The notes below the pieces were generated by a model that was not told the DNA's origin, made no database searches, and was given only the letters and a program-made list of their open reading frames with translations. Below are positions 1 through 64,000 of a DNA stretch of 64,000 nt, piece by piece. Origin of the DNA: Lepidurus packardi (lineage: Eukaryota > Arthropoda > Branchiopoda > Notostraca > Triopsidae); the NCBI GenBank assembly GCA_023053545.1, contig JAKZAN010000006.1, positions 3,849,001 to 3,913,000 on the forward strand, in the 5' to 3' direction. Position 1 is the first letter of the stretch; the number at the start of each line of letters is the position of its first letter. A program made the position numbers and the translations under genes.

Positions 1-1078
1 AAATCCCAAATTTTAAAAATAGGGTCCGAAAATTTTATGAAATATACGAAAAAAGACAGGAAATTAAAATTTATTACCCAAGAATGATATATTACAAGAA
101 AAGTTTGCATCATTTACTACAATTGTGCAGAGGAAATCAGTTCCGCTCATTGCAAAGTCACCGCTCTCGTTTCGTACAAAGTCTTGAAAACACACCGAGT
201 CCGATACAGCCATGTTTACAAGCAAGAATGAAAACAATGGGCCCCGTTGCACTGAGGAAAGAAACCGCGTTTGGGCCGTGACGTCACAGTGCAAACTACT
301 GAGTTTCTGGTACCACACTCAAACGCCACTCAGTGTTCCCAGTTAAAAGCGCTGTAAGACTCGTCTAGGCAATGACACAAAGAAAAAGGGGAGAAAGATC
401 TCCGAACATGCGTAAACCTAACTTTGTAGCTTTCCTTCTTAAACAAATTGGGTGGATATAGCTTCAGTGTTGGAAGCGAAACCATTGATAAAAAGACAAT
501 AGGAAATTCCAACAGGCTTGACGAATGGAATCTAGATATGACTCTGCCAATGACACCTTACAACGCAATATATGGCCACCTAGAAAACAGATCTTAGATA
601 TGTGCTCGATAAAAACAACATCCTCCTGACTACCCAGACCAACACTACAGCTAACAAACTCCTGCTGGCAGGGAGTTGGAGAAAGTCTAAAGAAACGACT
701 TCAACGTCCGTATTGTCAATCATCCAAGTACCATTAGTCAACTTTACAAGCATTCTTTCTATCTGAAAACCTCACGTGGGTCTCTTCGGCACCCCTCGTA
801 TTTTTGTACCCAAAAAACATGGGGGAATAGAAAAGCAAACCTGCATACCTGACAAGCTTTCCGGATTAAAAAAAAAATATCTGGCACTTATTCCGTCACT
901 TTCTCCTCTATCTCTTAGCTCGGTTTACAACATCCTACGCTGTCGAAAGCCAAGCCACCCAACTCTTCCGACCCTAGTGACCCTTGCCATGGCATGGGTT
1001 CTCACTTTACTGTACGTATCACATAAGCCACTTTCTCCGGCATGGCAGCGCCAAGGCGAAACCGAAAGGCGTAAGTCG
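1..1078. other. No supported gene; possible decayed retroelement trace
   Basis: I see no gene here. Open frames are short and lack splice support. One stretch near 776-830 (plus) reads GTPRIFVPKKHGG, which loosely resembles the SPVVLVPKKDG segment of Ty3/gypsy-type reverse transcriptases. No other reverse transcriptase motif follows it, so at best it is a heavily decayed fragment. Confidence 0.3.
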
Positions 1079-1522
1079 TATAAAAAAGCGACTGACGCCG
1101 TGTTCTAACATGCCCGATACACCCCCATACATTTTGCTCCATGGGTTGATGGCTGTCTGGGTTTCCTTTTCTTTCCATTGTCCCACCTTAGCATTGCGTC
1201 TGGGGTATTATTCTTGTTCTTCGATAGAGAAACACTACCTATCTTAGTTAAAATCCTTTAGCCATACGTCTTAAAGCGTAGTAATGGGACTTTCCGTGGC
1301 AAATCTGGAAAATATACCTAAAAAAGGGTCAAAGATGAAACCTTTTATTTAGCCTGGCAATAAACAATACCTGGTTCCGGGTCCCAATAATTATCATCCG
1401 CCAAAGACTAGATTCCTAACTTTAAAATCCTATTAGGTAATTGATTTATTGATCAAAGTGGATTTTTTGTTTATTTTACTCAACTTCGTAACTTAGAAGA
1501 TTAAACATGTGCATTTTTGTAG

Positions 1523-3619
1523 AGTTGGCACCGTTTCCGGTTGAGTTGGGGATACTGGGTGATCCTTACATGGTCCACCACTCATGCCATATTATTTCCA
1601 GCCATGGTTCAACGAAAATCGTCAGGAGTCCAAAGTTGGTCGCATTCTTCTCAAGAGAATGACGACGATAAATTTCCTTTTCCTTGGGGAAACCGCTTGA
1701 ACCGACAAATTTTCGATTTTGACAAAGAACTGCCGATTCACTCTGCCACTTTGATAGCTCTGCCCTCTAAACTAGAAACACCGACTGGTCACGAGAGCGT
1801 TTCTCATTCGGAACAATTTCCGTTTTCTTTGGAATATTTGCCTCCGCCACCACCACCACCCACCTTGGAATACCTACCACCACCAATCTTAGAGTACTTA
1901 CCGCCTCCAAGCCTCGAATACTTACCGCCAAATTTAGACTACTTGCCTCCCTTACCAGACAGTAGTTATCCTTCACTAAATATACCTACCCAAAGTCCGA
2001 TTATATCTCCAATAAGTGCCAGGGAAGCTTTATCGAGTTTGCATGCAGTTTTACCTTTGCCAGGTTCCAGTTTAAAGGTACAAGCCCTTCCTCCTGTTTA
2101 CTTCACTCCACCTGAAGTGGAAAAGCTTCAGCCTTCCATCCCCATACCGCCAGTGTATTTTACGCCACCAGATAAGGATTTCATTTTGAACCAACCAAGC
2201 AAGCCAGAACCTGTGTTTGTGCAAGTTCTCCTCTCGGACAAATTACCGTGGGAAGTAGATGTTGCCACAGAAGCTTCACAACCAGTTCCAACGACAACAG
2301 CATCAGCACCTGCTTCCGTATTTTTCTTGTTTACCAGATCCAGTACGTCGAGCCCTTTAACGACTAGCAACACTTCCAATGAACCCTCGCTACGTACCAC
2401 CAGTACGTCCCATTCTTCACCCTGGGATGGAGTAGATCCGTGCACGCATGCCTTTCACCGGTGGCTATGCGAAGGTCGCAAGCCTAGGCCAAAAACTGCT
2501 CAAACGCTACCCATTCCAACGACGACGACGACTACTACTACTACTACACCGCCCCTGCTGTTGCCTACAACAACCTTACAGCCACCAGTTCCAGAAGTCC
2601 GAATTCCAGCTGCATCTAATATCAACAGAGATACTTTTTTTCCTCCCAGCAGGATACCATTAATAACGACAGTAGAGACACTTCCCTCCAAAGCCATAGG
2701 CAGCTGGGAAGGTGTGGACCCCTGCACGCATGCATTCCATCGCTGGCTTTGTCAAGATAGTAGACCTAAGCCTAAATCCACGACCCCAGAACCAACAATA
2801 TTTACTAGACCTACTCCCGTTCCTAACACACCTATTCCTTTCACCCCAGAAATTGCTCGTGTACCCGAAGCTTCTAACCCTCGGCAACAAACTTTGCTCC
2901 CATTCGTCACCAAGGACATTCCTAAACCAAGAACTGTCCTGGAAGGTCCTACAACAATTGAGCCATGGAGTGGAGCTGATCCCTGTACTCACGCTTTTCA
3001 TGCACATCTGTGCCGCAAGAAAGTTCTGAATGATACTCCAGGTGCCAGAATAGCACCGGTTATTATTTCTAGTAGCTCAGGCAACAATATCGTCACACAG
3101 CCGGCACCAACGACTAGAAGACCCTTCGTAGCAGCCCCACCACCAATGATACTGGCATTTATGCCACCACCATTCCCTACAACAACAGCTCCTTGGGAAG
3201 GGGCTGATCCTCGTTATCATGCATTCCATGCACATTTATACCAGACTCCCCAACACAGATCTGCTGCTCCGCCCATCACTAGTGCTACTTCTTTGGACAC
3301 AGCTTTAATCGTTCCCGAGGAACCAAAACAAATCTTTGCGCCTCAGGCACCGGTTGTAGTGCCAGAAGTACGACAAAGTAACAACAAAGATGATCAGCAT
3401 GGGTCCTGGGAATCCTCTACGGATCCTTGCTCCCATTTTCTTCACGCTTGGCGGTGTACACCGGCAAATAAAAGTTCATCTCGTCGCTCATGGCACCATC
3501 GAATGACTCGTCACTACCCTTTTTTATCTGCTGTCACGGATTATGAAGAAGCTGCCATAGTTATAGATTCAGTCGACTTCGAAGCACAGAGAACCAAAAG
3601 GCGACAAGCAAAAAAGTAA
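1523..3619 (+). CDS. Secreted Pro/Thr-rich protein with five W-x-G-x-D-P-C modules (partial 5' end)
   Basis: I do not recognise the family. The long last exon opens after an acceptor (TTTTTGTAG, ending at 1522) in phase 0 and begins SWHRFRLSWGYWVILTW, a hydrophobic stretch that looks like most of a signal peptide. The initiator Met is probably in a small upstream exon I could not place; a TATAAAAA at 1079-1086 may be its promoter. The only early in-frame ATG is at 1604. From there the frame runs 671 residues: LEYLPP repeats (1831-1960), two PPVYFTPP units (about 2092-2170), then five copies of a 16-17 residue module, W-[ED]-G-[VA]-D-P-C-T-H-A-F-H-x-x-L-C. The copies are at 2423-2470, 2705-2752, 2966-3013, 3194-3241 and 3407-3457, separated by Pro/Thr linkers. 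The C-terminus is basic (RTKRRQAKK). An extracellular structural role is inferred from composition only. Confidence 0.75.
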   Translation, partial: SWHRFRLSWGYWVILTWSTTHAILFPAMVQRKSSGVQSWSHSSQENDDDKFPFPWGNRLNRQIFDFDKELPIHSATLIALPSKLETPTGHESVSHSEQFPFSLEYLPPPPPPPTLEYLPPPILEYLPPPSLEYLPPNLDYLPPLPDSSYPSLNIPTQSPIISPISAREALSSLHAVLPLPGSSLKVQALPPVYFTPPEVEKLQPSIPIPPVYFTPPDKDFILNQPSKPEPVFVQVLLSDKLPWEVDVATEASQPVPTTTASAPASVFFLFTRSSTSSPLTTSNTSNEPSLRTTSTSHSSPWDGVDPCTHAFHRWLCEGRKPRPKTAQTLPIPTTTTTTTTTTPPLLLPTTTLQPPVPEVRIPAASNINRDTFFPPSRIPLITTVETLPSKAIGSWEGVDPCTHAFHRWLCQDSRPKPKSTTPEPTIFTRPTPVPNTPIPFTPEIARVPEASNPRQQTLLPFVTKDIPKPRTVLEGPTTIEPWSGADPCTHAFHAHLCRKKVLNDTPGARIAPVIISSSSGNNIVTQPAPTTRRPFVAAPPPMILAFMPPPFPTTTAPWEGADPRYHAFHAHLYQTPQHRSAAPPITSATSLDTALIVPEEPKQIFAPQAPVVVPEVRQSNNKDDQHGSWESSTDPCSHFLHAWRCTPANKSSSRRSWHHRMTRHYPFLSAVTDYEEAAIVIDSVDFEAQRTKRRQAKK

Positions 3620-4842
3620 CAGCCATATCTGTACCCCACGTTCACGCAAGCTATAGTTTAACGTGCCAACGCTAACCAGCGCAAAATTCACAAATAACAA
3701 CGAAGGCAGGCCCTTGAAATTGACATGTTTAGAAGACAATTCTGAACCTTGGTCCCGATGAGAATAATAATATAAAAAAAATTAATCTCATCATGAGTAA
3801 ATGCCCTGCATGTACTCAAGTATTTGGAACGATTTTATGTGGACTTTTTCTTACTACATAGCTGTGGGTTATTGTTCTCTTCCCAAATGAAATATGTAAA
3901 TAAATCGGAAGCCTTCCATTTATAGGTCACAGTCGCCGTGCTCTCATAATACTGAATCACAGCATCCAATAACCGGAGGGTATCGGTCATGGAAATCGGT
4001 ACCGTTAGGTCTACGATATACGTTTTACCAGTCCGCATACCTTTTACCATGTAAATGACATAAATTTTCCAACCGTGCTTTAAAGTAGTGCGTCATAAAC
4101 AAAATCAATACCGTTACAATTAAAGTAAAATAAGTAGCAAAAGGCTGAGTTGGATGGTCACTTTCTGCTGCAATGAATAGCTAAATGGTTTAGGATAAAC
4201 CGCAAGTACTGACTTTGTAGAAGGCGATCCTTCTCTTCGAACCAAAGGAAGTCCTAATGTGCGCAAGCATAACGGGTCGCACCACATGACGTTTCCGGAA
4301 TGCTGTCCTTGCTGTCCCTGGTGTGTTCTCCTTCTTGGATCTGGCCTTCCTTCTTGGAGTTCATTGTCAAAAGCAGCTGCCGGCTAGCAACACAGGGAAT
4401 GCGAGGCTGAAAACGCAAGCAGAGGACCAGGGTCATTATCCGAACGGACAAGTAATGTGCTACAGTTGCGCCATAACAGCGTTCAATTCTTGTTTACTGT
4501 TTAGCGGAACACTCTCGTCTGTCAAGTTTCTTTCACCAAAATACGACAAGACGTAACGTGACTAACTCGTAAGTCGAACTTGCAAATCCAACCTAGAAAT
4601 TCAACTGTGCTGTGGTTAATTTACAGTGAACGGATTTGAAAAATTATGTAGAAAGGAAGAAAGAAGTTTTACCATGCAGGTAAGTCGTGCATTGCTTATC
4701 TAAAACATTTCTTGAAAATAAAACAGTTCATAGACTTTCCTTTCTCTGGCTTTGCTCTCTCTTCGCAAAAAAAGTAACGGTCTAGGGGTTAGAATTGAAG
4801 GCACGTGACTAAAAGCAACAAGGTCAAGGGGAAAGGTTTCTC
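3620..4842. other. Intergenic; one doubtful minus-strand ORF
   Basis: This spacer between the first two genes has no recognised element. On the minus strand an open frame from about 4090 down to 3835 (ATG at 4050, 71 codons) reads like plausible protein, for example TGKTYIVDLTVPISMTD, but it has no promoter, splice site or known domain and may be chance. Confidence 0.4.
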
Positions 4843-4849
4843 TATAAAA
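4843..4849 (+). promoter_or_regulatory. TATA box of the membrane-protein gene
   Basis: TATAAAA lies 165 bp upstream of the chosen start codon at 5014. It predicts transcription start near 4873 and a leader of about 140 nt. Confidence 0.55.
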
Positions 4850-5013
4850 AGCCTTTTCCCATGTTATCCTTTTTTAGTTACAGGGATCTATTCGTTCGAT
4901 AGTCATCATAAGATCCTCATTCACAGAGCTACTTAAATTTATTCGAATTTTCTCGCCAACATTCTGTGAAACCATTTATTGTGACCTAGATTGCCTTCTG
5001 CCAAGCGTGACAG

Positions 5014-7605
5014 ATGCAACCAACGTGCAAAACCAGGACTCAACATGCGGATCCGCCAGACAAGGTAATGGTGAACGTGGAAAATGATCATAATCTCATC
5101 TTTATGCTCGCACGAATCTTCCATCTTTGACATCTCTTGTCCCAATTGCCTGGTTTTTCTTTAACATGCAATTATATGTCGCTTTCGTTTGATATGTTTT
5201 CAGACTGCTGAGCAAGTAGTTTTGCAAGTAGACCTCCCCGACAGCGAAAAACCTTCAGGGCGTAGTACTCAAACTGACAAGAGCACCACACATCAGTCGA
5301 CAAGTACAAGTTCTGCTCCACAAACATCCGGTTCCACTCCTGTTGAACCTAAGTCTCATTCCTCTCCCAGGTTGAACTCTTCTACGTCGCTAGCTTTTCT
5401 GCTTGCAATTGTTGCAACACTCCTAGGAATCATGCTGGTAAGTTTTAAAGCTAGTTTCTCGTTCTTCAAAAGTTCTTCAATCGTGTTTCTCTCTTTCTCT
5501 CACAGGGCTCGATTATAGTGTTCTACGTTTACCTTGGTGTTGCTACTCAATTTGTCGTTTCTACATCTCCAATTGACCTTTCTAATCCTTCCATCCCGGA
5601 ACCTGGCCTATTAAGGAATCACAAATCCCCAGATGAGATTTCTACCGCCCCAGATGTAGTGCTGCTAAGTCGCACTAATCACTCTGTCAATGTCACTGAT
5701 CACCAAAATGCCTCAGAGACCGTTGAACACCTGACCAATCCTCGAAACGAGGCCTTAACGGGACATCTACCCTTCGTTAACGACCGAGATAACTTTCCAG
5801 CTAAGTCTAAAGTTCCGTTTCCAGCACCAATCGTGCGACAGACATTCACTAGCACTAGTCGAGAACAGTCTCCAGTACCGTCAGGAAACTTTGACCCAGA
5901 ATTTGCACAAACCATGCAGCCCAAAACAAGCTCTACAAATTATTGGTTTAATCCATTCCGGCGTTCTGAAGGACTACCACCCTTACCTGACATAAATGAG
6001 GGTCACGATGGGAACTTGGTTCCTTACCCATCCAATCAGCCAAACACCTTCTCCAACCGACAAGGATATCTCCCGCAATTTCCATCTAACAAACGCACGC
6101 CTATCCCCTTCTCAAATGGCAATAAGTACATACCGCTACCTTTTAATCCTGTTCCAGCTTTTACCGTTCCTCAGTATAGCCCAACACCAAAATTTACCGC
6201 TGACCGGAGTATAATCCGACGCCCTAATGCTCACGAATATCGCCCACCATCGCAACATGTACCTCCCAAGCCCAAGACGCCGGCATCTTCTCCATTTAAA
6301 GAGGAACGCCAACGAGGACCCGTACCTACTTATGTTGCCCCTCCACCCCGATTCCGCCCGAGTAATGTGGACTACGACAACCGGAATAGTCCGTCGCGTA
6401 TCGGAGATCGTAGCCGTGTTCCCAATGCTAATTACAATTATCCCCGCGACTCCTCCAATATCCAGGATATCATCAACTACATGACGACTGCCGGTCATGG
6501 CTCGTCGTTAACATCTTCGTCCTCGTCTTCACTAAATACCCGTCCAGTACCAAACAAATACGACTACGATGACATTGTCTTCAAAACTACTTCGAAACCC
6601 ACGTCAAACAGCAATACTCGTAATCGCTACTCATCTAGCAGCAGCAGTAGTAGTCTGGGTAGTAACAGTCCTAAAACGTTTGCAGTAATGTTGGATGTGT
6701 ATCCTGCAGAGGAAGGTCGCAATACTTTCCGTTCAAGTGGTTCCCAAACTCGTCCTCAGCAGTCCAAGCCGTCGTTTCACTCTACTTCTCTAAATTCACA
6801 ATACTATGAAGAAGAAGAACCTCTAGACGACAATAAGCATCAAATCGTTCTCCACTTGAATCTGTACGCCAAAAAGCCACAGAATCAAAGGTAAGCATTT
6901 ACTAGGTAGTTTACTAGCATTTACTAGAAGTCTGTCCAAACTTACCACTTTTCCAAATTTCTATCCATTTAGGAACAATTTGGGCCGAGGAGGGGAAATT
7001 GCGTTCAGCCAACCGATAGGAAGCCTGGCGCCTGCTGACATCTACCAGGCAATCTTTCAAGGTGGTAGCGACAACCGAAGAGATTATTTGTCATTTTCAG
7101 AAGGTATTATTAAATTGACAGTACTTAAAGCGCTATTTGAATTCTGTTTTTAAATTCTGTTTTTCAACTTTTTCTAGATGACATGGAGGATGTGGCAATG
7201 AGTCGTGATCAGGTGCAAATCGAACTATATCCTTATGAAAAAGTCAAGAACCGGACGTTCCTACGACGGCCAACGACGACGACCCCAGAACCCGAAATTG
7301 TTGAGGGTTTCGATCCAATCCAAGACTTACCTCTGCAAGAAAACCACCGCTTCTATGAATCTGGTGAGGATTACCGTAACAAGAAAGTAACGAAGGTGGG
7401 ACTTTCGTCTATATCTGGGTCTACTCAAGAGACGACAACGGAATATCAAGAGGTGGACGATGAGGAACCAGAAGAATTGCCAAGGCCGTGGCCCCAGAAA
7501 GCTGGGACGGTATTGCCACAAAGTGTAATGGAGAGTGATTTATTCCACGAAAGTGACGGACCTCTAAGTGATGGAATGTTAATTACCTCCGAACTGTTCG
7601 AGTGA
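5014..7605 (+). CDS. Predicted single-pass (type II-like) membrane protein with long Pro/Ser-rich ectodomain
   Basis: I do not recognise the family. Proposed exons are 5014-5064, 5204-5437, 5506-6890, 6973-7103 and 7178-7605, which join in frame to 742 aa. The start was chosen because it is the only ATG open through a GT donor (5065) and in phase with the next exon; a TATA box lies upstream. Residues 1-78 are hydrophilic, with no signal peptide. A single membrane segment (about 79-108, SLAFLLAIVATLLGIML then GSIIVFYVYLGVA) is interrupted by the second intron. The rest is Pro/Ser/Asn-rich, with N-glycosylation sequons just after the membrane, Ser runs near 6500 and 6640, and an acidic C-terminus. 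Three alternating hydrophobic segments recur: FAVMLDVYPAEE, IVLHLNLYAKKP and VQIELYPYEK. They may be beta strands of one domain. Topology and function are inference. Confidence 0.75.
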
Positions 7606-10408
7606 AGAATTTTCATTGTTCAATGTTATATTATGTTCTAGACTGACAAAGGCATTTTGCTGTTATACTTGTGACTCCTGTATATTTAATAGAAGTACCT
7701 TTACACTACTTTTTTTTTTTAAGATGCATTAATAGTTTTTTTACTTTCTAGGTCTCGCATTCTTACAAGGATGTGAAAGTAAAGAACCATGATTGCAAAG
7801 TTAATCTTCTCGCTCAAGTAAAATAGGACTACGCCCACTTTTTCTTTTTATGTCTCTCACTCCTTGAAACTCAATAGCTTTTTTAACGCGGAAGATTTTA
7901 ATCACTAAAGAAAGGATGAACTAAAACGTGCGATACTTTTGTTAAAATGGAGGTCATTAGGTCTCCTACGAACACATGGGTTGAGGATACCCCTCATTTA
8001 CGTTCGCTCGAGTATTTAGCATATAGCCGGAATGTTCTTTACCCCATCCCTAACCCTTCCTTCCAGTCTGCTTCCCAGGCTAATCTCGTTAAGCTCAGAC
8101 CGATCCGCAGTTTCCCCACCTTTGCCCTAATTAGTTATTAAACCTTTACCAACACACTTTGACTGCCCGACCATCTTAACGTGAGGTGAGTCGGAAAGTA
8201 GGTTGAATCTCCTACATGAACCATCTACAACTACAGCAAAAAATTATTTATGTTTCGAGCTAAACTCCTATATAAGTTTTTTTCCCTCCATATAGAAGGT
8301 CACTAACATATCCCTATGCGCCGTCTCAGGCACAAGCGCGAGCCTGGTGCTTTTGACCGAGTCGGCGTCGGCAACGTCTTTGCGTGGGGACAACCCTCGC
8401 TTGAAGTACGAGAGACCAGGAGGAGGGCGACTGTCGTCCTAACTTGGTATAAACTAAAGTATTTTTCTTCCGTTATATGATAAAAGCTAAAGTTTTAGGG
8501 GATATAGGCGAGCTCTTAATTGGTTGTGATTTCTTGTGCCATTCTTCTCTTATAAAAAAATAGTTTTTGACTGCAACATAAGCAAACCAGTTCAGTTTAA
8601 ACATCAAGTGAAGTGCTGTGAATTAAAAACCCAGCTTTAAAAAACACACCAGGTCATTCGCTGCCAGGTTAGTCAACGTTTTCCTTTCTAACTTAACCAA
8701 GGTCTCGAGGGGGTTACAACAGTGGACCCAACTTTTGGGTGAGGTGAATTATTGAGCGATGCCGGGGTCTCGGGAGGTGGGTTCGAGCACCTCAACGCAA
8801 AGTGGGCCCTCCTAGGTTTTGGAGACTGACGTCAGAGAAGCTTTGCTTTGTAGCATTCTATGGCTTTACCTTTATGAGCCACGCCGAGCGTGCGTACGTA
8901 CGTACATACCCTCCGGGCGTCGGGGGTCCTCGCTCTTCATGAAAGAAAAATCTTTACCAGGCAAACCTATCGCACCTTGATGGGTTTTCCCTATTCCTGT
9001 CGGGAGACCTTTAGCGGTATTGGACTTCATTGGTACAATGAATTAGATACAAACCGAATGGTTTTGTCCACATTGTCCATTCAAAATTGATTTAGCTTTC
9101 AACAAACTTATAACGCTTTCTTTCCCTTTTCTTGCTTTTACTTGCAGCCAAATATAGTTAAGCGTTCATTCAACCCGAAGTTTCTCAAGTTGTTCAAAAT
9201 ACCCCACATCCTAATAGTAACGACTATTGTTGCATATGTGATTTGGATTAGATGATCGTTTCACATTCATAACATTGTCACCTCAAATGTGCGGCCTGGG
9301 GTTTCGGACTCGTAATTCACCGTCTCAGAAAACGTCCCTTAGGTGGGGAGATTGCTGTTTATCTACAATTTGCCCAACTTTACCGTTCCTTTAAAACAGT
9401 CCTATAACGGAAAGCAAACACTATTACGTGACTTGCAAATCAAGAAAACGAAAAAGAATTTTTTCTTCTTCATATTTAATTGAGTCCAGAACTTCGACCC
9501 TGCTGTCCAGTTCTTAAGAACCAAAGAAACGAACAAACAAAACTACGGTTCGATTTCCCTTACAAGAAAAGCGACTACATCTTTGATCGCCAAAGTTATT
9601 TCAGTTAAAGCTAGAAAAAGCTCCTGCACCTGAGTTGGAATTAAGCAGGGCAACGACTTTTGTTTAACAAGCTGAGTGGTGGTGAGCTCGCGGCAGCAAC
9701 AGCCAACCTTCTTGACAAGGTAAGTGTTACACATTTTGCCAAGAGACACGACTTTTAGAAACCTGCGGACTTGTTTTGTTCTTGTCCAGTGTTGCCTTTA
9801 CTTTTGCTAGAAATTTACAAAGAGCTAAAGCCTATTTGGAGCTTAAGGGTTCGCCACGACGTTAAATACGGGACGTGACGGACGTTCAAACGAAATGTTC
9901 AACCTACTTTTTCCCCACAAGGCAGAACCCTTTTTTTATTAATCCATCGAAGGGCTATAAGCGTGCATATTCACCATAGAAGATATGCATAGCTTGCGTA
10001 CAGTTTAGCCCGACTTTAGTTAATTTTAGTAAATTTCTTTCTGTCAGACTTCCTGTAAAAAAATAACACACACAGAAACCGTTGAAAATAAATAAATATG
10101 GAAATCGTTTGCTACATATTGCATGATACATGATCCTTTACCAAATATCACATACATGACAAGATGGCATAACAGGAGCATAGCATGGGACACGACATAG
10201 GCTAACTTGACCATTAACAACCCAAAAAGCTTTAGTTCTACGTGGTCTAGTAATGTGAGGCATCATTCTTAACAACAAAAAATTCACGGACGAAACCTTG
10301 ATCCTTGCAGGGTTTCGCTAACTCAGCATGATACAGTCTCTCTCTCTGACTTTCTTATCTGTCTGGAAAGTTTTAACATTTTATCCTAAAAATTTTGTTT
10401 CCCTACAG
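7606..10408. other. Intergenic region upstream of the choline transporter
   Basis: I found no gene. A (GTAC)n microsatellite lies near 8890-8907. A T-arm-like GGTGGGTTCGAGCACC at 8776-8791 is not part of a foldable tRNA. The 3' end carries the acceptor (TTTCCCTACAG, ending at 10408) for the first coding exon of the choline transporter, so a noncoding 5' exon and the promoter of that gene must lie upstream; I could not locate them. Confidence 0.5.
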
Positions 10409-10430
10409 AAGTTAACGAAAATCTGCCACA

Positions 10431-12910
10431 ATGTTTAACATTGGTGGAGTGATAGGCGTCGTTATTTTTTATGTGCTCATATTGCTGGTGGGAATATGGG
10501 CGGGCCGGAAGAAAGGTACTGGAGCAGGTTCGGAAACTGAGGAAGAAGTGATGTTGGCCGGACGCAATATTGGCCTTTTTGTTGGTATTTTTACCATGAC
10601 AGGTAAGAATTCAGGGGATTGAGACTCCTGCTGCAGAAAGGTACTAAAATCCATTCGGGTTTCTTTACACAATAAGCCACTTGGGTGGGAGGAGGCTATA
10701 TTTGCGGTACAGCAGAAGAAATTTACGGACGCGGGATTGTGTGGTGCCAAGCACCATTCGGCTATGCACTATCGCTCGTATTTGGTGGCTTCCTGTTTGC
10801 TAATAAGATGCGAGAACAGGGCTACATTACTATGCTTGATCCCTTGCAAGACAATTTCGGTGGGCGAATGGGAGGATTACTCTTTATCCCTGCTCTCTCC
10901 GGTGAAGTGTTTTGGTCGGCTGCCACCTTAGCTGCACTGGGTAAAAATCCTTTTCCTAAAAAAAATCGCCCAGCTCCGCCTTCTGCATGCTAAATTAATC
11001 ATCTCTTCGTGTTAATGGCGACAGGTTCCACCATCAGTGTCATTATCGATATCGACGTCTCCGTGAGCGTGATAGTCTCTGCTTGCATAGCTATTTTCTA
11101 CACCTTGTTCGGTGGCCTTTATTCTGTGGCGTATACGGACGTCATTCAACTCTTTTTCATCTTTATTGGCCTCGTAAGTCTTTCAAGACCAGCCATAGTT
11201 GGAACAGATTTAGTAATGGTAGACATGACATAGTGGATAAGTATTCCTTTTGCTGTAACTCATCCTGCTGTCGGATCCTTATCACCCCAAAATACCGACT
11301 GGATTGGTACCGTGGACCCGGACTATTACGGCCAGTACTTTGATTATGCGATGCTGCTAGTTTTCGGCGGTATTCCATGGCAGGTAAATGTAGCTCATAC
11401 TAATGGACTAGAGACTTGATTACTCGCATTATTGCTCAATTGCGTCAATCCACTTTTCCCTTTTAAAATATTTAAGGCGTACTTTCAACGTGTACTGTCC
11501 AGCAAAACTGCATCAGGAGCCCAAATCTTGTCTTACGTGGCAGCTGTGGGTTGCTTCGTAATGGCTATCCCTTGTGTTATCGTAGGAGCCGTTGCCAAGG
11601 CTACAGGTACTGTATTTATAGAAAACAGAAATTGTCATAGATTTTAATGCCTGTCGCATTATTACTTAATTACTCGCTACACGAAAACTTTTCTTGTGTC
11701 CTAATGCAGCGTGGAATGAAACTGATTACCAAGGAAACTACCCACTAGAACCCGAACAAGCTCGCATGGTATTGCCTTTAGTTTTACAGTACCTAACACC
11801 TGGGTATATCTCGTTCTGCGGTCTTGGGGCAGTCTCAGCTGCTACCATGTCTTCAGCGGACTCCTCAGTGTTCGGAGCTTCTTCAATGTTCGCCCGTAAC
11901 GTGTATAAGCTGATATTTCGACAGCAGGTATGCCACAAAACTCCACGCTAATGATATAATACACTGAGCTAATGGAATTCATGGGGAAAGGCGTCTGAGC
12001 ACGAAATCGTGTGGGTAATGCGGATCTCAATTTTGATATTCGGTACTTTGGCGACGATAATGGCTTTAACCGTTCAAACCATCTATGGTTTGTGGTAAGT
12101 TATTTTTTTTCCTCATCGAATGAAGAATGTCGTGGTACTTTCTCCTCACCTCAACAATGCATAACTTGATTTCCTTGTTTTTCTCTCAATGCCTACTTCC
12201 AAATAGCAACCCATTTCAAACTCTTTAATCGTTTATCAAGGTACTTGTGCTCGGATTTGGTGTACGTTATTTTGTTCCCACAATTGCTCATGGTGGTTCA
12301 CTTCAAGCACCACTGCAATACTTACGGAAGTTTAGCTTCATACATTCTCGGGCTATTTGTCCGCATTTCGGGTGGTGAGCCTCTTCTGCATTTACCTCCC
12401 TTGATCCACTATCCAGGATGGAATGGTACGGAGCAACTGTTCCCGTTCCGTACTTTCGCCATGGTGATATCCTTGATTGCCATTATTGTCTTCTCAATGG
12501 TAACGCGCCATCTTTTCGAGTCCGGCAAGCTAGCACCCAAATACGACTTTTTGCAATGCGTCGTCAATATTCCGGAAGACGTAGTGCGCGTAGGTGAGCC
12601 CCAAGAAGGCGAAATGACTGCCATGAGCAACTTGGAAGTCAAAACTTATTGTTCAATTGATGAAATGAACGGCCGCGTAAATCCTGCACTCACTTTGGGA
12701 AGCGACTCTGAAGAAGATATCGAAGCGGCTACCAATAAAGGTTCCTTGATTCGGTCCAGTAAACGTAAAGGTAGCAACAGTAGTCGAAATAGCGTGCCTC
12801 CGACTGCCTCAGCATTTGTGGATCCCCGACGACAAAGTGTACGCTCGCAGACCAGTACTACTACATCACCAGCTAAAGGGAAACTAGGCGAGATCCAAAC
12901 CACATTCTAA
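10431..12910 (+). CDS. ChT: High-affinity sodium-dependent choline transporter (SLC5A7/CHT1 family)
   Basis: Takes choline back into cholinergic terminals with Na+ and Cl-, the rate-limiting step for acetylcholine synthesis. Eight coding exons join in frame: 10431-10602, 10677-10940, 11025-11173, 11234-11383, 11477-11606, 11710-11927, 11991-12094 and 12241-12910, giving 618 aa against about 580 in vertebrate CHT1. Family blocks are present in order: [10 protein letters not shown] and [15 protein letters not shown] near the N-terminus, [94 protein letters not shown], and [18 protein letters not shown]. The cytosolic tail is longer than usual, Ser-rich and acidic ([15 protein letters not shown]). 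The initiator lies 22 nt inside an exon that starts at 10409, so the 5' leader is spliced. It is on the same strand as VAChT and ChAT. Confidence 0.96.
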
Positions 12911-12929
12911 TTCCTGGTGCATTCCATGA

Positions 12930-12935
12930 AATAAA
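12930..12935 (+). terminator. Candidate polyadenylation signal of ChT
   Basis: AATAAA lies 20 nt after the stop codon. That is close, so a more distal site may be the main one. Confidence 0.4.
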
Positions 12936-13764
12936 CCACCTGCTAGTCCCCGCTATAGTTTTACGTTTTAGCAATAGAAAGACTTTATCGATGTTAACGT
13001 AAAAGCAAGAACATGTCAGTTCATGCTAATAAGGGCCTGCCCAAACCATAGTCTCATTTGCAACGGCAATAACACTGTTATTGGTATTCGGTACTTTTCA
13101 ATAGTTCATTCTCCAAAACCCTCGCAAACATAAACTTGAATGTGATGTTTCCCGGCCTATCCGTGTTTGCCGTACTGCTAACTGGAGAAATTTGACGTTT
13201 CCATGTGGTAATTCTAGTTGAACATTACTAAGTGTAAGAAGAGATTAGACTTGGAAACTAAGAAGCAATTGTTCTTCTGACTCACTCGCCCTCTGGAGAA
13301 GCAACAGCGCACAGCTCCTTATGTACTAACGTATAAACCCGAGCAAATGGGACTAAAATGGACAATTACGGTACACAATGCTACCCATTAGTCCGCAAGA
13401 ATGAAACAACACTCTGAAAGTACCCCATTAAGCCACAGAAGCCAATAATAGCTCGTAACATAGCGTATCTTTTTCTGAATTACTGTCACGTAACATTTGT
13501 TTGATGGTTGTTATACGTTATACAAATACTTTAGATGTTACCGACAAACAAATGAGAGAATATATTTGATGTGCGAAAATAAAACAGATTCTTGGTAACC
13601 ATAAATATTTTTTTTCTAAATAACGTTTACAGTAGAGGAAAATTTGTATTTCAAATATATTGTTCTGTTCGCTTGAGAAGGAGTTACAATGAGTATTAAA
13701 GGATTTGGTTGAAGGCGATCCAAGTTGAGATAGCTCGATTGGTTTCCAGCCTGCAGAATACCCT
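12936..13764. other. Converging 3' flanks of ChT and the Gly-rich gene
   Basis: The region is AT-rich and has no supported reading frame. It should contain the 3' UTRs of the two convergent neighbours. I saw no clear minus-strand AATAAA for the Gly-rich gene. Confidence 0.5.
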
Positions 13765-15206
13765 TTAGCGTCCATAGCCAGAAGAAGAACCGCCTCCAAC
13801 GTACACCGGAGCGGCGTAGGTAGGAACGGGGACTTTAACGGGTGCTGCCCCATAAATAGGGGTAGCATAAGATGCACCACCATAAGTACCGCCACTAACT
13901 GGAACAAACCCTCCATGGCTACCGCCGCCATATCCTCCACCGATACCCCCGTGACCGCTTCCAATGCCTCCATGACCACCGCTTCCATATCCGCCACTAA
14001 TACCTCCATGACCGCCCCCGATAGCTCCACCGTGACCACTGCCGCCATATCCGCCCCCGATACCTCCATGGCCACCGCCGATAGCTCCGCCACCATATCC
14101 GCCGCCAATAGAGCCACCGTGAGCGCTTCCGCCATATCCGCCTCCAATACCTCCGTGACCACCGCCGATAGCTCCGCCACCGTATCCGCCTCCAATACCT
14201 CCATGGCCACCGCCGACAGCTCCACCATAACCGCCTCCGATGCCTCCATGGCCACCTCCAATAGCTCCACCGTGACCACCTCCATATCCGCCTCCAATTG
14301 CTCCACCCTGACCGCCTCCATATCCGCCCCCAATTCCTCCATGGCCCCCGCTGATAGCTCCACCGTGTCCGCCACTGCCATATCCTCCCCCGATAGCTCC
14401 ACCATGGCCTCCACCGCCATATCCGCCCCCGATACCTCCATGGCTACCACCAATAGCTCCTCCATGACCACCGCCATATCCGCCCCCAATACCTCCATGA
14501 CCCCCTCCGATAGCTCCGCCGTGACCGCCGCTTCCATATCCGCCCCCAATACCTCCATGACCCCCTCCGATAGCTCCACCGTGGCCACCGCTTCCATATC
14601 CGCCCCCAATACCTCCATGACCCCCTCCGATAGCTCCACCGTGGCCGCCGCTTCCATATCCGCCTCCAATACCGCCACCATAACCGCCGCCATGGCCACC
14701 TCCAATAGCTCCATGGTTGCCACCACCGCCAAGAGAAGATCCACCGTAACCACCAGATCCTTTGCCACCGTGACCGCCAACAACTCCCACACTTCCGTAT
14801 GCTGGGGCATAACTACTTCCTAGTGCGGCTCCACCATGGGAAGCTCCGCCACCGTAACCCCCGCCGAGTCCTCCGCCATAGCTTCCCCCACCAACTCCAC
14901 CTACTCCGGCGCCGTAGACACTTCCAGTGTCAAAGCTATCCCCTCCGCCTCCATAACTAGCTGTTAATAAAAAAGAAATAAATAAATAGCCGTTATTCAT
15001 TATCTGTTAGCTACAAAAGAAACTTACGAGAACGCTTGGCACTTTTGTCCGCCGAGCTCTGTCCAAGGAAAATGCACAGCACCAGGACTGACGCTACCTG
15101 TGAAATAATCCCAATTAGTCACTGCTAAACGAGCAATATATCTCTATATTCGAGAATATTTTCTGTGACTAAACCTGGAATTGACATTTACCTGGAATTG
15201 CTTCAT
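13765..15206 (-). CDS. Secreted glycine-rich structural protein (GGYGGG/HGGAIGGG repeats, GYGR end)
   Basis: Exons on the minus strand are 15206-15192 (MKQFQ), 15097-15028 and 14960-13765, joining in frame to 426 aa. The second exon supplies the hydrophobic core VASVLVLCIFLGQSSA, followed by DKSAKRS, so this is a secreted protein with its signal peptide split by the first intron (phase 0); the next intron is phase 1. The mature chain is nearly all Gly with Tyr, His, Ser and Ala, in units such as HGGAIGGGHGGIGGGYG. The C-terminus is different: VPVPTYAAPVYVGGGSSSGYGR. Arthropod cuticular and other matrix proteins often have this composition and an intron after a few signal codons; no chitin-binding RR domain is present. 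It lies on the opposite strand between ChT and VAChT. The exact role is unknown. Confidence 0.82.
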
Positions 15207-15343
15207 TGTAGAGAGCTGCGCTAGGAATTCACGCAATTGCACGGAAATATAAATAGGACTTAAATACTTTAATTTGTTCTGTGAATGTTTGCTTGTGGAT
15301 GGCAGAGGCTGTTCTGGCTTGCTATACACTTTCAGTAAGTTGC

Positions 15344-15350
15344 TTTTATA
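15344..15350 (-). promoter_or_regulatory. TATA box of the Gly-rich gene
   Basis: TATAAAA on the minus strand, about 140 bp upstream of the start codon at 15206, predicts a leader of about 110 nt. Confidence 0.55.
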
Positions 15351-18300
15351 CCAACAGAATTCGCCGGTTCCAATATGGAGAAGGTGGGAGAGAAAGTGAA
15401 GCACTAATTTTTCACTAACGTTCTGTGGTCAAATAAGGTCCGGAAGAGGGGGAAGCTTTTGCTTTTCTTATACATAGTAGCGCATATTCAAAGACGGATG
15501 AAACCTGTGTTACACTTGACGTTGTCACGCAGGACGCTTTTAGTTACAAGAAAGGGCTTAAATTCGCTCCAGGAGGCATTGGCGTATGTAATCGTGGTCA
15601 TCAACAGACCAAACCTGCCTAGAGAAAGGTGTTGCTGGGCCTGTTTTTGTGCTGAGCACTTCCCCCACTTTTCAACTGCTTCCAAAATTCCAATTTTTTT
15701 ATGTGTGCAAGTCTCTACTAGATAATTCCGCCAACCTTAAAGAAAAAGGAAGATTAGTTCCCCGGAGCAGCAGGAAAAGCTCTCTTTTCATTCGTCTAGT
15801 GAGGCAAGTTGCAAATATGGGTCAGATTCGTACTTCCTGCAAGGTACGTCTGGGTGCTTAGCTTGTTGTTGAACCGAGCTAAAATTCTTCGCACTTCTAT
15901 CTTGGTTCGCATGAAGATTAGCAGTGTCTCACGATTACATTTAAGACTAGCTACCAAAAATCTTTCAATTCGACTAATATAATGAGGGAGCAAACTAACA
16001 ATGGCGTGATTCAGGTATACCAGGAAGAGAAAACTTACCTTCACGGGACATCATCAACTCACTATTTGGAATGCAAAGCGTTACGAATGTCGCAACTTGG
16101 GTTGTATAGTGAAAGTTGATATGGTAGGTAGTTCGCGCTTGAACACTGTGTTTCACGGCAAGGAAAAAGCGTAAGTAATATCATAAAATAGCTCTCAATG
16201 TTTTTTTAAACAAAAAACGTGTGATGGAAGACTGTAATTTCCTCACGGCCATGGTTCAAAATAGCGCGGCTTGTTCGACGGGTTTGGTTTCAAATTTATC
16301 TTAACTGGTGCTCCGTTATTTCATACGGAATACATCACAAGTTACACACATTGCAAATCTTGTAATAAAATTAGCTAGCGTAAGGACTTCACATGCGACT
16401 CGGTTGTTTTGGAAGTAAGATTTCTGCGTTTCTGCGAAGTGGCTGACTTATTATTTTCGTATGATACCTTGCTGAGAACATGTCAATTTTTATACTTGCT
16501 TCAACCAAAAATAGAGAAGTTGTGAAAATACAATACAATGAACCTTTCCTAGCAAGAACTGTTCCCTGAAAGATATTTTGCTTCGAACTAGGATGAAACG
16601 AAAATGGCAAACCTTCGCAATTCTGAGATACACCTTGAAGTAGACGTTGGACGACGACTACAAGTAGCTATAGTTACTTGCCTTGGTATTTATTTTTTGT
16701 GTGGAAAAAACAAAATGGCAAGACAGCTTATGACTCCATCGCTTTCAGATCGCTTATCGTACACCAGATAGAACGTCCTTGGTTGTTGGGTGAAATCTAT
16801 TTGCTTTCAAAAGTGATCCAGAGTATTCCGGATCAAATAATCTTCATGGATTCCCCGAGAGAAGGGAGCTCGCCAATGGTTTCTGACGTCAAGAGTAGAT
16901 ACTGACCAGCACGCGAACTCGATAGTTGGCGTGACCATAAACCTGCCGCGGAATACGGATCGAGCCAAGATTGTTATTGTGAGACCTGGGAGAATATCAG
17001 GCTATGTTAGCCTTAAAGGCTTCCCCTAAAAACGAAGTTTTTTACCTTCCCCGTGATCCCTGTGTTCTTTCCCTATTTTATGTATACCAACAGGGGCGCA
17101 AGCGTCTTTGTCCCAGTCAATACTTGGCATGGTCCCCCCATCATCAACACAGGTGCACCGCCCTAAGGTCTCTTCAACGTAACAACGTTACAAGTATAGC
17201 ACTGCCTCATCAATACTGCCCACTTCAAACGAATGTATATGCTGTCCAACTAATAACTGTTAACTAGTGCAGCCCACAAACCAGGAAACCACAGAAAAAC
17301 AAAAGGGAAGATTGCCCACGCTTGGACTATATCGCTGGTCATTAAGATTCCGGAAAGAAGATATACAAGCAAAACAAAGCGAAGAATCGCTTGTTTACAA
17401 ATAAGTTTCTTCACTAATTTGTTCACTTTTTTTTTGGTTTCGAATACAGATGGCAATCCGAAAGTCGTTGCTTAGAGAAAGCGTATCGCGATGTTTCCTT
17501 TTTCTGTTTGTCGCATAGACGGAATGAAAGCGTTTAGGATAATGTTTGCATCCGAAAGCTTGTATAGTTCGGATCGATGTGAAAGACCCTTTATTCAAAG
17601 TTTTTAATTGTTAGCCCAAGTTCACGTAAATATTCCGCTTTCACTTCAAAGATTAGCATTAACAAAGGTACTAAACGGGGAATACCTGGAAACTACTTAC
17701 TTACGCATTTACGTGCCCAATGACCTACTTTTGCTTGGAGGGAAATGCCAAAAACCAAACGCAATGAAACCCTTCTTTCCCTGCAAGTAGTTTAGGTGTA
17801 ATGAGCCAAAATACGAGCAAAACACACGGTTTCAACTTTCCACAGGGTTTTCCCAGGGAAGATCTTGGTATAAAAAATACTTGAGACGCTTCACTGTTGT
17901 TGTTGTCGCTAAACTTGAAAAACTCTAAAGGTACAGGACCTTTTACGAAAATCAGATTTACAAAAATACTTAACATGGAAAAGAAAATTTGTTGCTCCTT
18001 ACAACAACTTCATTTATTTTCTTATCTCATTATGCGTAGTAGCAAAGCATGTTAATATACAATACACGCAATCCTTTTCCTTTCCCCGAGTCTCATACGA
18101 GAAAAAAGATTGCAGACTTAATTGCCACTTGTGTACTTCTGTACTCCTGGTATACTTGATTGCTTGGACCCAGGAAAAAAAGAAAGAAAACGGTTATACT
18201 TGTACTAAGGTAAACGCAAAAGGGCTTTGGTTTTATTTGTTGGCGACGACATTAAAATAAGACTTCAAGATGGTAATACCACGCGCACTACATGAGTGAC

Positions 18301-20952
18301 CCAGATCCCGATCTCACGTTACAACACAACACCACGTTTTCCTTGACATAAGACCGAGAAGTACTTAAAAATACACATTTTACGAGCTTCCGCCCGTGTT
18401 CGATACAAATTTCGAAGGTAATCTCTAAAGCAATATGGTTTACTTACTAGGTAATTCGAAAGGACGAGTCAGTTACGAAATTCTCTTCGCTTTATAGTGA
18501 TTACATGACCTAAAGAATGAAAATAACAGGCATAACGCATAAAAGCGTATCGGACAACCTTAGCTTATGTGTTCTCCGGTAAATCCAAGTGAAGGGCAGA
18601 AGGTAACAAAGTGAAGGTTTGGGCACCAATAAAAGAAGTGGCGATGGTCGCTGAGAAAGCCGTGTGATTCCGCTTTTCTTAGGATATAGCAGGTAGAAGA
18701 CACGGATGAGGAACAGCGAGAGTAAGAGCTCCACGGGTTTCACAACGAACCCAGAAACCATAGCACAACGGTCGCATCAAGCCCTCTGTTTCTAGTCACT
18801 ACTTTTTCTGCCTTTCACTGTCACCGAACAAAGGGCCCCTATTTCTGATTCTTACGCCTGTCCTTTTTGTTGAATAGTTAGCCTTCAGAGGAACCATAAA
18901 AATCATAGGTATTAAGGTCACGAAGCCATCTTCAAATTTATATAAAGTGCTAACTTCGCAACGTTACGGCTCCGCTCATAATCCAAGGAAGAGAAAGTGC
19001 GCGAATAGGAGCACAATTCTTAACACACGACAAGGAAGATGACTACGTAGTTCCTTAGTCCTTAAAAACGAAATTGGCTAAGGAGAAAACGGAAAGCGTA
19101 GCTATAGCTTAAATGAAACGAGTCTCACACCTTTATGTTCCGCAAAACTTGTCTAGAGCGTATCTATTACTGCAGATCTTATTGCGCATCTTTTTGCAGA
19201 TCATCCATGCTTTTTTAGAATTTCTATGTACCGAAACAAGTCTACATTTTCTCAATGAGCTCTACTTGTCTCCATTTATTAGAAAAAAGTATTCTGAAAA
19301 CGAGATCTAAGTTGCACTGGACTGCTCCTCTTATTAGAAAAAAGTATTCTGAAAATTAGATCTAAGTTGCACTGGACTGCTCCCAAGTAAAACGAAGTCC
19401 ACCAATGTGCAGCTGCACGAAGCGATATATCCTGAATGTGCAATCTGCATGATAACCTAAATTTGTTGAACGGAAATTACTGTGGGAACCTAAAAAACTA
19501 AATCGATAAAAACAAAGCAAGCAAAACGGATCACACGACTTTGTCCGATCTTTGCCCTAATTGTCCAACTTTCTGTTTCAAAATAACTGACCTGGAAAGT
19601 AATCTATATACCGAAGCCCCAGAAAGATGCACGAGTTGGATTCACGAAGACAACAAAGGTGAGCTAACGTTAGCATAGACAGCTGAAGACCACCACTCAC
19701 TACTTTCACTTTACTTTAGCGTTACGAGCCCAAAAATTCCCAAAGTCCCGAGGACTACGCTCTTACTGCCTTTCTATCTCTTTCAAATCCTCTGTGTACC
19801 AACTAAGGACTCGCGCACTTTATGCGACCTTAGAAAATTAAAAAAAGATCTTCGTTTGCAGGATGAGCCAGCGGTTTTCTCTTTACGCATCTTTTATGCG
19901 ACATACCCAGCAAGAGTTCGTGGTTTGTTTGTTTTCATTACTTTACACTTCTAAAACTCGTAATTTTTTTTAAAAGACATAAATCCCTTCTGCCGAGGCG
20001 TCTTTTCTATTTTACAGGCAAGTAAAAGCTTCTCACGCATGGAAACAAAACTAAACCACGATTTTTCTGCATTGGAGAACCTCCGATCATCATCGGGTAA
20101 TACCCGGGTGCGGTCACTCGGTTGCGGAAGAAATTGTGTCGCTTTCTCTAAGTGAATTAGTGCGATATGTTCAGAAGAAGTCAAAGGGACTTGTCTACTT
20201 GTTTCTATTTCTCTTTTCTCCTGTGAAGCTGCTCGTACAGTGCGTTTACGTAGTGGTAACCTACACTTCGTTTCCTATATATCAAATCATCCGTGTCCCT
20301 GTCTCGGAGAGTGTTCACATACAAAGAAGCCTTTGGGTTAGGCCTTGGCAGCAAATAAAGCATGGGAATGGTCAACCAAGCTAACAGACTCGGTAACGCA
20401 CCCAAGTGTAAGAAAAAATACTTCTGCTTCTTTAACTTCTTCTTTCCCTGCAGGCCTGGCTTCATATCGTAAAAAATACAGATCAACAGGGTATATATGT
20501 CAAGGATTTTTTCTACTTAAAAGTCTTTAAAGAGGAGATGTAAGGTTAATATAATTTTCATTTAAAAAGTAGAAGCTCCGGTCAAGCTGAAGTCATGTAA
20601 CGAAAAGGCAAAGCTTTCCTTTGTCAGGAAAAGCTTACGTCGCTGGAGATTGAGAAAGGGCAAAGTTGTAAATTTCAAAACAGGTAAAAAAAAAAGCAGC
20701 TAACACGTCCTGGCGAGGCTAAAATGTCGGATTGGACGGGGCCGCTCCGAGAGGAAGATGCTCCAATGATGTTCTCTTTAGATGAGGACTGCAGACAAAG
20801 TGAAAGTAAGCCTACTTCAAAACAGAAAGAGAGTCGGAAGGAAACGCCACGTTTTTTCATGGTTTGTAACGTTACTTCGTTACTTTGTATCCGTTGACGG
20901 TACTGGATAGCAAGTTATTACTTCGGACCTAAACAAATCATCTTTAGCTGAA
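15351..20952. other. Long intergenic stretch without a supported gene
   Basis: Open frames here are short (88 codons or fewer), without splice support, and their translations look random. The only structure I saw is a 55-bp tandem duplication at 19276-19383, listed separately. Regulatory DNA of the flanking genes is possible but I could not identify any. Confidence 0.5.
19276..19383. repeat. Tandem duplication, 55-bp period, two copies
   Basis: Two units beginning TTATTAGAAAAAAGTATTCT (19276 and 19331) differ at only a few positions near their middle. They do not overlap any supported gene. Confidence 0.85.
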
Positions 20953-20961
20953 GTTCTAATT

Positions 20962-21343
20962 TTTATTTGAATTAAGCCTCGTAGGCTTACGCCTATTGCT
21001 GGCTTCTATTCTTCTTACAATTGCACAAGATTAAAAACAAAAACAAGAAAGAACATTAAAAAAACAAGAAATAACATTAACATTAATTGACTTGACGTTA
21101 ACTGCAATAAAAAGAGGTGCGCTAAGGCACGTTGGGTGGATAAGGGGGGAGGGAATATGTCTACATCTTGACTGCTTTCTCCATAAATGTGACTAATGCT
21201 GTATAGAATTGTCGGTTCATGAAGAGTTCTTGTATGTTAAAGGGCAAACGAAGGATGCTCAATTCCCTCAACAAGGTTGCTCTCTCCCTGTTCAGATTTC
21301 GGCAGTGAAAAAGAAAGTGCGTAAGGTCTAATTGTATACTGAC
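20962..21343 (-). mobile_element. 5'-truncated non-LTR retrotransposon copy with target-site duplication
   Basis: On the minus strand, 21343 to 21161 encodes about 60 residues ending in a stop. They include THFLFHCRNLNRERATLL, the C-terminal H-x3-C knuckle and following ER/LL residues typical of the ORF2 end of jockey/CR1/R1-like elements. A 3' UTR of about 200 bp follows and ends in AAATAAAAA. The 9-bp sequence GTTCTAATT flanks the copy at 20953-20961 and 21344-21352, which is a target-site duplication. Everything upstream of the tail is missing, so the copy is dead on arrival. The exact clade cannot be told from this fragment. Confidence 0.75.
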
Positions 21344-21352
21344 GTTCTAATT

Positions 21353-22493
21353 GTATAATAAAAGCTCTGAGCGCAAGTTTCAATCATTCAAATGCCTTTC
21401 TAATTAAAAAAATCAATAATAGAGAACATGAGTTGATAATGCATCAATAAAGCCAACGGCTCATTAAAAATACAATATTTGTGTTACTGCGCTTATTTTT
21501 GGATGTTGGAAATAAAAACATTCATTCAGAATATCCCAACAGCTACATCGGCGACCTATAATGGGAGTGAAAGTTTCTGTTTACGCTATGCGCAATTTCA
21601 GTACAGGAGTGAAGAGTAAAGTTATGCAGGGAAGAAGCACGCAAAGCAGCGGTTTGAGTTGCACCCTGGATGTTCGCAAGGTTTGTCGAAACTACTCAGA
21701 CATGCCTACTGATGTTTCTAAATCTGTTTACGACCGGTAAGAAACCTTTCCGGACTAGAAATTCGGGGATCAGCAGAAATGAACATTACTGTCCTTGAAG
21801 ACGTTTCCTTGACCCACTTGGGACCAAGGAAGAGAGGGAGGGGGATGCGAAGAAGATGCCAGCATCAGCCCTGTCTTCGTAGAGTTCACTATTGGGCAAT
21901 AATAACTTTCGAACTCCAACCTGTTTAACTTTGGCAAGTCTACCACCACATCCTTCCAGGTCTTTCAAGTGTAGCCTTTGGATTTCGTAATATCGGTTAT
22001 GCTAAATCTTAATACGTGGTTAGCAAGGCTTTCTTTAGAGGGGCACGCTGACTAAAACTGTTCTAAGAGTTCCACAACTTTTGAATAGGCGAATCTTTCC
22101 TTAGGATTAATTGAGAGCGGACTTCAGCGAATACAATGTTTACTAAATTTGGAGAAGCTACGTAGCTTCTCCTAATTTCTAAGAATTTAATAAGCTGTCA
22201 CTATGAAATACACCAACTAAGCTCTCTGGATGCTGTGCAGTATGTAGAATTTGACTTTCTCATTAGTAAAGAAAACGCAAGTGAAGAACAGTTAGTGACT
22301 TTCTCTGTAAGGGGACTTGTAATGCTAACATATATCTTAAGGGAGAAAGACGCTAGGTAAAAGACCAAGGCATGTGTGCCCTATGTAATATCATATGGTT
22401 GACGAAGACCCGTGTTCATGCCCCAGAGGCGGAGGATCCTCCCATTCCACTCGTACAACTCTCTCTTCGGCTTCATACCTGTATTGTCTCACC
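21353..22493. other. Intergenic, upstream of the Pro/Gly-rich gene
   Basis: No supported gene. The last part is presumably the promoter-proximal region of the gene that follows. Confidence 0.45.
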
Positions 22494-22532
22494 TATATAA
22501 GATCCTCTGCTAGAAGCAAAAGAACATTCAGT
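22494..22532 (+). promoter_or_regulatory. Core promoter: TATA box plus TCAGT initiator
   Basis: TATATAA at 22494-22500 is followed by an arthropod-type initiator TCAGT at 22528-22532, with about 30-36 nt between them as expected. The predicted leader to the ATG at 22633 is about 103 nt. Confidence 0.65.
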
Positions 22533-22632
22533 GAATCGGATTCCACATCGCAGCACAAGTTCCCACAACTTCCTACTCAGTGCGTGGCAGTCTTAGCTTA
22601 CAAAGACAAGACATATTTTTTTTTAAAAAAAT

Positions 22633-25495
22633 ATGGCTTCTCGGCGCTCCGTAAGTGACTTTTCACCCCTAAAGCCGATACAACTTCTTATGGAATGCGT
22701 TACTTAATTATCTAACACTTTGTAGATCTCGTTAGTGCTGTGCGTCTTGCTTGGATCCGTTTTTGCTGCTCCCCGACGTAAGTTCATTTTCGACTATGGT
22801 TTTAAGAATACGGTCTAATTTTTTTTACCGACAAAACTATAATTTTCTAGCGGATGGACATGGTCATGGGCAAGGCGGACATGGTGGAGCTCAAGGTGGC
22901 GGCTACGGTGGCTCGGGAGCAGCAGTTACAAGTACATCATACGGAGGCGGCCAGGGCCAAGTCGCTCAAAGCGTAGGTCAGGCTTCGTCATATGGAAATG
23001 AGCAAGTATCGGTCAGCCAAGGTACTTGGTCTGCCCCAGCACCAGCCCCTGCTGCTGAAGGAGGATATGGTAGCCAGCAACAACAATCATCTTATACAGC
23101 CCCAATTATAAAAGCACAGCCTCAACCTACGTACGGAGTACCCCCTCCTGCAATTCAGCAGTCTTCCGGCTACGGTGCTCCCTCCGCACCGGTCCAACAA
23201 GCTGCTAGTTACAGTGCTCCGGCCCAACAAGCCCAAAGTTATAATGGCCCAGCATCGCAACAACAGTACAGCGCTCCTGCACTAGCTCCAGCGCAGCAGT
23301 CTGCTGGCTATGGTGTTTCCGCTCCAGCACAAGCCCAACAATCTTACACTGGATCTCAATCGTCATCCTGGTCGGTTTCTGCTCCAATTCAGCAAGCGTC
23401 CGGCTATGGCGCTTCTCCTTCTCAGCCTAGCTATTCGGCTCCCGCTCCCGCTCCAGCTCCGCAAACAAGCTATTCGGCTCCAGCCCAGACTCCTCAACCA
23501 AGCTATTCGGCTCCTGCTCCAGCTCCTCAGCCCAGCTATGGTACACCGGCTCCAGCTCCTCAACCTAGCTATGGTGCTCCCGCTCCCGCTCCAGTTCCCC
23601 AGCCTAGCTATAGTGCCCCTACTCCAGCTGCTCAACCTAGCTATGGTTCTCCCGCTCCAGCTCCCCAGCCTAGCTATGGTGCCCCCGCTCCAGCTCCTCA
23701 GCCTAGTTACGGTTCCCCCGCTCCAGCTCCTCAACCTAGCTATGGTGCTCCCGCTCAAGCTCCTCAACAAAGCTATTCGGCTCCTGCTGCAGTTTCTCAG
23801 CCCAGCTATGCACCCGCTCCAGCTCCTCAGGCTAGCTATGGTGGTCCAGCTTCAGCTCCTCAACCAAGCTATTCGGCTCCTGCTCCAGCTCCTCAGCCTA
23901 GCTATGTTGCTCCCGCTCCAGCTGCTCAGCCTACTTATAGCGCTCCCGCTCCAGCTCCTCAGCCCAGTTATGGTTCCCCCGTTCCAGTTCAACAGCCTAG
24001 CTATGGTGCTCCGGCTTCAGCTCCTCAACCAAGCTATTCGGCTCCTGCTCCAGCTTCTCAACCCAGCTATGGTGCTCCCGCTCCAGCTCCTCAGTCTAGC
24101 TATGCTGCTCCCGCTCCAGCTCCTCAGCTTAGCTATGCTGCTCCCGCTCCAACTCCTCAGCTTAGCTATGCTGCTCCCGCTCCAGCTCCTCAGCTTAGCT
24201 ATGCTGCTCCCGCTCCAGCTCCTCAACCTAGCTATGGATCTTCCCAACAATCTAGCTATGGTGGTTCAACTCCAGTCTTAGGCCCCGCACAGCAGTCTGC
24301 TAACTATGGTGGCAATCAGCAATCTTCCGGTTATGGGTCGTCTCAGGCATCTGTGCCAGCAAGTGGGTACTCGTCCGCTCCTGCCGGTGCTTCTTCCAGT
24401 TCTGGTGCCTCTAATTACGGTGGTCAGTCCAGCCAAGCCGGAGGTTACGGTGGTCAATCCAACCAAGCCGGAGGCTACGGTGGTCAATCGAGCCAAGCCG
24501 GAGGTCACGGTGGTCAATCCAGCCAAGCCGGAGGATATGGTGGTCAATCCAGCCAAGCCGGAGGTTATGGTGGCCAGGCCAGCCAAGCCGGAGGTCACGG
24601 GGGTCAATCCAGCCAAGCCGGAGGATATGGTGGTCAATCCAGCCAAGCCGGAGGTTATGGTGGCCAGGCCAGCCAAGCCGGAAGTCACGGTGGTCAATCC
24701 AGCCAAGCCGGAGGATATGGTGGTCAATCTAGCCAAGCCGGAGGCTACGGTGGTCAATCCAGCCAAGCCGGAAGTCATGGTGGTCAATCCAGCCAAGCCG
24801 GAGGCTATGGTGGTCAATCCAGTCAAGCCGGAGGCTACGGTGGTCAATCCAGCCAAGCCGGAGGTTATGGTGGCCAGGCCAGCCAAGCCGGAGGTCACGG
24901 GGGTCAATCCAGCCAAGCCGGGAGCTATGGTGGTCAATCCAGCCAAGCCGGAGGTTATGGCGGCCAGGCTAGCCAAGCCGGAGGTCACGGTGGTCAATCC
25001 AGCCAAGCCGGAGGCTATGGTGGTCAATCCAGCCAAGCCGGAGGTTATGGTGGCCAGGCCAGCCAAACCGGAGGTCACGGTGGCCAATCCAGCCAAGCCG
25101 GAGGCTACGGTGGTCAGTCCAGCCAAGCCGGAGGCTATGGTGGTCAATCCAGCCAAGCCGGAGGTTATGGTGGCCAGGCTAGCCAAGCCGGCGGTCACGG
25201 TGGTCAATCCAACCAAGCCGGAGGCTACGGTGGTCAATCCAGCCAAGCCGGAGGCTACGGTGGCCAATCCAATGGTGGTCACTCTAGCGCAGCGTCTTAT
25301 GGTGGTGGATCTTCTTATTCTAAGCCAGCTCCCAGACCTTCTGGCGGATATTCCTCGGCCCCTGCTCCCAGACCTAGCCAGAGCTATGGTGCCCCTAAGG
25401 CGCAAGCCTCATCATCTTACAGCGTCCCTGTACCAACCTACAGCGCCCCACGCCCTGCACCATCTGCCCCAGTTTCAAGTGGATATGGACGCTAA
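22633..25495 (+). CDS. Large secreted low-complexity protein (PSYGAPAPAPQ and GGYGGQSSQA repeats, GYGR end)
   Basis: Exons 22633-22650 (MASRRS), 22726-22777 and 22851-25495 join in frame to 904 aa. The signal peptide ISLVLCVLLGSVFA is split after six codons by a phase-0 intron; the next intron (phase 1) lies in the codon just before DGHGHGQ. The mature chain starts PRPDGHGHGQGGHGG. A Gln/Ala/Ser region comes next, then about 25 units of the type PSYGAPAPAPQ (23410-24240), then about 28 ten-residue units GGYGGQSSQA (24418-25269), then a Pro/Ser tail ending VPVPTYSAPRPAPSAPVSSGYGR in two overlapping motifs. Tyr-rich repetitive composition suggests an extracellular material, possibly cuticle, glue or silk-like, but there is no domain to prove which. 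The long open frames on other strands are shadows of the repeats. Confidence 0.82.
24418..25269 (+). repeat. 30-bp coding minisatellite with 90-bp higher-order period
   Basis: About 28 tandem 30-bp units encode G-G-[YH]-G-G-Q-[SA]-S-Q-A. Through much of the array they cycle as Y/QSS, Y/QAS, H/QSS, so three units form a 90-bp higher-order repeat with very high nucleotide identity. Confidence 0.85.
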
Positions 25496-25610
25496 AAAAA
25501 TCTGCGTTGAACAGTCGCAGCTCAGCAAAAACGGCTCAGCGGAAAAAATAACATCACATTTTCCATGACATAATATATTTTTGTATGTATGAAATTATGA
25601 ATAGCATTGC

Positions 25611-25616
25611 AATAAA
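25611..25616 (+). terminator. Polyadenylation signal of the Pro/Gly-rich gene
   Basis: AATAAA about 115 nt after the stop codon, in AT-rich sequence. Confidence 0.55.
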
Positions 25617-28600
25617 CGATAAATGCTCCATTATAAGTCCATAAGTTATTAAATTGCAAGCGAAATTCTAAACTGAAATGAAGGTATTTTACTGCAGGAT
25701 ATATCGCTTAGAATTTGACTTTCAAAACGTCTTCGTAGTAAAACAAAAGCTGGCTTTCCTCTTCATAAAGTTATGTTAAAATTTGGTATGAAGAAACCAT
25801 GATTCCTGATGCCTTGTTGAAAAAAATAAAATGATCTGAAAGGTATTACTACTAGGTTAGAAGAAACTTCATAAATAGGGTTCTTGACTTAATGCAGCGT
25901 TGTTAATAATACAAGTTGAAAGTGGGCGTTTAAAAGCGATGCTAACAAAATTTCCAACAAAACACGGGACATATTGGTATAACACCTAAGCTAAAACGAA
26001 AGAGAAAGCTCCGTAAGCCTTCAGGTCACCACATTAAATATGAAAGGAAAAATGAGATGCACGGCTAGAGACCGGACAGTCTATCCACAGTTTCCCCAAC
26101 GCAGCTATCGAATTTTTCCTCGTACATCTGGATTGTTTCCTCTAGGGTAGTATCCGTTCCACCTCCTTCTTTTCCGAGTACTCACATGGGGGCAAGTCTA
26201 ACAACAGACCCAAGAGTCCTACGCCCCTGCGAAGGGTGAAGTGCCGTGGAATGGAAGAGCAAACCAAGGGAGTTTATTAGTTGGGCAAACAAAACTTAAT
26301 GGATACTGTATACACACAAGACTTGCTGCAGTCTAGAAATAGCCTCGTACGTGCCTTGAAACCTTTTATACTTCTCTGCGATGTGAAAACTTCGATATTT
26401 TAAACATTCATGCCTATGGCTCCGAAAAAGAAAAAACCTTAACCCTCTAAGGCAGCAATGTTTAATGTCTTAGGTCAATTATGAAGAACACGACCCAAGT
26501 CTAGAAACTAGCAAAAAGCTTGGCTACCATGTTCCTACTGGTGGTAGCAAGCGTCGCCAAGGTTCAGCCCCATGGCAGAGATCCAAATCTCCTAATGAGG
26601 TCCATGTGTTAGGACCATTACTAATCAAGTCTACTTACTATAAAAGAGACAAAGAATGGCTGCAGCCCAACAAAAGAAGTGCGAAGGGTGAGAAGCTTCT
26701 TCGGGACAAACTGGGGTTGAAAATCTTTGTCATCACTCTCTTTTTCTACTCATTTGCCCTTATATGCTACATGCCATGAAAATTGAAAGACCTGAATAGT
26801 TCACCCTAACCCTCATCTACCCCCTAATGCAGTCTTGCGTCAACAATTTTCAATTCAATGGTAGCAACACGAGGAGAAAAAAAACTAGCCCTCGGGCTCT
26901 CGAAAACCAACTTGTGCAGTGCCATCATTGTGTCACCTTGAACACCCCATCACCCCGCAATAGTCACCACCTTGCTCCCCCCGTAAAAAAAAAACTCACA
27001 ACGTCGCCATTCATAACAAATGTTAACATACACGCCTTCGGAACCAACCGAAAAAAAGAAAAGTGAGTTCTATGTTGTTCCGGCTAAGTGGAAAGAATCA
27101 ATACTTTGTCCCAGCAATCCACCTTGAATATTCTATACTACAAGACCCCACCAGCGGGAATCCTCCGGAATCCCCGTACCAAAAGAACAATCTTTCCCCT
27201 TCTCGAGCGTATTTTTCTTATTTTCTAAGCATGTCTTAGACACTTCTGCGACTTTTATCAGTTTATTCCCGAAAGATAGCAGCAAGGTTTCGACGTTTTC
27301 CAGGGATGCTTTAGATGAAAATATCACCGGAATTCCTTAGATAGCTTCCTTGAATGTCATTTTTTAGGAATAACGAATTACGTTTCCGTGCAAGATGAGC
27401 TAAAATGTAGCTAAGTGGACATAGGAAAATCCTAAATCGACTTCGATGCTGACGAGTAGTTTTTTTATATCCAAAGGGCCCCAATGAGAAGTGCAAGCCT
27501 GTGACCTTTTCCTCTTTATCTTTTTCGAGAAGTCTACGACTGCATCCTTTTCTTATTGTGAACCATAAGAAATTCCGCCTATCTGGCTCCTGAATTGAGC
27601 GGCAGACCCAAGAGTAAAATAAATACTAAACACCCACGCGAAAACCATCCTCCCCACTCCTACGCAAGAGGTTTTTTTTCCATCAGTAGAAAGATTGACG
27701 ACTATTTCTGGGATTCCCTGGGGCCACACCGAAGTTTTTTTTACGTAATATTCTATTACATTATGTTGAAAAATGCAAAATGCCCTAACAAAGAAACGCT
27801 TGTGCAGCACATGATAACTGTTTTACTGTATAGAAGTAGAGTCGGTACCAATTTCTGCTCCGCTTGTTCAAATGGGAAAGGTCAGGGTTCATTAATTGAA
27901 GAGTGTAAGCGGTGGAGTGTGGGACGAAGCAGACAAGCAAAACGGGTCCTCGCCGAGTACATCACCTTTCCCGGGGTCCATAATGCAAGCCCGGCTAGCG
28001 AATCAATAGCCGTCGTCTTAGAACGTCACGTTCGCCTTCAGCCAATCGAAGCACGGAGCTATACTGCGCCGGTGGAAGAAACTCCGTCCGATCCAGACTT
28101 GCAAGCTCGTTGCAGGTACCCGTCGTTCATGGCTTTCTCCACGGAGCGTGCTCCTGAACCTCTGCGTTGCTGCTGGAGCTCCCCCTTTCGCCCTTGCTCC
28201 GTAAACTCCGCTATTTCTCCTTCTCTTCTTGGCCCGTAACACCTTTGGCTGCCGCTGGTTTCGCAGCCGGATTTTTTCTAGACACTTAACCTGGTGTTTT
28301 CTTTTGTCTTCAAAGTGCGGTGAATGAAATTCTACAAAACACTCAAGTTTGCGTGCAAATACTCGACATTACGATCTATCCAGGGTTCACAATTCAGTCG
28401 AGAGACGATCAGAGGTAAAAGTATTTCTTTGAAATTAATTTGACATGGAAATCGGTAATTCCGTTTGAAAACAGTAAGGTTTAACAAAATTGCCTAGTTT
28501 CATAAAGATAGGACTAGTAAGCGACAAAAGTCCCATCTAGTGAGTTTAAGTTAGGTCATTCATCTCCGTCCCTGTTGCAGTCTTCCCTCTCTAATCCACG

Positions 28601-31600
28601 ATCCATTATTAAAAAGGGAACATAAGCCCTCCTTAATACTTGAACACGTTTCAGTCAACGTCAACCCGAATTGCGAGTGGTTATCCATTTGCCATAAGAT
28701 AGCGTCATGCATTTGCCATGAGACGTACTTTTGTTTTTGCCCCACCGTGTTCGATCGACTGCAGTATAAGCAACTCAGGCAGGTATATATTAATGGCAGT
28801 AATGTACACAGGTAGGATATAAAGCACAAGTGCCACGTACTACCAGGGTCTGGGCATAAAGGTGCATGTCAGAAGGGGAAGCAGAAGGGATTTGTAGGCA
28901 CGCAGTGGTGTGCTATACTTACGCAGGAGGGTCTATATAGGTCTACCACCACCAGGTCAGCCTCAGCAACTCCTGCCTTATACTCTATCGATCGAACGTA
29001 CTCGCTCGTGTAGCTCACAATTTTTTCCCCCAAGAACCAGGCATTCATGCCATTTCCGCTCACCGTCATCAACATCAGCCAAAATCCTAACGCCAATCCC
29101 GAAACTCCTGCTGTGTCCCTTGATAAGCTGTCATATTTACTTTGTAATACCTCTGTCCATAATGACTTTACCTATCAAAAGCACATGACAAGCTCCACCT
29201 TTTAATGACCCACAACAAAATCATTAGTACACTTCCAAGCAAAAAAAAAAATTGATCTTTTCCAAGCGTTGACAGAAACCTTCCAGACTGTGCCTCTACG
29301 CAGCAGACAAAAGGGGCTCGAAAATCGATGACCCAAAAGGTAAAGGTACTTTACCCTGACCGATACTTCACTAGAATACAAGGGCGTCGGTGGATATACC
29401 AGTACTCTAGCCCCAGCTTATAACACGCACAAAAACCCCAAGCTTTTAAAAGTACGCCAATGAAAAGGAATAACCTCTTACTCCCTTTGCATTAGTAAGT
29501 TGAAGCAGTTGAACCCCCGTATCATGACGTACAATATTGCCACGTAGTTGGTATGCTTATTAAGTTAATTCAATTCCCTTTTGAGTACGGTGTCGTTATC
29601 CGCTTCGGTGCTTTAAAAAGGAAAGACACATACGGCAAATAAAGGAGAACTGATGAAAAAAATAGGAAAACAAAACACAACCATCACAGTTCCTTAATAA
29701 GCTAATTAACGTTCACTCCTGACTAAGCAATGTAAGAAACAACTACAACGAGGGATAGATATTCCGTGTTCTCCTTTTTCTACTCCCCTTATTATCCACG
29801 TAACGCATCACTACGGAAGGATTGGTACAGACGTACATACGAAGGAAAGGAGTCCCAGCAGGGGCAGGGTCTCAGCAATGAGCTTTGTGTGTGTACGTTG
29901 TTTATGTTGACAAAATGCGAGGGAAGCCTGTTACACGGCTCGACAGTTCCGCAAGAAATTCCGCGGCTTCCCCTCGTATACACCGCATGTGTGCCCTTTC
30001 TGTGAACACAGTAGCTTCCCCACCGCGAAATATCATCTTTTGATAAAGAGGACTCCGTTAGGATAGTGCAGTTTAGGAGAAGATGAAAACACAAGGGCAA
30101 AGAGCGTCAGGAGGTAGTGTTCCCACGGGATGCCTTCCATCTGATGCAAAAACTGTCTTCCCCCCTTACATCTCTCGAATTTCGAAACGGTTGTAAAAAA
30201 CCCAGTCAAAAAACGCAGCATTGTGGGCACTGCACATCCTCCACGCACCACACCCACTAGGTTCGTTACTGGCAACACAAACGAGTATCGAAAAAAAACA
30301 ACTTTATTCCGGCAATTTAACCAGCTTTTCTCACATTATTTTTTTTTCAAAAACAATTAAAAGAAAAAAAAGTACTGAAAAGAGCAAGCCTTTCTAAAGA
30401 GAGAACGCGGGTTCGCTAGGACTTGGTTTTTCACCAAAAAGATTCGACTTGAAAGCTAACTTAAGAACACGGAACGCTGTCTTCCAAATACGGACTGCAA
30501 CGTGAAAGCTGCTATTACCCTAAATAACTTACTGACTCGCTCGATCATCATTTCCGTCTAAGCATCATAATCATCTGGTATAAATCTTCATTTCTACTTC
30601 CAAAAAGATAGACCTACGAGAAAACGCAAGCAGGAAACGGGAACAGTTCCCAACACGAATGCCAATCCGCGTCTTAGCAAAATAAGTTTTCTGTTCCACC
30701 TATTTCCTTAATTTAAAAACAAATGTTTACTTAAAACATTCAAACTAATGGTCCTCCGCTTGCTCTTTCGCGTGTCTATTTTTCCCCCGTTTTTCCCTTT
30801 GTTACTGGTTGGCATAGCAACGAGAATCCGGTGTGGACCCATAACCTGAGCAACAAAACGATGCTAATGGGTCTTTGTTAGGCGTTCTATATAACCCCTA
30901 ACGTGCTGATGTGTGTGTTTTTGCCCAGGTGTATTATATTAACGTGTACAGCCCCCTTCTTTTGGCTTTCTATTAAAGCCTAAAGTAAATCCCATTTTTC
31001 AATTTAGCTGTTGCATGCGTGGTGTATAATAGGCTAAATTTCATGCGCAAAGGGGTGAAAAGCTGCAAGTATAAGAAATACAAATGTTAAATAGAAAATG
31101 TACCTCATTTTCCCCCTTGGTACGCTCGTCTACGCTTTCCTCGTCCTTTTCCATTACCGTGGTAATAAATTAACCAGCCGGCCAGTAACCAAATGGAAAC
31201 TTGATTGATTTTAGTTCGTGACAAACAAACAAGCTTCCCTTCAAATGGTTGAATTCGTCGTTCACTAAGTTAAGTTTTAGAGTGGTGTACGGAAACGAGT
31301 GTTGTTGTGCACGCTACTAATGTAAAAAAAAAAATTGCCAAAAGTCACAATGTTTGATTTCTTCCCGTATTGTATTTTTCTCTTTACACGTAGGTTTGGA
31401 AGCCCGTGTCGTGCAACCAACACTCGTTTTCTCTCCTGTTGTTGCCGTATGAGGAAGGAAGGACAGAAATCCGTAGAAATTCTCCTCGCCGTTCCCCCAG
31501 CGACCTGACCTGCTGTGACCTGGGCGGTTGAGGGACACAAGTCGCTTTGGCGGTGTACCAAAGACCCTGATCTCCCTTGATCATCGTCTCTCCCTTAATT

Positions 31601-32361
31601 GGATTGAGTCACGATCCCATCTCGCGCTTTCCTGCTCGGGCCTAACGTCTCTCCCTACTGCAACCCTGAAATTTCGCCAAGAGCACTTCTGGGGTCCTAG
31701 GGTTAACTTTCTAGTTCCAACGAAAAAGGAAAAAAAAAATTGGAGAAAAAGAACGTGTCCCTCCAACGACCCCAAGTAACAAACCCAGACACTAAACCCA
31801 GGTATAAGAGCAACTTACCCATAAAAGCGTCAAGTATATAGCCTAACAAGGGCGTGGTCGACTATTTCGTAGCCACCTAGGGTGATTGCTTCGGAAGGTG
31901 CAAGCCATCGATTTGATTTCTTTTTCCGTTTCCAACTCCAAAAAGAAAAACTGGACCCACATATAACTTACCACGTGCTCCACTTGAAGTAACGCGTCGC
32001 AGTTAAAAAAATTCCGTTAAACATAAGCTGTACATGTCAAAGCGTTGTTTTTTCAAAGAGATAGTTGCAAGAAGGTGAAACCCTCCAGAGACCCCACTCA
32101 ACTCCTGTGTGTGAGTCATCTACTTGATCTAACTTGAACTTGTACACTACAGTATCCACTCCAAGCCTAACCCCTCTCTGCGCCGGCAGACTCACGTGTG
32201 TTCGCGAACAAAAGCCTGCGACATGGTATCTACAACAGGCTTTTCAATTCACCCTCTTCTTTGCATTCATTGAACAGCATATTTATTCTCCAGCAAACTA
32301 AAAGGAATTGCTCCAGGACTTGCAAGCCTCTTTAACCCAATTCAACTTTTTCTCCTTACAG
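25617..32361. other. Long stretch upstream of VAChT; expected to hold the cholinergic-locus promoter
   Basis: No protein-coding gene is supported. A 214-codon open frame at 27595-28239 starts without ATG and looks random. The stretch 27840-28260 is clearly richer in G+C than its surroundings and ends in a candidate donor-rich region, so it could be a promoter or noncoding first exon. The segment ends with a good acceptor (TTTTTCTCCTTACAG, ending at 32361) just before the VAChT exon, showing that at least one upstream noncoding exon must exist. Confidence 0.4.
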
Positions 32362-32517
32362 AAGACTACCAAAACTTGACTCCCTCTCCTTCAAAGACTC
32401 GAAAAAAAAAACTACGAGCCATCAAGTAGATGAAACCTTTGTGATCTTTATAAACTCTGGCAGTTTCTTGAGAACTCCCTTTGCCTGGAAAACCTTCTCT
32501 CCCACAAAATAATTAAG

Positions 32518-34383
32518 ATGCCACGCATACCGATTCTAAACATGGAATACGCCGAAGCCAAAGAGCTTTTCTTCCAACGCGTCCAGGAACCACACATGCA
32601 ACGAAAGCTAGTTTTAGTAATCGTATCCATCGCACTCTTACTGGATAACATGCTGTACATGGTCATCGTACCAATCATTCCCGATTACTTGCGAAGACTT
32701 GGATCTTGGGACACGCACGTCGAGGGTGGCGAGTACGTCACAGAGCCAAACCGCTGGCACGTCAACTCGACCGGCAACTACACTGTTGTGGAGAACAAGA
32801 CTGCTCACCTAATTAACGGCGTAATAGTGTACGAAAACGAGGATTCCGCCATTGGAGTCCTTTTCGCATCCAAAGCCATCGTCCAGTTGATGGTGAACCC
32901 TTTTTCGGGCGCCTTGATTGACCGCGTCGGGTACGAGCTACCAATGATGATTGGATTGGCTATCATGTTCTTCTCCACTGCAGTCTTCGCATGTGGTCGA
33001 AGCTACGGCATATTGTTCTTTGCCCGGTCTCTTCAGGGCGTGGGTTCCGCGTTCGCCGATACTTCGGGCTTGGCTATGATCGCCGATCGGTTCACCGAAG
33101 AAAGCGAACGAACCAAAGCGTTGGGAATCGCTTTGGCTTTCATTTCCTTTGGCTGCCTTGTTGCCCCACCATTTGGCGGTTTGCTGTACGAATTCGCCGG
33201 AAAAGAATTCCCATTCTTGGTTCTGTCCCTCGTATGTCTGGCGGACGGGTTTATGTTGCGCTTAGTCATGAAACCCTATGGCATGGTCCAGCTTAAAGAA
33301 GCCATGAACAACGCTGGCAATTACCAAGGCCAACAACCTGTAGGTATCCCAATCTGGCGTTTGCTAATGGACCCTTACATCGCTGTCTGTGCCGGGGCAC
33401 TTATGATGTCCAATGTTTCCCTCGCCTTCCTTGAGCCCACTATCTCGGTCTGGATGATGGACAACATGGACGTGAAGCAATGGCAACTAGGCATGATTTG
33501 GCTCCCTGCATTCGTTCCACACGTTGCAGGCGTCATTCTAACGGTCAAAATGGCTCGACAGTACCCTCAGTACCAATGGGCCATGGCCGCAGGCGGTCTG
33601 GCGTTAGAAGGACTCTGTTGTCTCATCGTCCCTTTCGCGCGGTCTTACTGGGTTCTAATGATTCCAATCTGCGGTATCTGTTTCGGTATTGCGTTAATTG
33701 ACACCGCGCTTCTGCCGATGTTAGGTTACCTGGTCGATGTCCGCTATGTCTCTGTCTACGGAAGCATCTACGCTATTGCTGACATCTCTTACTCAATGGC
33801 GTACGCTATTGGACCCATCATCGCCGGTGGTGTGGTAGAATCCATCGGATTTTTGGCCTTGAATATAGGAATCGCCGTTTCAAACCTACTCTATTGCCCC
33901 GTACTCATGTTTCTCCGTCATATTTACGACTACAAGCCCTTTGAAGACGACGAGGCGAACGTTCTCATGTCTGATCCTCCGGAGAAACAGTATCAGACCT
34001 ATACTCTCCAAGACACTACCAGCCCAGTACCAGTATCCCACGAAAAGAAGAACCACTTGGAATACGGCAAGTCCAGCAACGGTAATAATGACAAGTACTC
34101 CACGGAATACACTCCCTTCGAGGAAACCAACGTTGACCAGGGATACGTTCAAGGTAACGGAGAGAACGGCTATGCCAATTTTGCAGACTTTAATAGCCAC
34201 ACCAGTTACGAAATGCAACAACGAGAATCACGGACCGTACCTCCACCGCGGCCTGCCTTGCCCCAACATATCGCCATGAATCCCATATCACAACCCCAAT
34301 CACAACCGCAAACTCACGGTAGTTGGTTCAAGTCCGACGCTGTTTACAATGCGCCAAAGAACGACACCAATCCTTTCCGATAG
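32518..34383 (+). CDS. VAChT: Vesicular acetylcholine transporter (SLC18A3 family)
   Basis: Proton-antiporter that loads acetylcholine into synaptic vesicles; 12-helix major facilitator protein of 621 aa in one uninterrupted exon, as in Drosophila and vertebrates. Visible family blocks: RKLVLVIVSIALLLDNMLYM with VIVPIIPDYLR (helix 1), a glycosylatable lumenal loop with N-x-T sites (about 75-95), SKAIVQLMVNPFSGALIDRVG (helix 2 and loop), QGVGSAFADTSGLAMIADRF, ERTKALGIALAFISFGCLVA, IDTALLPMLGYLVDVR and SVYGSIYAIADISYSMAYAI (helices 10-11). The tail (about 490-621) is hydrophilic and Gln/Pro/Asn-rich, longer than in vertebrates. The 5' leader is spliced: an acceptor lies at 32361. It sits on the same strand and upstream of the ChAT coding exons, the conserved cholinergic-locus order. 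Confidence 0.97.
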   Translation: MPRIPILNMEYAEAKELFFQRVQEPHMQRKLVLVIVSIALLLDNMLYMVIVPIIPDYLRRLGSWDTHVEGGEYVTEPNRWHVNSTGNYTVVENKTAHLINGVIVYENEDSAIGVLFASKAIVQLMVNPFSGALIDRVGYELPMMIGLAIMFFSTAVFACGRSYGILFFARSLQGVGSAFADTSGLAMIADRFTEESERTKALGIALAFISFGCLVAPPFGGLLYEFAGKEFPFLVLSLVCLADGFMLRLVMKPYGMVQLKEAMNNAGNYQGQQPVGIPIWRLLMDPYIAVCAGALMMSNVSLAFLEPTISVWMMDNMDVKQWQLGMIWLPAFVPHVAGVILTVKMARQYPQYQWAMAAGGLALEGLCCLIVPFARSYWVLMIPICGICFGIALIDTALLPMLGYLVDVRYVSVYGSIYAIADISYSMAYAIGPIIAGGVVESIGFLALNIGIAVSNLLYCPVLMFLRHIYDYKPFEDDEANVLMSDPPEKQYQTYTLQDTTSPVPVSHEKKNHLEYGKSSNGNNDKYSTEYTPFEETNVDQGYVQGNGENGYANFADFNSHTSYEMQQRESRTVPPPRPALPQHIAMNPISQPQSQPQTHGSWFKSDAVYNAPKNDTNPFR

Positions 34384-37300
34384 AATCGAATCCAAACTTT
34401 CTCTCAAGTATTTGTATATTTTCTTCGTCGGTTGGTCTTTTGGAATGTAGCTATTCCTTCACCCCCTCACCTGTTCCCTTTTACCCTCTTAAATTCTTGC
34501 GCCACATCTCATTTTCTGTATTTTTTTTTAATTTTGAGTCCTATGCAAACGTTTTGACAGCTTTGACTGTGAGCTCCAGTTGTGTTGCCCTGCCAACCAG
34601 GTTAATCCCTTATAAAATTTTCACACCTAATCTCCAAAAGAAGACATTAGTGTGCAGAGGGGAAAGGGAAAATAGGCTCTGCTCCCCATGCCCGCGGACA
34701 TTTCTTGAAGCAAGTGTAACATGCAATAAGTTAACTATTTCGTCTCTGCCGCAGAATGAATGATTCATTCCTTACCTAAATGAGCCATTTTTTCTGTGTC
34801 GCACGACTTGAATTGCCCTGATTATTTTGTAGATTTTATCTTCTGCTCCAAAAGCCGAACCTTTGCACTCGGAAAAGTCAATTTTGCCCTGTGTCTTCTT
34901 TCTGTTGCTTATACAGTGTACATAACTTGGTGTGAGACAATATGATGGGTACTATTTTTTCTTCTTCTATCTGTCAGATGATATCATTCCAGCTGTGGTA
35001 AAAAAAAGATGTATAGAAAATTTATTACTGAAAAGAGCCCGGGCCTAAAGTGCAATGTTGCAAATGTCGTAAAGATGGCGGTGGAATTTCTCTCCTCCTC
35101 TTTCGAAAAGAAAGCCGTCGAACTTAACTGTCTTTACTCATTAACTTATTGTTGAATTATTTTGTTTTCGTTTACTCCATGTTTTGGTTTACTGCCATGT
35201 GTTCTAATTCGTTAGGATCGAATCCTATTTCCTAGTCAAGCCCCTTAACCCTTAATCCTTCCAAAATCTATAGCTTCAACCAAAACTTGTGTAAATAACA
35301 ATACATGTTAATGTTGACAAATTTATCTCTCTAACTACATAACCCATGAGTATTACTTCACGGTATTGTATGGACCCGTTTCGTTTATTGCCTTACGATA
35401 TATCTGTAGTCTAAAATATCGACGAAAAATTCTTACAAAATTATTTCCCTTCACAATTTGAAAAGCGAAGCTTGAGGAAAGCGGATTTTCCACATCATTC
35501 CACAAAATGGTCCTTCTCTGTTCTGTAACTGCAGTGGTACCCATTGTTCTTTGATCTTTTATACCCGCCGCTGATAAGACTCGCGGTGATCCTTATTTTA
35601 TAGAAGCTGGCTCGCAAAAGGGAAACCCACAGAAACCTACCTACAACCTTTTATATGTTATTCCCGGCACCCTCGCTGGCAAGTGAAGCTGAGCTCCGAC
35701 TTAAGCCATGGGCAAATCGTCTAGGATCAAGTGGGATCTAGTCACATAGTCAATGACATGCTAATGTCAATCCCAGTTTCGCCGCCAGCCTCACCTACAA
35801 ACCACGAGACATTTCCAGCCTAAAAACATCACTTTTTACGAGCTGAAGAGAGAGAGAGAGATGGAGAGAGAAATCCGTATCTCTATAAGATCAAAAGAAA
35901 ACTCAGGCCATCTCTTTAATGCAAAACCCAAATCGTTAGAAGACTGAACTTCCTAATGAGGATGTCTAACATTCCCTCATTAAAGAAGTCAGGTGCCAGG
36001 TTACAAGCGATCAACATAGTGCTTTTTAACGCTGTGTTTGACATTGCATGTCGCTACAGCGACGGGAACAGACTGTTCTGGGTATATGCATTACTTGCTG
36101 CACCGCACTTCGGGTGCCGCGTCTCCCTATGCCAGTACGACCCAGAATCTACCCTTATGCTAATCACAAAGACATCGCAGGGCGAAAACGAGGGCGCTCG
36201 GCCGCGCCAAGCTTGCGTCAGCCCCCTGATTAAGCTAACGAGCTTCCTTCCTCTTGCATCTTTCTCTCTCTACTTTCCTTTTAACTTTTTTTTTACCCCC
36301 ATGGGTCTCACCCGGAAACTTGTCGGTCCTATACCACCTCAAAAGCTTGAGTTGCTCAGCATCGTCAATGAGATCCGGCTATATACCTATTTTTTTATTT
36401 TTTATTTTTAAACTATAACCTCGAGAATCTTTAAAACTCCCCAAAGTCTTTCAACAAAATGCCACACATTTAGAAAACAAAGAAGATCTAGTAAACCACT
36501 ACGTGAAGGCGGAACCCGCGACCGCCGAATTCCCAGGTGACACGACCGGGAAATGCGTTCATCTTCTCGCTTATTTTTTCCCCTTGACAAAGTACATTTC
36601 CAGCTACACACTACACTTCCATCGCTTTTATTTCTACGAGATAGATCTGGCATTATTTCCCTTGGTACCGAGTCTACGTCAGCCATAAAATACTTTAGAC
36701 ACGACGCATTTCTCTCTTCCCTTCAACCGCCGTTAATGTTTCCTTCCGACGTCGGGAAGTAACAGCCACGGGTCCACGACACCTTGAAAAGCCAAGCAAC
36801 AATTCTCCCTTTTTTCGATTTTTTTTCTCCTCCTGAATAGCCTAACTTTCTCGATTCCTATAAGTTACCCCGAATGACAGAAGGGCCGGAAGACTTGAGG
36901 CCTTCGACGACAATGACTTAATTGACCCCACACCCCGTAACGTGGCAAGGGGTACTCCAAATGAGGCAATCCATATACTGAGGCAGGGGTAGGGGAGGTG
37001 GGCAGAGGCAGACGGTAACAGCTCCCAATCCTTCTATGTTTGTGTTGCCATTCTGTACGTTTCATGCTGCAGCATTTACTTGAGCAGTACAACGCAACAA
37101 CGCTTTCGGGTCTAGGCCGTTTGTTGCCATTGCACCCCAAAGTCTGGAGCATTTTGTCTCTCCCTTGCCGTTCGCTCTTTAAACACATATACAAGTCTAA
37201 GGGAAGTACGTGAAGCGACTCCCCAAGCTCCTATTTTCCTCGCTGCACGTATTGTTGCACTACTGAACCTCCATAAATATTCCGTCTAGCTTCTGATTCT

Positions 37301-38079
37301 GCCCTTCCTTCTAGTTTCTTACTGTCCAACTAAAATGGGCGCTTCAATTGCCAGTCAGCCTATTTTTTTTTCTCCGGTAACGGAAAGCATTGATATTGGT
37401 ACACCATTTTAAGTGTAACACATGAGAAGCCCTGAGGTTAATCAATCCTGGTATATCATGTCCTGCAATATACATCCCATAACCCACACAACTTCCCCAC
37501 TGAGAGGCAGGGTGCATCAAGAAAGATCCTAAGTGAAGGCTGATGAAATATGACGGGGTTCATCAAAACATCATCTCTCATCTCCACCTACGTACGATCA
37601 TCCCTTTGAAGGCGTGAGTAACAGGCAAGGGGTATGCACATGCGGTAAAGGGACAGGAAATGGTGGCGAGGTTAATTAATCCAATTTGTTGTATTTCACG
37701 TGATTACCCAAACAATACATATATAGGTCCAGCACCGACGTTTTATATTTATTCAGGAAGAAACTAAGGACACATTGAAGAGTTTGTCTTTTAAAAGGGA
37801 AGGTACGCTCATCGGAAAGGTTTCGAAAGCTAGCAGATTTACTTGAAATGATTGCTGAACAAAAGAAGTGATGCCTCTTGAAAACCCCAGAGAAAAAAAT
37901 AGAGAAATGAAAAAAAAAAAATAAGAAAACTATTTTCCTGATTGCCTCGTAACTTGATTTCGCTCTTTGTTGTGCTGTGCTTAGACTCCGTAGACTTGCT
38001 CCCAAGAAAATTGGCCGTGGTTATTGGGGCTTCTTTGGCTAGGATTCGGAGTCGGATTCACGTTCAGCATCGACTTTCA
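34384..38079. other. VAChT 3' flank and sequence before the first ChAT coding exon
   Basis: No gene is supported. If VAChT and ChAT share 5' exons as in flies and nematodes, this is ChAT intron in ChAT transcripts and VAChT 3' UTR plus flank otherwise. A YY1-like AAGATGGCGG occurs near 35071-35080. Minus-strand open frames near 36408-36686 and 36865-37194 look like chance. Confidence 0.45.
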
Positions 38080-41000
38080 ATGAACTCCGTTGCTGCAACC
38101 AATATAAGCACCAGCACCGACAGCAACTACCACGTAAGTAAGACGAACCTTATTGAACCTCCCGCAAAACACCTTCCAGGTTTCCTTTTATCTCAACCTT
38201 CTTTTATTTCCTCCCTTTCTTTACTCCTGTGACAAAGAAAAATTGGGCCGTTCAATACCTACCGAAGGAAAGCGTTCAAAACTTACGAATTTGAAGGTTT
38301 TCCTTTAGCTCCTCACACATCTCCACTTTACCTAACGTAATATAACTTCATCATCCATGCTGTTATCTTCCAACTGAGGGGAGGAAGATTTGGTGAAGCC
38401 TTGAATACTAACTACTCGTTTGTATATGTGAGCGGCGAATGCCTTTAGCTTCGGAACTCATTTGCATACCTAACTATATAGTAATGTTCGCCTTGCTTAT
38501 CCATATCAGAACATGCATATCGACTCACGGAGTTCCTTGATAAATCTAAAAAATGATAAAAACGTTCAATATGGTAACACTTGTCAAATGACGAAGATTA
38601 AGTTGCTTACACATGACAATGAGTGTACTGAATTGAGCTTTTTGAGACTACGCCGACAGGGTGGAGAATGGGTTTGTCAGGTGTCAAAAACAGATACATG
38701 CAAAAAGGAACGGACAACCTATAACGAGGTCGCCAGGCCGATGCGCTGTACAGGAAATGTACGTCCAGATTGCTTTTCCATAAAACATAGATTTCGGTGA
38801 GAGGAAGTTTGGATTCATACGAGAAAGATAAAAAAAATAAATCGGAAACTTTCTGGGAAGGAACATTGGAACAACAAAAACTGGAGACGAAGAGAGAAAA
38901 CAGGAGACGTTCTCCTGGGAACTGCCCTTAACTTCGTTACCTGGCTTGTGCTCCATGTGCAAAAGGGGGAGGGAGACAGTCGTAAGCATAAGCAATGAGG
39001 CTGTGACATCTTCATCGACCCGTTCCAGAAGTCTGAATCATTTCACCTCAGATAAAAGCATCTCTGACAAGCAAAGTTTGCCACGCTCTAAAACACTATA
39101 TCCCTTCTAAGTATAAATTAAGTTACAAGAAATACTTTTGCAATGCGGAAAGTTAGTCATATTCAGGTTTGTTGAGCCGAAGCACACCAAGTTACGACCC
39201 AAATTTTAGATTAGGTTAGCCGGCGAAATGCTCAGTACAAATTACAGAATTTTATCATCTGCCCTTCCCATCGCTCTATCTCTGTAACTGTTATCCATCT
39301 TGTCAACTCGGATCACGTACCAACGCTTGGAACCATTGGTTTCCGAAACTTTCTGTGGAGGGAAGACGGAATGAACATGTTCCACTGCACAAGCTAAGGC
39401 TAATATATCCCACAAGTCAGGCACACAAAAAATACGAGAGCGAAAGAAAAATCTAAGACTACTGCCAGGGAGGAAATGTTAGGATTAATACGATTAAATC
39501 GTGAGGACAAAGGTCCTAGCCAAGGTTCCAAGATAACTTCCCTATTGACGAAACCTAACTACAAAGCGTAGAGAAATCATGCAAAAAATTAACTGAAGTT
39601 ACGAATTTGTTTAAAACGCCTGAGAAGAAAAACAAACAAGTGAAAACAAGCTTCTGTGATGTGACGTAACATGCCAGCTACGGTAAACAACTTTTCAGTA
39701 AATCTACATAGGAGAAAAAAACCACCATCTCGATTTCGCTAAATAAGGTTAGGTTTGTTTATACCTGTACACGCGCGTTACTGTACATAGAAAGCAGCCT
39801 GAGCTATGAGCTTGCAACTCTTCACTTTCGCTTTGCGGTTAACACATTGGACTACATTAGCATAAATACAAACCTGAACTCCAGAGTTTTTATCAACGAC
39901 TGTTGCTTATTTCATTGCGCATAAGAACGAAACGAGATGGATATTAAAGGTGCTACAGAGCTACTTGACTAGTTGCAACAAGGCTGTTTAGTCCGAAAGG
40001 AACTTAATAAGGAATAATAAAGACATTTCAATTAACACTCGAAACACTAAAAACACTATTTTAGTAAAGCTGTACGAGTTTTCTAAAAAGACTGCGACGA
40101 CCTAGTGTCGCCTTGTGCTGGTTAGACGTTTACGCCATCTATGTTTATATACCTTAAGTATAACTAACGTCAGCATTTTAAGGCGGTTAGAATGCTACTG
40201 GAAAAAGTCGGGAACAAGGTTTTTTGAGAATCGATTTTGCTTATTTACGCGTAATGTATGCCTTACATTTTCTTTCTTTTTTTTTACTGCGAAGTGCGTT
40301 ACCAACGAAAATAGTTGTAGTCTGCTTACTTCATAAATGTAAGAAACTATTTTGATCTATTTGAATTGTTTTAATCGGTTAAGCGGAGCCTATGGAATTC
40401 GTTATTGGTTCAAAGTTGTAAAACCCCGTACACGTGTATTAAATCTGTTCGTCGGTATTATTCGTAAAGCGTCGCTAAGTCAAGAAGTCACTAGCGTCTA
40501 ATGATTGAGCGAAAGTATCTGACTAAAAGCCAAAAAAAGGCAAAGGAACTGAGTGAGAGAGGAAGAGCGTTTATGTACTGTACATGCTTGGTCTGGAATG
40601 TGCTGAATGGGCTAAACAATAGACAAAAGGAAATGATCGGTTTAAACAAATGGTGCAGTTTATTCAAGCGTCAACAGCGCAATCTTCTTAAGTTCCAGTC
40701 AATATTTCAAATATATCAAGAAAGTATTTTTTATCTTTATTTTTCTTTTATTTCACGAAGAACTTTTATTACTCACTCACGACATGTTTATTAACTTGAG
40801 GAACATTTACCTTCTAGTTCCGGACGTGAAAAGCGATTGCGTTTCGTGAACTCGTTGTAACTCTTAAGTTTAACTATTATGGCGTCTTAACATGATGTTG
40901 GTCTTCATTAGCGAAGAGTGAAGCGTCAGCCAGCTACTCAAAGTGTCCTAGGTTAATTTGTATCAGTCAATGCAGGAGGCAAAAATTAACTTCTGCTGAC

Positions 41001-44000
41001 AGTTTAGTATAACATGGGGTCAATAATAAATGGGGAAAGAGGGTCGTGTTTTGCACGGATAGGAAAATAAAGCTGTTAAAATGTTCAAGAACACTGCACC
41101 ATTTATTCCTACTGTGTAAATGTAACGCGTTCATATTATATTTAAAATCAATACTATTTCACTGTTCAAATTAAAAAGCCCTAACAACTGTTACACATTG
41201 AAAAACCACAATATACATAAACTTAAACATAAATTATTCAATTATTATCCATTACAATAGTTATTCATATGAATAACCCCAAGCCTTTCCAAATCCGCCG
41301 TCCGTTTTGCGTTATTTGAATCCGAAAGATTTGTATCTTGATTAGAAAGGCTGACGACTGTAGCGCAATTTAAATAACGAATATTCATTCGATAAAATCT
41401 AATCTACGAACATACATACATATTTGTTTTCTTTTTATCTGAAATCTAGAGATTACGATGCTTACCCAAACTGCCCGTACCGTCAATGACTCAGACCCTG
41501 GAATACTACTTGGAAGCCGTGAAAATTGCGGCTCCTGATCGTTACGATCAAATAAAGCAATGGGTCAGGGAAGACTGGTTGGAGCCGACAAATGGAATAG
41601 GTGTTCAGCTCCAAGATTTTCTTTTAAAACGTCGGGAAGACCAAGACCACTGGGTACACGTGACTAGCATTTTAAATTTAAATATCTTGAGCTAACAGGA
41701 TAGCCATTATTTCACATTCAAGGCTTATGATTGGTGGACAGATGACATGTATTTCAAAAATCCAATTCCATTGCCCGTTAATTCCAATCCCGGCATGATA
41801 TTTCCGTATTCAACGAAAGGGCTTAATGGCTTCACCTACTCGGTAGCACGTTTCGTAGAAAGCGTTTTGGACTACAAAAGCTTGATCGATAAGTAAGATT
41901 CAACTTGGAAATGTGCTATATGGGTGTAATCAATAAAAAAAAACACAATCTATTATAGAGAACTTCTACCTCAGGACGTCGCAGCGTCAAGGGAAAAGGG
42001 GCAGCCTTTGTGTATGCAGCAATACCAGAGGTTGTTCACCGTCTGCCGCATCCCGGGCACGGACAAAGATTATCAACAATTCAGTCCCTCCAGCCCCGAC
42101 GAGCACATCATCGTGGCACATAAAAACCAGGTCCTTCAAAACTTACCTTTGTGACGTATTCCAGTTGTTTATGCATGACGCTCATCTGAGTTGATGTGGA
42201 CGAGACTTTCTGCGTATTTCAAGCATCCTAACGGAAAAGCTTCGGAATTTTGCCTTGCAAATCTTAAGGCATCCTTTCTTTAACCATACAATTTTCGTAG
42301 TTCTGGAAAGTGGAGGTAAGAAAAGCTGGTAAAAGACTAACATTAGACAAGATATGGAGCCAATTGGTGTATATCTACCGTGATGGAGTATCGGGCGAAA
42401 AGGAAAGTCTTGCAACTTTGCCACCAGTGGGGATATTAACAACGGAGGTGCGGACCACTTGGGGTGAGATCCGCCAGCATCTTCTGAAAGGTACAGTTTC
42501 TTCAGCGTTCCCAGTCTTACCTTCCCATCACTTTCTTGTAATCCAACCATAAATACTTTCAATGACTATGGAATCAGCAGATCCTATCAATTTGCAATCG
42601 TTGCAACATTTGGAAAGTTGTCTAATGTTGGTCTGCCTCGACGAACCATTGTCGTTACATTTTAGTGCCGACAAAACTTTGAAGGAACGTGATGATACTA
42701 GTAAACTTCTACAAATGATCCATGGGGGTGGTAGTCACTATAATTCATGCAATCGCTGGTTTGATAAAACTATACAAGTAATCAAGTTTTATAAATATAT
42801 TAAAGAATGGAACTTACTTTTAAACATGGGTCACACGGTGCAGTTCATCTTCAGTCCTGATAATGTCTCGGGATTTTGTTATGAACATTCGGCTGCCGAA
42901 GGTATCGTAGTGGTGCAAATGGTAGAAACCGTCTTGCAAAATTTGAAGGCTACACCCCTGGATGAAATACTCAATACCCATTCCGTCGAATTGCCCAAGC
43001 TTGACAACATTCCTTTGCTTCTTCAGTGGAATCTGCAGGACGACATTAAAGCATTCATTCGTTCCGCCATCCATAACATGGATAGGTAAAAAGGAAGAAT
43101 TTTTTTTTAAAAACAATGATAGAACTTAGAGTCCAAGTTCTGTAAATCTGGAGGAGAAAAGAAACTGACATACTTCCTATCTAGATTGGTAGAAAGCTTG
43201 GATTACCGGGTGTACCACTTCACGGATTATGGCAAAAACTTCATTAAGACTTGCAATATTAGTCCTGATGTTTACATCCAACTTGCTCTTCAACTCACCT
43301 ACTACAAGTATATCAATTAATTTCAAATGTATGTACTATATTTCCGATTTATAACTTATCGAGCATTACAGACTACATAACCAGATGTGTTCCACCTACG
43401 AGAGCGCTTCGACTCGGAGATACCGCTATGGCCGGGTTGATTGCATTCGTTCATCAACCTTACCTGTCCTAGTTTGGGTTCAGGCAATGGCAAACAAAGA
43501 AGAGGTCTAAAAAGCTTCATAGGCCCGGAAGAAAGAACGGAACCTAATATATCTTGTCCGACTTTCGCTTTCCCTGTAGGAGCAGAACTGCCGCACGCTT
43601 TTCACGTCAGCCGCCGAGTACCAAACGCAACTTATGGTAGCAAATATTCTGGGTCAAGGCATGGACATTCACTTATTGGGTTTGCGCGAAGCAGCGAAAC
43701 TTCTAGAAAACAAGAAGGCCTTGCAGCTATTCGCGGATCCTAGTTACGAAGCCATCAACCATTTTTCACTTTCTACTTCCCAGGTAAATTATAGGCATAC
43801 CTCTCAGCACTAAAAAAATCAAAACGTAAAAATTCCCAAAATGTCTCATCCGAGTTCTTCTATTGCTGAACGAATTACAGATCCCTACCCAAACAGCTTC
43901 TTATATGGGTTACGGGCCTGTAGTTCCTGATGGCTATGGAGCTAGTTACAACCCTAAAGAGGCCGAAATCGTGTTCGGCATTTCGTCGTTCCACTCTTGC

Positions 44001-44084
44001 GAAGCAACCAACACAAGTCGTTTTGTTGAAGCTTTAAAGGAAAGTTTACTCACTATACGAAACCTGCTGAAAACGAGTCCATAA
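38080..44084 (+). CDS. ChAT: Choline O-acetyltransferase
   Basis: Transfers acetyl from acetyl-CoA to choline in cholinergic neurons. Coding exons 38080-38133, 41450-41653, 41723-41892, 41959-42130, 42301-42490, 42578-42777, 42844-43085, 43185-43307, 43372-43504, 43580-43783 and 43881-44084 join in frame to 631 aa. Family blocks: LPKLPVPSMTQTLEYYL, AYDWWTDDMYFKNPIPLPVN with SNPGM, PLCMQQYQRLFTVCRIPG, VCLDEP, MIHGGGSHYNSCNRWFDKT (HGGG carries the expected catalytic His), GFCYEHSAAEG, TYESASTRRYRYGRVDCIR and SYMGYGPVVPDGYGASYNP. The first exon (MNSVAATNISTSTDSNYH) is less certain: it rests on the donor at 38134, matching phase 0, and an acceptor ending at 37983 or 37993. Further upstream or alternative exons are possible. 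Confidence 0.96.
38134..41449. other. Large first coding intron of ChAT
   Basis: This 3.3-kb intron is far longer than the 63-135 bp introns separating most of the later exons. I saw no nested gene or repeat of note. Long first introns of neuronal genes often carry enhancers, but I cannot point to one. Confidence 0.55.
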
Positions 44085-45354
44085 GTCTACGAGCTATCCA
44101 TGCCGAATTCTAGTCACACTAGACAAAACCACAACACAGCTTTACGTATAAACGTCAATTACTGTTGATAAAAACACCACTAGTCGTCCGTTAGGCGTCG
44201 CTAACAACTTTATGTGATTCTCAAACTTGGCTGTGAAACTTATTTAAATGTAGTTATATAACTATTATATTCCCGGTTAAAGATACGGTTTATGTTTGGC
44301 TTGTTGTTGTCGCACAAATCAAACCGCGTGGTTTATTGGGCATATTTTAAAGTCTATGTGTATTAAAGAAAACAGAAATACCAGTTTGTTGGGTGTTGAC
44401 ATGGCATACAGACAGGCAATTTTTAAAAGTTTTTTCCTTCACAGAAAAGCAAACGAGCTAAATCTTGATACCTGGCTCTCCCTTTGTTTCTTTACACGTA
44501 AAGAAGGAGGTTCTAGGGCATGACCCACATGAGTTGGTGGGAGCTTTTGCTGCTTAAACAGTATATGATGCCAGATCCTCGTAATACACCTTTGACCGCT
44601 AACTCTCAAAGGAAGCAAGGAAACCATCAAGTCGGCCCAGCAACAAAGTGGAGAAAGTGCACATCCATCGACGTCCCAAGCTCGTCGTGGTTCTGGGATA
44701 TAAGGATGGGTGGGAAGTAAACGCAAGAGAAAGACACCAGCCATACAATCTGGTTAGTGTAAGTCGGGCACCAGAACACCTGGGAAACGGAGAAAGCTTC
44801 TTCTTCTTCTTACTTTACTTTCAAGTCCGAAATTCGACGATACTTTTAGTGAAGATTCACTTCACTTCCTTTTATCAAATGCATAAAACAAGCGTCACAA
44901 AACCGCCCCCGAATGCAGTTTTTGCAGTGCCGGCATTTTATACAACGGGTATTTCCTAGAGATCAAAACATGAAATGTCTGAACCAACGTTCATACCTTC
45001 ATGTACCATCAGCAACCTACATTACTCGAAATGAAAGCAAATAAGTACATAGAAGAGTTAGGGTGAAAGTTTCGCAATGGCGTAATAACACTTATAGTTT
45101 AAGAAATTAAACAAAAATTAGGGTTAAATAAGTGAATCATAACAGTTCAGACTTGTCCTTGTTATGAAACGAGTTCAGTACCGCGATCTTTTGTGATTAT
45201 CGCTATACTGCGACCCAATTTTTACTTATAAGTGTTATTTTTTCCTTCCGAAGTTCTTAGCTAACGCCTGAGACCCAAGACCCCATGCGCTTTTTTTAGA
45301 CTTTTAACAAATAGCCATAACTATCGTAAGTTTAGAACGAGTTTCTTGGAGAAG
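44085..45354. other. Intergenic between ChAT and the tandem gene pair
   Basis: It contains the ChAT 3' UTR, with no canonical AATAAA close to the stop, and no supported gene. Confidence 0.5.
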
Positions 45355-45464
45355 CTCCGCCTATTTTTTTCTCTCCCACAGCTGTGTTTCCGAACTTTCT
45401 CCGAATGGATCAGGAATCCTCCATTCGCTTTAGGTTGAGGAACAGACCGAACCGAATATAAAAG
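45355..45464 (+). promoter_or_regulatory. Proximal promoter of the first tandem gene: shared boxes plus TATA
   Basis: CTCCGCCTATTTTT (45355-45368) and TTTCCGAACTTTCTCC (45387-45402) precede TATAAAAG at 45457-45464. The same boxes in the same order precede the duplicate gene. Start of transcription is expected near 45487. Confidence 0.6.
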
Positions 45465-45561
45465 CTTCAGTCTGTGCAGAAGAAAATCACAGAGCAGCTC
45501 CACCGTCAAGTGCAAGCATACAGACTATTTTTCTTTCCAGCCAAGACAAGAGCGAAGGACC

Positions 45562-46426
45562 ATGAATCGTTTCGTAAGACAATATAATTCATTCTTTTAA
45601 GACGTTTGCTTATTTTTTTTTCTCACAGGCTGCTTTTATCGTCTGTGCCTTGGTGGCCACTGCCCTTGCGTCCCGTAAGTTTTCTCAATTATTACGATTT
45701 TTTTGGAACTAGAAACATTAAAAATACTATTAATTTCGTATAGCTGACGGCCATGGTCACGGACATGGACACGACGATCATAGTCATGGTCAAGATCATG
45801 GATCTGCTGCTGGTGCATATGCTGGAAGTGTTGCTGATGCCGGATATCCCCAACAAGGTTACCAGCCCCCCCAACAACCCGCCTATCAGCCTCAAGCTGC
45901 GTACCAACCCCAGCAACCAAAATACCAACAGCCTCAACAACACTACAGCCCTCCTCAACCATCTTACCAGCAGCCACAACAGCAATACCATGCTGCCCCC
46001 GCCCCAGTTCAGTCACAGGCTTCTTATTCCGTAGGTCAATACCAACAGCAGGCAGCTCATCAGCCTCAACAAGCCGCCTACGCTGCACCCCAGCAGCCCA
46101 CCTATTATGCTCCTCAGCAGCCCACCTACACTGCTCCTAAGCAACCCACCTATTCTGCTCCTCAGCAGCCCGCTTACTCCGCTCAGCAACCCGCCTACTC
46201 TGCTCCTCAGCAGACCGCCTACTCTGCTCCTCAGCAACCCGCCTACTCTGCTCCTAGCTACCAACAGCCAGCCAAGCAGCCCACTTACTCCCAACCCGCC
46301 TCTTACGCTCAACCCCAACACTCCCAGTACTCTCAACCCCCCTATGTTCCCAAAACCACTCAGTCATACCAAGCTCCTTCCCAATACTCCGCGCACGCCA
46401 GCCCCGCTCAAGGAGCCTACGCTTAA
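45562..46426 (+). CDS. Secreted His-rich, Pro/Gln/Tyr-rich protein, tandem copy 1
   Basis: Exons 45562-45573 (MNRF), 45629-45674 and 45744-46426 join in frame to 246 aa. The signal peptide (AAFIVCALVATALA) is split by a phase-0 intron after four codons, and a phase-1 intron lies just before DGHGHG, the same positions as in the 22.6-kb gene. After cleavage the chain starts SPDGHGHGHGHDDHSHGQDHG, a probable metal-binding stretch. The rest is PQQPAYSAPQQPTY-type repeats rich in Pro, Gln, Tyr, Ala and Ser. No folded domain is visible. An extracellular matrix, cuticle or adhesive role is inferred from composition. It is nearly identical over much of its length to the copy at 47973. Confidence 0.82.
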
Positions 46427-47776
46427 GTAGATATATTATGGTTAGACTGACCGAACAGGAACAGCAGTGCTTTTCTTGTTTGTTACTTCAGAAAAATGTC
46501 GAGTTTGGCAAAGAGGAACGCATGAGTATTATGTGATGATTCTTGTTATGGAGACCAGAGATTGAGAGAAATACACTTTACAAAACAGAAATTTTCGGAA
46601 TTTATTTCCTCTCCTAGCTTATTTTTACAGGAAAATTTGTAATTGTCTTGCGATAGTCTAGACATATTTGTTGTTTGTATCTTAAATCGTGATATTCAAA
46701 AATTCAGCCCTATTTGTATCATGTTACATTTACTTCAGAAATTGAGGCCGTCAAGTATTCCCGAAGCAATATTCTTTTCGTTCTAGATTGTTAAACTATA
46801 GAACTGTCTATCAGATGTTTACACGAAAAGCTTGGCATAGTCGATACAAGGTGGCATTGATAATCCTATTTTTAAATAATTAAAACAATTAACTTGGAGA
46901 AAGAAATCTTAACAAAATTTTAATGAACGAGAAATGTTAACGAACGTGACAAGTGACGTAAAACTGTGTCTACGCTTGTAAGTGCTATTATTAGTTTTGA
47001 AAAAATAGCAATAAGCCTTCCGTTAGCAATCAAGCTTAAACTCTTTTGATCAATACGACTACGTAGGTATAATAAGATAATTATTATCCAATAGATCCTT
47101 ACACAGTTAACACTCCTTATGCTAACAATTTCGGATGTAGCGTAAAAGCCAATATATCGTAACGAACTTTACTGAAATTTTCGTTTCATTCCTACAAATT
47201 AATAGCGGATAAGCTATGATGAACGTAGGCAACTACAGAGGCAGAGATGGTTTCCATTCTATGAAAAAAAAATTAGGCTTTCGTTTCAACTAGAATTGAA
47301 AAAACCGTTTTTTTCTGTTATTTTCCAGTCGTGAGTAATTATACTGAAAATACACCAATTTCAGCAAAAAAGGCAGTTTCAAAGAAACCCAACTAGATAA
47401 CCGCAATATGACAATCACATTTACCCATTTCTCTAAGATTCTACCTAGTTTGTTTGCAGCAAGTTTTCAAATGTAGTACACTTTTGGTTCGGCAGCATGC
47501 TTTTACGCTAGTCAGAGTTGGGTTACTGGAGATGCCATAATAATATATAGAAATGGCAGCTTCATATGTCGAAGTATTGTTATTATACGTACGGCGAACT
47601 AAACTAAAGCGAAGTTAGGGATGTTTAAACGGCGTAGATGAGTCAAGGAGGGTTCTCTAACTTTCAGAATTGCTTTCACTGAAAAGTACGTAACCACAAA
47701 GCCAATGGTCTGTTTCAGACAATTAAACGGGAAAAAAACCATACCCACAAGCCTAAGAGTGAGGCCCCAAAAGAGA
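46427..47776. other. Spacer between the tandem duplicate genes
   Basis: AT-rich with no supported gene. The first part should contain the 3' UTR of copy 1, which lacks the AATAAA found at the matching place in copy 2. Confidence 0.5.
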
Positions 47777-47867
47777 CTCCGCCTATTTTTCCTTCTTCTA
47801 CATTCATGTTTCGAAACTTTCTCCAGGCATAAGGAGTTCACCGCTTGATGAAACCCGACTATAAAAG
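47777..47867 (+). promoter_or_regulatory. Proximal promoter of the second tandem gene: shared boxes plus TATA
   Basis: CTCCGCCTATTTTT (47777-47790, identical to copy 1) and TTTCGAAACTTTCTCC (47809-47824, two mismatches to copy 1) precede TATAAAAG at 47860-47867. Confidence 0.6.
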
Positions 47868-47972
47868 CTGGATCCATCCAAAAGAAAAAGACAGAACAGT
47901 TCCATCTTCCACTCCTTGCCATTCAGTCTAAATTTCATTCTTGCCAAATAAGCAATAGAACACACGTAGACA

Positions 47973-48867
47973 ATGAATACTATCGTAAGAGAACTTATTG
48001 CCAATATTTTTAACCATATTCTTACTTATAGTATTTAATGCATAACTTTGTTTTTATTTCATTTCAACAGCCAGCTTTGATCATCTGTGCCTTGGTGGCC
48101 ACTGCCCTTGCGTTCCGTAAGTTTTCTCAATTACTACGATTGTTTTGGAACTAGAAATATTAAAATAATACTAATTTCATATAGCTGATGGTCATGGTCA
48201 CGGACAGGGACACGACGATCACAGCCATGGTCAAGATCATGGATCTGCTGCTGGTGCATATGCTGGAAGTGTTGCTGATGCCGGATATCCCCAACAAAGT
48301 TACCAGACCCCCCAACAACCCGCCTATCAGCCTCAAGCTGCGTACCAACCCCAGCAACCAAAATACCAACAGCCTCAACAACACTACAGCCCTCCTCAAC
48401 CATCTTACCAACAGCCCCAACAGCAATACCATGCTGCCCCCGCCCCAGTTCAGTCTTCTTATTCCGTAGGTCAATACCAACAGCAGGCAGCTTATCCGCC
48501 TCAACAAACCGCCTACGCTGCACCCCAGCAGCCCACCTATTATGCTCCTCAGCAGCCCACCTACACTGCTCCTAAGCAACCCGCCTATTCTGCTCCTCAG
48601 CAGCCCGCTTACTCCGCTCAGCAGACCGCTTACCCTGCTCCTCAGCTGACCGCTTACTCTGCTCCTCAGCAACCCGCCTACTCTGCTCCTAGCTACCAAC
48701 AGCCAGCCAAGCAGCCCACTTACTCCCAACCCGCCTCTTACGCTCAACCCCAGCAGTCCCAGTACTCTCAACCCGCCTCTTACGCTCCCAAACCCGTTCA
48801 GTCATACCAAGCTCCTTCCCAATACTCTGCTCATGCTACCCCTGCTCAAGGAGCCTATGCTAAGTAG
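47973..48867 (+). CDS. Secreted His-rich, Pro/Gln/Tyr-rich protein, tandem copy 2
   Basis: Exons 47973-47984 (MNTI), 48071-48116 and 48185-48867 join in frame to 246 aa, with the same intron positions and phases as copy 1. Signal core PALIICALVATALA; mature start FPDGHGHGQGHDDHSHG. The repeat region differs from copy 1 by point changes and small in-frame indels: a serine-alanine segment is lost near SVGQYQQ, and repeat units are altered around PAYSAPQQ. The end is GAYAK rather than GAYA. The first intron has diverged much more than the second intron, which is nearly identical between the copies and so points to recent duplication or gene conversion over that part. Confidence 0.82.
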
Positions 48868-48891
48868 AGATATTTTAACGTTATATAAAGC

Positions 48892-48897
48892 AATAAA
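48892..48897 (+). terminator. Polyadenylation signal of tandem copy 2
   Basis: AATAAA 24 nt after the stop codon, followed by AGCAGTGCTTT, a stretch also present after copy 1, which has no AATAAA there. Confidence 0.55.
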
Positions 48898-49111
48898 AGC
48901 AGTGCTTTCCTTGCTTACGACTTAAGGGATAACGCAACTCCTGCATGACACAATCATGCGAATTATATAATGATTATTGTTACTGTGACTGAGATTGACA
49001 GAGAATACACTATGAAAAGCATATTTTTGCGTTTAATATATCATAATAATATATCATCGGTGTTTTTGGAACGGTTTATTAATATGTCTCAACTAACGTA
49101 AATTCCAACCC

Positions 49112-49217
49112 TTAAGTAAGAAATTTCGAAAGCCGCTGTTCCTAAATTACTTTGAAAGTAGCTTAACTAACATTCAAAGTAATTTAGAAACAGCGGCTTT
49201 CGAAATTTCTTACTTAA
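49112..49217. repeat. Long hairpin 1: 45-bp arms, one mismatch, 16-nt spacer
   Basis: Left arm 49112-49156 and right arm 49173-49217 are reverse complements with a single mismatch (at 49141). The spacer is AGTAGCTTAACTAACA. No coding potential is seen. Confidence 0.95.
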
Positions 49218-49218
49218 A

Positions 49219-49293
49219 AAGCTATAAATGAAACAACGACATTTTTCAGTAGCTTAACTAACATGAAAAATGTCGTTGTTTCATTTATAGCTT
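49219..49293. repeat. Long hairpin 2: 29-bp perfect arms, same spacer as hairpin 1
   Basis: Left arm 49219-49247 and right arm 49265-49293 are perfect reverse complements. The 17-nt spacer AGTAGCTTAACTAACAT contains the spacer of hairpin 1 in the same orientation, while the arms are unrelated. The two hairpins abut with one base between them. Confidence 0.95.
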
Positions 49294-50551
49294 CCCTAAT
49301 TTTTTCGTTTCTATGTTACGTTTTCACAGCTTCGATAAATGATTGTTTGATTGATTCTGACGAACTGTGATTCTGTTAAAATTCCGTAAGATAAACCCAT
49401 CTATATAAAGACGGAAATCATAAAAAGTTATTTCTACCGACTTATTGTTAATTGTATACTACAGCTAATAGGAAAGTACATCGACTGCTCTCAATCCAAT
49501 TGGACTAAGAGCAGTTGTTTTAATAGTTGCCGTAAATGATCGCGAGTAGTTTCTTGAAGGAGTGCACAAACTTTACGTTGAATTTACAATAATTTCACAG
49601 GGCTTAAGTGGTTCTTTCAGTAAGATTCCGAGCGGAAAAGCAATACTATCGGACATATTACGTGCAACTTTCAGCGCAGCAAATAAAGTTGCAGCAAATA
49701 ATCACTTTTCTAGAATTTTGTCAAACAAATCATGTGCCGTCTGAAGTTAGAGACTTAAAGATACTTAATTACATTCATAGTTACAATTCGTATAATTCAT
49801 TCCATCTACAATGCACTTCAGAAACAAATTAGCATTTCTATGTAGAAGTTGACATTAGTAGTCATTCAAAGATGGTTCGAACTCCATACCTTGATCGAAG
49901 TATTTAGGTCTGTTATGTTTCTGACAATCGCCAGAAATAGTTTATAAAAACCATTCTTAGCAAAAATACTCACCTTTCATAGTAATAACCCACTAATTGC
50001 GCGATAATAAAATTCTATATCACAAACACCGCGCTCAATCAAGGAAGCATCATCCGTTGGGTAGGATTCACTAGTACGGAATATTAATCCGTAACCTTTC
50101 GAAAAATCCTTGAACTCATCCATGTTAATCGTTATCTTCAAACAAACATGGAACTATTAAAAAAGTGGGATCCCAAACCAAAAAGATAGTTGTATAATAA
50201 TACTATTGTAATGTAATAATGTTGTTGTCCTTTCCTAATAAGTTACCAATATTAAATAACGCTTCTTAGTAAATAACTTCTTCGCCTTCCTTATTATTTG
50301 GCAGATAATGCACTAATATCTTAGTAGTGTCATTACACTGAAACTGATAGGAAAACAATCGTCATCAAAACCAAAACATCAGAAGCAACAAATAGGCGTG
50401 GTTTGCAAGCGAGCCTGACCCGGGCCAGGCGAGATAAACCTGTACAAAATCGGTGAGATGATAGCACTTGAAAACACAGTCGTTTCGCATTTCGCGTTTG
50501 GTTCACATTTTAGTTCGCATTTCGGAGAAATTTTGAGACAACTTGATAGAA
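49294..50551. other. Intergenic, upstream of the THAP-BTB gene
   Basis: No supported gene. A near-palindrome CCTGACCCGGGCCAGG lies at about 50414-50429. A candidate acceptor (CATTATTGTAG, ending at 50820) suggests that the next gene has a spliced 5' leader. Confidence 0.45.
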
Positions 50552-50608
50552 TTTGATACACTTGATCGAGTTTGATACACTTGATCGAGTTTGATACAAC
50601 TTGATGGC
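50552..50608. repeat. Three tandem 19-bp units
   Basis: TTTGATACACTTGATCGAG occurs twice exactly (50552-50570, 50571-50589) and a third time with changes. Shorter relatives (ACTTGATAGAA, TTTGATTGA) flank it. Confidence 0.85.
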
Positions 50609-50875
50609 ATTTGATTGATTTTTACTGGCCGTCTTTTAGGCTGTCAGTCCAGTCCGTTTTTCTTTTCTGTATGAAAAGTTTTGGGCTTACCGAATGCCAT
50701 ATGCCATAGACGAGCACGTAGTTCCTCGTTTTTCACACGCAGCGGTTAGATTGGTTTGTCTTAATGTCAAATTTAATATATATATATGCATAAAATTTAA
50801 AGTAAAACACATTATTGTAGGCCACAGCAGAAGCCAGTTACAGTTCTTCTCGACTCCTGTTTGTGTTTATTACAC

Positions 50876-53800
50876 ATGGAAAACGCGTTGGTTGATTATG
50901 ATTTTTTGGCAGTAAATCCAAACTGCCAAAAATGCTGCCAGCTACCAATCGAGGGCATGGGTACGTCAGAGAATGAAAGCTCGACACTTACAGATCAAGT
51001 TGAGGATGATGGTGAAACCCTAACAGAGACAAGTTATAACAGACAAGTTATACTGCTTGATGCACTTGTCTTAGGCAGAGCGTCGACATCAACAAAACCT
51101 TCAAATATTCCGGAACAGGCCGTGTCAGATGCCAGCGATGCGCATAATTGTCTTCCTAGTTCTAAGAGAGTTCTGGGCAAACCAATCCAAAAGCATACTT
51201 TGAATGTTTCCAAAACGAAGAAACCGGTCGAAACGGTTGCATTACATTCAGATGAAGATCCCTCCCAAGTTTCTGCCGTCAAAGCCACACCAAAAGCTCC
51301 CATAATCAAACCGTCTGCACCTTCCCTAACGCAAGTTTCAAATCAGACTCCAAACCAGCCAGCTCGCAAAATTATTCGCGTCATACGCCAACTGGATAAA
51401 ACGGGAGACAATTTACCACTATCACCCCATGTACGCCTTGTTCGATTGCCCCTGGGTCCTGATGGCAAATCGTTACCAAAACGAATTTTACCAAAACCCA
51501 CGTCTGCTTTTGACGGTGTTACTCATACAGCTCCCGTAAAACCCGTTATTCTTGGTCGAAAACAGTCGAAAACACTTCCCACCACACCAAATCTCTCAAC
51601 GTCTACTATATCAAAAGCCTCAACGCCTTCTACATCAAAAGCCTCAACGCCTTCTACATCAAAAGCCTCAACTCCTACTACAACTACAACGCTAAGAGAT
51701 TCACGTAAAGTGGTTATTTTCACTCCAAGCCACAAGCAAGTCCCCGTAAAAGCCGAAATACGGGCGCAAACACCGGTTTTGGTTCCTGATACAAAGAAAC
51801 CACGCATTAAGCCTATTTGCAGTAAACCTGCAACACCCACACCTGGAATTTCTGAACTGTCTGTGTTGCCTCCTGCAACAGCGCAAAGCCAAACAACAAG
51901 CAACAAGCAAGTCCCAGTAAAATCCAAAAGACGGGCGCAAACACCGGTTTTGGTTCCTGCTACAAAGAAAACACGCATTAAACCTATGTGCAGTAAACCT
52001 GCAACACCCACACCTGGAATTTCTGAACTGTCTGTGTTGCCTCCTGCAACAGCGCAAAGCCAGCCTGTCACCAACCCTTTGGCTCCCGTTTTAATAACTC
52101 TCGTCCCTGCTGCAAACTCAACCCGACTCACCGTGCCGTCAGCAAGTGTACGTGGTCGCGAAATCTCAGGTAAATGCTTGGCGTTGGATTGTATCGTGAG
52201 GAAGAATCCCCGTCTGCGAATCGGTCGCCGAAAATTGCCCGTTAATCAACCCACTAAAGCTCGCGAATGGCTCATAAGCGCTGGCCGACCAGACTTGTTA
52301 CCCCGACTCGCTTCCGAGCCAGAAACGTTGCGAAACTCGACTCTTTGTGAATTGCACTTCTCCGATTCACAGTTCATGAATCCGCTTCGCAAGCAGCTGA
52401 TTAAAGGCGCGGTGCCTGCTTTGTTTGGCAAGTATGCACTAACTTTAGCGAATCATGCCAAAAAGATGAAAGACGGTGTGGAATGGTCCCAAAAAGCTGC
52501 CAAACGGGGCCGCAACATGATGTACAGTCTTTCCACGGCCACTCGCAACGCAACCACCCTGAGATCGCCGCATCACACGCGTAGGAACTGGGTTCAAAAC
52601 GAGAGTCTCATCAAATCCAAGCTTTTCGTCAACTCCGCGCCTTTCCACAAGGTCTTGAAGCAATTTTGGGAGCGACAAGAGTTTACAGACATGGTACTGG
52701 CCTGTCCGGGCTGGCAGCGAAAGGTGCATAAAGTCGTTTTGGCTGCAGCCAGTCCCTTCTTTAAAACCTTACTCGATGATCCCTTGTTTGCCTACTTGGA
52801 ATCGCCTTGCCTCATCCTAGACAACCATGCGCCTTGGGAACTAGAGCTGTTGCTCAGATACATTTACCAGGGACAAGTCACCGTTAGCCCTAATCAAGTT
52901 ATGGAAGTACAAACCTTCTTTGAGGAGCTCCAAATTGGAAAAAACTATTTGCCCCCTGCTCCGCCCATTAATGGGGACTGTGTCGACTTGTCCTTGCGGA
53001 CCTGGGAAGGAAACACGCTTACACCACCGCCTTTACCATTTGAAACCGGTTCCCGCCTCATCTACGGCTATGCTCTTACTCCGAACAATTCGGACAATTC
53101 CATAAACAGAAATCGAGCACTGGATAAGGTTCCATCAAGTCAAAAGACTTCCAAAGCGCGACAAGGCGACAATTTTGACTTTGTAGAAAAAACATGGTTA
53201 AAGGGCGCAGAAGATGCCAAGACGGCCAAGAAAACGACTCAACTTCGTTTTAGAGTTTCTCCCATGAAAGAAGATGTTGTGGACGCGACTGTAGACGGAG
53301 CTCATGAGGACAGTGCCATCAGTTTATTTGCTAATGATGAACAAGCTGAAGTTTCGTTGCCGGCTTTAGATTCTAGTGTCGAACACAAAGCGGAATTGAA
53401 GGAGCCTGAACCTCCAACTGAATTTGACGTTTTGCGTCAAGAGACGGAAGCCCAGACCAATCCTCGACTATCAACTTTGCTCAAGGAAATCTATAGTTTT
53501 CAGTATACAAGCCCTTTCCTGCGTTCGCCTCTCCGAAGCGGCTACCCGAGTCCAAAACTTCCTGTTAATACCCAGCTTCTGTCCGGCAACCCAATGCCTA
53601 AGCAAGAGTGTAGAAACTATCAAAGAGCGCAAAAGCAAGCAGCGCGTAGAGCCAAAATACGCCAAGAACGCTTAGCGCAAGAGGAAGCCGAGGCTACAGC
53701 CAGAAAAGCTGCGCGAGCAGCTGCCCCCAAATCTCCTGGCAAAACTCGAAAGCCAAGAAAGAAACCTAGAACTTCGACTCGTCGTTCCACCGCTAATGCA

Positions 53801-55285
53801 GGAGAAGGAAAGGATTCAGACGTTACCAGTGGCCAAGAAAAGGAGGCGGAGGCGAAACTTTCTGGATCACAATGTAGAAAGACTCGACTGTTTATGTGCG
53901 AGTATTGTGGGAAAAGCATTAAGAGTAAGACGAGTTTCCTCGTCCATCAGCAGATTCATTTGGGCATTTTCCCGCACAAGTGCGATCTCTGCAGTAAGCA
54001 GTTCCGGACCAGAAGGAACTTGCGCGTGCACTTGGACATGCACAAAGGCGTTCGTAAGCACCCGTGCCATATCTGCGGCGGTTTCTTCTTGACCAATGAG
54101 CAGCTGAGGGTCCACAGACGGATTCACACTGGTGAAAAACCCTATGAATGCAATGTCTGCGATAAGCGTTTTCGGGTAAGGGGCGGGATTTTGGCGCACA
54201 TGCGCACGCATACCAAAGAAAAGCCTTTTGCTTGCAGTATCTGTCAAATTAATTTCAATTCTCACAAGAAAGTCAAGGAACATATAGTTCATCACACGCA
54301 GGAAAACCGCGAGCTCCGGGATCCAAATTTTTTCTATCATTGCGGCAATTGCCGGTACTATTACTGTCGCACCGCTCATGTTACAGAACACACCTGCGAA
54401 AGCGCAGGGCAATCCGAGACGGGACTCTATCTTTGTGGGCAATGCAATAAGCGTTTTGAGAACGAGGAATTGGCACACAGTCATGTTGTGAATGTGCACA
54501 ATAATCAAGTAATTCCCGTGGATTTAACATGCCAAACTTGCTCCGCTACCTTCACATCAGCACACGAATTGTGCAAACACGCTAGGAATAATCACATCAC
54601 GCGCTCGAAGAATTATAATAAAAAGGATTTTCCAAAGGCATCAGATGGATCGTACAAGTGTCGATATTGCAGGCTGAGTTTCGAGGACAAAGAACTGTGG
54701 AAGGAGCACCAGAAAACACACGAGCAAAAAGAACTGGAGATGAACTGCCCCACGTGTGGGAAAACGTTCCGGACTCGAAAACATTTGAGTCAGCATCAAT
54801 TGGTTCATCTAGAGAAGAAACCCTATGCCTGCAAACAATGCGACAAGTCCTACGTCACAAAGAATTTGCTGGAAAACCACGTGAACCGCGTCCACCTTAA
54901 CATAAAACCGTACAAGTGCCCAGTATGTGACAGGACCTTCTCTGGATATGGTAACTTCTCGAGGCACAAATACCGACATACCGATGTACGGCGATGCCAA
55001 CATTGCGGGCGCGTTTTTGACAGCATGAAAGGCTTGACGCAGCATGAATTGATGCACGAGACAGGGCAGTTGACAAACAGGAACCGTGGTCGTTTAAAGA
55101 AATTGGTTAAGTTAGGCGACGCGGAAAAGGAAATAGCGTATGACGAAGCTGCTGCTGATACACCACAAGTTGAATTGTTCCAGCCTGAAATAGGCGAGGG
55201 TCCATTTGAAGTAGAGACTCCTGAAGGAAGCGAGTTTAATGAAGGTTCCTTCTACGTCGTAATGGATACCGTTCATCTGAGTTAA
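50876..55285 (+). CDS. THAP-BTB-C2H2 zinc-finger protein, probable transcription factor
   Basis: One uninterrupted exon, 1469 aa. The ATG at 50876 is the first in frame. Residues 1-430 are disordered, with Ser/Thr/Pro repeats (three SKASTP units near 51616) and a 57-residue direct duplication. A THAP zinc finger follows at about 432-514: C-x4-C, the invariant Trp (REWLISAG), C-x2-H-F, and AVPALF, the equivalent of AVPTIF. A BTB/POZ domain lies at about 603-690 (FTDMVLACPGWQRKVHKVVL, AAASPFFKTLLDD, LLLRYIYQG). After a basic/acidic linker, 13 zinc fingers run from about 1007 to 1391; the sixth is a C-C-H-C variant (CGNCRYYYCRTAHVTEHTC) and linker TGEKPY occurs once. THAP and C2H2 fingers imply DNA binding and BTB implies dimerisation; the targets are unknown. 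Confidence 0.92.
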   Translation: MENALVDYDFLAVNPNCQKCCQLPIEGMGTSENESSTLTDQVEDDGETLTETSYNRQVILLDALVLGRASTSTKPSNIPEQAVSDASDAHNCLPSSKRVLGKPIQKHTLNVSKTKKPVETVALHSDEDPSQVSAVKATPKAPIIKPSAPSLTQVSNQTPNQPARKIIRVIRQLDKTGDNLPLSPHVRLVRLPLGPDGKSLPKRILPKPTSAFDGVTHTAPVKPVILGRKQSKTLPTTPNLSTSTISKASTPSTSKASTPSTSKASTPTTTTTLRDSRKVVIFTPSHKQVPVKAEIRAQTPVLVPDTKKPRIKPICSKPATPTPGISELSVLPPATAQSQTTSNKQVPVKSKRRAQTPVLVPATKKTRIKPMCSKPATPTPGISELSVLPPATAQSQPVTNPLAPVLITLVPAANSTRLTVPSASVRGREISGKCLALDCIVRKNPRLRIGRRKLPVNQPTKAREWLISAGRPDLLPRLASEPETLRNSTLCELHFSDSQFMNPLRKQLIKGAVPALFGKYALTLANHAKKMKDGVEWSQKAAKRGRNMMYSLSTATRNATTLRSPHHTRRNWVQNESLIKSKLFVNSAPFHKVLKQFWERQEFTDMVLACPGWQRKVHKVVLAAASPFFKTLLDDPLFAYLESPCLILDNHAPWELELLLRYIYQGQVTVSPNQVMEVQTFFEELQIGKNYLPPAPPINGDCVDLSLRTWEGNTLTPPPLPFETGSRLIYGYALTPNNSDNSINRNRALDKVPSSQKTSKARQGDNFDFVEKTWLKGAEDAKTAKKTTQLRFRVSPMKEDVVDATVDGAHEDSAISLFANDEQAEVSLPALDSSVEHKAELKEPEPPTEFDVLRQETEAQTNPRLSTLLKEIYSFQYTSPFLRSPLRSGYPSPKLPVNTQLLSGNPMPKQECRNYQRAQKQAARRAKIRQERLAQEEAEATARKAARAAAPKSPGKTRKPRKKPRTSTRRSTANAGEGKDSDVTSGQEKEAEAKLSGSQCRKTRLFMCEYCGKSIKSKTSFLVHQQIHLGIFPHKCDLCSKQFRTRRNLRVHLDMHKGVRKHPCHICGGFFLTNEQLRVHRRIHTGEKPYECNVCDKRFRVRGGILAHMRTHTKEKPFACSICQINFNSHKKVKEHIVHHTQENRELRDPNFFYHCGNCRYYYCRTAHVTEHTCESAGQSETGLYLCGQCNKRFENEELAHSHVVNVHNNQVIPVDLTCQTCSATFTSAHELCKHARNNHITRSKNYNKKDFPKASDGSYKCRYCRLSFEDKELWKEHQKTHEQKELEMNCPTCGKTFRTRKHLSQHQLVHLEKKPYACKQCDKSYVTKNLLENHVNRVHLNIKPYKCPVCDRTFSGYGNFSRHKYRHTDVRRCQHCGRVFDSMKGLTQHELMHETGQLTNRNRGRLKKLVKLGDAEKEIAYDEAAADTPQVELFQPEIGEGPFEVETPEGSEFNEGSFYVVMDTVHLS
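51734..52075 (+). repeat. 171-bp in-frame tandem duplication inside the THAP-BTB gene
   Basis: Units starting at 51734 and 51905 encode 57 residues each, KQVPVK...ATAQSQ, with the second half (SKPATPTPGISELSVLPPA) identical at the protein level. Confidence 0.9.
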
Positions 55286-55919
55286 TGCAATTTTTTTGTT
55301 ATTCAAAATGATTCTTGGAAAGCTGATTTTGATTCGTCAGCCTCTGCGTTTGGCTAAGAAAATTGCTTCTCTTTTGCAGAAGAAAAGTTGCTTCTTTACT
55401 TTCATGGTTTTCCGTAAAACTTGTCATAGTTTGAAAATGCACGGTACGTTTTTTTGTTCGTTTTTTCTATTGTATACAAGTTTAGGCCGAAGCCTATTAC
55501 TGGGTCTTCAGTTTACATATGATGCAAGTTGTCTGAATGGATTGTATAAATACTGTACAAGGGGTAAGGAAGAGGGGAAGGAGGAGAACACGGTACGTTA
55601 TGCCTATTGATAGAGTTAATGTTATTTCCTTGTGAATTATGCGTCCTTAATTTAAAGCTTGGGAGATTCATTCTTAAAATCTAGTTAAGCGGGATTGCTC
55701 AAAGTTCTTTTGCATTCTTTGACAATTTGCCGCCGATTCAGTAGTTCGGAAACTGCCATAGGTGGCATTGTAGGCTGTTTGTTGCTGTTTTCGATTTGAG
55801 GACGGTCTGAGACCGTTTGTTTTGCGTGTAGGAAAAACTTTCTGGTATTTTTCAAGCCGAATTTCTGAATAAAACGCAGTAAAGGTTTTCGGAAATTTTC
55901 ATGTGAGACGCTTCTAAAT
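55286..55919. other. Short spacer between the THAP-BTB gene and ARP8
   Basis: Contains the 3' UTR of one gene and the leader and promoter of the next. I saw no TATA box before ARP8. A minus-strand open frame (55685-55942) lacks an ATG at its start. Confidence 0.5.
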
Positions 55920-58292
55920 ATGGCTGCAAGTGAAACAAGCACAAATGCGGAGGTAAGACAGTTTATTTATTTTTAATTCTTTAAAAAAGCGATACATCCA
56001 AACTTTTTTGTCTTCTTTAGATCATACAAGCCCAGTCAATTATTATTATTCACCCTGGTTCAAAATACCTACGGATTGGAAGAGCTTCTGATATCAATCC
56101 TCACACAGTCTTGCATGCCATAGCTAAACCCAAGAAAAGCAGCTCAGCACGTGTCCATCTTGACGAATTTCTCGTCAAGGAAGCAAAATTGGTATTAAAA
56201 ACGAACTATATTTTTCTGTCTTTTTACGAATCCCTATCTCTCTTGCAGGACAAGGGAAGTTTGCAAAAAGTAGAAGAAAGTCTTCTCCAGACCAGTCAGT
56301 TGTTGCAATCTTGCTTCAAATCCGATGGTACTCGACGCGTTCGTACAGAATTAAAAGTGGTTGCCACTTTAAATCGAAAACAGCAGCCCTTGCAAGGTCC
56401 ACAGTCCAACTTGCAATGGGTGGAATCGAGCGAGAAAAGCAAATACATCGTCGGAGATAAAGTATATTTCTCTGACGGGCGAAATCCTTGTACCGTATAA
56501 TCATCCGACTTTCAAGGTTTTATACTGCCATCCCAGGGGAGCGTTTAACGTTCATTTCCCCATGCAACGGGGAGATCTTAATTTGCATAGTGATGTGGGT
56601 GGATCCTTGTCCTCTGTAATTCAAGACCTGGAAGTCATATGGGGTTACTGCATAGAAAACTTGCTTGATATACCACTTACCACCTTACAAGTATATAATA
56701 ATTAAAAAAGAAAGGAAAAAAAAAACTATCTTTTCTACTGATCATACTATGGATTAGAATTACAAAGCAGTTCTTGTCATTCCGGATATATACCAAATAA
56801 AGCACATCAAAGAGCTTACGGCTCTGCTTCTATGCAAACTCGGGTTCGGAGGATGTTTTCTGATTCAAGTAATAAATCTAAAATGATAGCATCGAAATTA
56901 ATTCTCATGCGAGTTAATTTTTCTACTATAGGATCATGTTGCTGCCACGTTTGGCGCAGGTTTGGGTCACGCTTGTGTTGTAGATATCGGCGACCAGAAA
57001 ACGTCAATCTCTTGTGTAGAAGACGCCTTTTCGCATAAATCCACCCGGGTAGTTAACATTATTCTTTCATTATTCAACAGTCTTAATTTTTTTCCCCGAT
57101 TCTAAACATTCCTATAGCTTCGGCTTGATTATGGAGGAAGCGATATTACCCAAGTGTTCTTTTGGTTACTGCAAAAATGCGGATTCCCTTACCAAACTTG
57201 CAATCCCCTTCAACCTTTAGATGCTGCTTTATTAACACGACTTAAAGAAAATAACTGCCACTTGAATTTGGTAATTCCCTAGTCATTTCTTAGGAACTTT
57301 CTTGGATCTCATAGTAAAGATATCTTTTAGGACCTAACTGGCTTACGGGAAGGAAATTTTGCAGTGGAAGCTCCATGCCAGCCCATTCAGCGCTACTCTT
57401 TCGAAGTAGCAATTGCAGAAAAGGAATATGTTGATACCAAATTTTATTGAATCCCATTCTTCCCTTATTAGATGGGAGATGAGAGACTTTTGGCCCCTTT
57501 AAGTTTGTTCAACCCAGACCTGTTTCTGATAACGGGTTTAAACAAAAAAGTTCATTCTTACCCTCGCTATATGGGCGATTCAGAAGATCCACATGATGCA
57601 ACCTATCTTCGGGAGACGAGTGTAAATTATTTGTCCCATATTCAGTTCTTTGCTATAGCTAATTAGTTCTTGGCGTTGTAGAGGAAATACAATCGAGGAG
57701 AAGCTGACGTAGGCGGAGCTGAAGCAGAAGCAGATGATGAGTTAGGCGAAGAAGGTGGAAATACGAAAGAGGAAGGCAAAGAAGACAATTTGGAATTCCA
57801 ACCTGACGTTTTGTTGGGTTTAGATCAAGCCATTTTGCAAAGCATAGAGCGTTGTCGTAAGTACTCATAATTTCCGATTTTTTTTTTATTTTAAAAAAAT
57901 GTAATTATGCGTTTCAATAGCCGAGGAATTAAAACGAAAAATGTATTCCTGCATTCTCTTGGTTGGCGGTGGCGTCAAGTTTGAAGGCATTGAAAGGTGG
58001 CTTCAAAATCGTTTTCACCTCCAAGTTCCCTATATCCATCGATCAGGTACTTTTTAGCTTTGTAGTAACGTTCATTTGTTATTCTATGAACGTTTATCTT
58101 TTTTGGGGAATATGTATAGAACAAATGGAAATTGTCGTCCGGCCCAAAGACATGGATCCTACCATGGTAGCCTGGAAAGGTGCAGCAGTCATGTCCTGTT
58201 TAGAACCCGCGCAAGAGCTTTGGATCAAACCTGAAGAATGGATTAAATATGGAATGCGATTATTGAGAGAAAGAGCTCCTTTTATTGTATGA
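55920..58292 (+). CDS. Arp8: Actin-related protein 8 (INO80 chromatin-remodelling subunit)
   Basis: Nuclear actin-like subunit that helps INO80 bind nucleosomes and DNA. Twelve exons join in frame to 564 aa (about 607-624 in fly and human): 55920-55952, 56021-56191, 56249-56461, 56517-56690, 56758-56868, 56932-57048, 57118-57270, 57331-57429, 57472-57621, 57682-57856, 57921-58046 and 58120-58292. Diagnostic blocks: IIIIHPGSKYLRIGRASDIN with PHTVLHAIA, NVHFPMQRGDLNLH, GGSLSSVIQDLEVIWGY, ATFGAGLGHACVVDIGDQKT with SISCVEDAFSHKSTR, RLDYGGSDIT, KMYSCILLVGGGVKFEGIE, RPKDMDPTMVAWKGAAVMSC and the end RLLRERAPFIV. The insert before LGLDQAIL is short and acidic, which accounts for most of the shorter length. 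Intron 3 is only 55 bp and the donor after 57429 is the weak GTTGAT. Confidence 0.95.
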
Positions 58293-58525
58293 TGTGTCTG
58301 CCATTACAAATAAGCTGTTTCGTATTAGTAGTGTAGTTTTATTTGGCGCCGTGCGCGATAGTAACGCCCTCAGTACATGTGTTGTTTATTTTTCTTGCGA
58401 AAAACAACACGATTTTTGTATGTTTTTGGGGTATGATGTGAGCGTGAATGTTTTGTATTTAAAAAGTAAAGAAAAGTGTTCAAAATGAATCGTAATTATT
58501 TTTAAAAGAAGGTACTTGTACAGAT

Positions 58526-59460
58526 ATGGCTGAGCCACATTTTGACGCCAAGCTTGAGCCGTCTAGTCCCAGTACTAGTAATAGTTTGGACCGAACCGAC
58601 CGCCAGATTTCTCGGTGCAATAGCGCGGGCTCCATAAATACTCTTTCCTCAGCCCATAATACCGGTAGGCTATGATTTAGTAACTATAGTATAAAGGTTG
58701 GATTGCGTTTAAACAGATGACGAGGACAGTGATGGCAAATCAACCGTTAGTTACAAGGAGCGGCGAAGGGAAGCGCATACACAAGCCGAGCAAAAGCGCC
58801 GAGATGCTATTAAAAAAGGGTATGATTCGCTCCAAGATTTGGTGCCAACTTGCCAGCAACAAGATGCTGTTTCCGGTTATAAGCTTAGCAAGGCGACAGT
58901 TTTGCAGCGATCCATTGACTATACCCAGGTATAATAAGTGACTAAAAAGTAAAACTTGAAGGTTTGATTGAGTTTTTTTGTGCCTAGTTTCTCCTGCAGC
59001 AAAAAAAGAAGCAAGATGAGGAATTATCAGCTTTACGTAAAGAAGTTGTGGCATTACAAATCATGAAAACCAATTACGAACAGATTGTCAAAGCGCAACA
59101 AAGTCAACCGGGACAGTCTGATAGCTTTGTTTCTGAAGAAGTCAAATTTCGTGTTGTAAGCACTTCTTTTATCGATAACTTATTTCTGAAGAGTTAAGTA
59201 GTCAACTTTGCCGGTGTATTATTTTCTTTGCTAGTTTGAAACCATCATGGAATCACTTTTCATGACCTTTGACACTGCAGTTTCGGTTACCAACTTTACT
59301 GAGTTGTCTGGCAGCATCTTCTCCTGGTTAGAAGAGCATTGCAAACCACAAGTAAAGAATTTATCCTTGTATCTGCAGTTTTAATCATTTTTTTCTTTGT
59401 TAGATTCTTCGCAACCTGGTAGCTTCAGTGTTGCAGCAGTTGGGAGGTGCCATTCTGTAA
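58526..59460 (+). CDS. Mlx: Max-like protein X (bHLH-Zip partner of Mondo/ChREBP)
   Basis: Heterodimerises with Mondo/ChREBP-type proteins to bind carbohydrate-response E-boxes; the fly orthologue is bigmax. Exons 58526-58664, 58717-58928, 58988-59155, 59235-59351 and 59404-59460 join in frame to 230 aa. After a Ser-rich start, the basic region (ERRREAHTQAEQKRRDAIKK, with the E-box reading His-Glu-Arg pattern) and helix-loop-helix (GYDSLQDLVPTCQQQDAV to LSKATVLQRSIDYTQ) are followed by a zipper (QDEELSALRKEVVALQIMK) and the C-terminal MLX domain (FETIMESLFMTFDTAVSV, SWLEEHCKPQ, NLVASVLQQL). It starts 234 bp after the ARP8 stop codon on the same strand. Confidence 0.96.
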
Positions 59461-59818
59461 TATTTGCCCGTTGAAATAACGTAAGACGTAAAATGTATAC
59501 CGCTGCCTTTGCGGTGGCAGAGGATTGAACCCTGACTGTGTTTTAATGAATTGAAAAATTGATGGTTTTAAAAAGCAACTGAGTTATGGTGGAAGTTATA
59601 CACGATTTGAATACCATAACTATCATTTTAAGTTTATTTAAAATTAAAAAAAGAAAAAGATTTACGATAGGTACATAGCAGAGGTATTATAAGTATCAAG
59701 TTTAATTTAAAAATTAATAAGGAAGAGGTCTATCATAGGTACATAGTAGAGGTTACATAGCAAGAACAATACTTTTTGGCGCCTCATTAATTTTACATTA
59801 CATCTAGTACAGAGGGTA

Positions 59819-59828
59819 TTAGATGGCG
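59819..59828 (+). promoter_or_regulatory. CTCF-like core motif TTAGATGGCG
   Basis: Matches the AGATGGCG core of arthropod CTCF sites. The same 10-mer occurs on the opposite strand at 63210-63219, so the pair brackets the small ORF and the PDK gene. Function is inferred only from the motif. Confidence 0.35.
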
Positions 59829-59843
59829 TTGGAGGTATTCCCG

Positions 59844-59849
59844 TTTATT
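59844..59849 (-). terminator. Candidate polyadenylation signal for the small minus-strand ORF
   Basis: AATAAA on the minus strand, 30 nt beyond the stop codon of the 72-aa ORF. Confidence 0.45.
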
Positions 59850-59878
59850 TAATGTTTCCTTGGCGGACGTGCCCGCCC

Positions 59879-60097
59879 CTATGTCCTTGTCACGGATTTG
59901 TTTACCTGCGTTTTATATTGCGACTTGCTTACGTGCTGGGTGTGTTGTGCTGGGAGGACCGTGGAACGTTCAGGGCTAACGAATGAGAAGAGTTCTTGCT
60001 CCTTCTCTCTGACTAATGTCGCTTCCCATGGGTCTCCCGCTTTAGTAAGCGTCTGCATTTTGCTGCAGAAAGCAACTGCGCTTCCAGTTTCTGCCAT
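59879..60097 (-). CDS. Small unrecognised ORF, 72 aa
   Basis: Reads MAETGSAVAFCSKMQTLTKA at the start and ends KTQVNKSVTRT; hydrophilic, no signal peptide or known domain. Support for a gene: a balanced protein-like composition, an acceptor-like CTTACCTTCAG four bases before the ATG, and AATAAA 30 nt after the stop. It would be head to head with PDK, with 225 bp between the start codons, so a shared promoter is likely. Against: the opposite strand also shows a good donor (AAG followed by GTAAG at about 60110), so transcription on the plus strand cannot be excluded. Confidence 0.45.
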   Translation of the reverse strand: MAETGSAVAFCSKMQTLTKAGDPWEATLVREKEQELFSFVSPERSTVLPAQHTQHVSKSQYKTQVNKSVTRT

Positions 60098-60322
60098 TGT
60101 TCTGAAGGTAAGATTTATTCATAATTCTATCCTACAACTTCCGGGCCTCTGTCATCGCGTCGCCGACTGTTGCTTAACCGTTTTAATCGAAGTGTATTTA
60201 TCAAGTTTAAGCAAGTGATTCGAACGCTGTTATTTTGGCTGTCATCGGTGCCGTGCGTATTGAACGCTTGCGGTTTACACACCATTCCCTAGCTCCGATC
60301 AGTTGCTAAGTAAAACCGCACA

Positions 60323-62448
60323 ATGAGGATTACCCGAGCTCTCCGTACGACAGCCAAGATGCTGGATCATTATTCCCATTTTAATCCATCCCCGCTGTCA
60401 ATCAAAAAGTTCATAGACTTTGGTAAGTATTGTTCTAATCGCTAAGTAGTACATTGCAACAGCTGTTATTTTTTCGTGACCTCTTTGACCTGCACCTTCT
60501 TTCTGTATTCCGGGAATGAATTAGGCTTCCGCGATGTCTCCCCTTGATACCGATAGAAAACAACAACCCTAAAAGATGCATTTCCTTAATTTGTGTGCGT
60601 ATCCAAAATAGTACGTGACCCTTCGCGTCTGTCCACACAGTCAACACTGAAGCCTGACAAGTCCGAAATTGCCAACCGTTTCCAAATAACCTCGCTTGTT
60701 TTAAATGAACAACACAAAAAGGTTTCGCACTTTCAGCAAGTTGGTCGAGGTTGAGCTCGTTTTATAGGACAAGGAATACTTACCTTTTTTGTCAAAACAT
60801 CAACACTCCGGTTTCATTCCCCCCCCCCCCCCCGAAAAAAAAATCTCTAGTTAGTTGGTCAAGGGCCAAGTTTTTGTTTACTTCGTTCTTTGGAACTGAA
60901 CTGTAGTCGTTGGACCCAATGAAAAATTGACAGCTGTTTGTTCTGTTCTTTGATGTCCTAACCTTGATTTTTCCTCTCGATTTGATTTAGTAGTGTTGAT
61001 TCATGTCATAAATTTAATTTTTTTTAATAGGTACGAAAGCAAATGAAGAAAGATCTTTCGAATTCCTTCGCAAAGAGCTGCCAGTCCGGTTGGCAAACAT
61101 CATGAAAGAGATTAGTTTGCTGCCCGACAATCTATTACGCATGCCCTCTGTAAATTTAGTACAGACCTGGTACGTACAGAGCTTCCAAGAGATACTCGAG
61201 TTCGAAGATAGCCAGGCCAACGGTACTGCACTGGAAAAATTTGCTGCCGCTTTGGTCAAAATCCGGAATCGCCATGCGGACGTCGTTCCCACCATGGCGC
61301 AAGGAGTGATTGAGCTACGCGAAAGGCACGAGGTGGACCAAACTATGGAACATCGAATTCACTACTTTTTGGACCGATTTTACATGTCGAGGATTGGCAT
61401 CCGAATGTTGATCAACCAACACAGTAACTCCGTGTGCCCTTTGGTGAAAATATGATTTAACTAATTTGTTTTTATTTTTATTCCATTTGTGTTAAAGCTT
61501 TGTTATTCGGGGGACAATTAAACAGCAATGCTCGACATATTGGTTGCATCGATCCCAGCTGTGACGTAGTATCGGTGATCCAGGATGCCTTTGAAAATGC
61601 CAAGTTCCTCTGTGATCAGTATTATCTGGCCTCCCCAGATTTGCTTATTCACGAGCAAAACGGTAAAGAAGTCGTAGTCAGGTTCCTAATTATAATTTGA
61701 TAAAAATTCATATATAAAAATAACAATAAAATACATTTATTAATAATGAGTGGAAAATTTCTAGCCACGGAACCAAAGATGCCGATCCAGATTGTGTACG
61801 TTCCTTCCCACTTATACCATATCCTCTTCGAATTGTTCAAGAACGCTATGCGAGCAGTGGTCGAGAACCACGGAGCTGCTGCAAGGGAATATCCCCCCAT
61901 TGAAACGCTGGTAGTGAAAGGAGAAGAAGACATTACTATTAAAGTAGGTTTATTGTCGTTTCTTCGAGAAATTCCACTAATTGTAAATCGTAAATATTGT
62001 GTCGTAGTTGTCTGACCGAGGTGGCGGCATTTCGCGCTCCAAAATGGGCTTGTTATTTCATTACATGTACTCTACCGCGCCCCAGCCGTCGCCTGGTGGC
62101 GCAGATTCGGCGCCTTTAGCAGGTTATGGTTATGGGCTTCCTCTGTCGCGGCTCTATGCTCGTTATTTGCTGGGCGATTTGACCCTAACCTCGTACGAAG
62201 GTTATGGCACGGACGCTGTCATTTCTCTCAAAACGCTGAGCTCCGAAGCCAATGAAATGCTGCCGGTTTTCAACCATAGTTCTTCCCGACATTATCGCGC
62301 TGCATTGCCGTCCAATGACTGGGTCACACACGGCCAGTCTTTAGGGTCTAAACCGCGACAAATTACGACTTCTTCCAGCCCCTATAAGACGGATAACAGC
62401 TGGGGTGATGTGGTCACCCGCGCCCGATCTTATTCTACACGATCTTAA
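60323..62448 (+). CDS. Pdk: Pyruvate dehydrogenase kinase (mitochondrial)
   Basis: Phosphorylates and switches off the pyruvate dehydrogenase complex in the mitochondrial matrix. Exons 60323-60422, 61031-61423, 61498-61662, 61765-61943 and 62008-62448 join in frame to 425 aa, normal for the family. The N-terminus [20 protein letters not shown] is basic and suits a presequence, followed by [14 protein letters not shown]. The regulatory four-helix domain spans about 35-190 ([18 protein letters not shown] with LLFGG). The GHKL ATP-binding fold follows: N-box [13 protein letters not shown]1 SDRGGGI and G2 [19 protein letters not shown], then GTDAVISLK. The C-terminus keeps DW (SNDWVTHG), a conserved lipoyl-domain interaction feature. 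Intron 1 (60423-61030) is 608 bp, contains a 15-C run at 60819-60833, and has no other feature. Confidence 0.97.
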
Positions 62449-62953
62449 CTTTTTACCTTACCGAAAAAAAAGAGAAATGGGCATAAAACTACTTCTTTAA
62501 TTCTCGTCTTGTTCTCTCGATTTGGTTCACCTTGAAAATCCTGAACTTAGAGCATCCCTTCAAATCGACAATCTAGTTGGGCACGGGATCCCAGCGATTA
62601 GGCGAACCGCAAAGTTTTTAAGCATCTAGTCATTCGTACTAGGGTTATCTAGCATGTCCCGTTCGTATTTGTTTTCATGCTAAGAAATATAAAGAAAAGA
62701 AAAAACAGTGTTCTCCGGTTACATTCAACCCAAAGTGTAAGGATTTCCATTTTGCGATTTGCGCGCGTTTGAGAAATTTGTCTCATCTTTTTTTTAAGTG
62801 TTGCACTTCTTATAGAATATACTCTTTGGTAGTCTACTTAGCTAGTATATTATAGATTTTTGTAATAGATGAAACCTTTACTTTGAAACCAACTTGTATA
62901 CATTTATTTAATTCGAAACAAATCTTCCAGAGCTACTATTGGTAACTCCACAT

Positions 62954-63154
62954 CGGTTCATGGCGCTGCTGTTCTCCAAAAAGTACAAGTCACCAGCTCA
63001 TAGAGTAAAGATATATGTACTCTATGCACTAGCTTCATGCTTCTTAAATGTAACTTTGGTTAGGTTGAGTTAGGCTGGGTTAGGTTAGGTCCAGGGATTG
63101 TCTGATAAGCATTTTTCGTTGCATTTTGGAGGGGAACAGCAGCGCCACGAGCCG
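62954..63154. repeat. Imperfect inverted repeat, arms about 30 bp, about 142 bp apart
   Basis: Left arm 62954-62981 and right arm 63124-63154 share the 13-bp core GGCGCTGCTGTTC (62962-62974; reverse complement at 63134-63146), with further matches on both sides and a 3-bp indel. Between them lies the TTAGG-like tract. Confidence 0.75.
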
Positions 63155-63209
63155 ACGCGGAAGTACAATTCGTGTCAGGTGGGAAATAGTTTAGATTTCC
63201 GTTCAGTAT

Positions 63210-63219
63210 CGCCATCTAA
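63210..63219 (-). promoter_or_regulatory. CTCF-like core motif, opposite orientation
   Basis: Minus-strand TTAGATGGCG, identical to the site at 59819, 229 bp before the start codon of the MIP channel gene. Confidence 0.35.
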
Positions 63220-63447
63220 CGGCGGTTGAAAGCAAGTGTTGATTTTGCTTCTTTTATGCTTTTGTCCGTCCGAACTCGCGAAAGTCGCATTTAGTTTGTT
63301 GTTAGCTTCGGCGGAAGGAGGGAGTGCATCCTTTACAACCATAGCGGGTGCGTAAGTGTTTCGGTCGTCGTGATTATGGTGATTTCGTCTTGATTATCGT
63401 GTGGGATTTTGTGCCTGGTCAATCTTCAGTTTCTAAATTGAATTAAA

Positions 63448-63953
63448 ATGGCTAATATGAGCTTGGCGCCAAACTCCGCGTCGATGGAAACGTTGTTGCA
63501 AACTTTGATGGACAGGCTCGAATCGCAGCGAACAGAGCGTCCTAAATTGGCGCGAGTGCCTATGCAAGCCGAAATTCGGGGCCTGGATTTTTGGCGTGCC
63601 GTCGTCGCCGAATGTCTCGCTACTTTTTTCTACGTCTTCCTTATCTGCGGCTCTTTCGTACCATGGAACGGGCACAGTCCGCCTTATGTCGGTATTGCCT
63701 TGGCAGCTGGCTTTGCTGTAGCTAGTCTTACCCTTTCTTTTGCACACATCTCAGGTACACTTTCTTAAAACAAACAAAAAAACATGCCCGGAGTACTCAT
63801 TAATAAATTCCTAATCCCTCCTGTAGGCGCTCATCTGAACCCTTGTGTCACGTTAGCGCTTTTAATGTCCAGGAAAATTTCTCCGATCAAAGGCCTTTTG
63901 TATGTCACTGCACAAGGGGGAGGAGCCATTGCGGGTTCTGCCTTATTATATGG
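63448..63953 (+). CDS. bib: Big-brain-like MIP (aquaporin family) channel, N-terminal part
   Basis: Truncated by the window edge. Two exons are visible, 63448-63754 and 63827-63953, ending at a GTAAGTG donor with codon phase 2. The cytosolic N-terminus ends MQAEIRGLDFWRAVVAECLA, close to Drosophila Big brain, followed by helix 1 (TFFYVFLICGSF), helix 2 (GIALAAGFAVASLTLSFAHI), the first half-helix loop SGAHLNPCVTLAL and helix 3 (ISPIKGLLYVTAQGGGAIAG). Big brain is an ion-conducting MIP protein linked to Notch signalling and neurogenesis in flies. The first pore motif is NPC instead of NPA. The remaining helices and the expected long tail lie outside the window, so the assignment to bib rather than a plain aquaporin is likely but not proven. 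Confidence 0.85.
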
Positions 63954-64000
63954 GTAAGTGACTCTGCAATTTATATTCCTCCCCTTATTCGTTATCCACA

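Follow-up and report, generated by a model that had tools for sequence, protein, structure and literature searches.

The window, a 64,000-nucleotide stretch of Lepidurus packardi DNA placed inside contig C5 (12,481,803 bases) of a 108.6-Mb assembly, contains no N and carries the genes ChT, VAChT and ChAT, all on the plus strand of one N-free stretch and without internal stops. Together with a second choline transporter gene, ChT2, which lies just outside the window, a total of four cholinergic-pathway genes (ChT2, ChT1, VAChT and ChAT) is held in approximately 57 kb of C5. The features are as follows, with positions in the window unless the contig is given.

C5:3835809-3838146, minus strand: ChT2, complete choline transporter gene (gene model, CHT1 match)
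10431-12910, plus strand: ChT (ChT1), high-affinity choline transporter of SLC5A7 type (gene model, CHT1 match)
10431-10602, 10677-10940, 11025-11173, 11234-11383, 11477-11606, 11710-11927, 11991-12094, 12241-12910, plus strand: the 8 exons of ChT1
13765-15006, minus strand: ORF with Gly-rich repeats (GGYGGG), cuticle-like or silk-like, not cholinergic (ORF, tandem repeats)
22633-25495, plus strand: Muc91C-like resilin-like gene (gene model; exons 22633-22650, 22726-22777, 22851-25495)
30121-30130, no strand assigned: exact COE/UNC-3-type site TCCCACGGGA, possibly a chance occurrence, 2.4 kb upstream of VAChT
32518-34383, plus strand: VAChT (SLC18A3 type), single-exon ORF of 621 aa (best match VAChT)
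41450-44084, plus strand: ChAT, 10 coding exons found (gene model, best match ChAT)
41450-41653, 41723-41892, 41959-42130, 42301-42490, 42578-42777, plus strand: ChAT exons 1-5 found
42844-43085, 43185-43307, 43372-43504, 43580-43783, 43881-44084, plus strand: ChAT exons 6-10 found

The ChT1 model (618 aa, stop-free, 7 of 7 introns GT-AG) gave human CHT1/SLC5A7 as the best solved-structure match with 649 bits, compared with 45 bits for the best SLC5 member of non-CHT type, and on this difference an assignment as glucose or monocarboxylate transporter was rejected. ChT2, located 21 kb upstream of ChT1 in divergent orientation and open across 588 codons, gave 572 bits for CHT1 versus 38 bits for the best non-CHT member; for both proteins CHT1 is the closest, across the transporter core, among the SLC5 members with solved structures. 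Over about 500 residues the identity to human CHT1 is 61.2% for ChT1 and 57.4% for ChT2, and the Trp and Tyr positions that we take to be choline-binding in CHT1 are conserved in both when aligned to CHT1. ChT1 and ChT2 are predicted SLC5A7-type choline transporters. In the whole 108.6-Mb assembly, ChT2 is the sole other strong match to ChT1. The two are 57.9% identical, and all 7 ChT1 introns are found in ChT2 at the same place and in the same phase; since the three identities stand at 57.9, 61.2 and 57.4% and seven introns are in common, the duplication should be old with both copies kept, and ChT2 is, by its gene model, an old and intact duplicate of ChT1. Its presence suggests that choline uptake in L. 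packardi may be split between two genes, a possibility that bears on cholinergic toxicant studies in crustaceans. We know of no ChT2 in Drosophila.

VAChT and ChAT form the textbook pathway gene pair that is kept together in animals, and the earlier note, which had recognized this cholinergic gene locus here, was correct: the VAChT ORF is uninterrupted, and ChAT lies downstream on the same strand, with about 7 kb between VAChT and the first ChAT exon found. The best match of the VAChT ORF is VAChT (536 bits, versus 342 bits for VMAT), and the only full-length VAChT match in the 108.6-Mb assembly is the locus at 32518-34383; a gene on contig C3, labelled VMAT-like from its partial similarity to VAChT, gave partial matches of 32-51%. 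A search for VAChT relatives in the collections viral_contigs (1 stretch pattern-matched) and genome_contigs (15 stretches) confirmed none, as expected for virus and prokaryote sequences. The ChAT model has 9 of 9 introns of GT-AG type, including two weak-looking donors (GTCCTT and GTCTAA), and its best match is ChAT with 443 bits, against 418 bits for carnitine acetyltransferase; the alternative of a carnitine transferase was rejected on this small margin. The residue aligned with Asn in AIDNHLL of human ChAT is Ile, a position at which carnitine transferases presumably carry Arg. An in-frame stop is present just before 41450, and therefore ChAT has an exon further upstream; a search for this N-terminal (5′) coding exon did not locate it. 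By analogy with other animals, VAChT and ChAT are probably expressed from a common 5′ region via alternative splicing.

The distance from the end of ChT to the start of VAChT is 19.6 kb, both genes being on the plus strand, in good agreement with the proposal of three cholinergic genes on one strand with ChT about 20 kb upstream of VAChT; the gene models, the open frames and the best matches to CHT1, VAChT and ChAT all support this arrangement. The grouping within about 57 kb of genes for choline uptake, acetylcholine synthesis and vesicle loading is real. ChT does not adjoin VAChT, because the Gly-rich minus-strand ORF and the Muc91C-like gene intervene. The Gly-rich ORF matched no Pfam family and has 68-70% DNA matches on C3. 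The Muc91C-like protein (904 aa) has a signal-like start, as judged by eye, and by pattern count 23 YGAP-type A-like repeats followed by 28 Gly-rich B-like repeats, the gene carrying 33-base and 30-base tandem arrays; no RR2 chitin-binding domain was found in it, and nothing else in the assembly matches the gene strongly. Its Pfam match to Mucin-like PF16058 reached 28.2 bits, just under the cut-off of 28.7, and that to Cuticle_3 was weak (15.9 bits). The label Muc91C-like is given by repeat architecture, and repeats alone cannot show orthology to insect Muc91C. Since ChT and VAChT are separated by a resilin-like and a Gly-rich gene, the cluster is cholinergic only in part. An operon-like single transcript was rejected, since one ORF in the interval is on the minus strand and another gene there begins with a signal-like sequence of its own. 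Neither Rfam (at gathering thresholds) nor ARAGORN gave any match on the window.

The possibility that ChT1, VAChT and ChAT, and perhaps ChT2, share common enhancers or a chromatin domain and are kept together by selection was considered in view of the four same-pathway genes in 57 kb and of the exact COE site upstream of VAChT. The COE/UNC-3 consensus TCCCNNGGGA, searched in the window with up to one mismatch, was not enriched (12 sites versus 15.9 expected); exact sites numbered 2 versus 0.53 expected, a count reached by 9 of 100 shuffles, and neither ChT1 nor ChT2 has one in its upstream 2.5 kb. A doubled COE-site pattern gave 0 matches in the whole assembly, which is uninformative. Shared 9-mers were counted for the 15 pairs among six genes (ChT1, ChT2, VAChT and three neighbours), with 2.5 kb of upstream sequence for each and 60 shuffles: the three cholinergic pairs showed no excess, the observed counts being reached by 49, 30 and 47 of 60 shuffles, and the single standout, which pairs VAChT with a zinc-finger gene (2 of 60), falls outside the cholinergic set. 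The absence of common upstream words does not exclude a common regulatory element. Other transmitter genes in this assembly, at least 9 decarboxylase, 4 biopterin-hydroxylase, 16 SNF-transporter and 1 VMAT-like loci (merged by hand on C1-C6 only, hence lower bounds), have their nearest cross-family pair 332 kb apart on C1-C6, a spacing that counts in favour of joint control at the cholinergic genes. This control left out matches on C93, C280 and C261 (bacterial-looking, with long open frames), a weak VAChT match on C197 and a weak decarboxylase match at C5:4696482; the minimum of 332 kb is unchanged, because no listed locus of another family lies within 1 Mb of the last. The non-clustered state of other transmitter genes can be read as favouring selected linkage here. 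Against joint control stand the upstream words and COE counts above, the intervening cuticle-type genes, presumably expressed differently, and the co-regulation of separate loci in C. elegans described below. The extended cholinergic supercluster that had been proposed thus turned out richer in genes than claimed, through ChT2, and its regulatory part, the shared enhancers or chromatin domain, is unsupported; selection for such common control is doubtful.

A lineage-specific rearrangement in crustaceans, which by chance placed ChT near VAChT/ChAT with no wider meaning, is still less probable. Mammals and nematodes, to our knowledge, lack the linkage, which would fit such an event. For a given gene and a fixed locus, a separation of 19.6 kb or less has a probability of about 4 in 10,000 by chance, a value that holds for one named pair where many could be noticed. 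In mammals, as the earlier note had it, ChT and VAChT/ChAT are on separate loci; for Drosophila, the same statement is doubtful by triangulation. The fly gene CG7708, an SLC5 gene listed as a choline transporter and which we take to be ChT, is next in CG number to CG7709, that is, Muc91C, named after cytology 91C; the Drosophila deficiencies named Cha cover the intervals 90F1-91F5 and 91A2-92A1, and fly ChAT is presumably at 91B8-91C1. Region 91B-C of Drosophila, with this assumed ChAT position, probably holds the same three kinds of gene nearby (ChT CG7708, Muc91C CG7709 and ChAT/VAChT). The finding of a Muc91C-like gene here, together with the CG7708/CG7709 numbering, the 91C name and the Cha deficiencies, points to an old neighbourhood and argues against chance. 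Judging by map positions and cytological names, the linkage could be older than the divergence of insects and crustaceans; the arrangement is probably old and perhaps common to the fruit fly. An ancient arthropod supercluster, ChT2-ChT1-Muc91C-like-VAChT-ChAT, formed before the split of crustaceans and insects, kept together by common long-range regulation and with ChT2 lost in flies, is unlikely.

That the assembly is misjoined somewhere from 12.9 to 32.5 kb is highly improbable: two tandem repeat regions (13.9-14.7 and 23.4-25.3 kb) and, near 21 kb, a dispersed repeat about 360 bases long could favour a false join, but the window has no N inside a 12.5-Mb contig, positions 25496-32500 match nothing but themselves in the assembly, the dispersed repeat is short and its copies resemble it by no more than 88%, and, with ChT2 on the far side, a false join must have brought both transporter genes.

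We favour, as the fairly likely explanation, an ordinary VAChT/ChAT locus with linked ChT1 and ChT2 under promoters of their own, the linkage being most likely conserved ancestral microsynteny. The gene identities, open frames and gene order are established, as are ChT2 and the common introns. As predicted from the encoded proteins, ChT1 would take up choline, ChAT would acetylate it and VAChT would load the product into vesicles. ChT1 and ChT2, probably each with its own promoter, would owe their co-expression with VAChT/ChAT to a common set of cell-type transcription factors, in analogy with cho-1/unc-17, and not to neighbourhood, and the linkage, including the Muc91C-like cuticle gene, would be a kept ancestral microsynteny, possibly common to Drosophila 91C. 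If ChT is an old third member of the arthropod locus, and ChT2 a fourth, flies and water fleas would be suitable animals for testing joint control against a relic.

Among the titles and abstract openings listed in literature searches, we found no description of ChT linked to VAChT/ChAT. Compared with the SLC5A7/CHT1 transporter, L. packardi differs in having two copies in one neighbourhood. In C. elegans, cho-1 and unc-17/cha-1 are separate loci. According to excerpts of a C. elegans study (PMC4769160), UNC-3 acts on cho-1 via a COE site, a stretch of unc-17 that carries a COE site directs expression in motor neurons, and neurons with cho-1 also have unc-17, 11 of the 52 unc-17 classes being without cho-1; the gene set is the same as in L. 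packardi, and unlike the linked genes here, cho-1 and unc-17/cha-1 are co-regulated in trans. The Muc91C resilin-like proteins are called insect-originated in excerpts of PMC10063229, and the protein found here resembles them in the signal-like start and in YGAP A repeats followed by Gly-rich B repeats without a chitin-binding domain, the repeat units differing in detail (PSYGAPAPAPQ, GGYGGQSSQA). In Ixodes ticks, excerpts of PMC7524744, a paper in whose text 'choline transport' occurs 0 times, describe a cholinergic gene locus with VAChT nested in the first ChAT intron; the L. packardi locus agrees with it in having the VAChT ORF in one exon and ChAT downstream on the same strand, and differs from it in the linkage of ChT1 and ChT2.

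The clustering of ChT, VAChT and ChAT claimed in the earlier note was confirmed by gene models and protein matches, and the linkage of the three genes is real; the note's interpretation finds support in part. The window (C5:3849001-3913000) includes no N and lies in a contig, C5, of 12,481,803 bases, within an assembly of 108.6 Mb in 344 contigs. The model of its choline transporter, ChT1, is complete (618 aa in 8 exons, with GT-AG at 7 of 7 introns) and gave a 649-bit match to human CHT1, the top-scoring SLC5 member outside the CHT type reaching 45 bits. VAChT is a single open frame of 621 aa, matching VAChT with 536 bits and VMAT with 342 bits among solved structures. For ChAT, 10 coding exons were found, the first lying 7.1 kb beyond the VAChT stop, and all 9 introns are GT-AG, two of them with weak-looking donors; the model scored 443 bits for ChAT against 418 bits for carnitine acetyltransferase, and retains the EHS motif, the histidine of which we take to be catalytic. 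Because an in-frame stop directly precedes the first exon found, the N-terminal exon is absent from the ChAT model.

Searching its own assembly with the ChT1 protein detected a second exon set (C5:3835959-3838140, minus strand), ChT2, and thus the cholinergic cluster is larger than first described, with a fourth pathway gene and 57.3 kb in all from ChT2 through ChAT. The features identified in and around the window are as follows.

Features in and around the window (window positions unless C5 is named)
C5:3835809-3838146, minus: ChT2, second choline transporter (locus L026, about 11 kb before the window starts)
1523-3619, plus: Pro-rich frame, 698 aa, in which a motif like WEGVDPCTHAFHRWLC occurs five times
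13765-15006, minus: Gly-rich ORF between ChT1 and VAChT
22633-25495, plus: Muc91C-like gene, with signal-like start and repeat architecture
45734-46426 and 48175-48867, plus: two tandem His/Gln/Pro-rich repeat ORFs after ChAT
50801-55285, plus: 1494-aa frame with BTB domain and about 10 C2H2 zinc fingers
58713, plus: bHLH gene
61018, plus: mitochondrial dehydrogenase kinase, PDK/BCKDK type
63442, plus: aquaporin-family exons
Flanking loci L022, L025, L027, L029: Nicastrin, Lipin, rhodanese-like (sub-threshold), DEAD-type helicase exon

The ChT2 model is stop-free, with 588 aa in 11 exons (9 of 10 introns GT-AG, the other GC-AG), and matched CHT1 with 572 bits against 38 bits for the best non-CHT SLC5 member. 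ChT1 and ChT2 are divergently oriented, with starts 21.3 kb apart, and share 57.9% identity, human CHT1 being 61.2% identical to ChT1 and 57.4% to ChT2. ChT2 has every one of the 7 ChT1 introns, matching in position and phase, and 3 more. From this identity and the common introns, ChT1 and ChT2 appear to be old duplicates at the DNA level, both kept open over a long time.

As to a false join between ChT1 and VAChT, nothing in the sequence points to one. The only match of 25496-32500 in the assembly is itself. For 12911-22600 the coding matches were of low identity, and this stretch holds a single dispersed repeat, about 360 bases long (20960-21319), with partial copies, 69-88% alike, on C2, C3, C4, C5, C6 and C16, one about 4 kb from the C5 end and one 60 kb from the C6 start. 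Tandem repeats occupy 13.9-14.7 and 23.4-25.3 kb and might affect lengths. Elsewhere, long transporter and enzyme frames on C53, C204, C93, C280 and C261 suggest that these contigs are bacterial contaminants.

Since the Gly-rich ORF and the Muc91C-like gene intervene, the neighbourhood is not purely cholinergic. The latter carries, by pattern count, 23 YGAP-type repeats followed by 28 Gly-rich repeats; in Pfam, Mucin-like fell slightly below the cut-off, Cuticle_3 was weak and no chitin-binding domain was found. The His/Gln/Pro-rich pair has a DGHGHG start in common with this gene, and VAChT/ChAT is flanked on either side by structural-protein genes. Pfam at E 0.01 gave no family for the Pro-rich frame. 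The protein with the sub-threshold rhodanese match adjoins ChT2, and the helicase exon, judged by eye, looks like Dicer. Between the 2.5 kb upstream of the zinc-finger gene and the VAChT upstream region, 9-mer sharing exceeded 58 of 60 shuffles. On other contigs, globin-domain matches paired at 546-611 bases (four pairs at C3:8583227-8698346, one at C1:8303282-8304135) look like two-domain globin genes, resembling those that are a hallmark of Daphnia and relatives; taken with the genome size and the short introns, they would suit a branchiopod crustacean, perhaps one related to Daphnia.

The best-supported reading is an ordinary cholinergic gene locus plus old linked neighbours, the encoded proteins serving one pathway of uptake, synthesis and vesicle loading, as known for their families. 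Shared enhancers, proposed in the earlier note, are possible but unsupported, because 9-mers common to the ChT1, ChT2 and VAChT upstream regions showed no excess over shuffles and COE sites were not enriched in the 64-kb window, despite one exact site 2.4 kb upstream of VAChT. In C. elegans, cho-1 requires its own COE site in UNC-3-dependent neurons, and a COE-bearing stretch of unc-17 gives motor-neuron expression (PMC4769160); as each uses COE-bearing sequence, linkage appears not to be required for joint expression.

For one named gene, the chance probability of lying this close is roughly 4 in 10,000, uncorrected for choice. In the same assembly the nearest cross-family pair of other transmitter loci is at least 332 kb apart (9 decarboxylase, 4 biopterin hydroxylase, 16 SNF transporter and 1 VMAT-like loci, hand-merged, leaving out hits on C93, C280, C261 and C197 and a weak decarboxylase hit at C5:4696482). 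Among the matches listed, no literature title or abstract beginning describes ChT linked with VAChT/ChAT, and 'choline transport' does not occur in the text of a tick cholinergic-locus paper (PMC7524744); fly databases may show the arrangement even if it has gone undiscussed.

That fly ChT lies at a separate locus, as the earlier note had it, is doubtful. Fly CG numbers tend to track map order, and we take fly ChAT to be at 91B8-91C1. In published work, CG7708 is an SLC5 gene with choline transporter as one of several labels, Muc genes take their names from cytological position, and deficiencies named Cha cover 90F1-91F5 and 91A2-92A1. In a study of resilin-like proteins, fly Muc91C is CG7709, and insect Muc91C has PSSSYGAPA A repeats followed by GGYSSGGN B repeats, without the chitin-binding RR2 domain (PMC10063229), an A-then-B architecture like that of the gene at 22633-25495. 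Taken together, this numbering, the cytology, the deficiencies and the ChAT position make it likely that ChT, Muc91C and ChAT share one neighbourhood in fly; the linkage is probably old, and the fly map may already show it.
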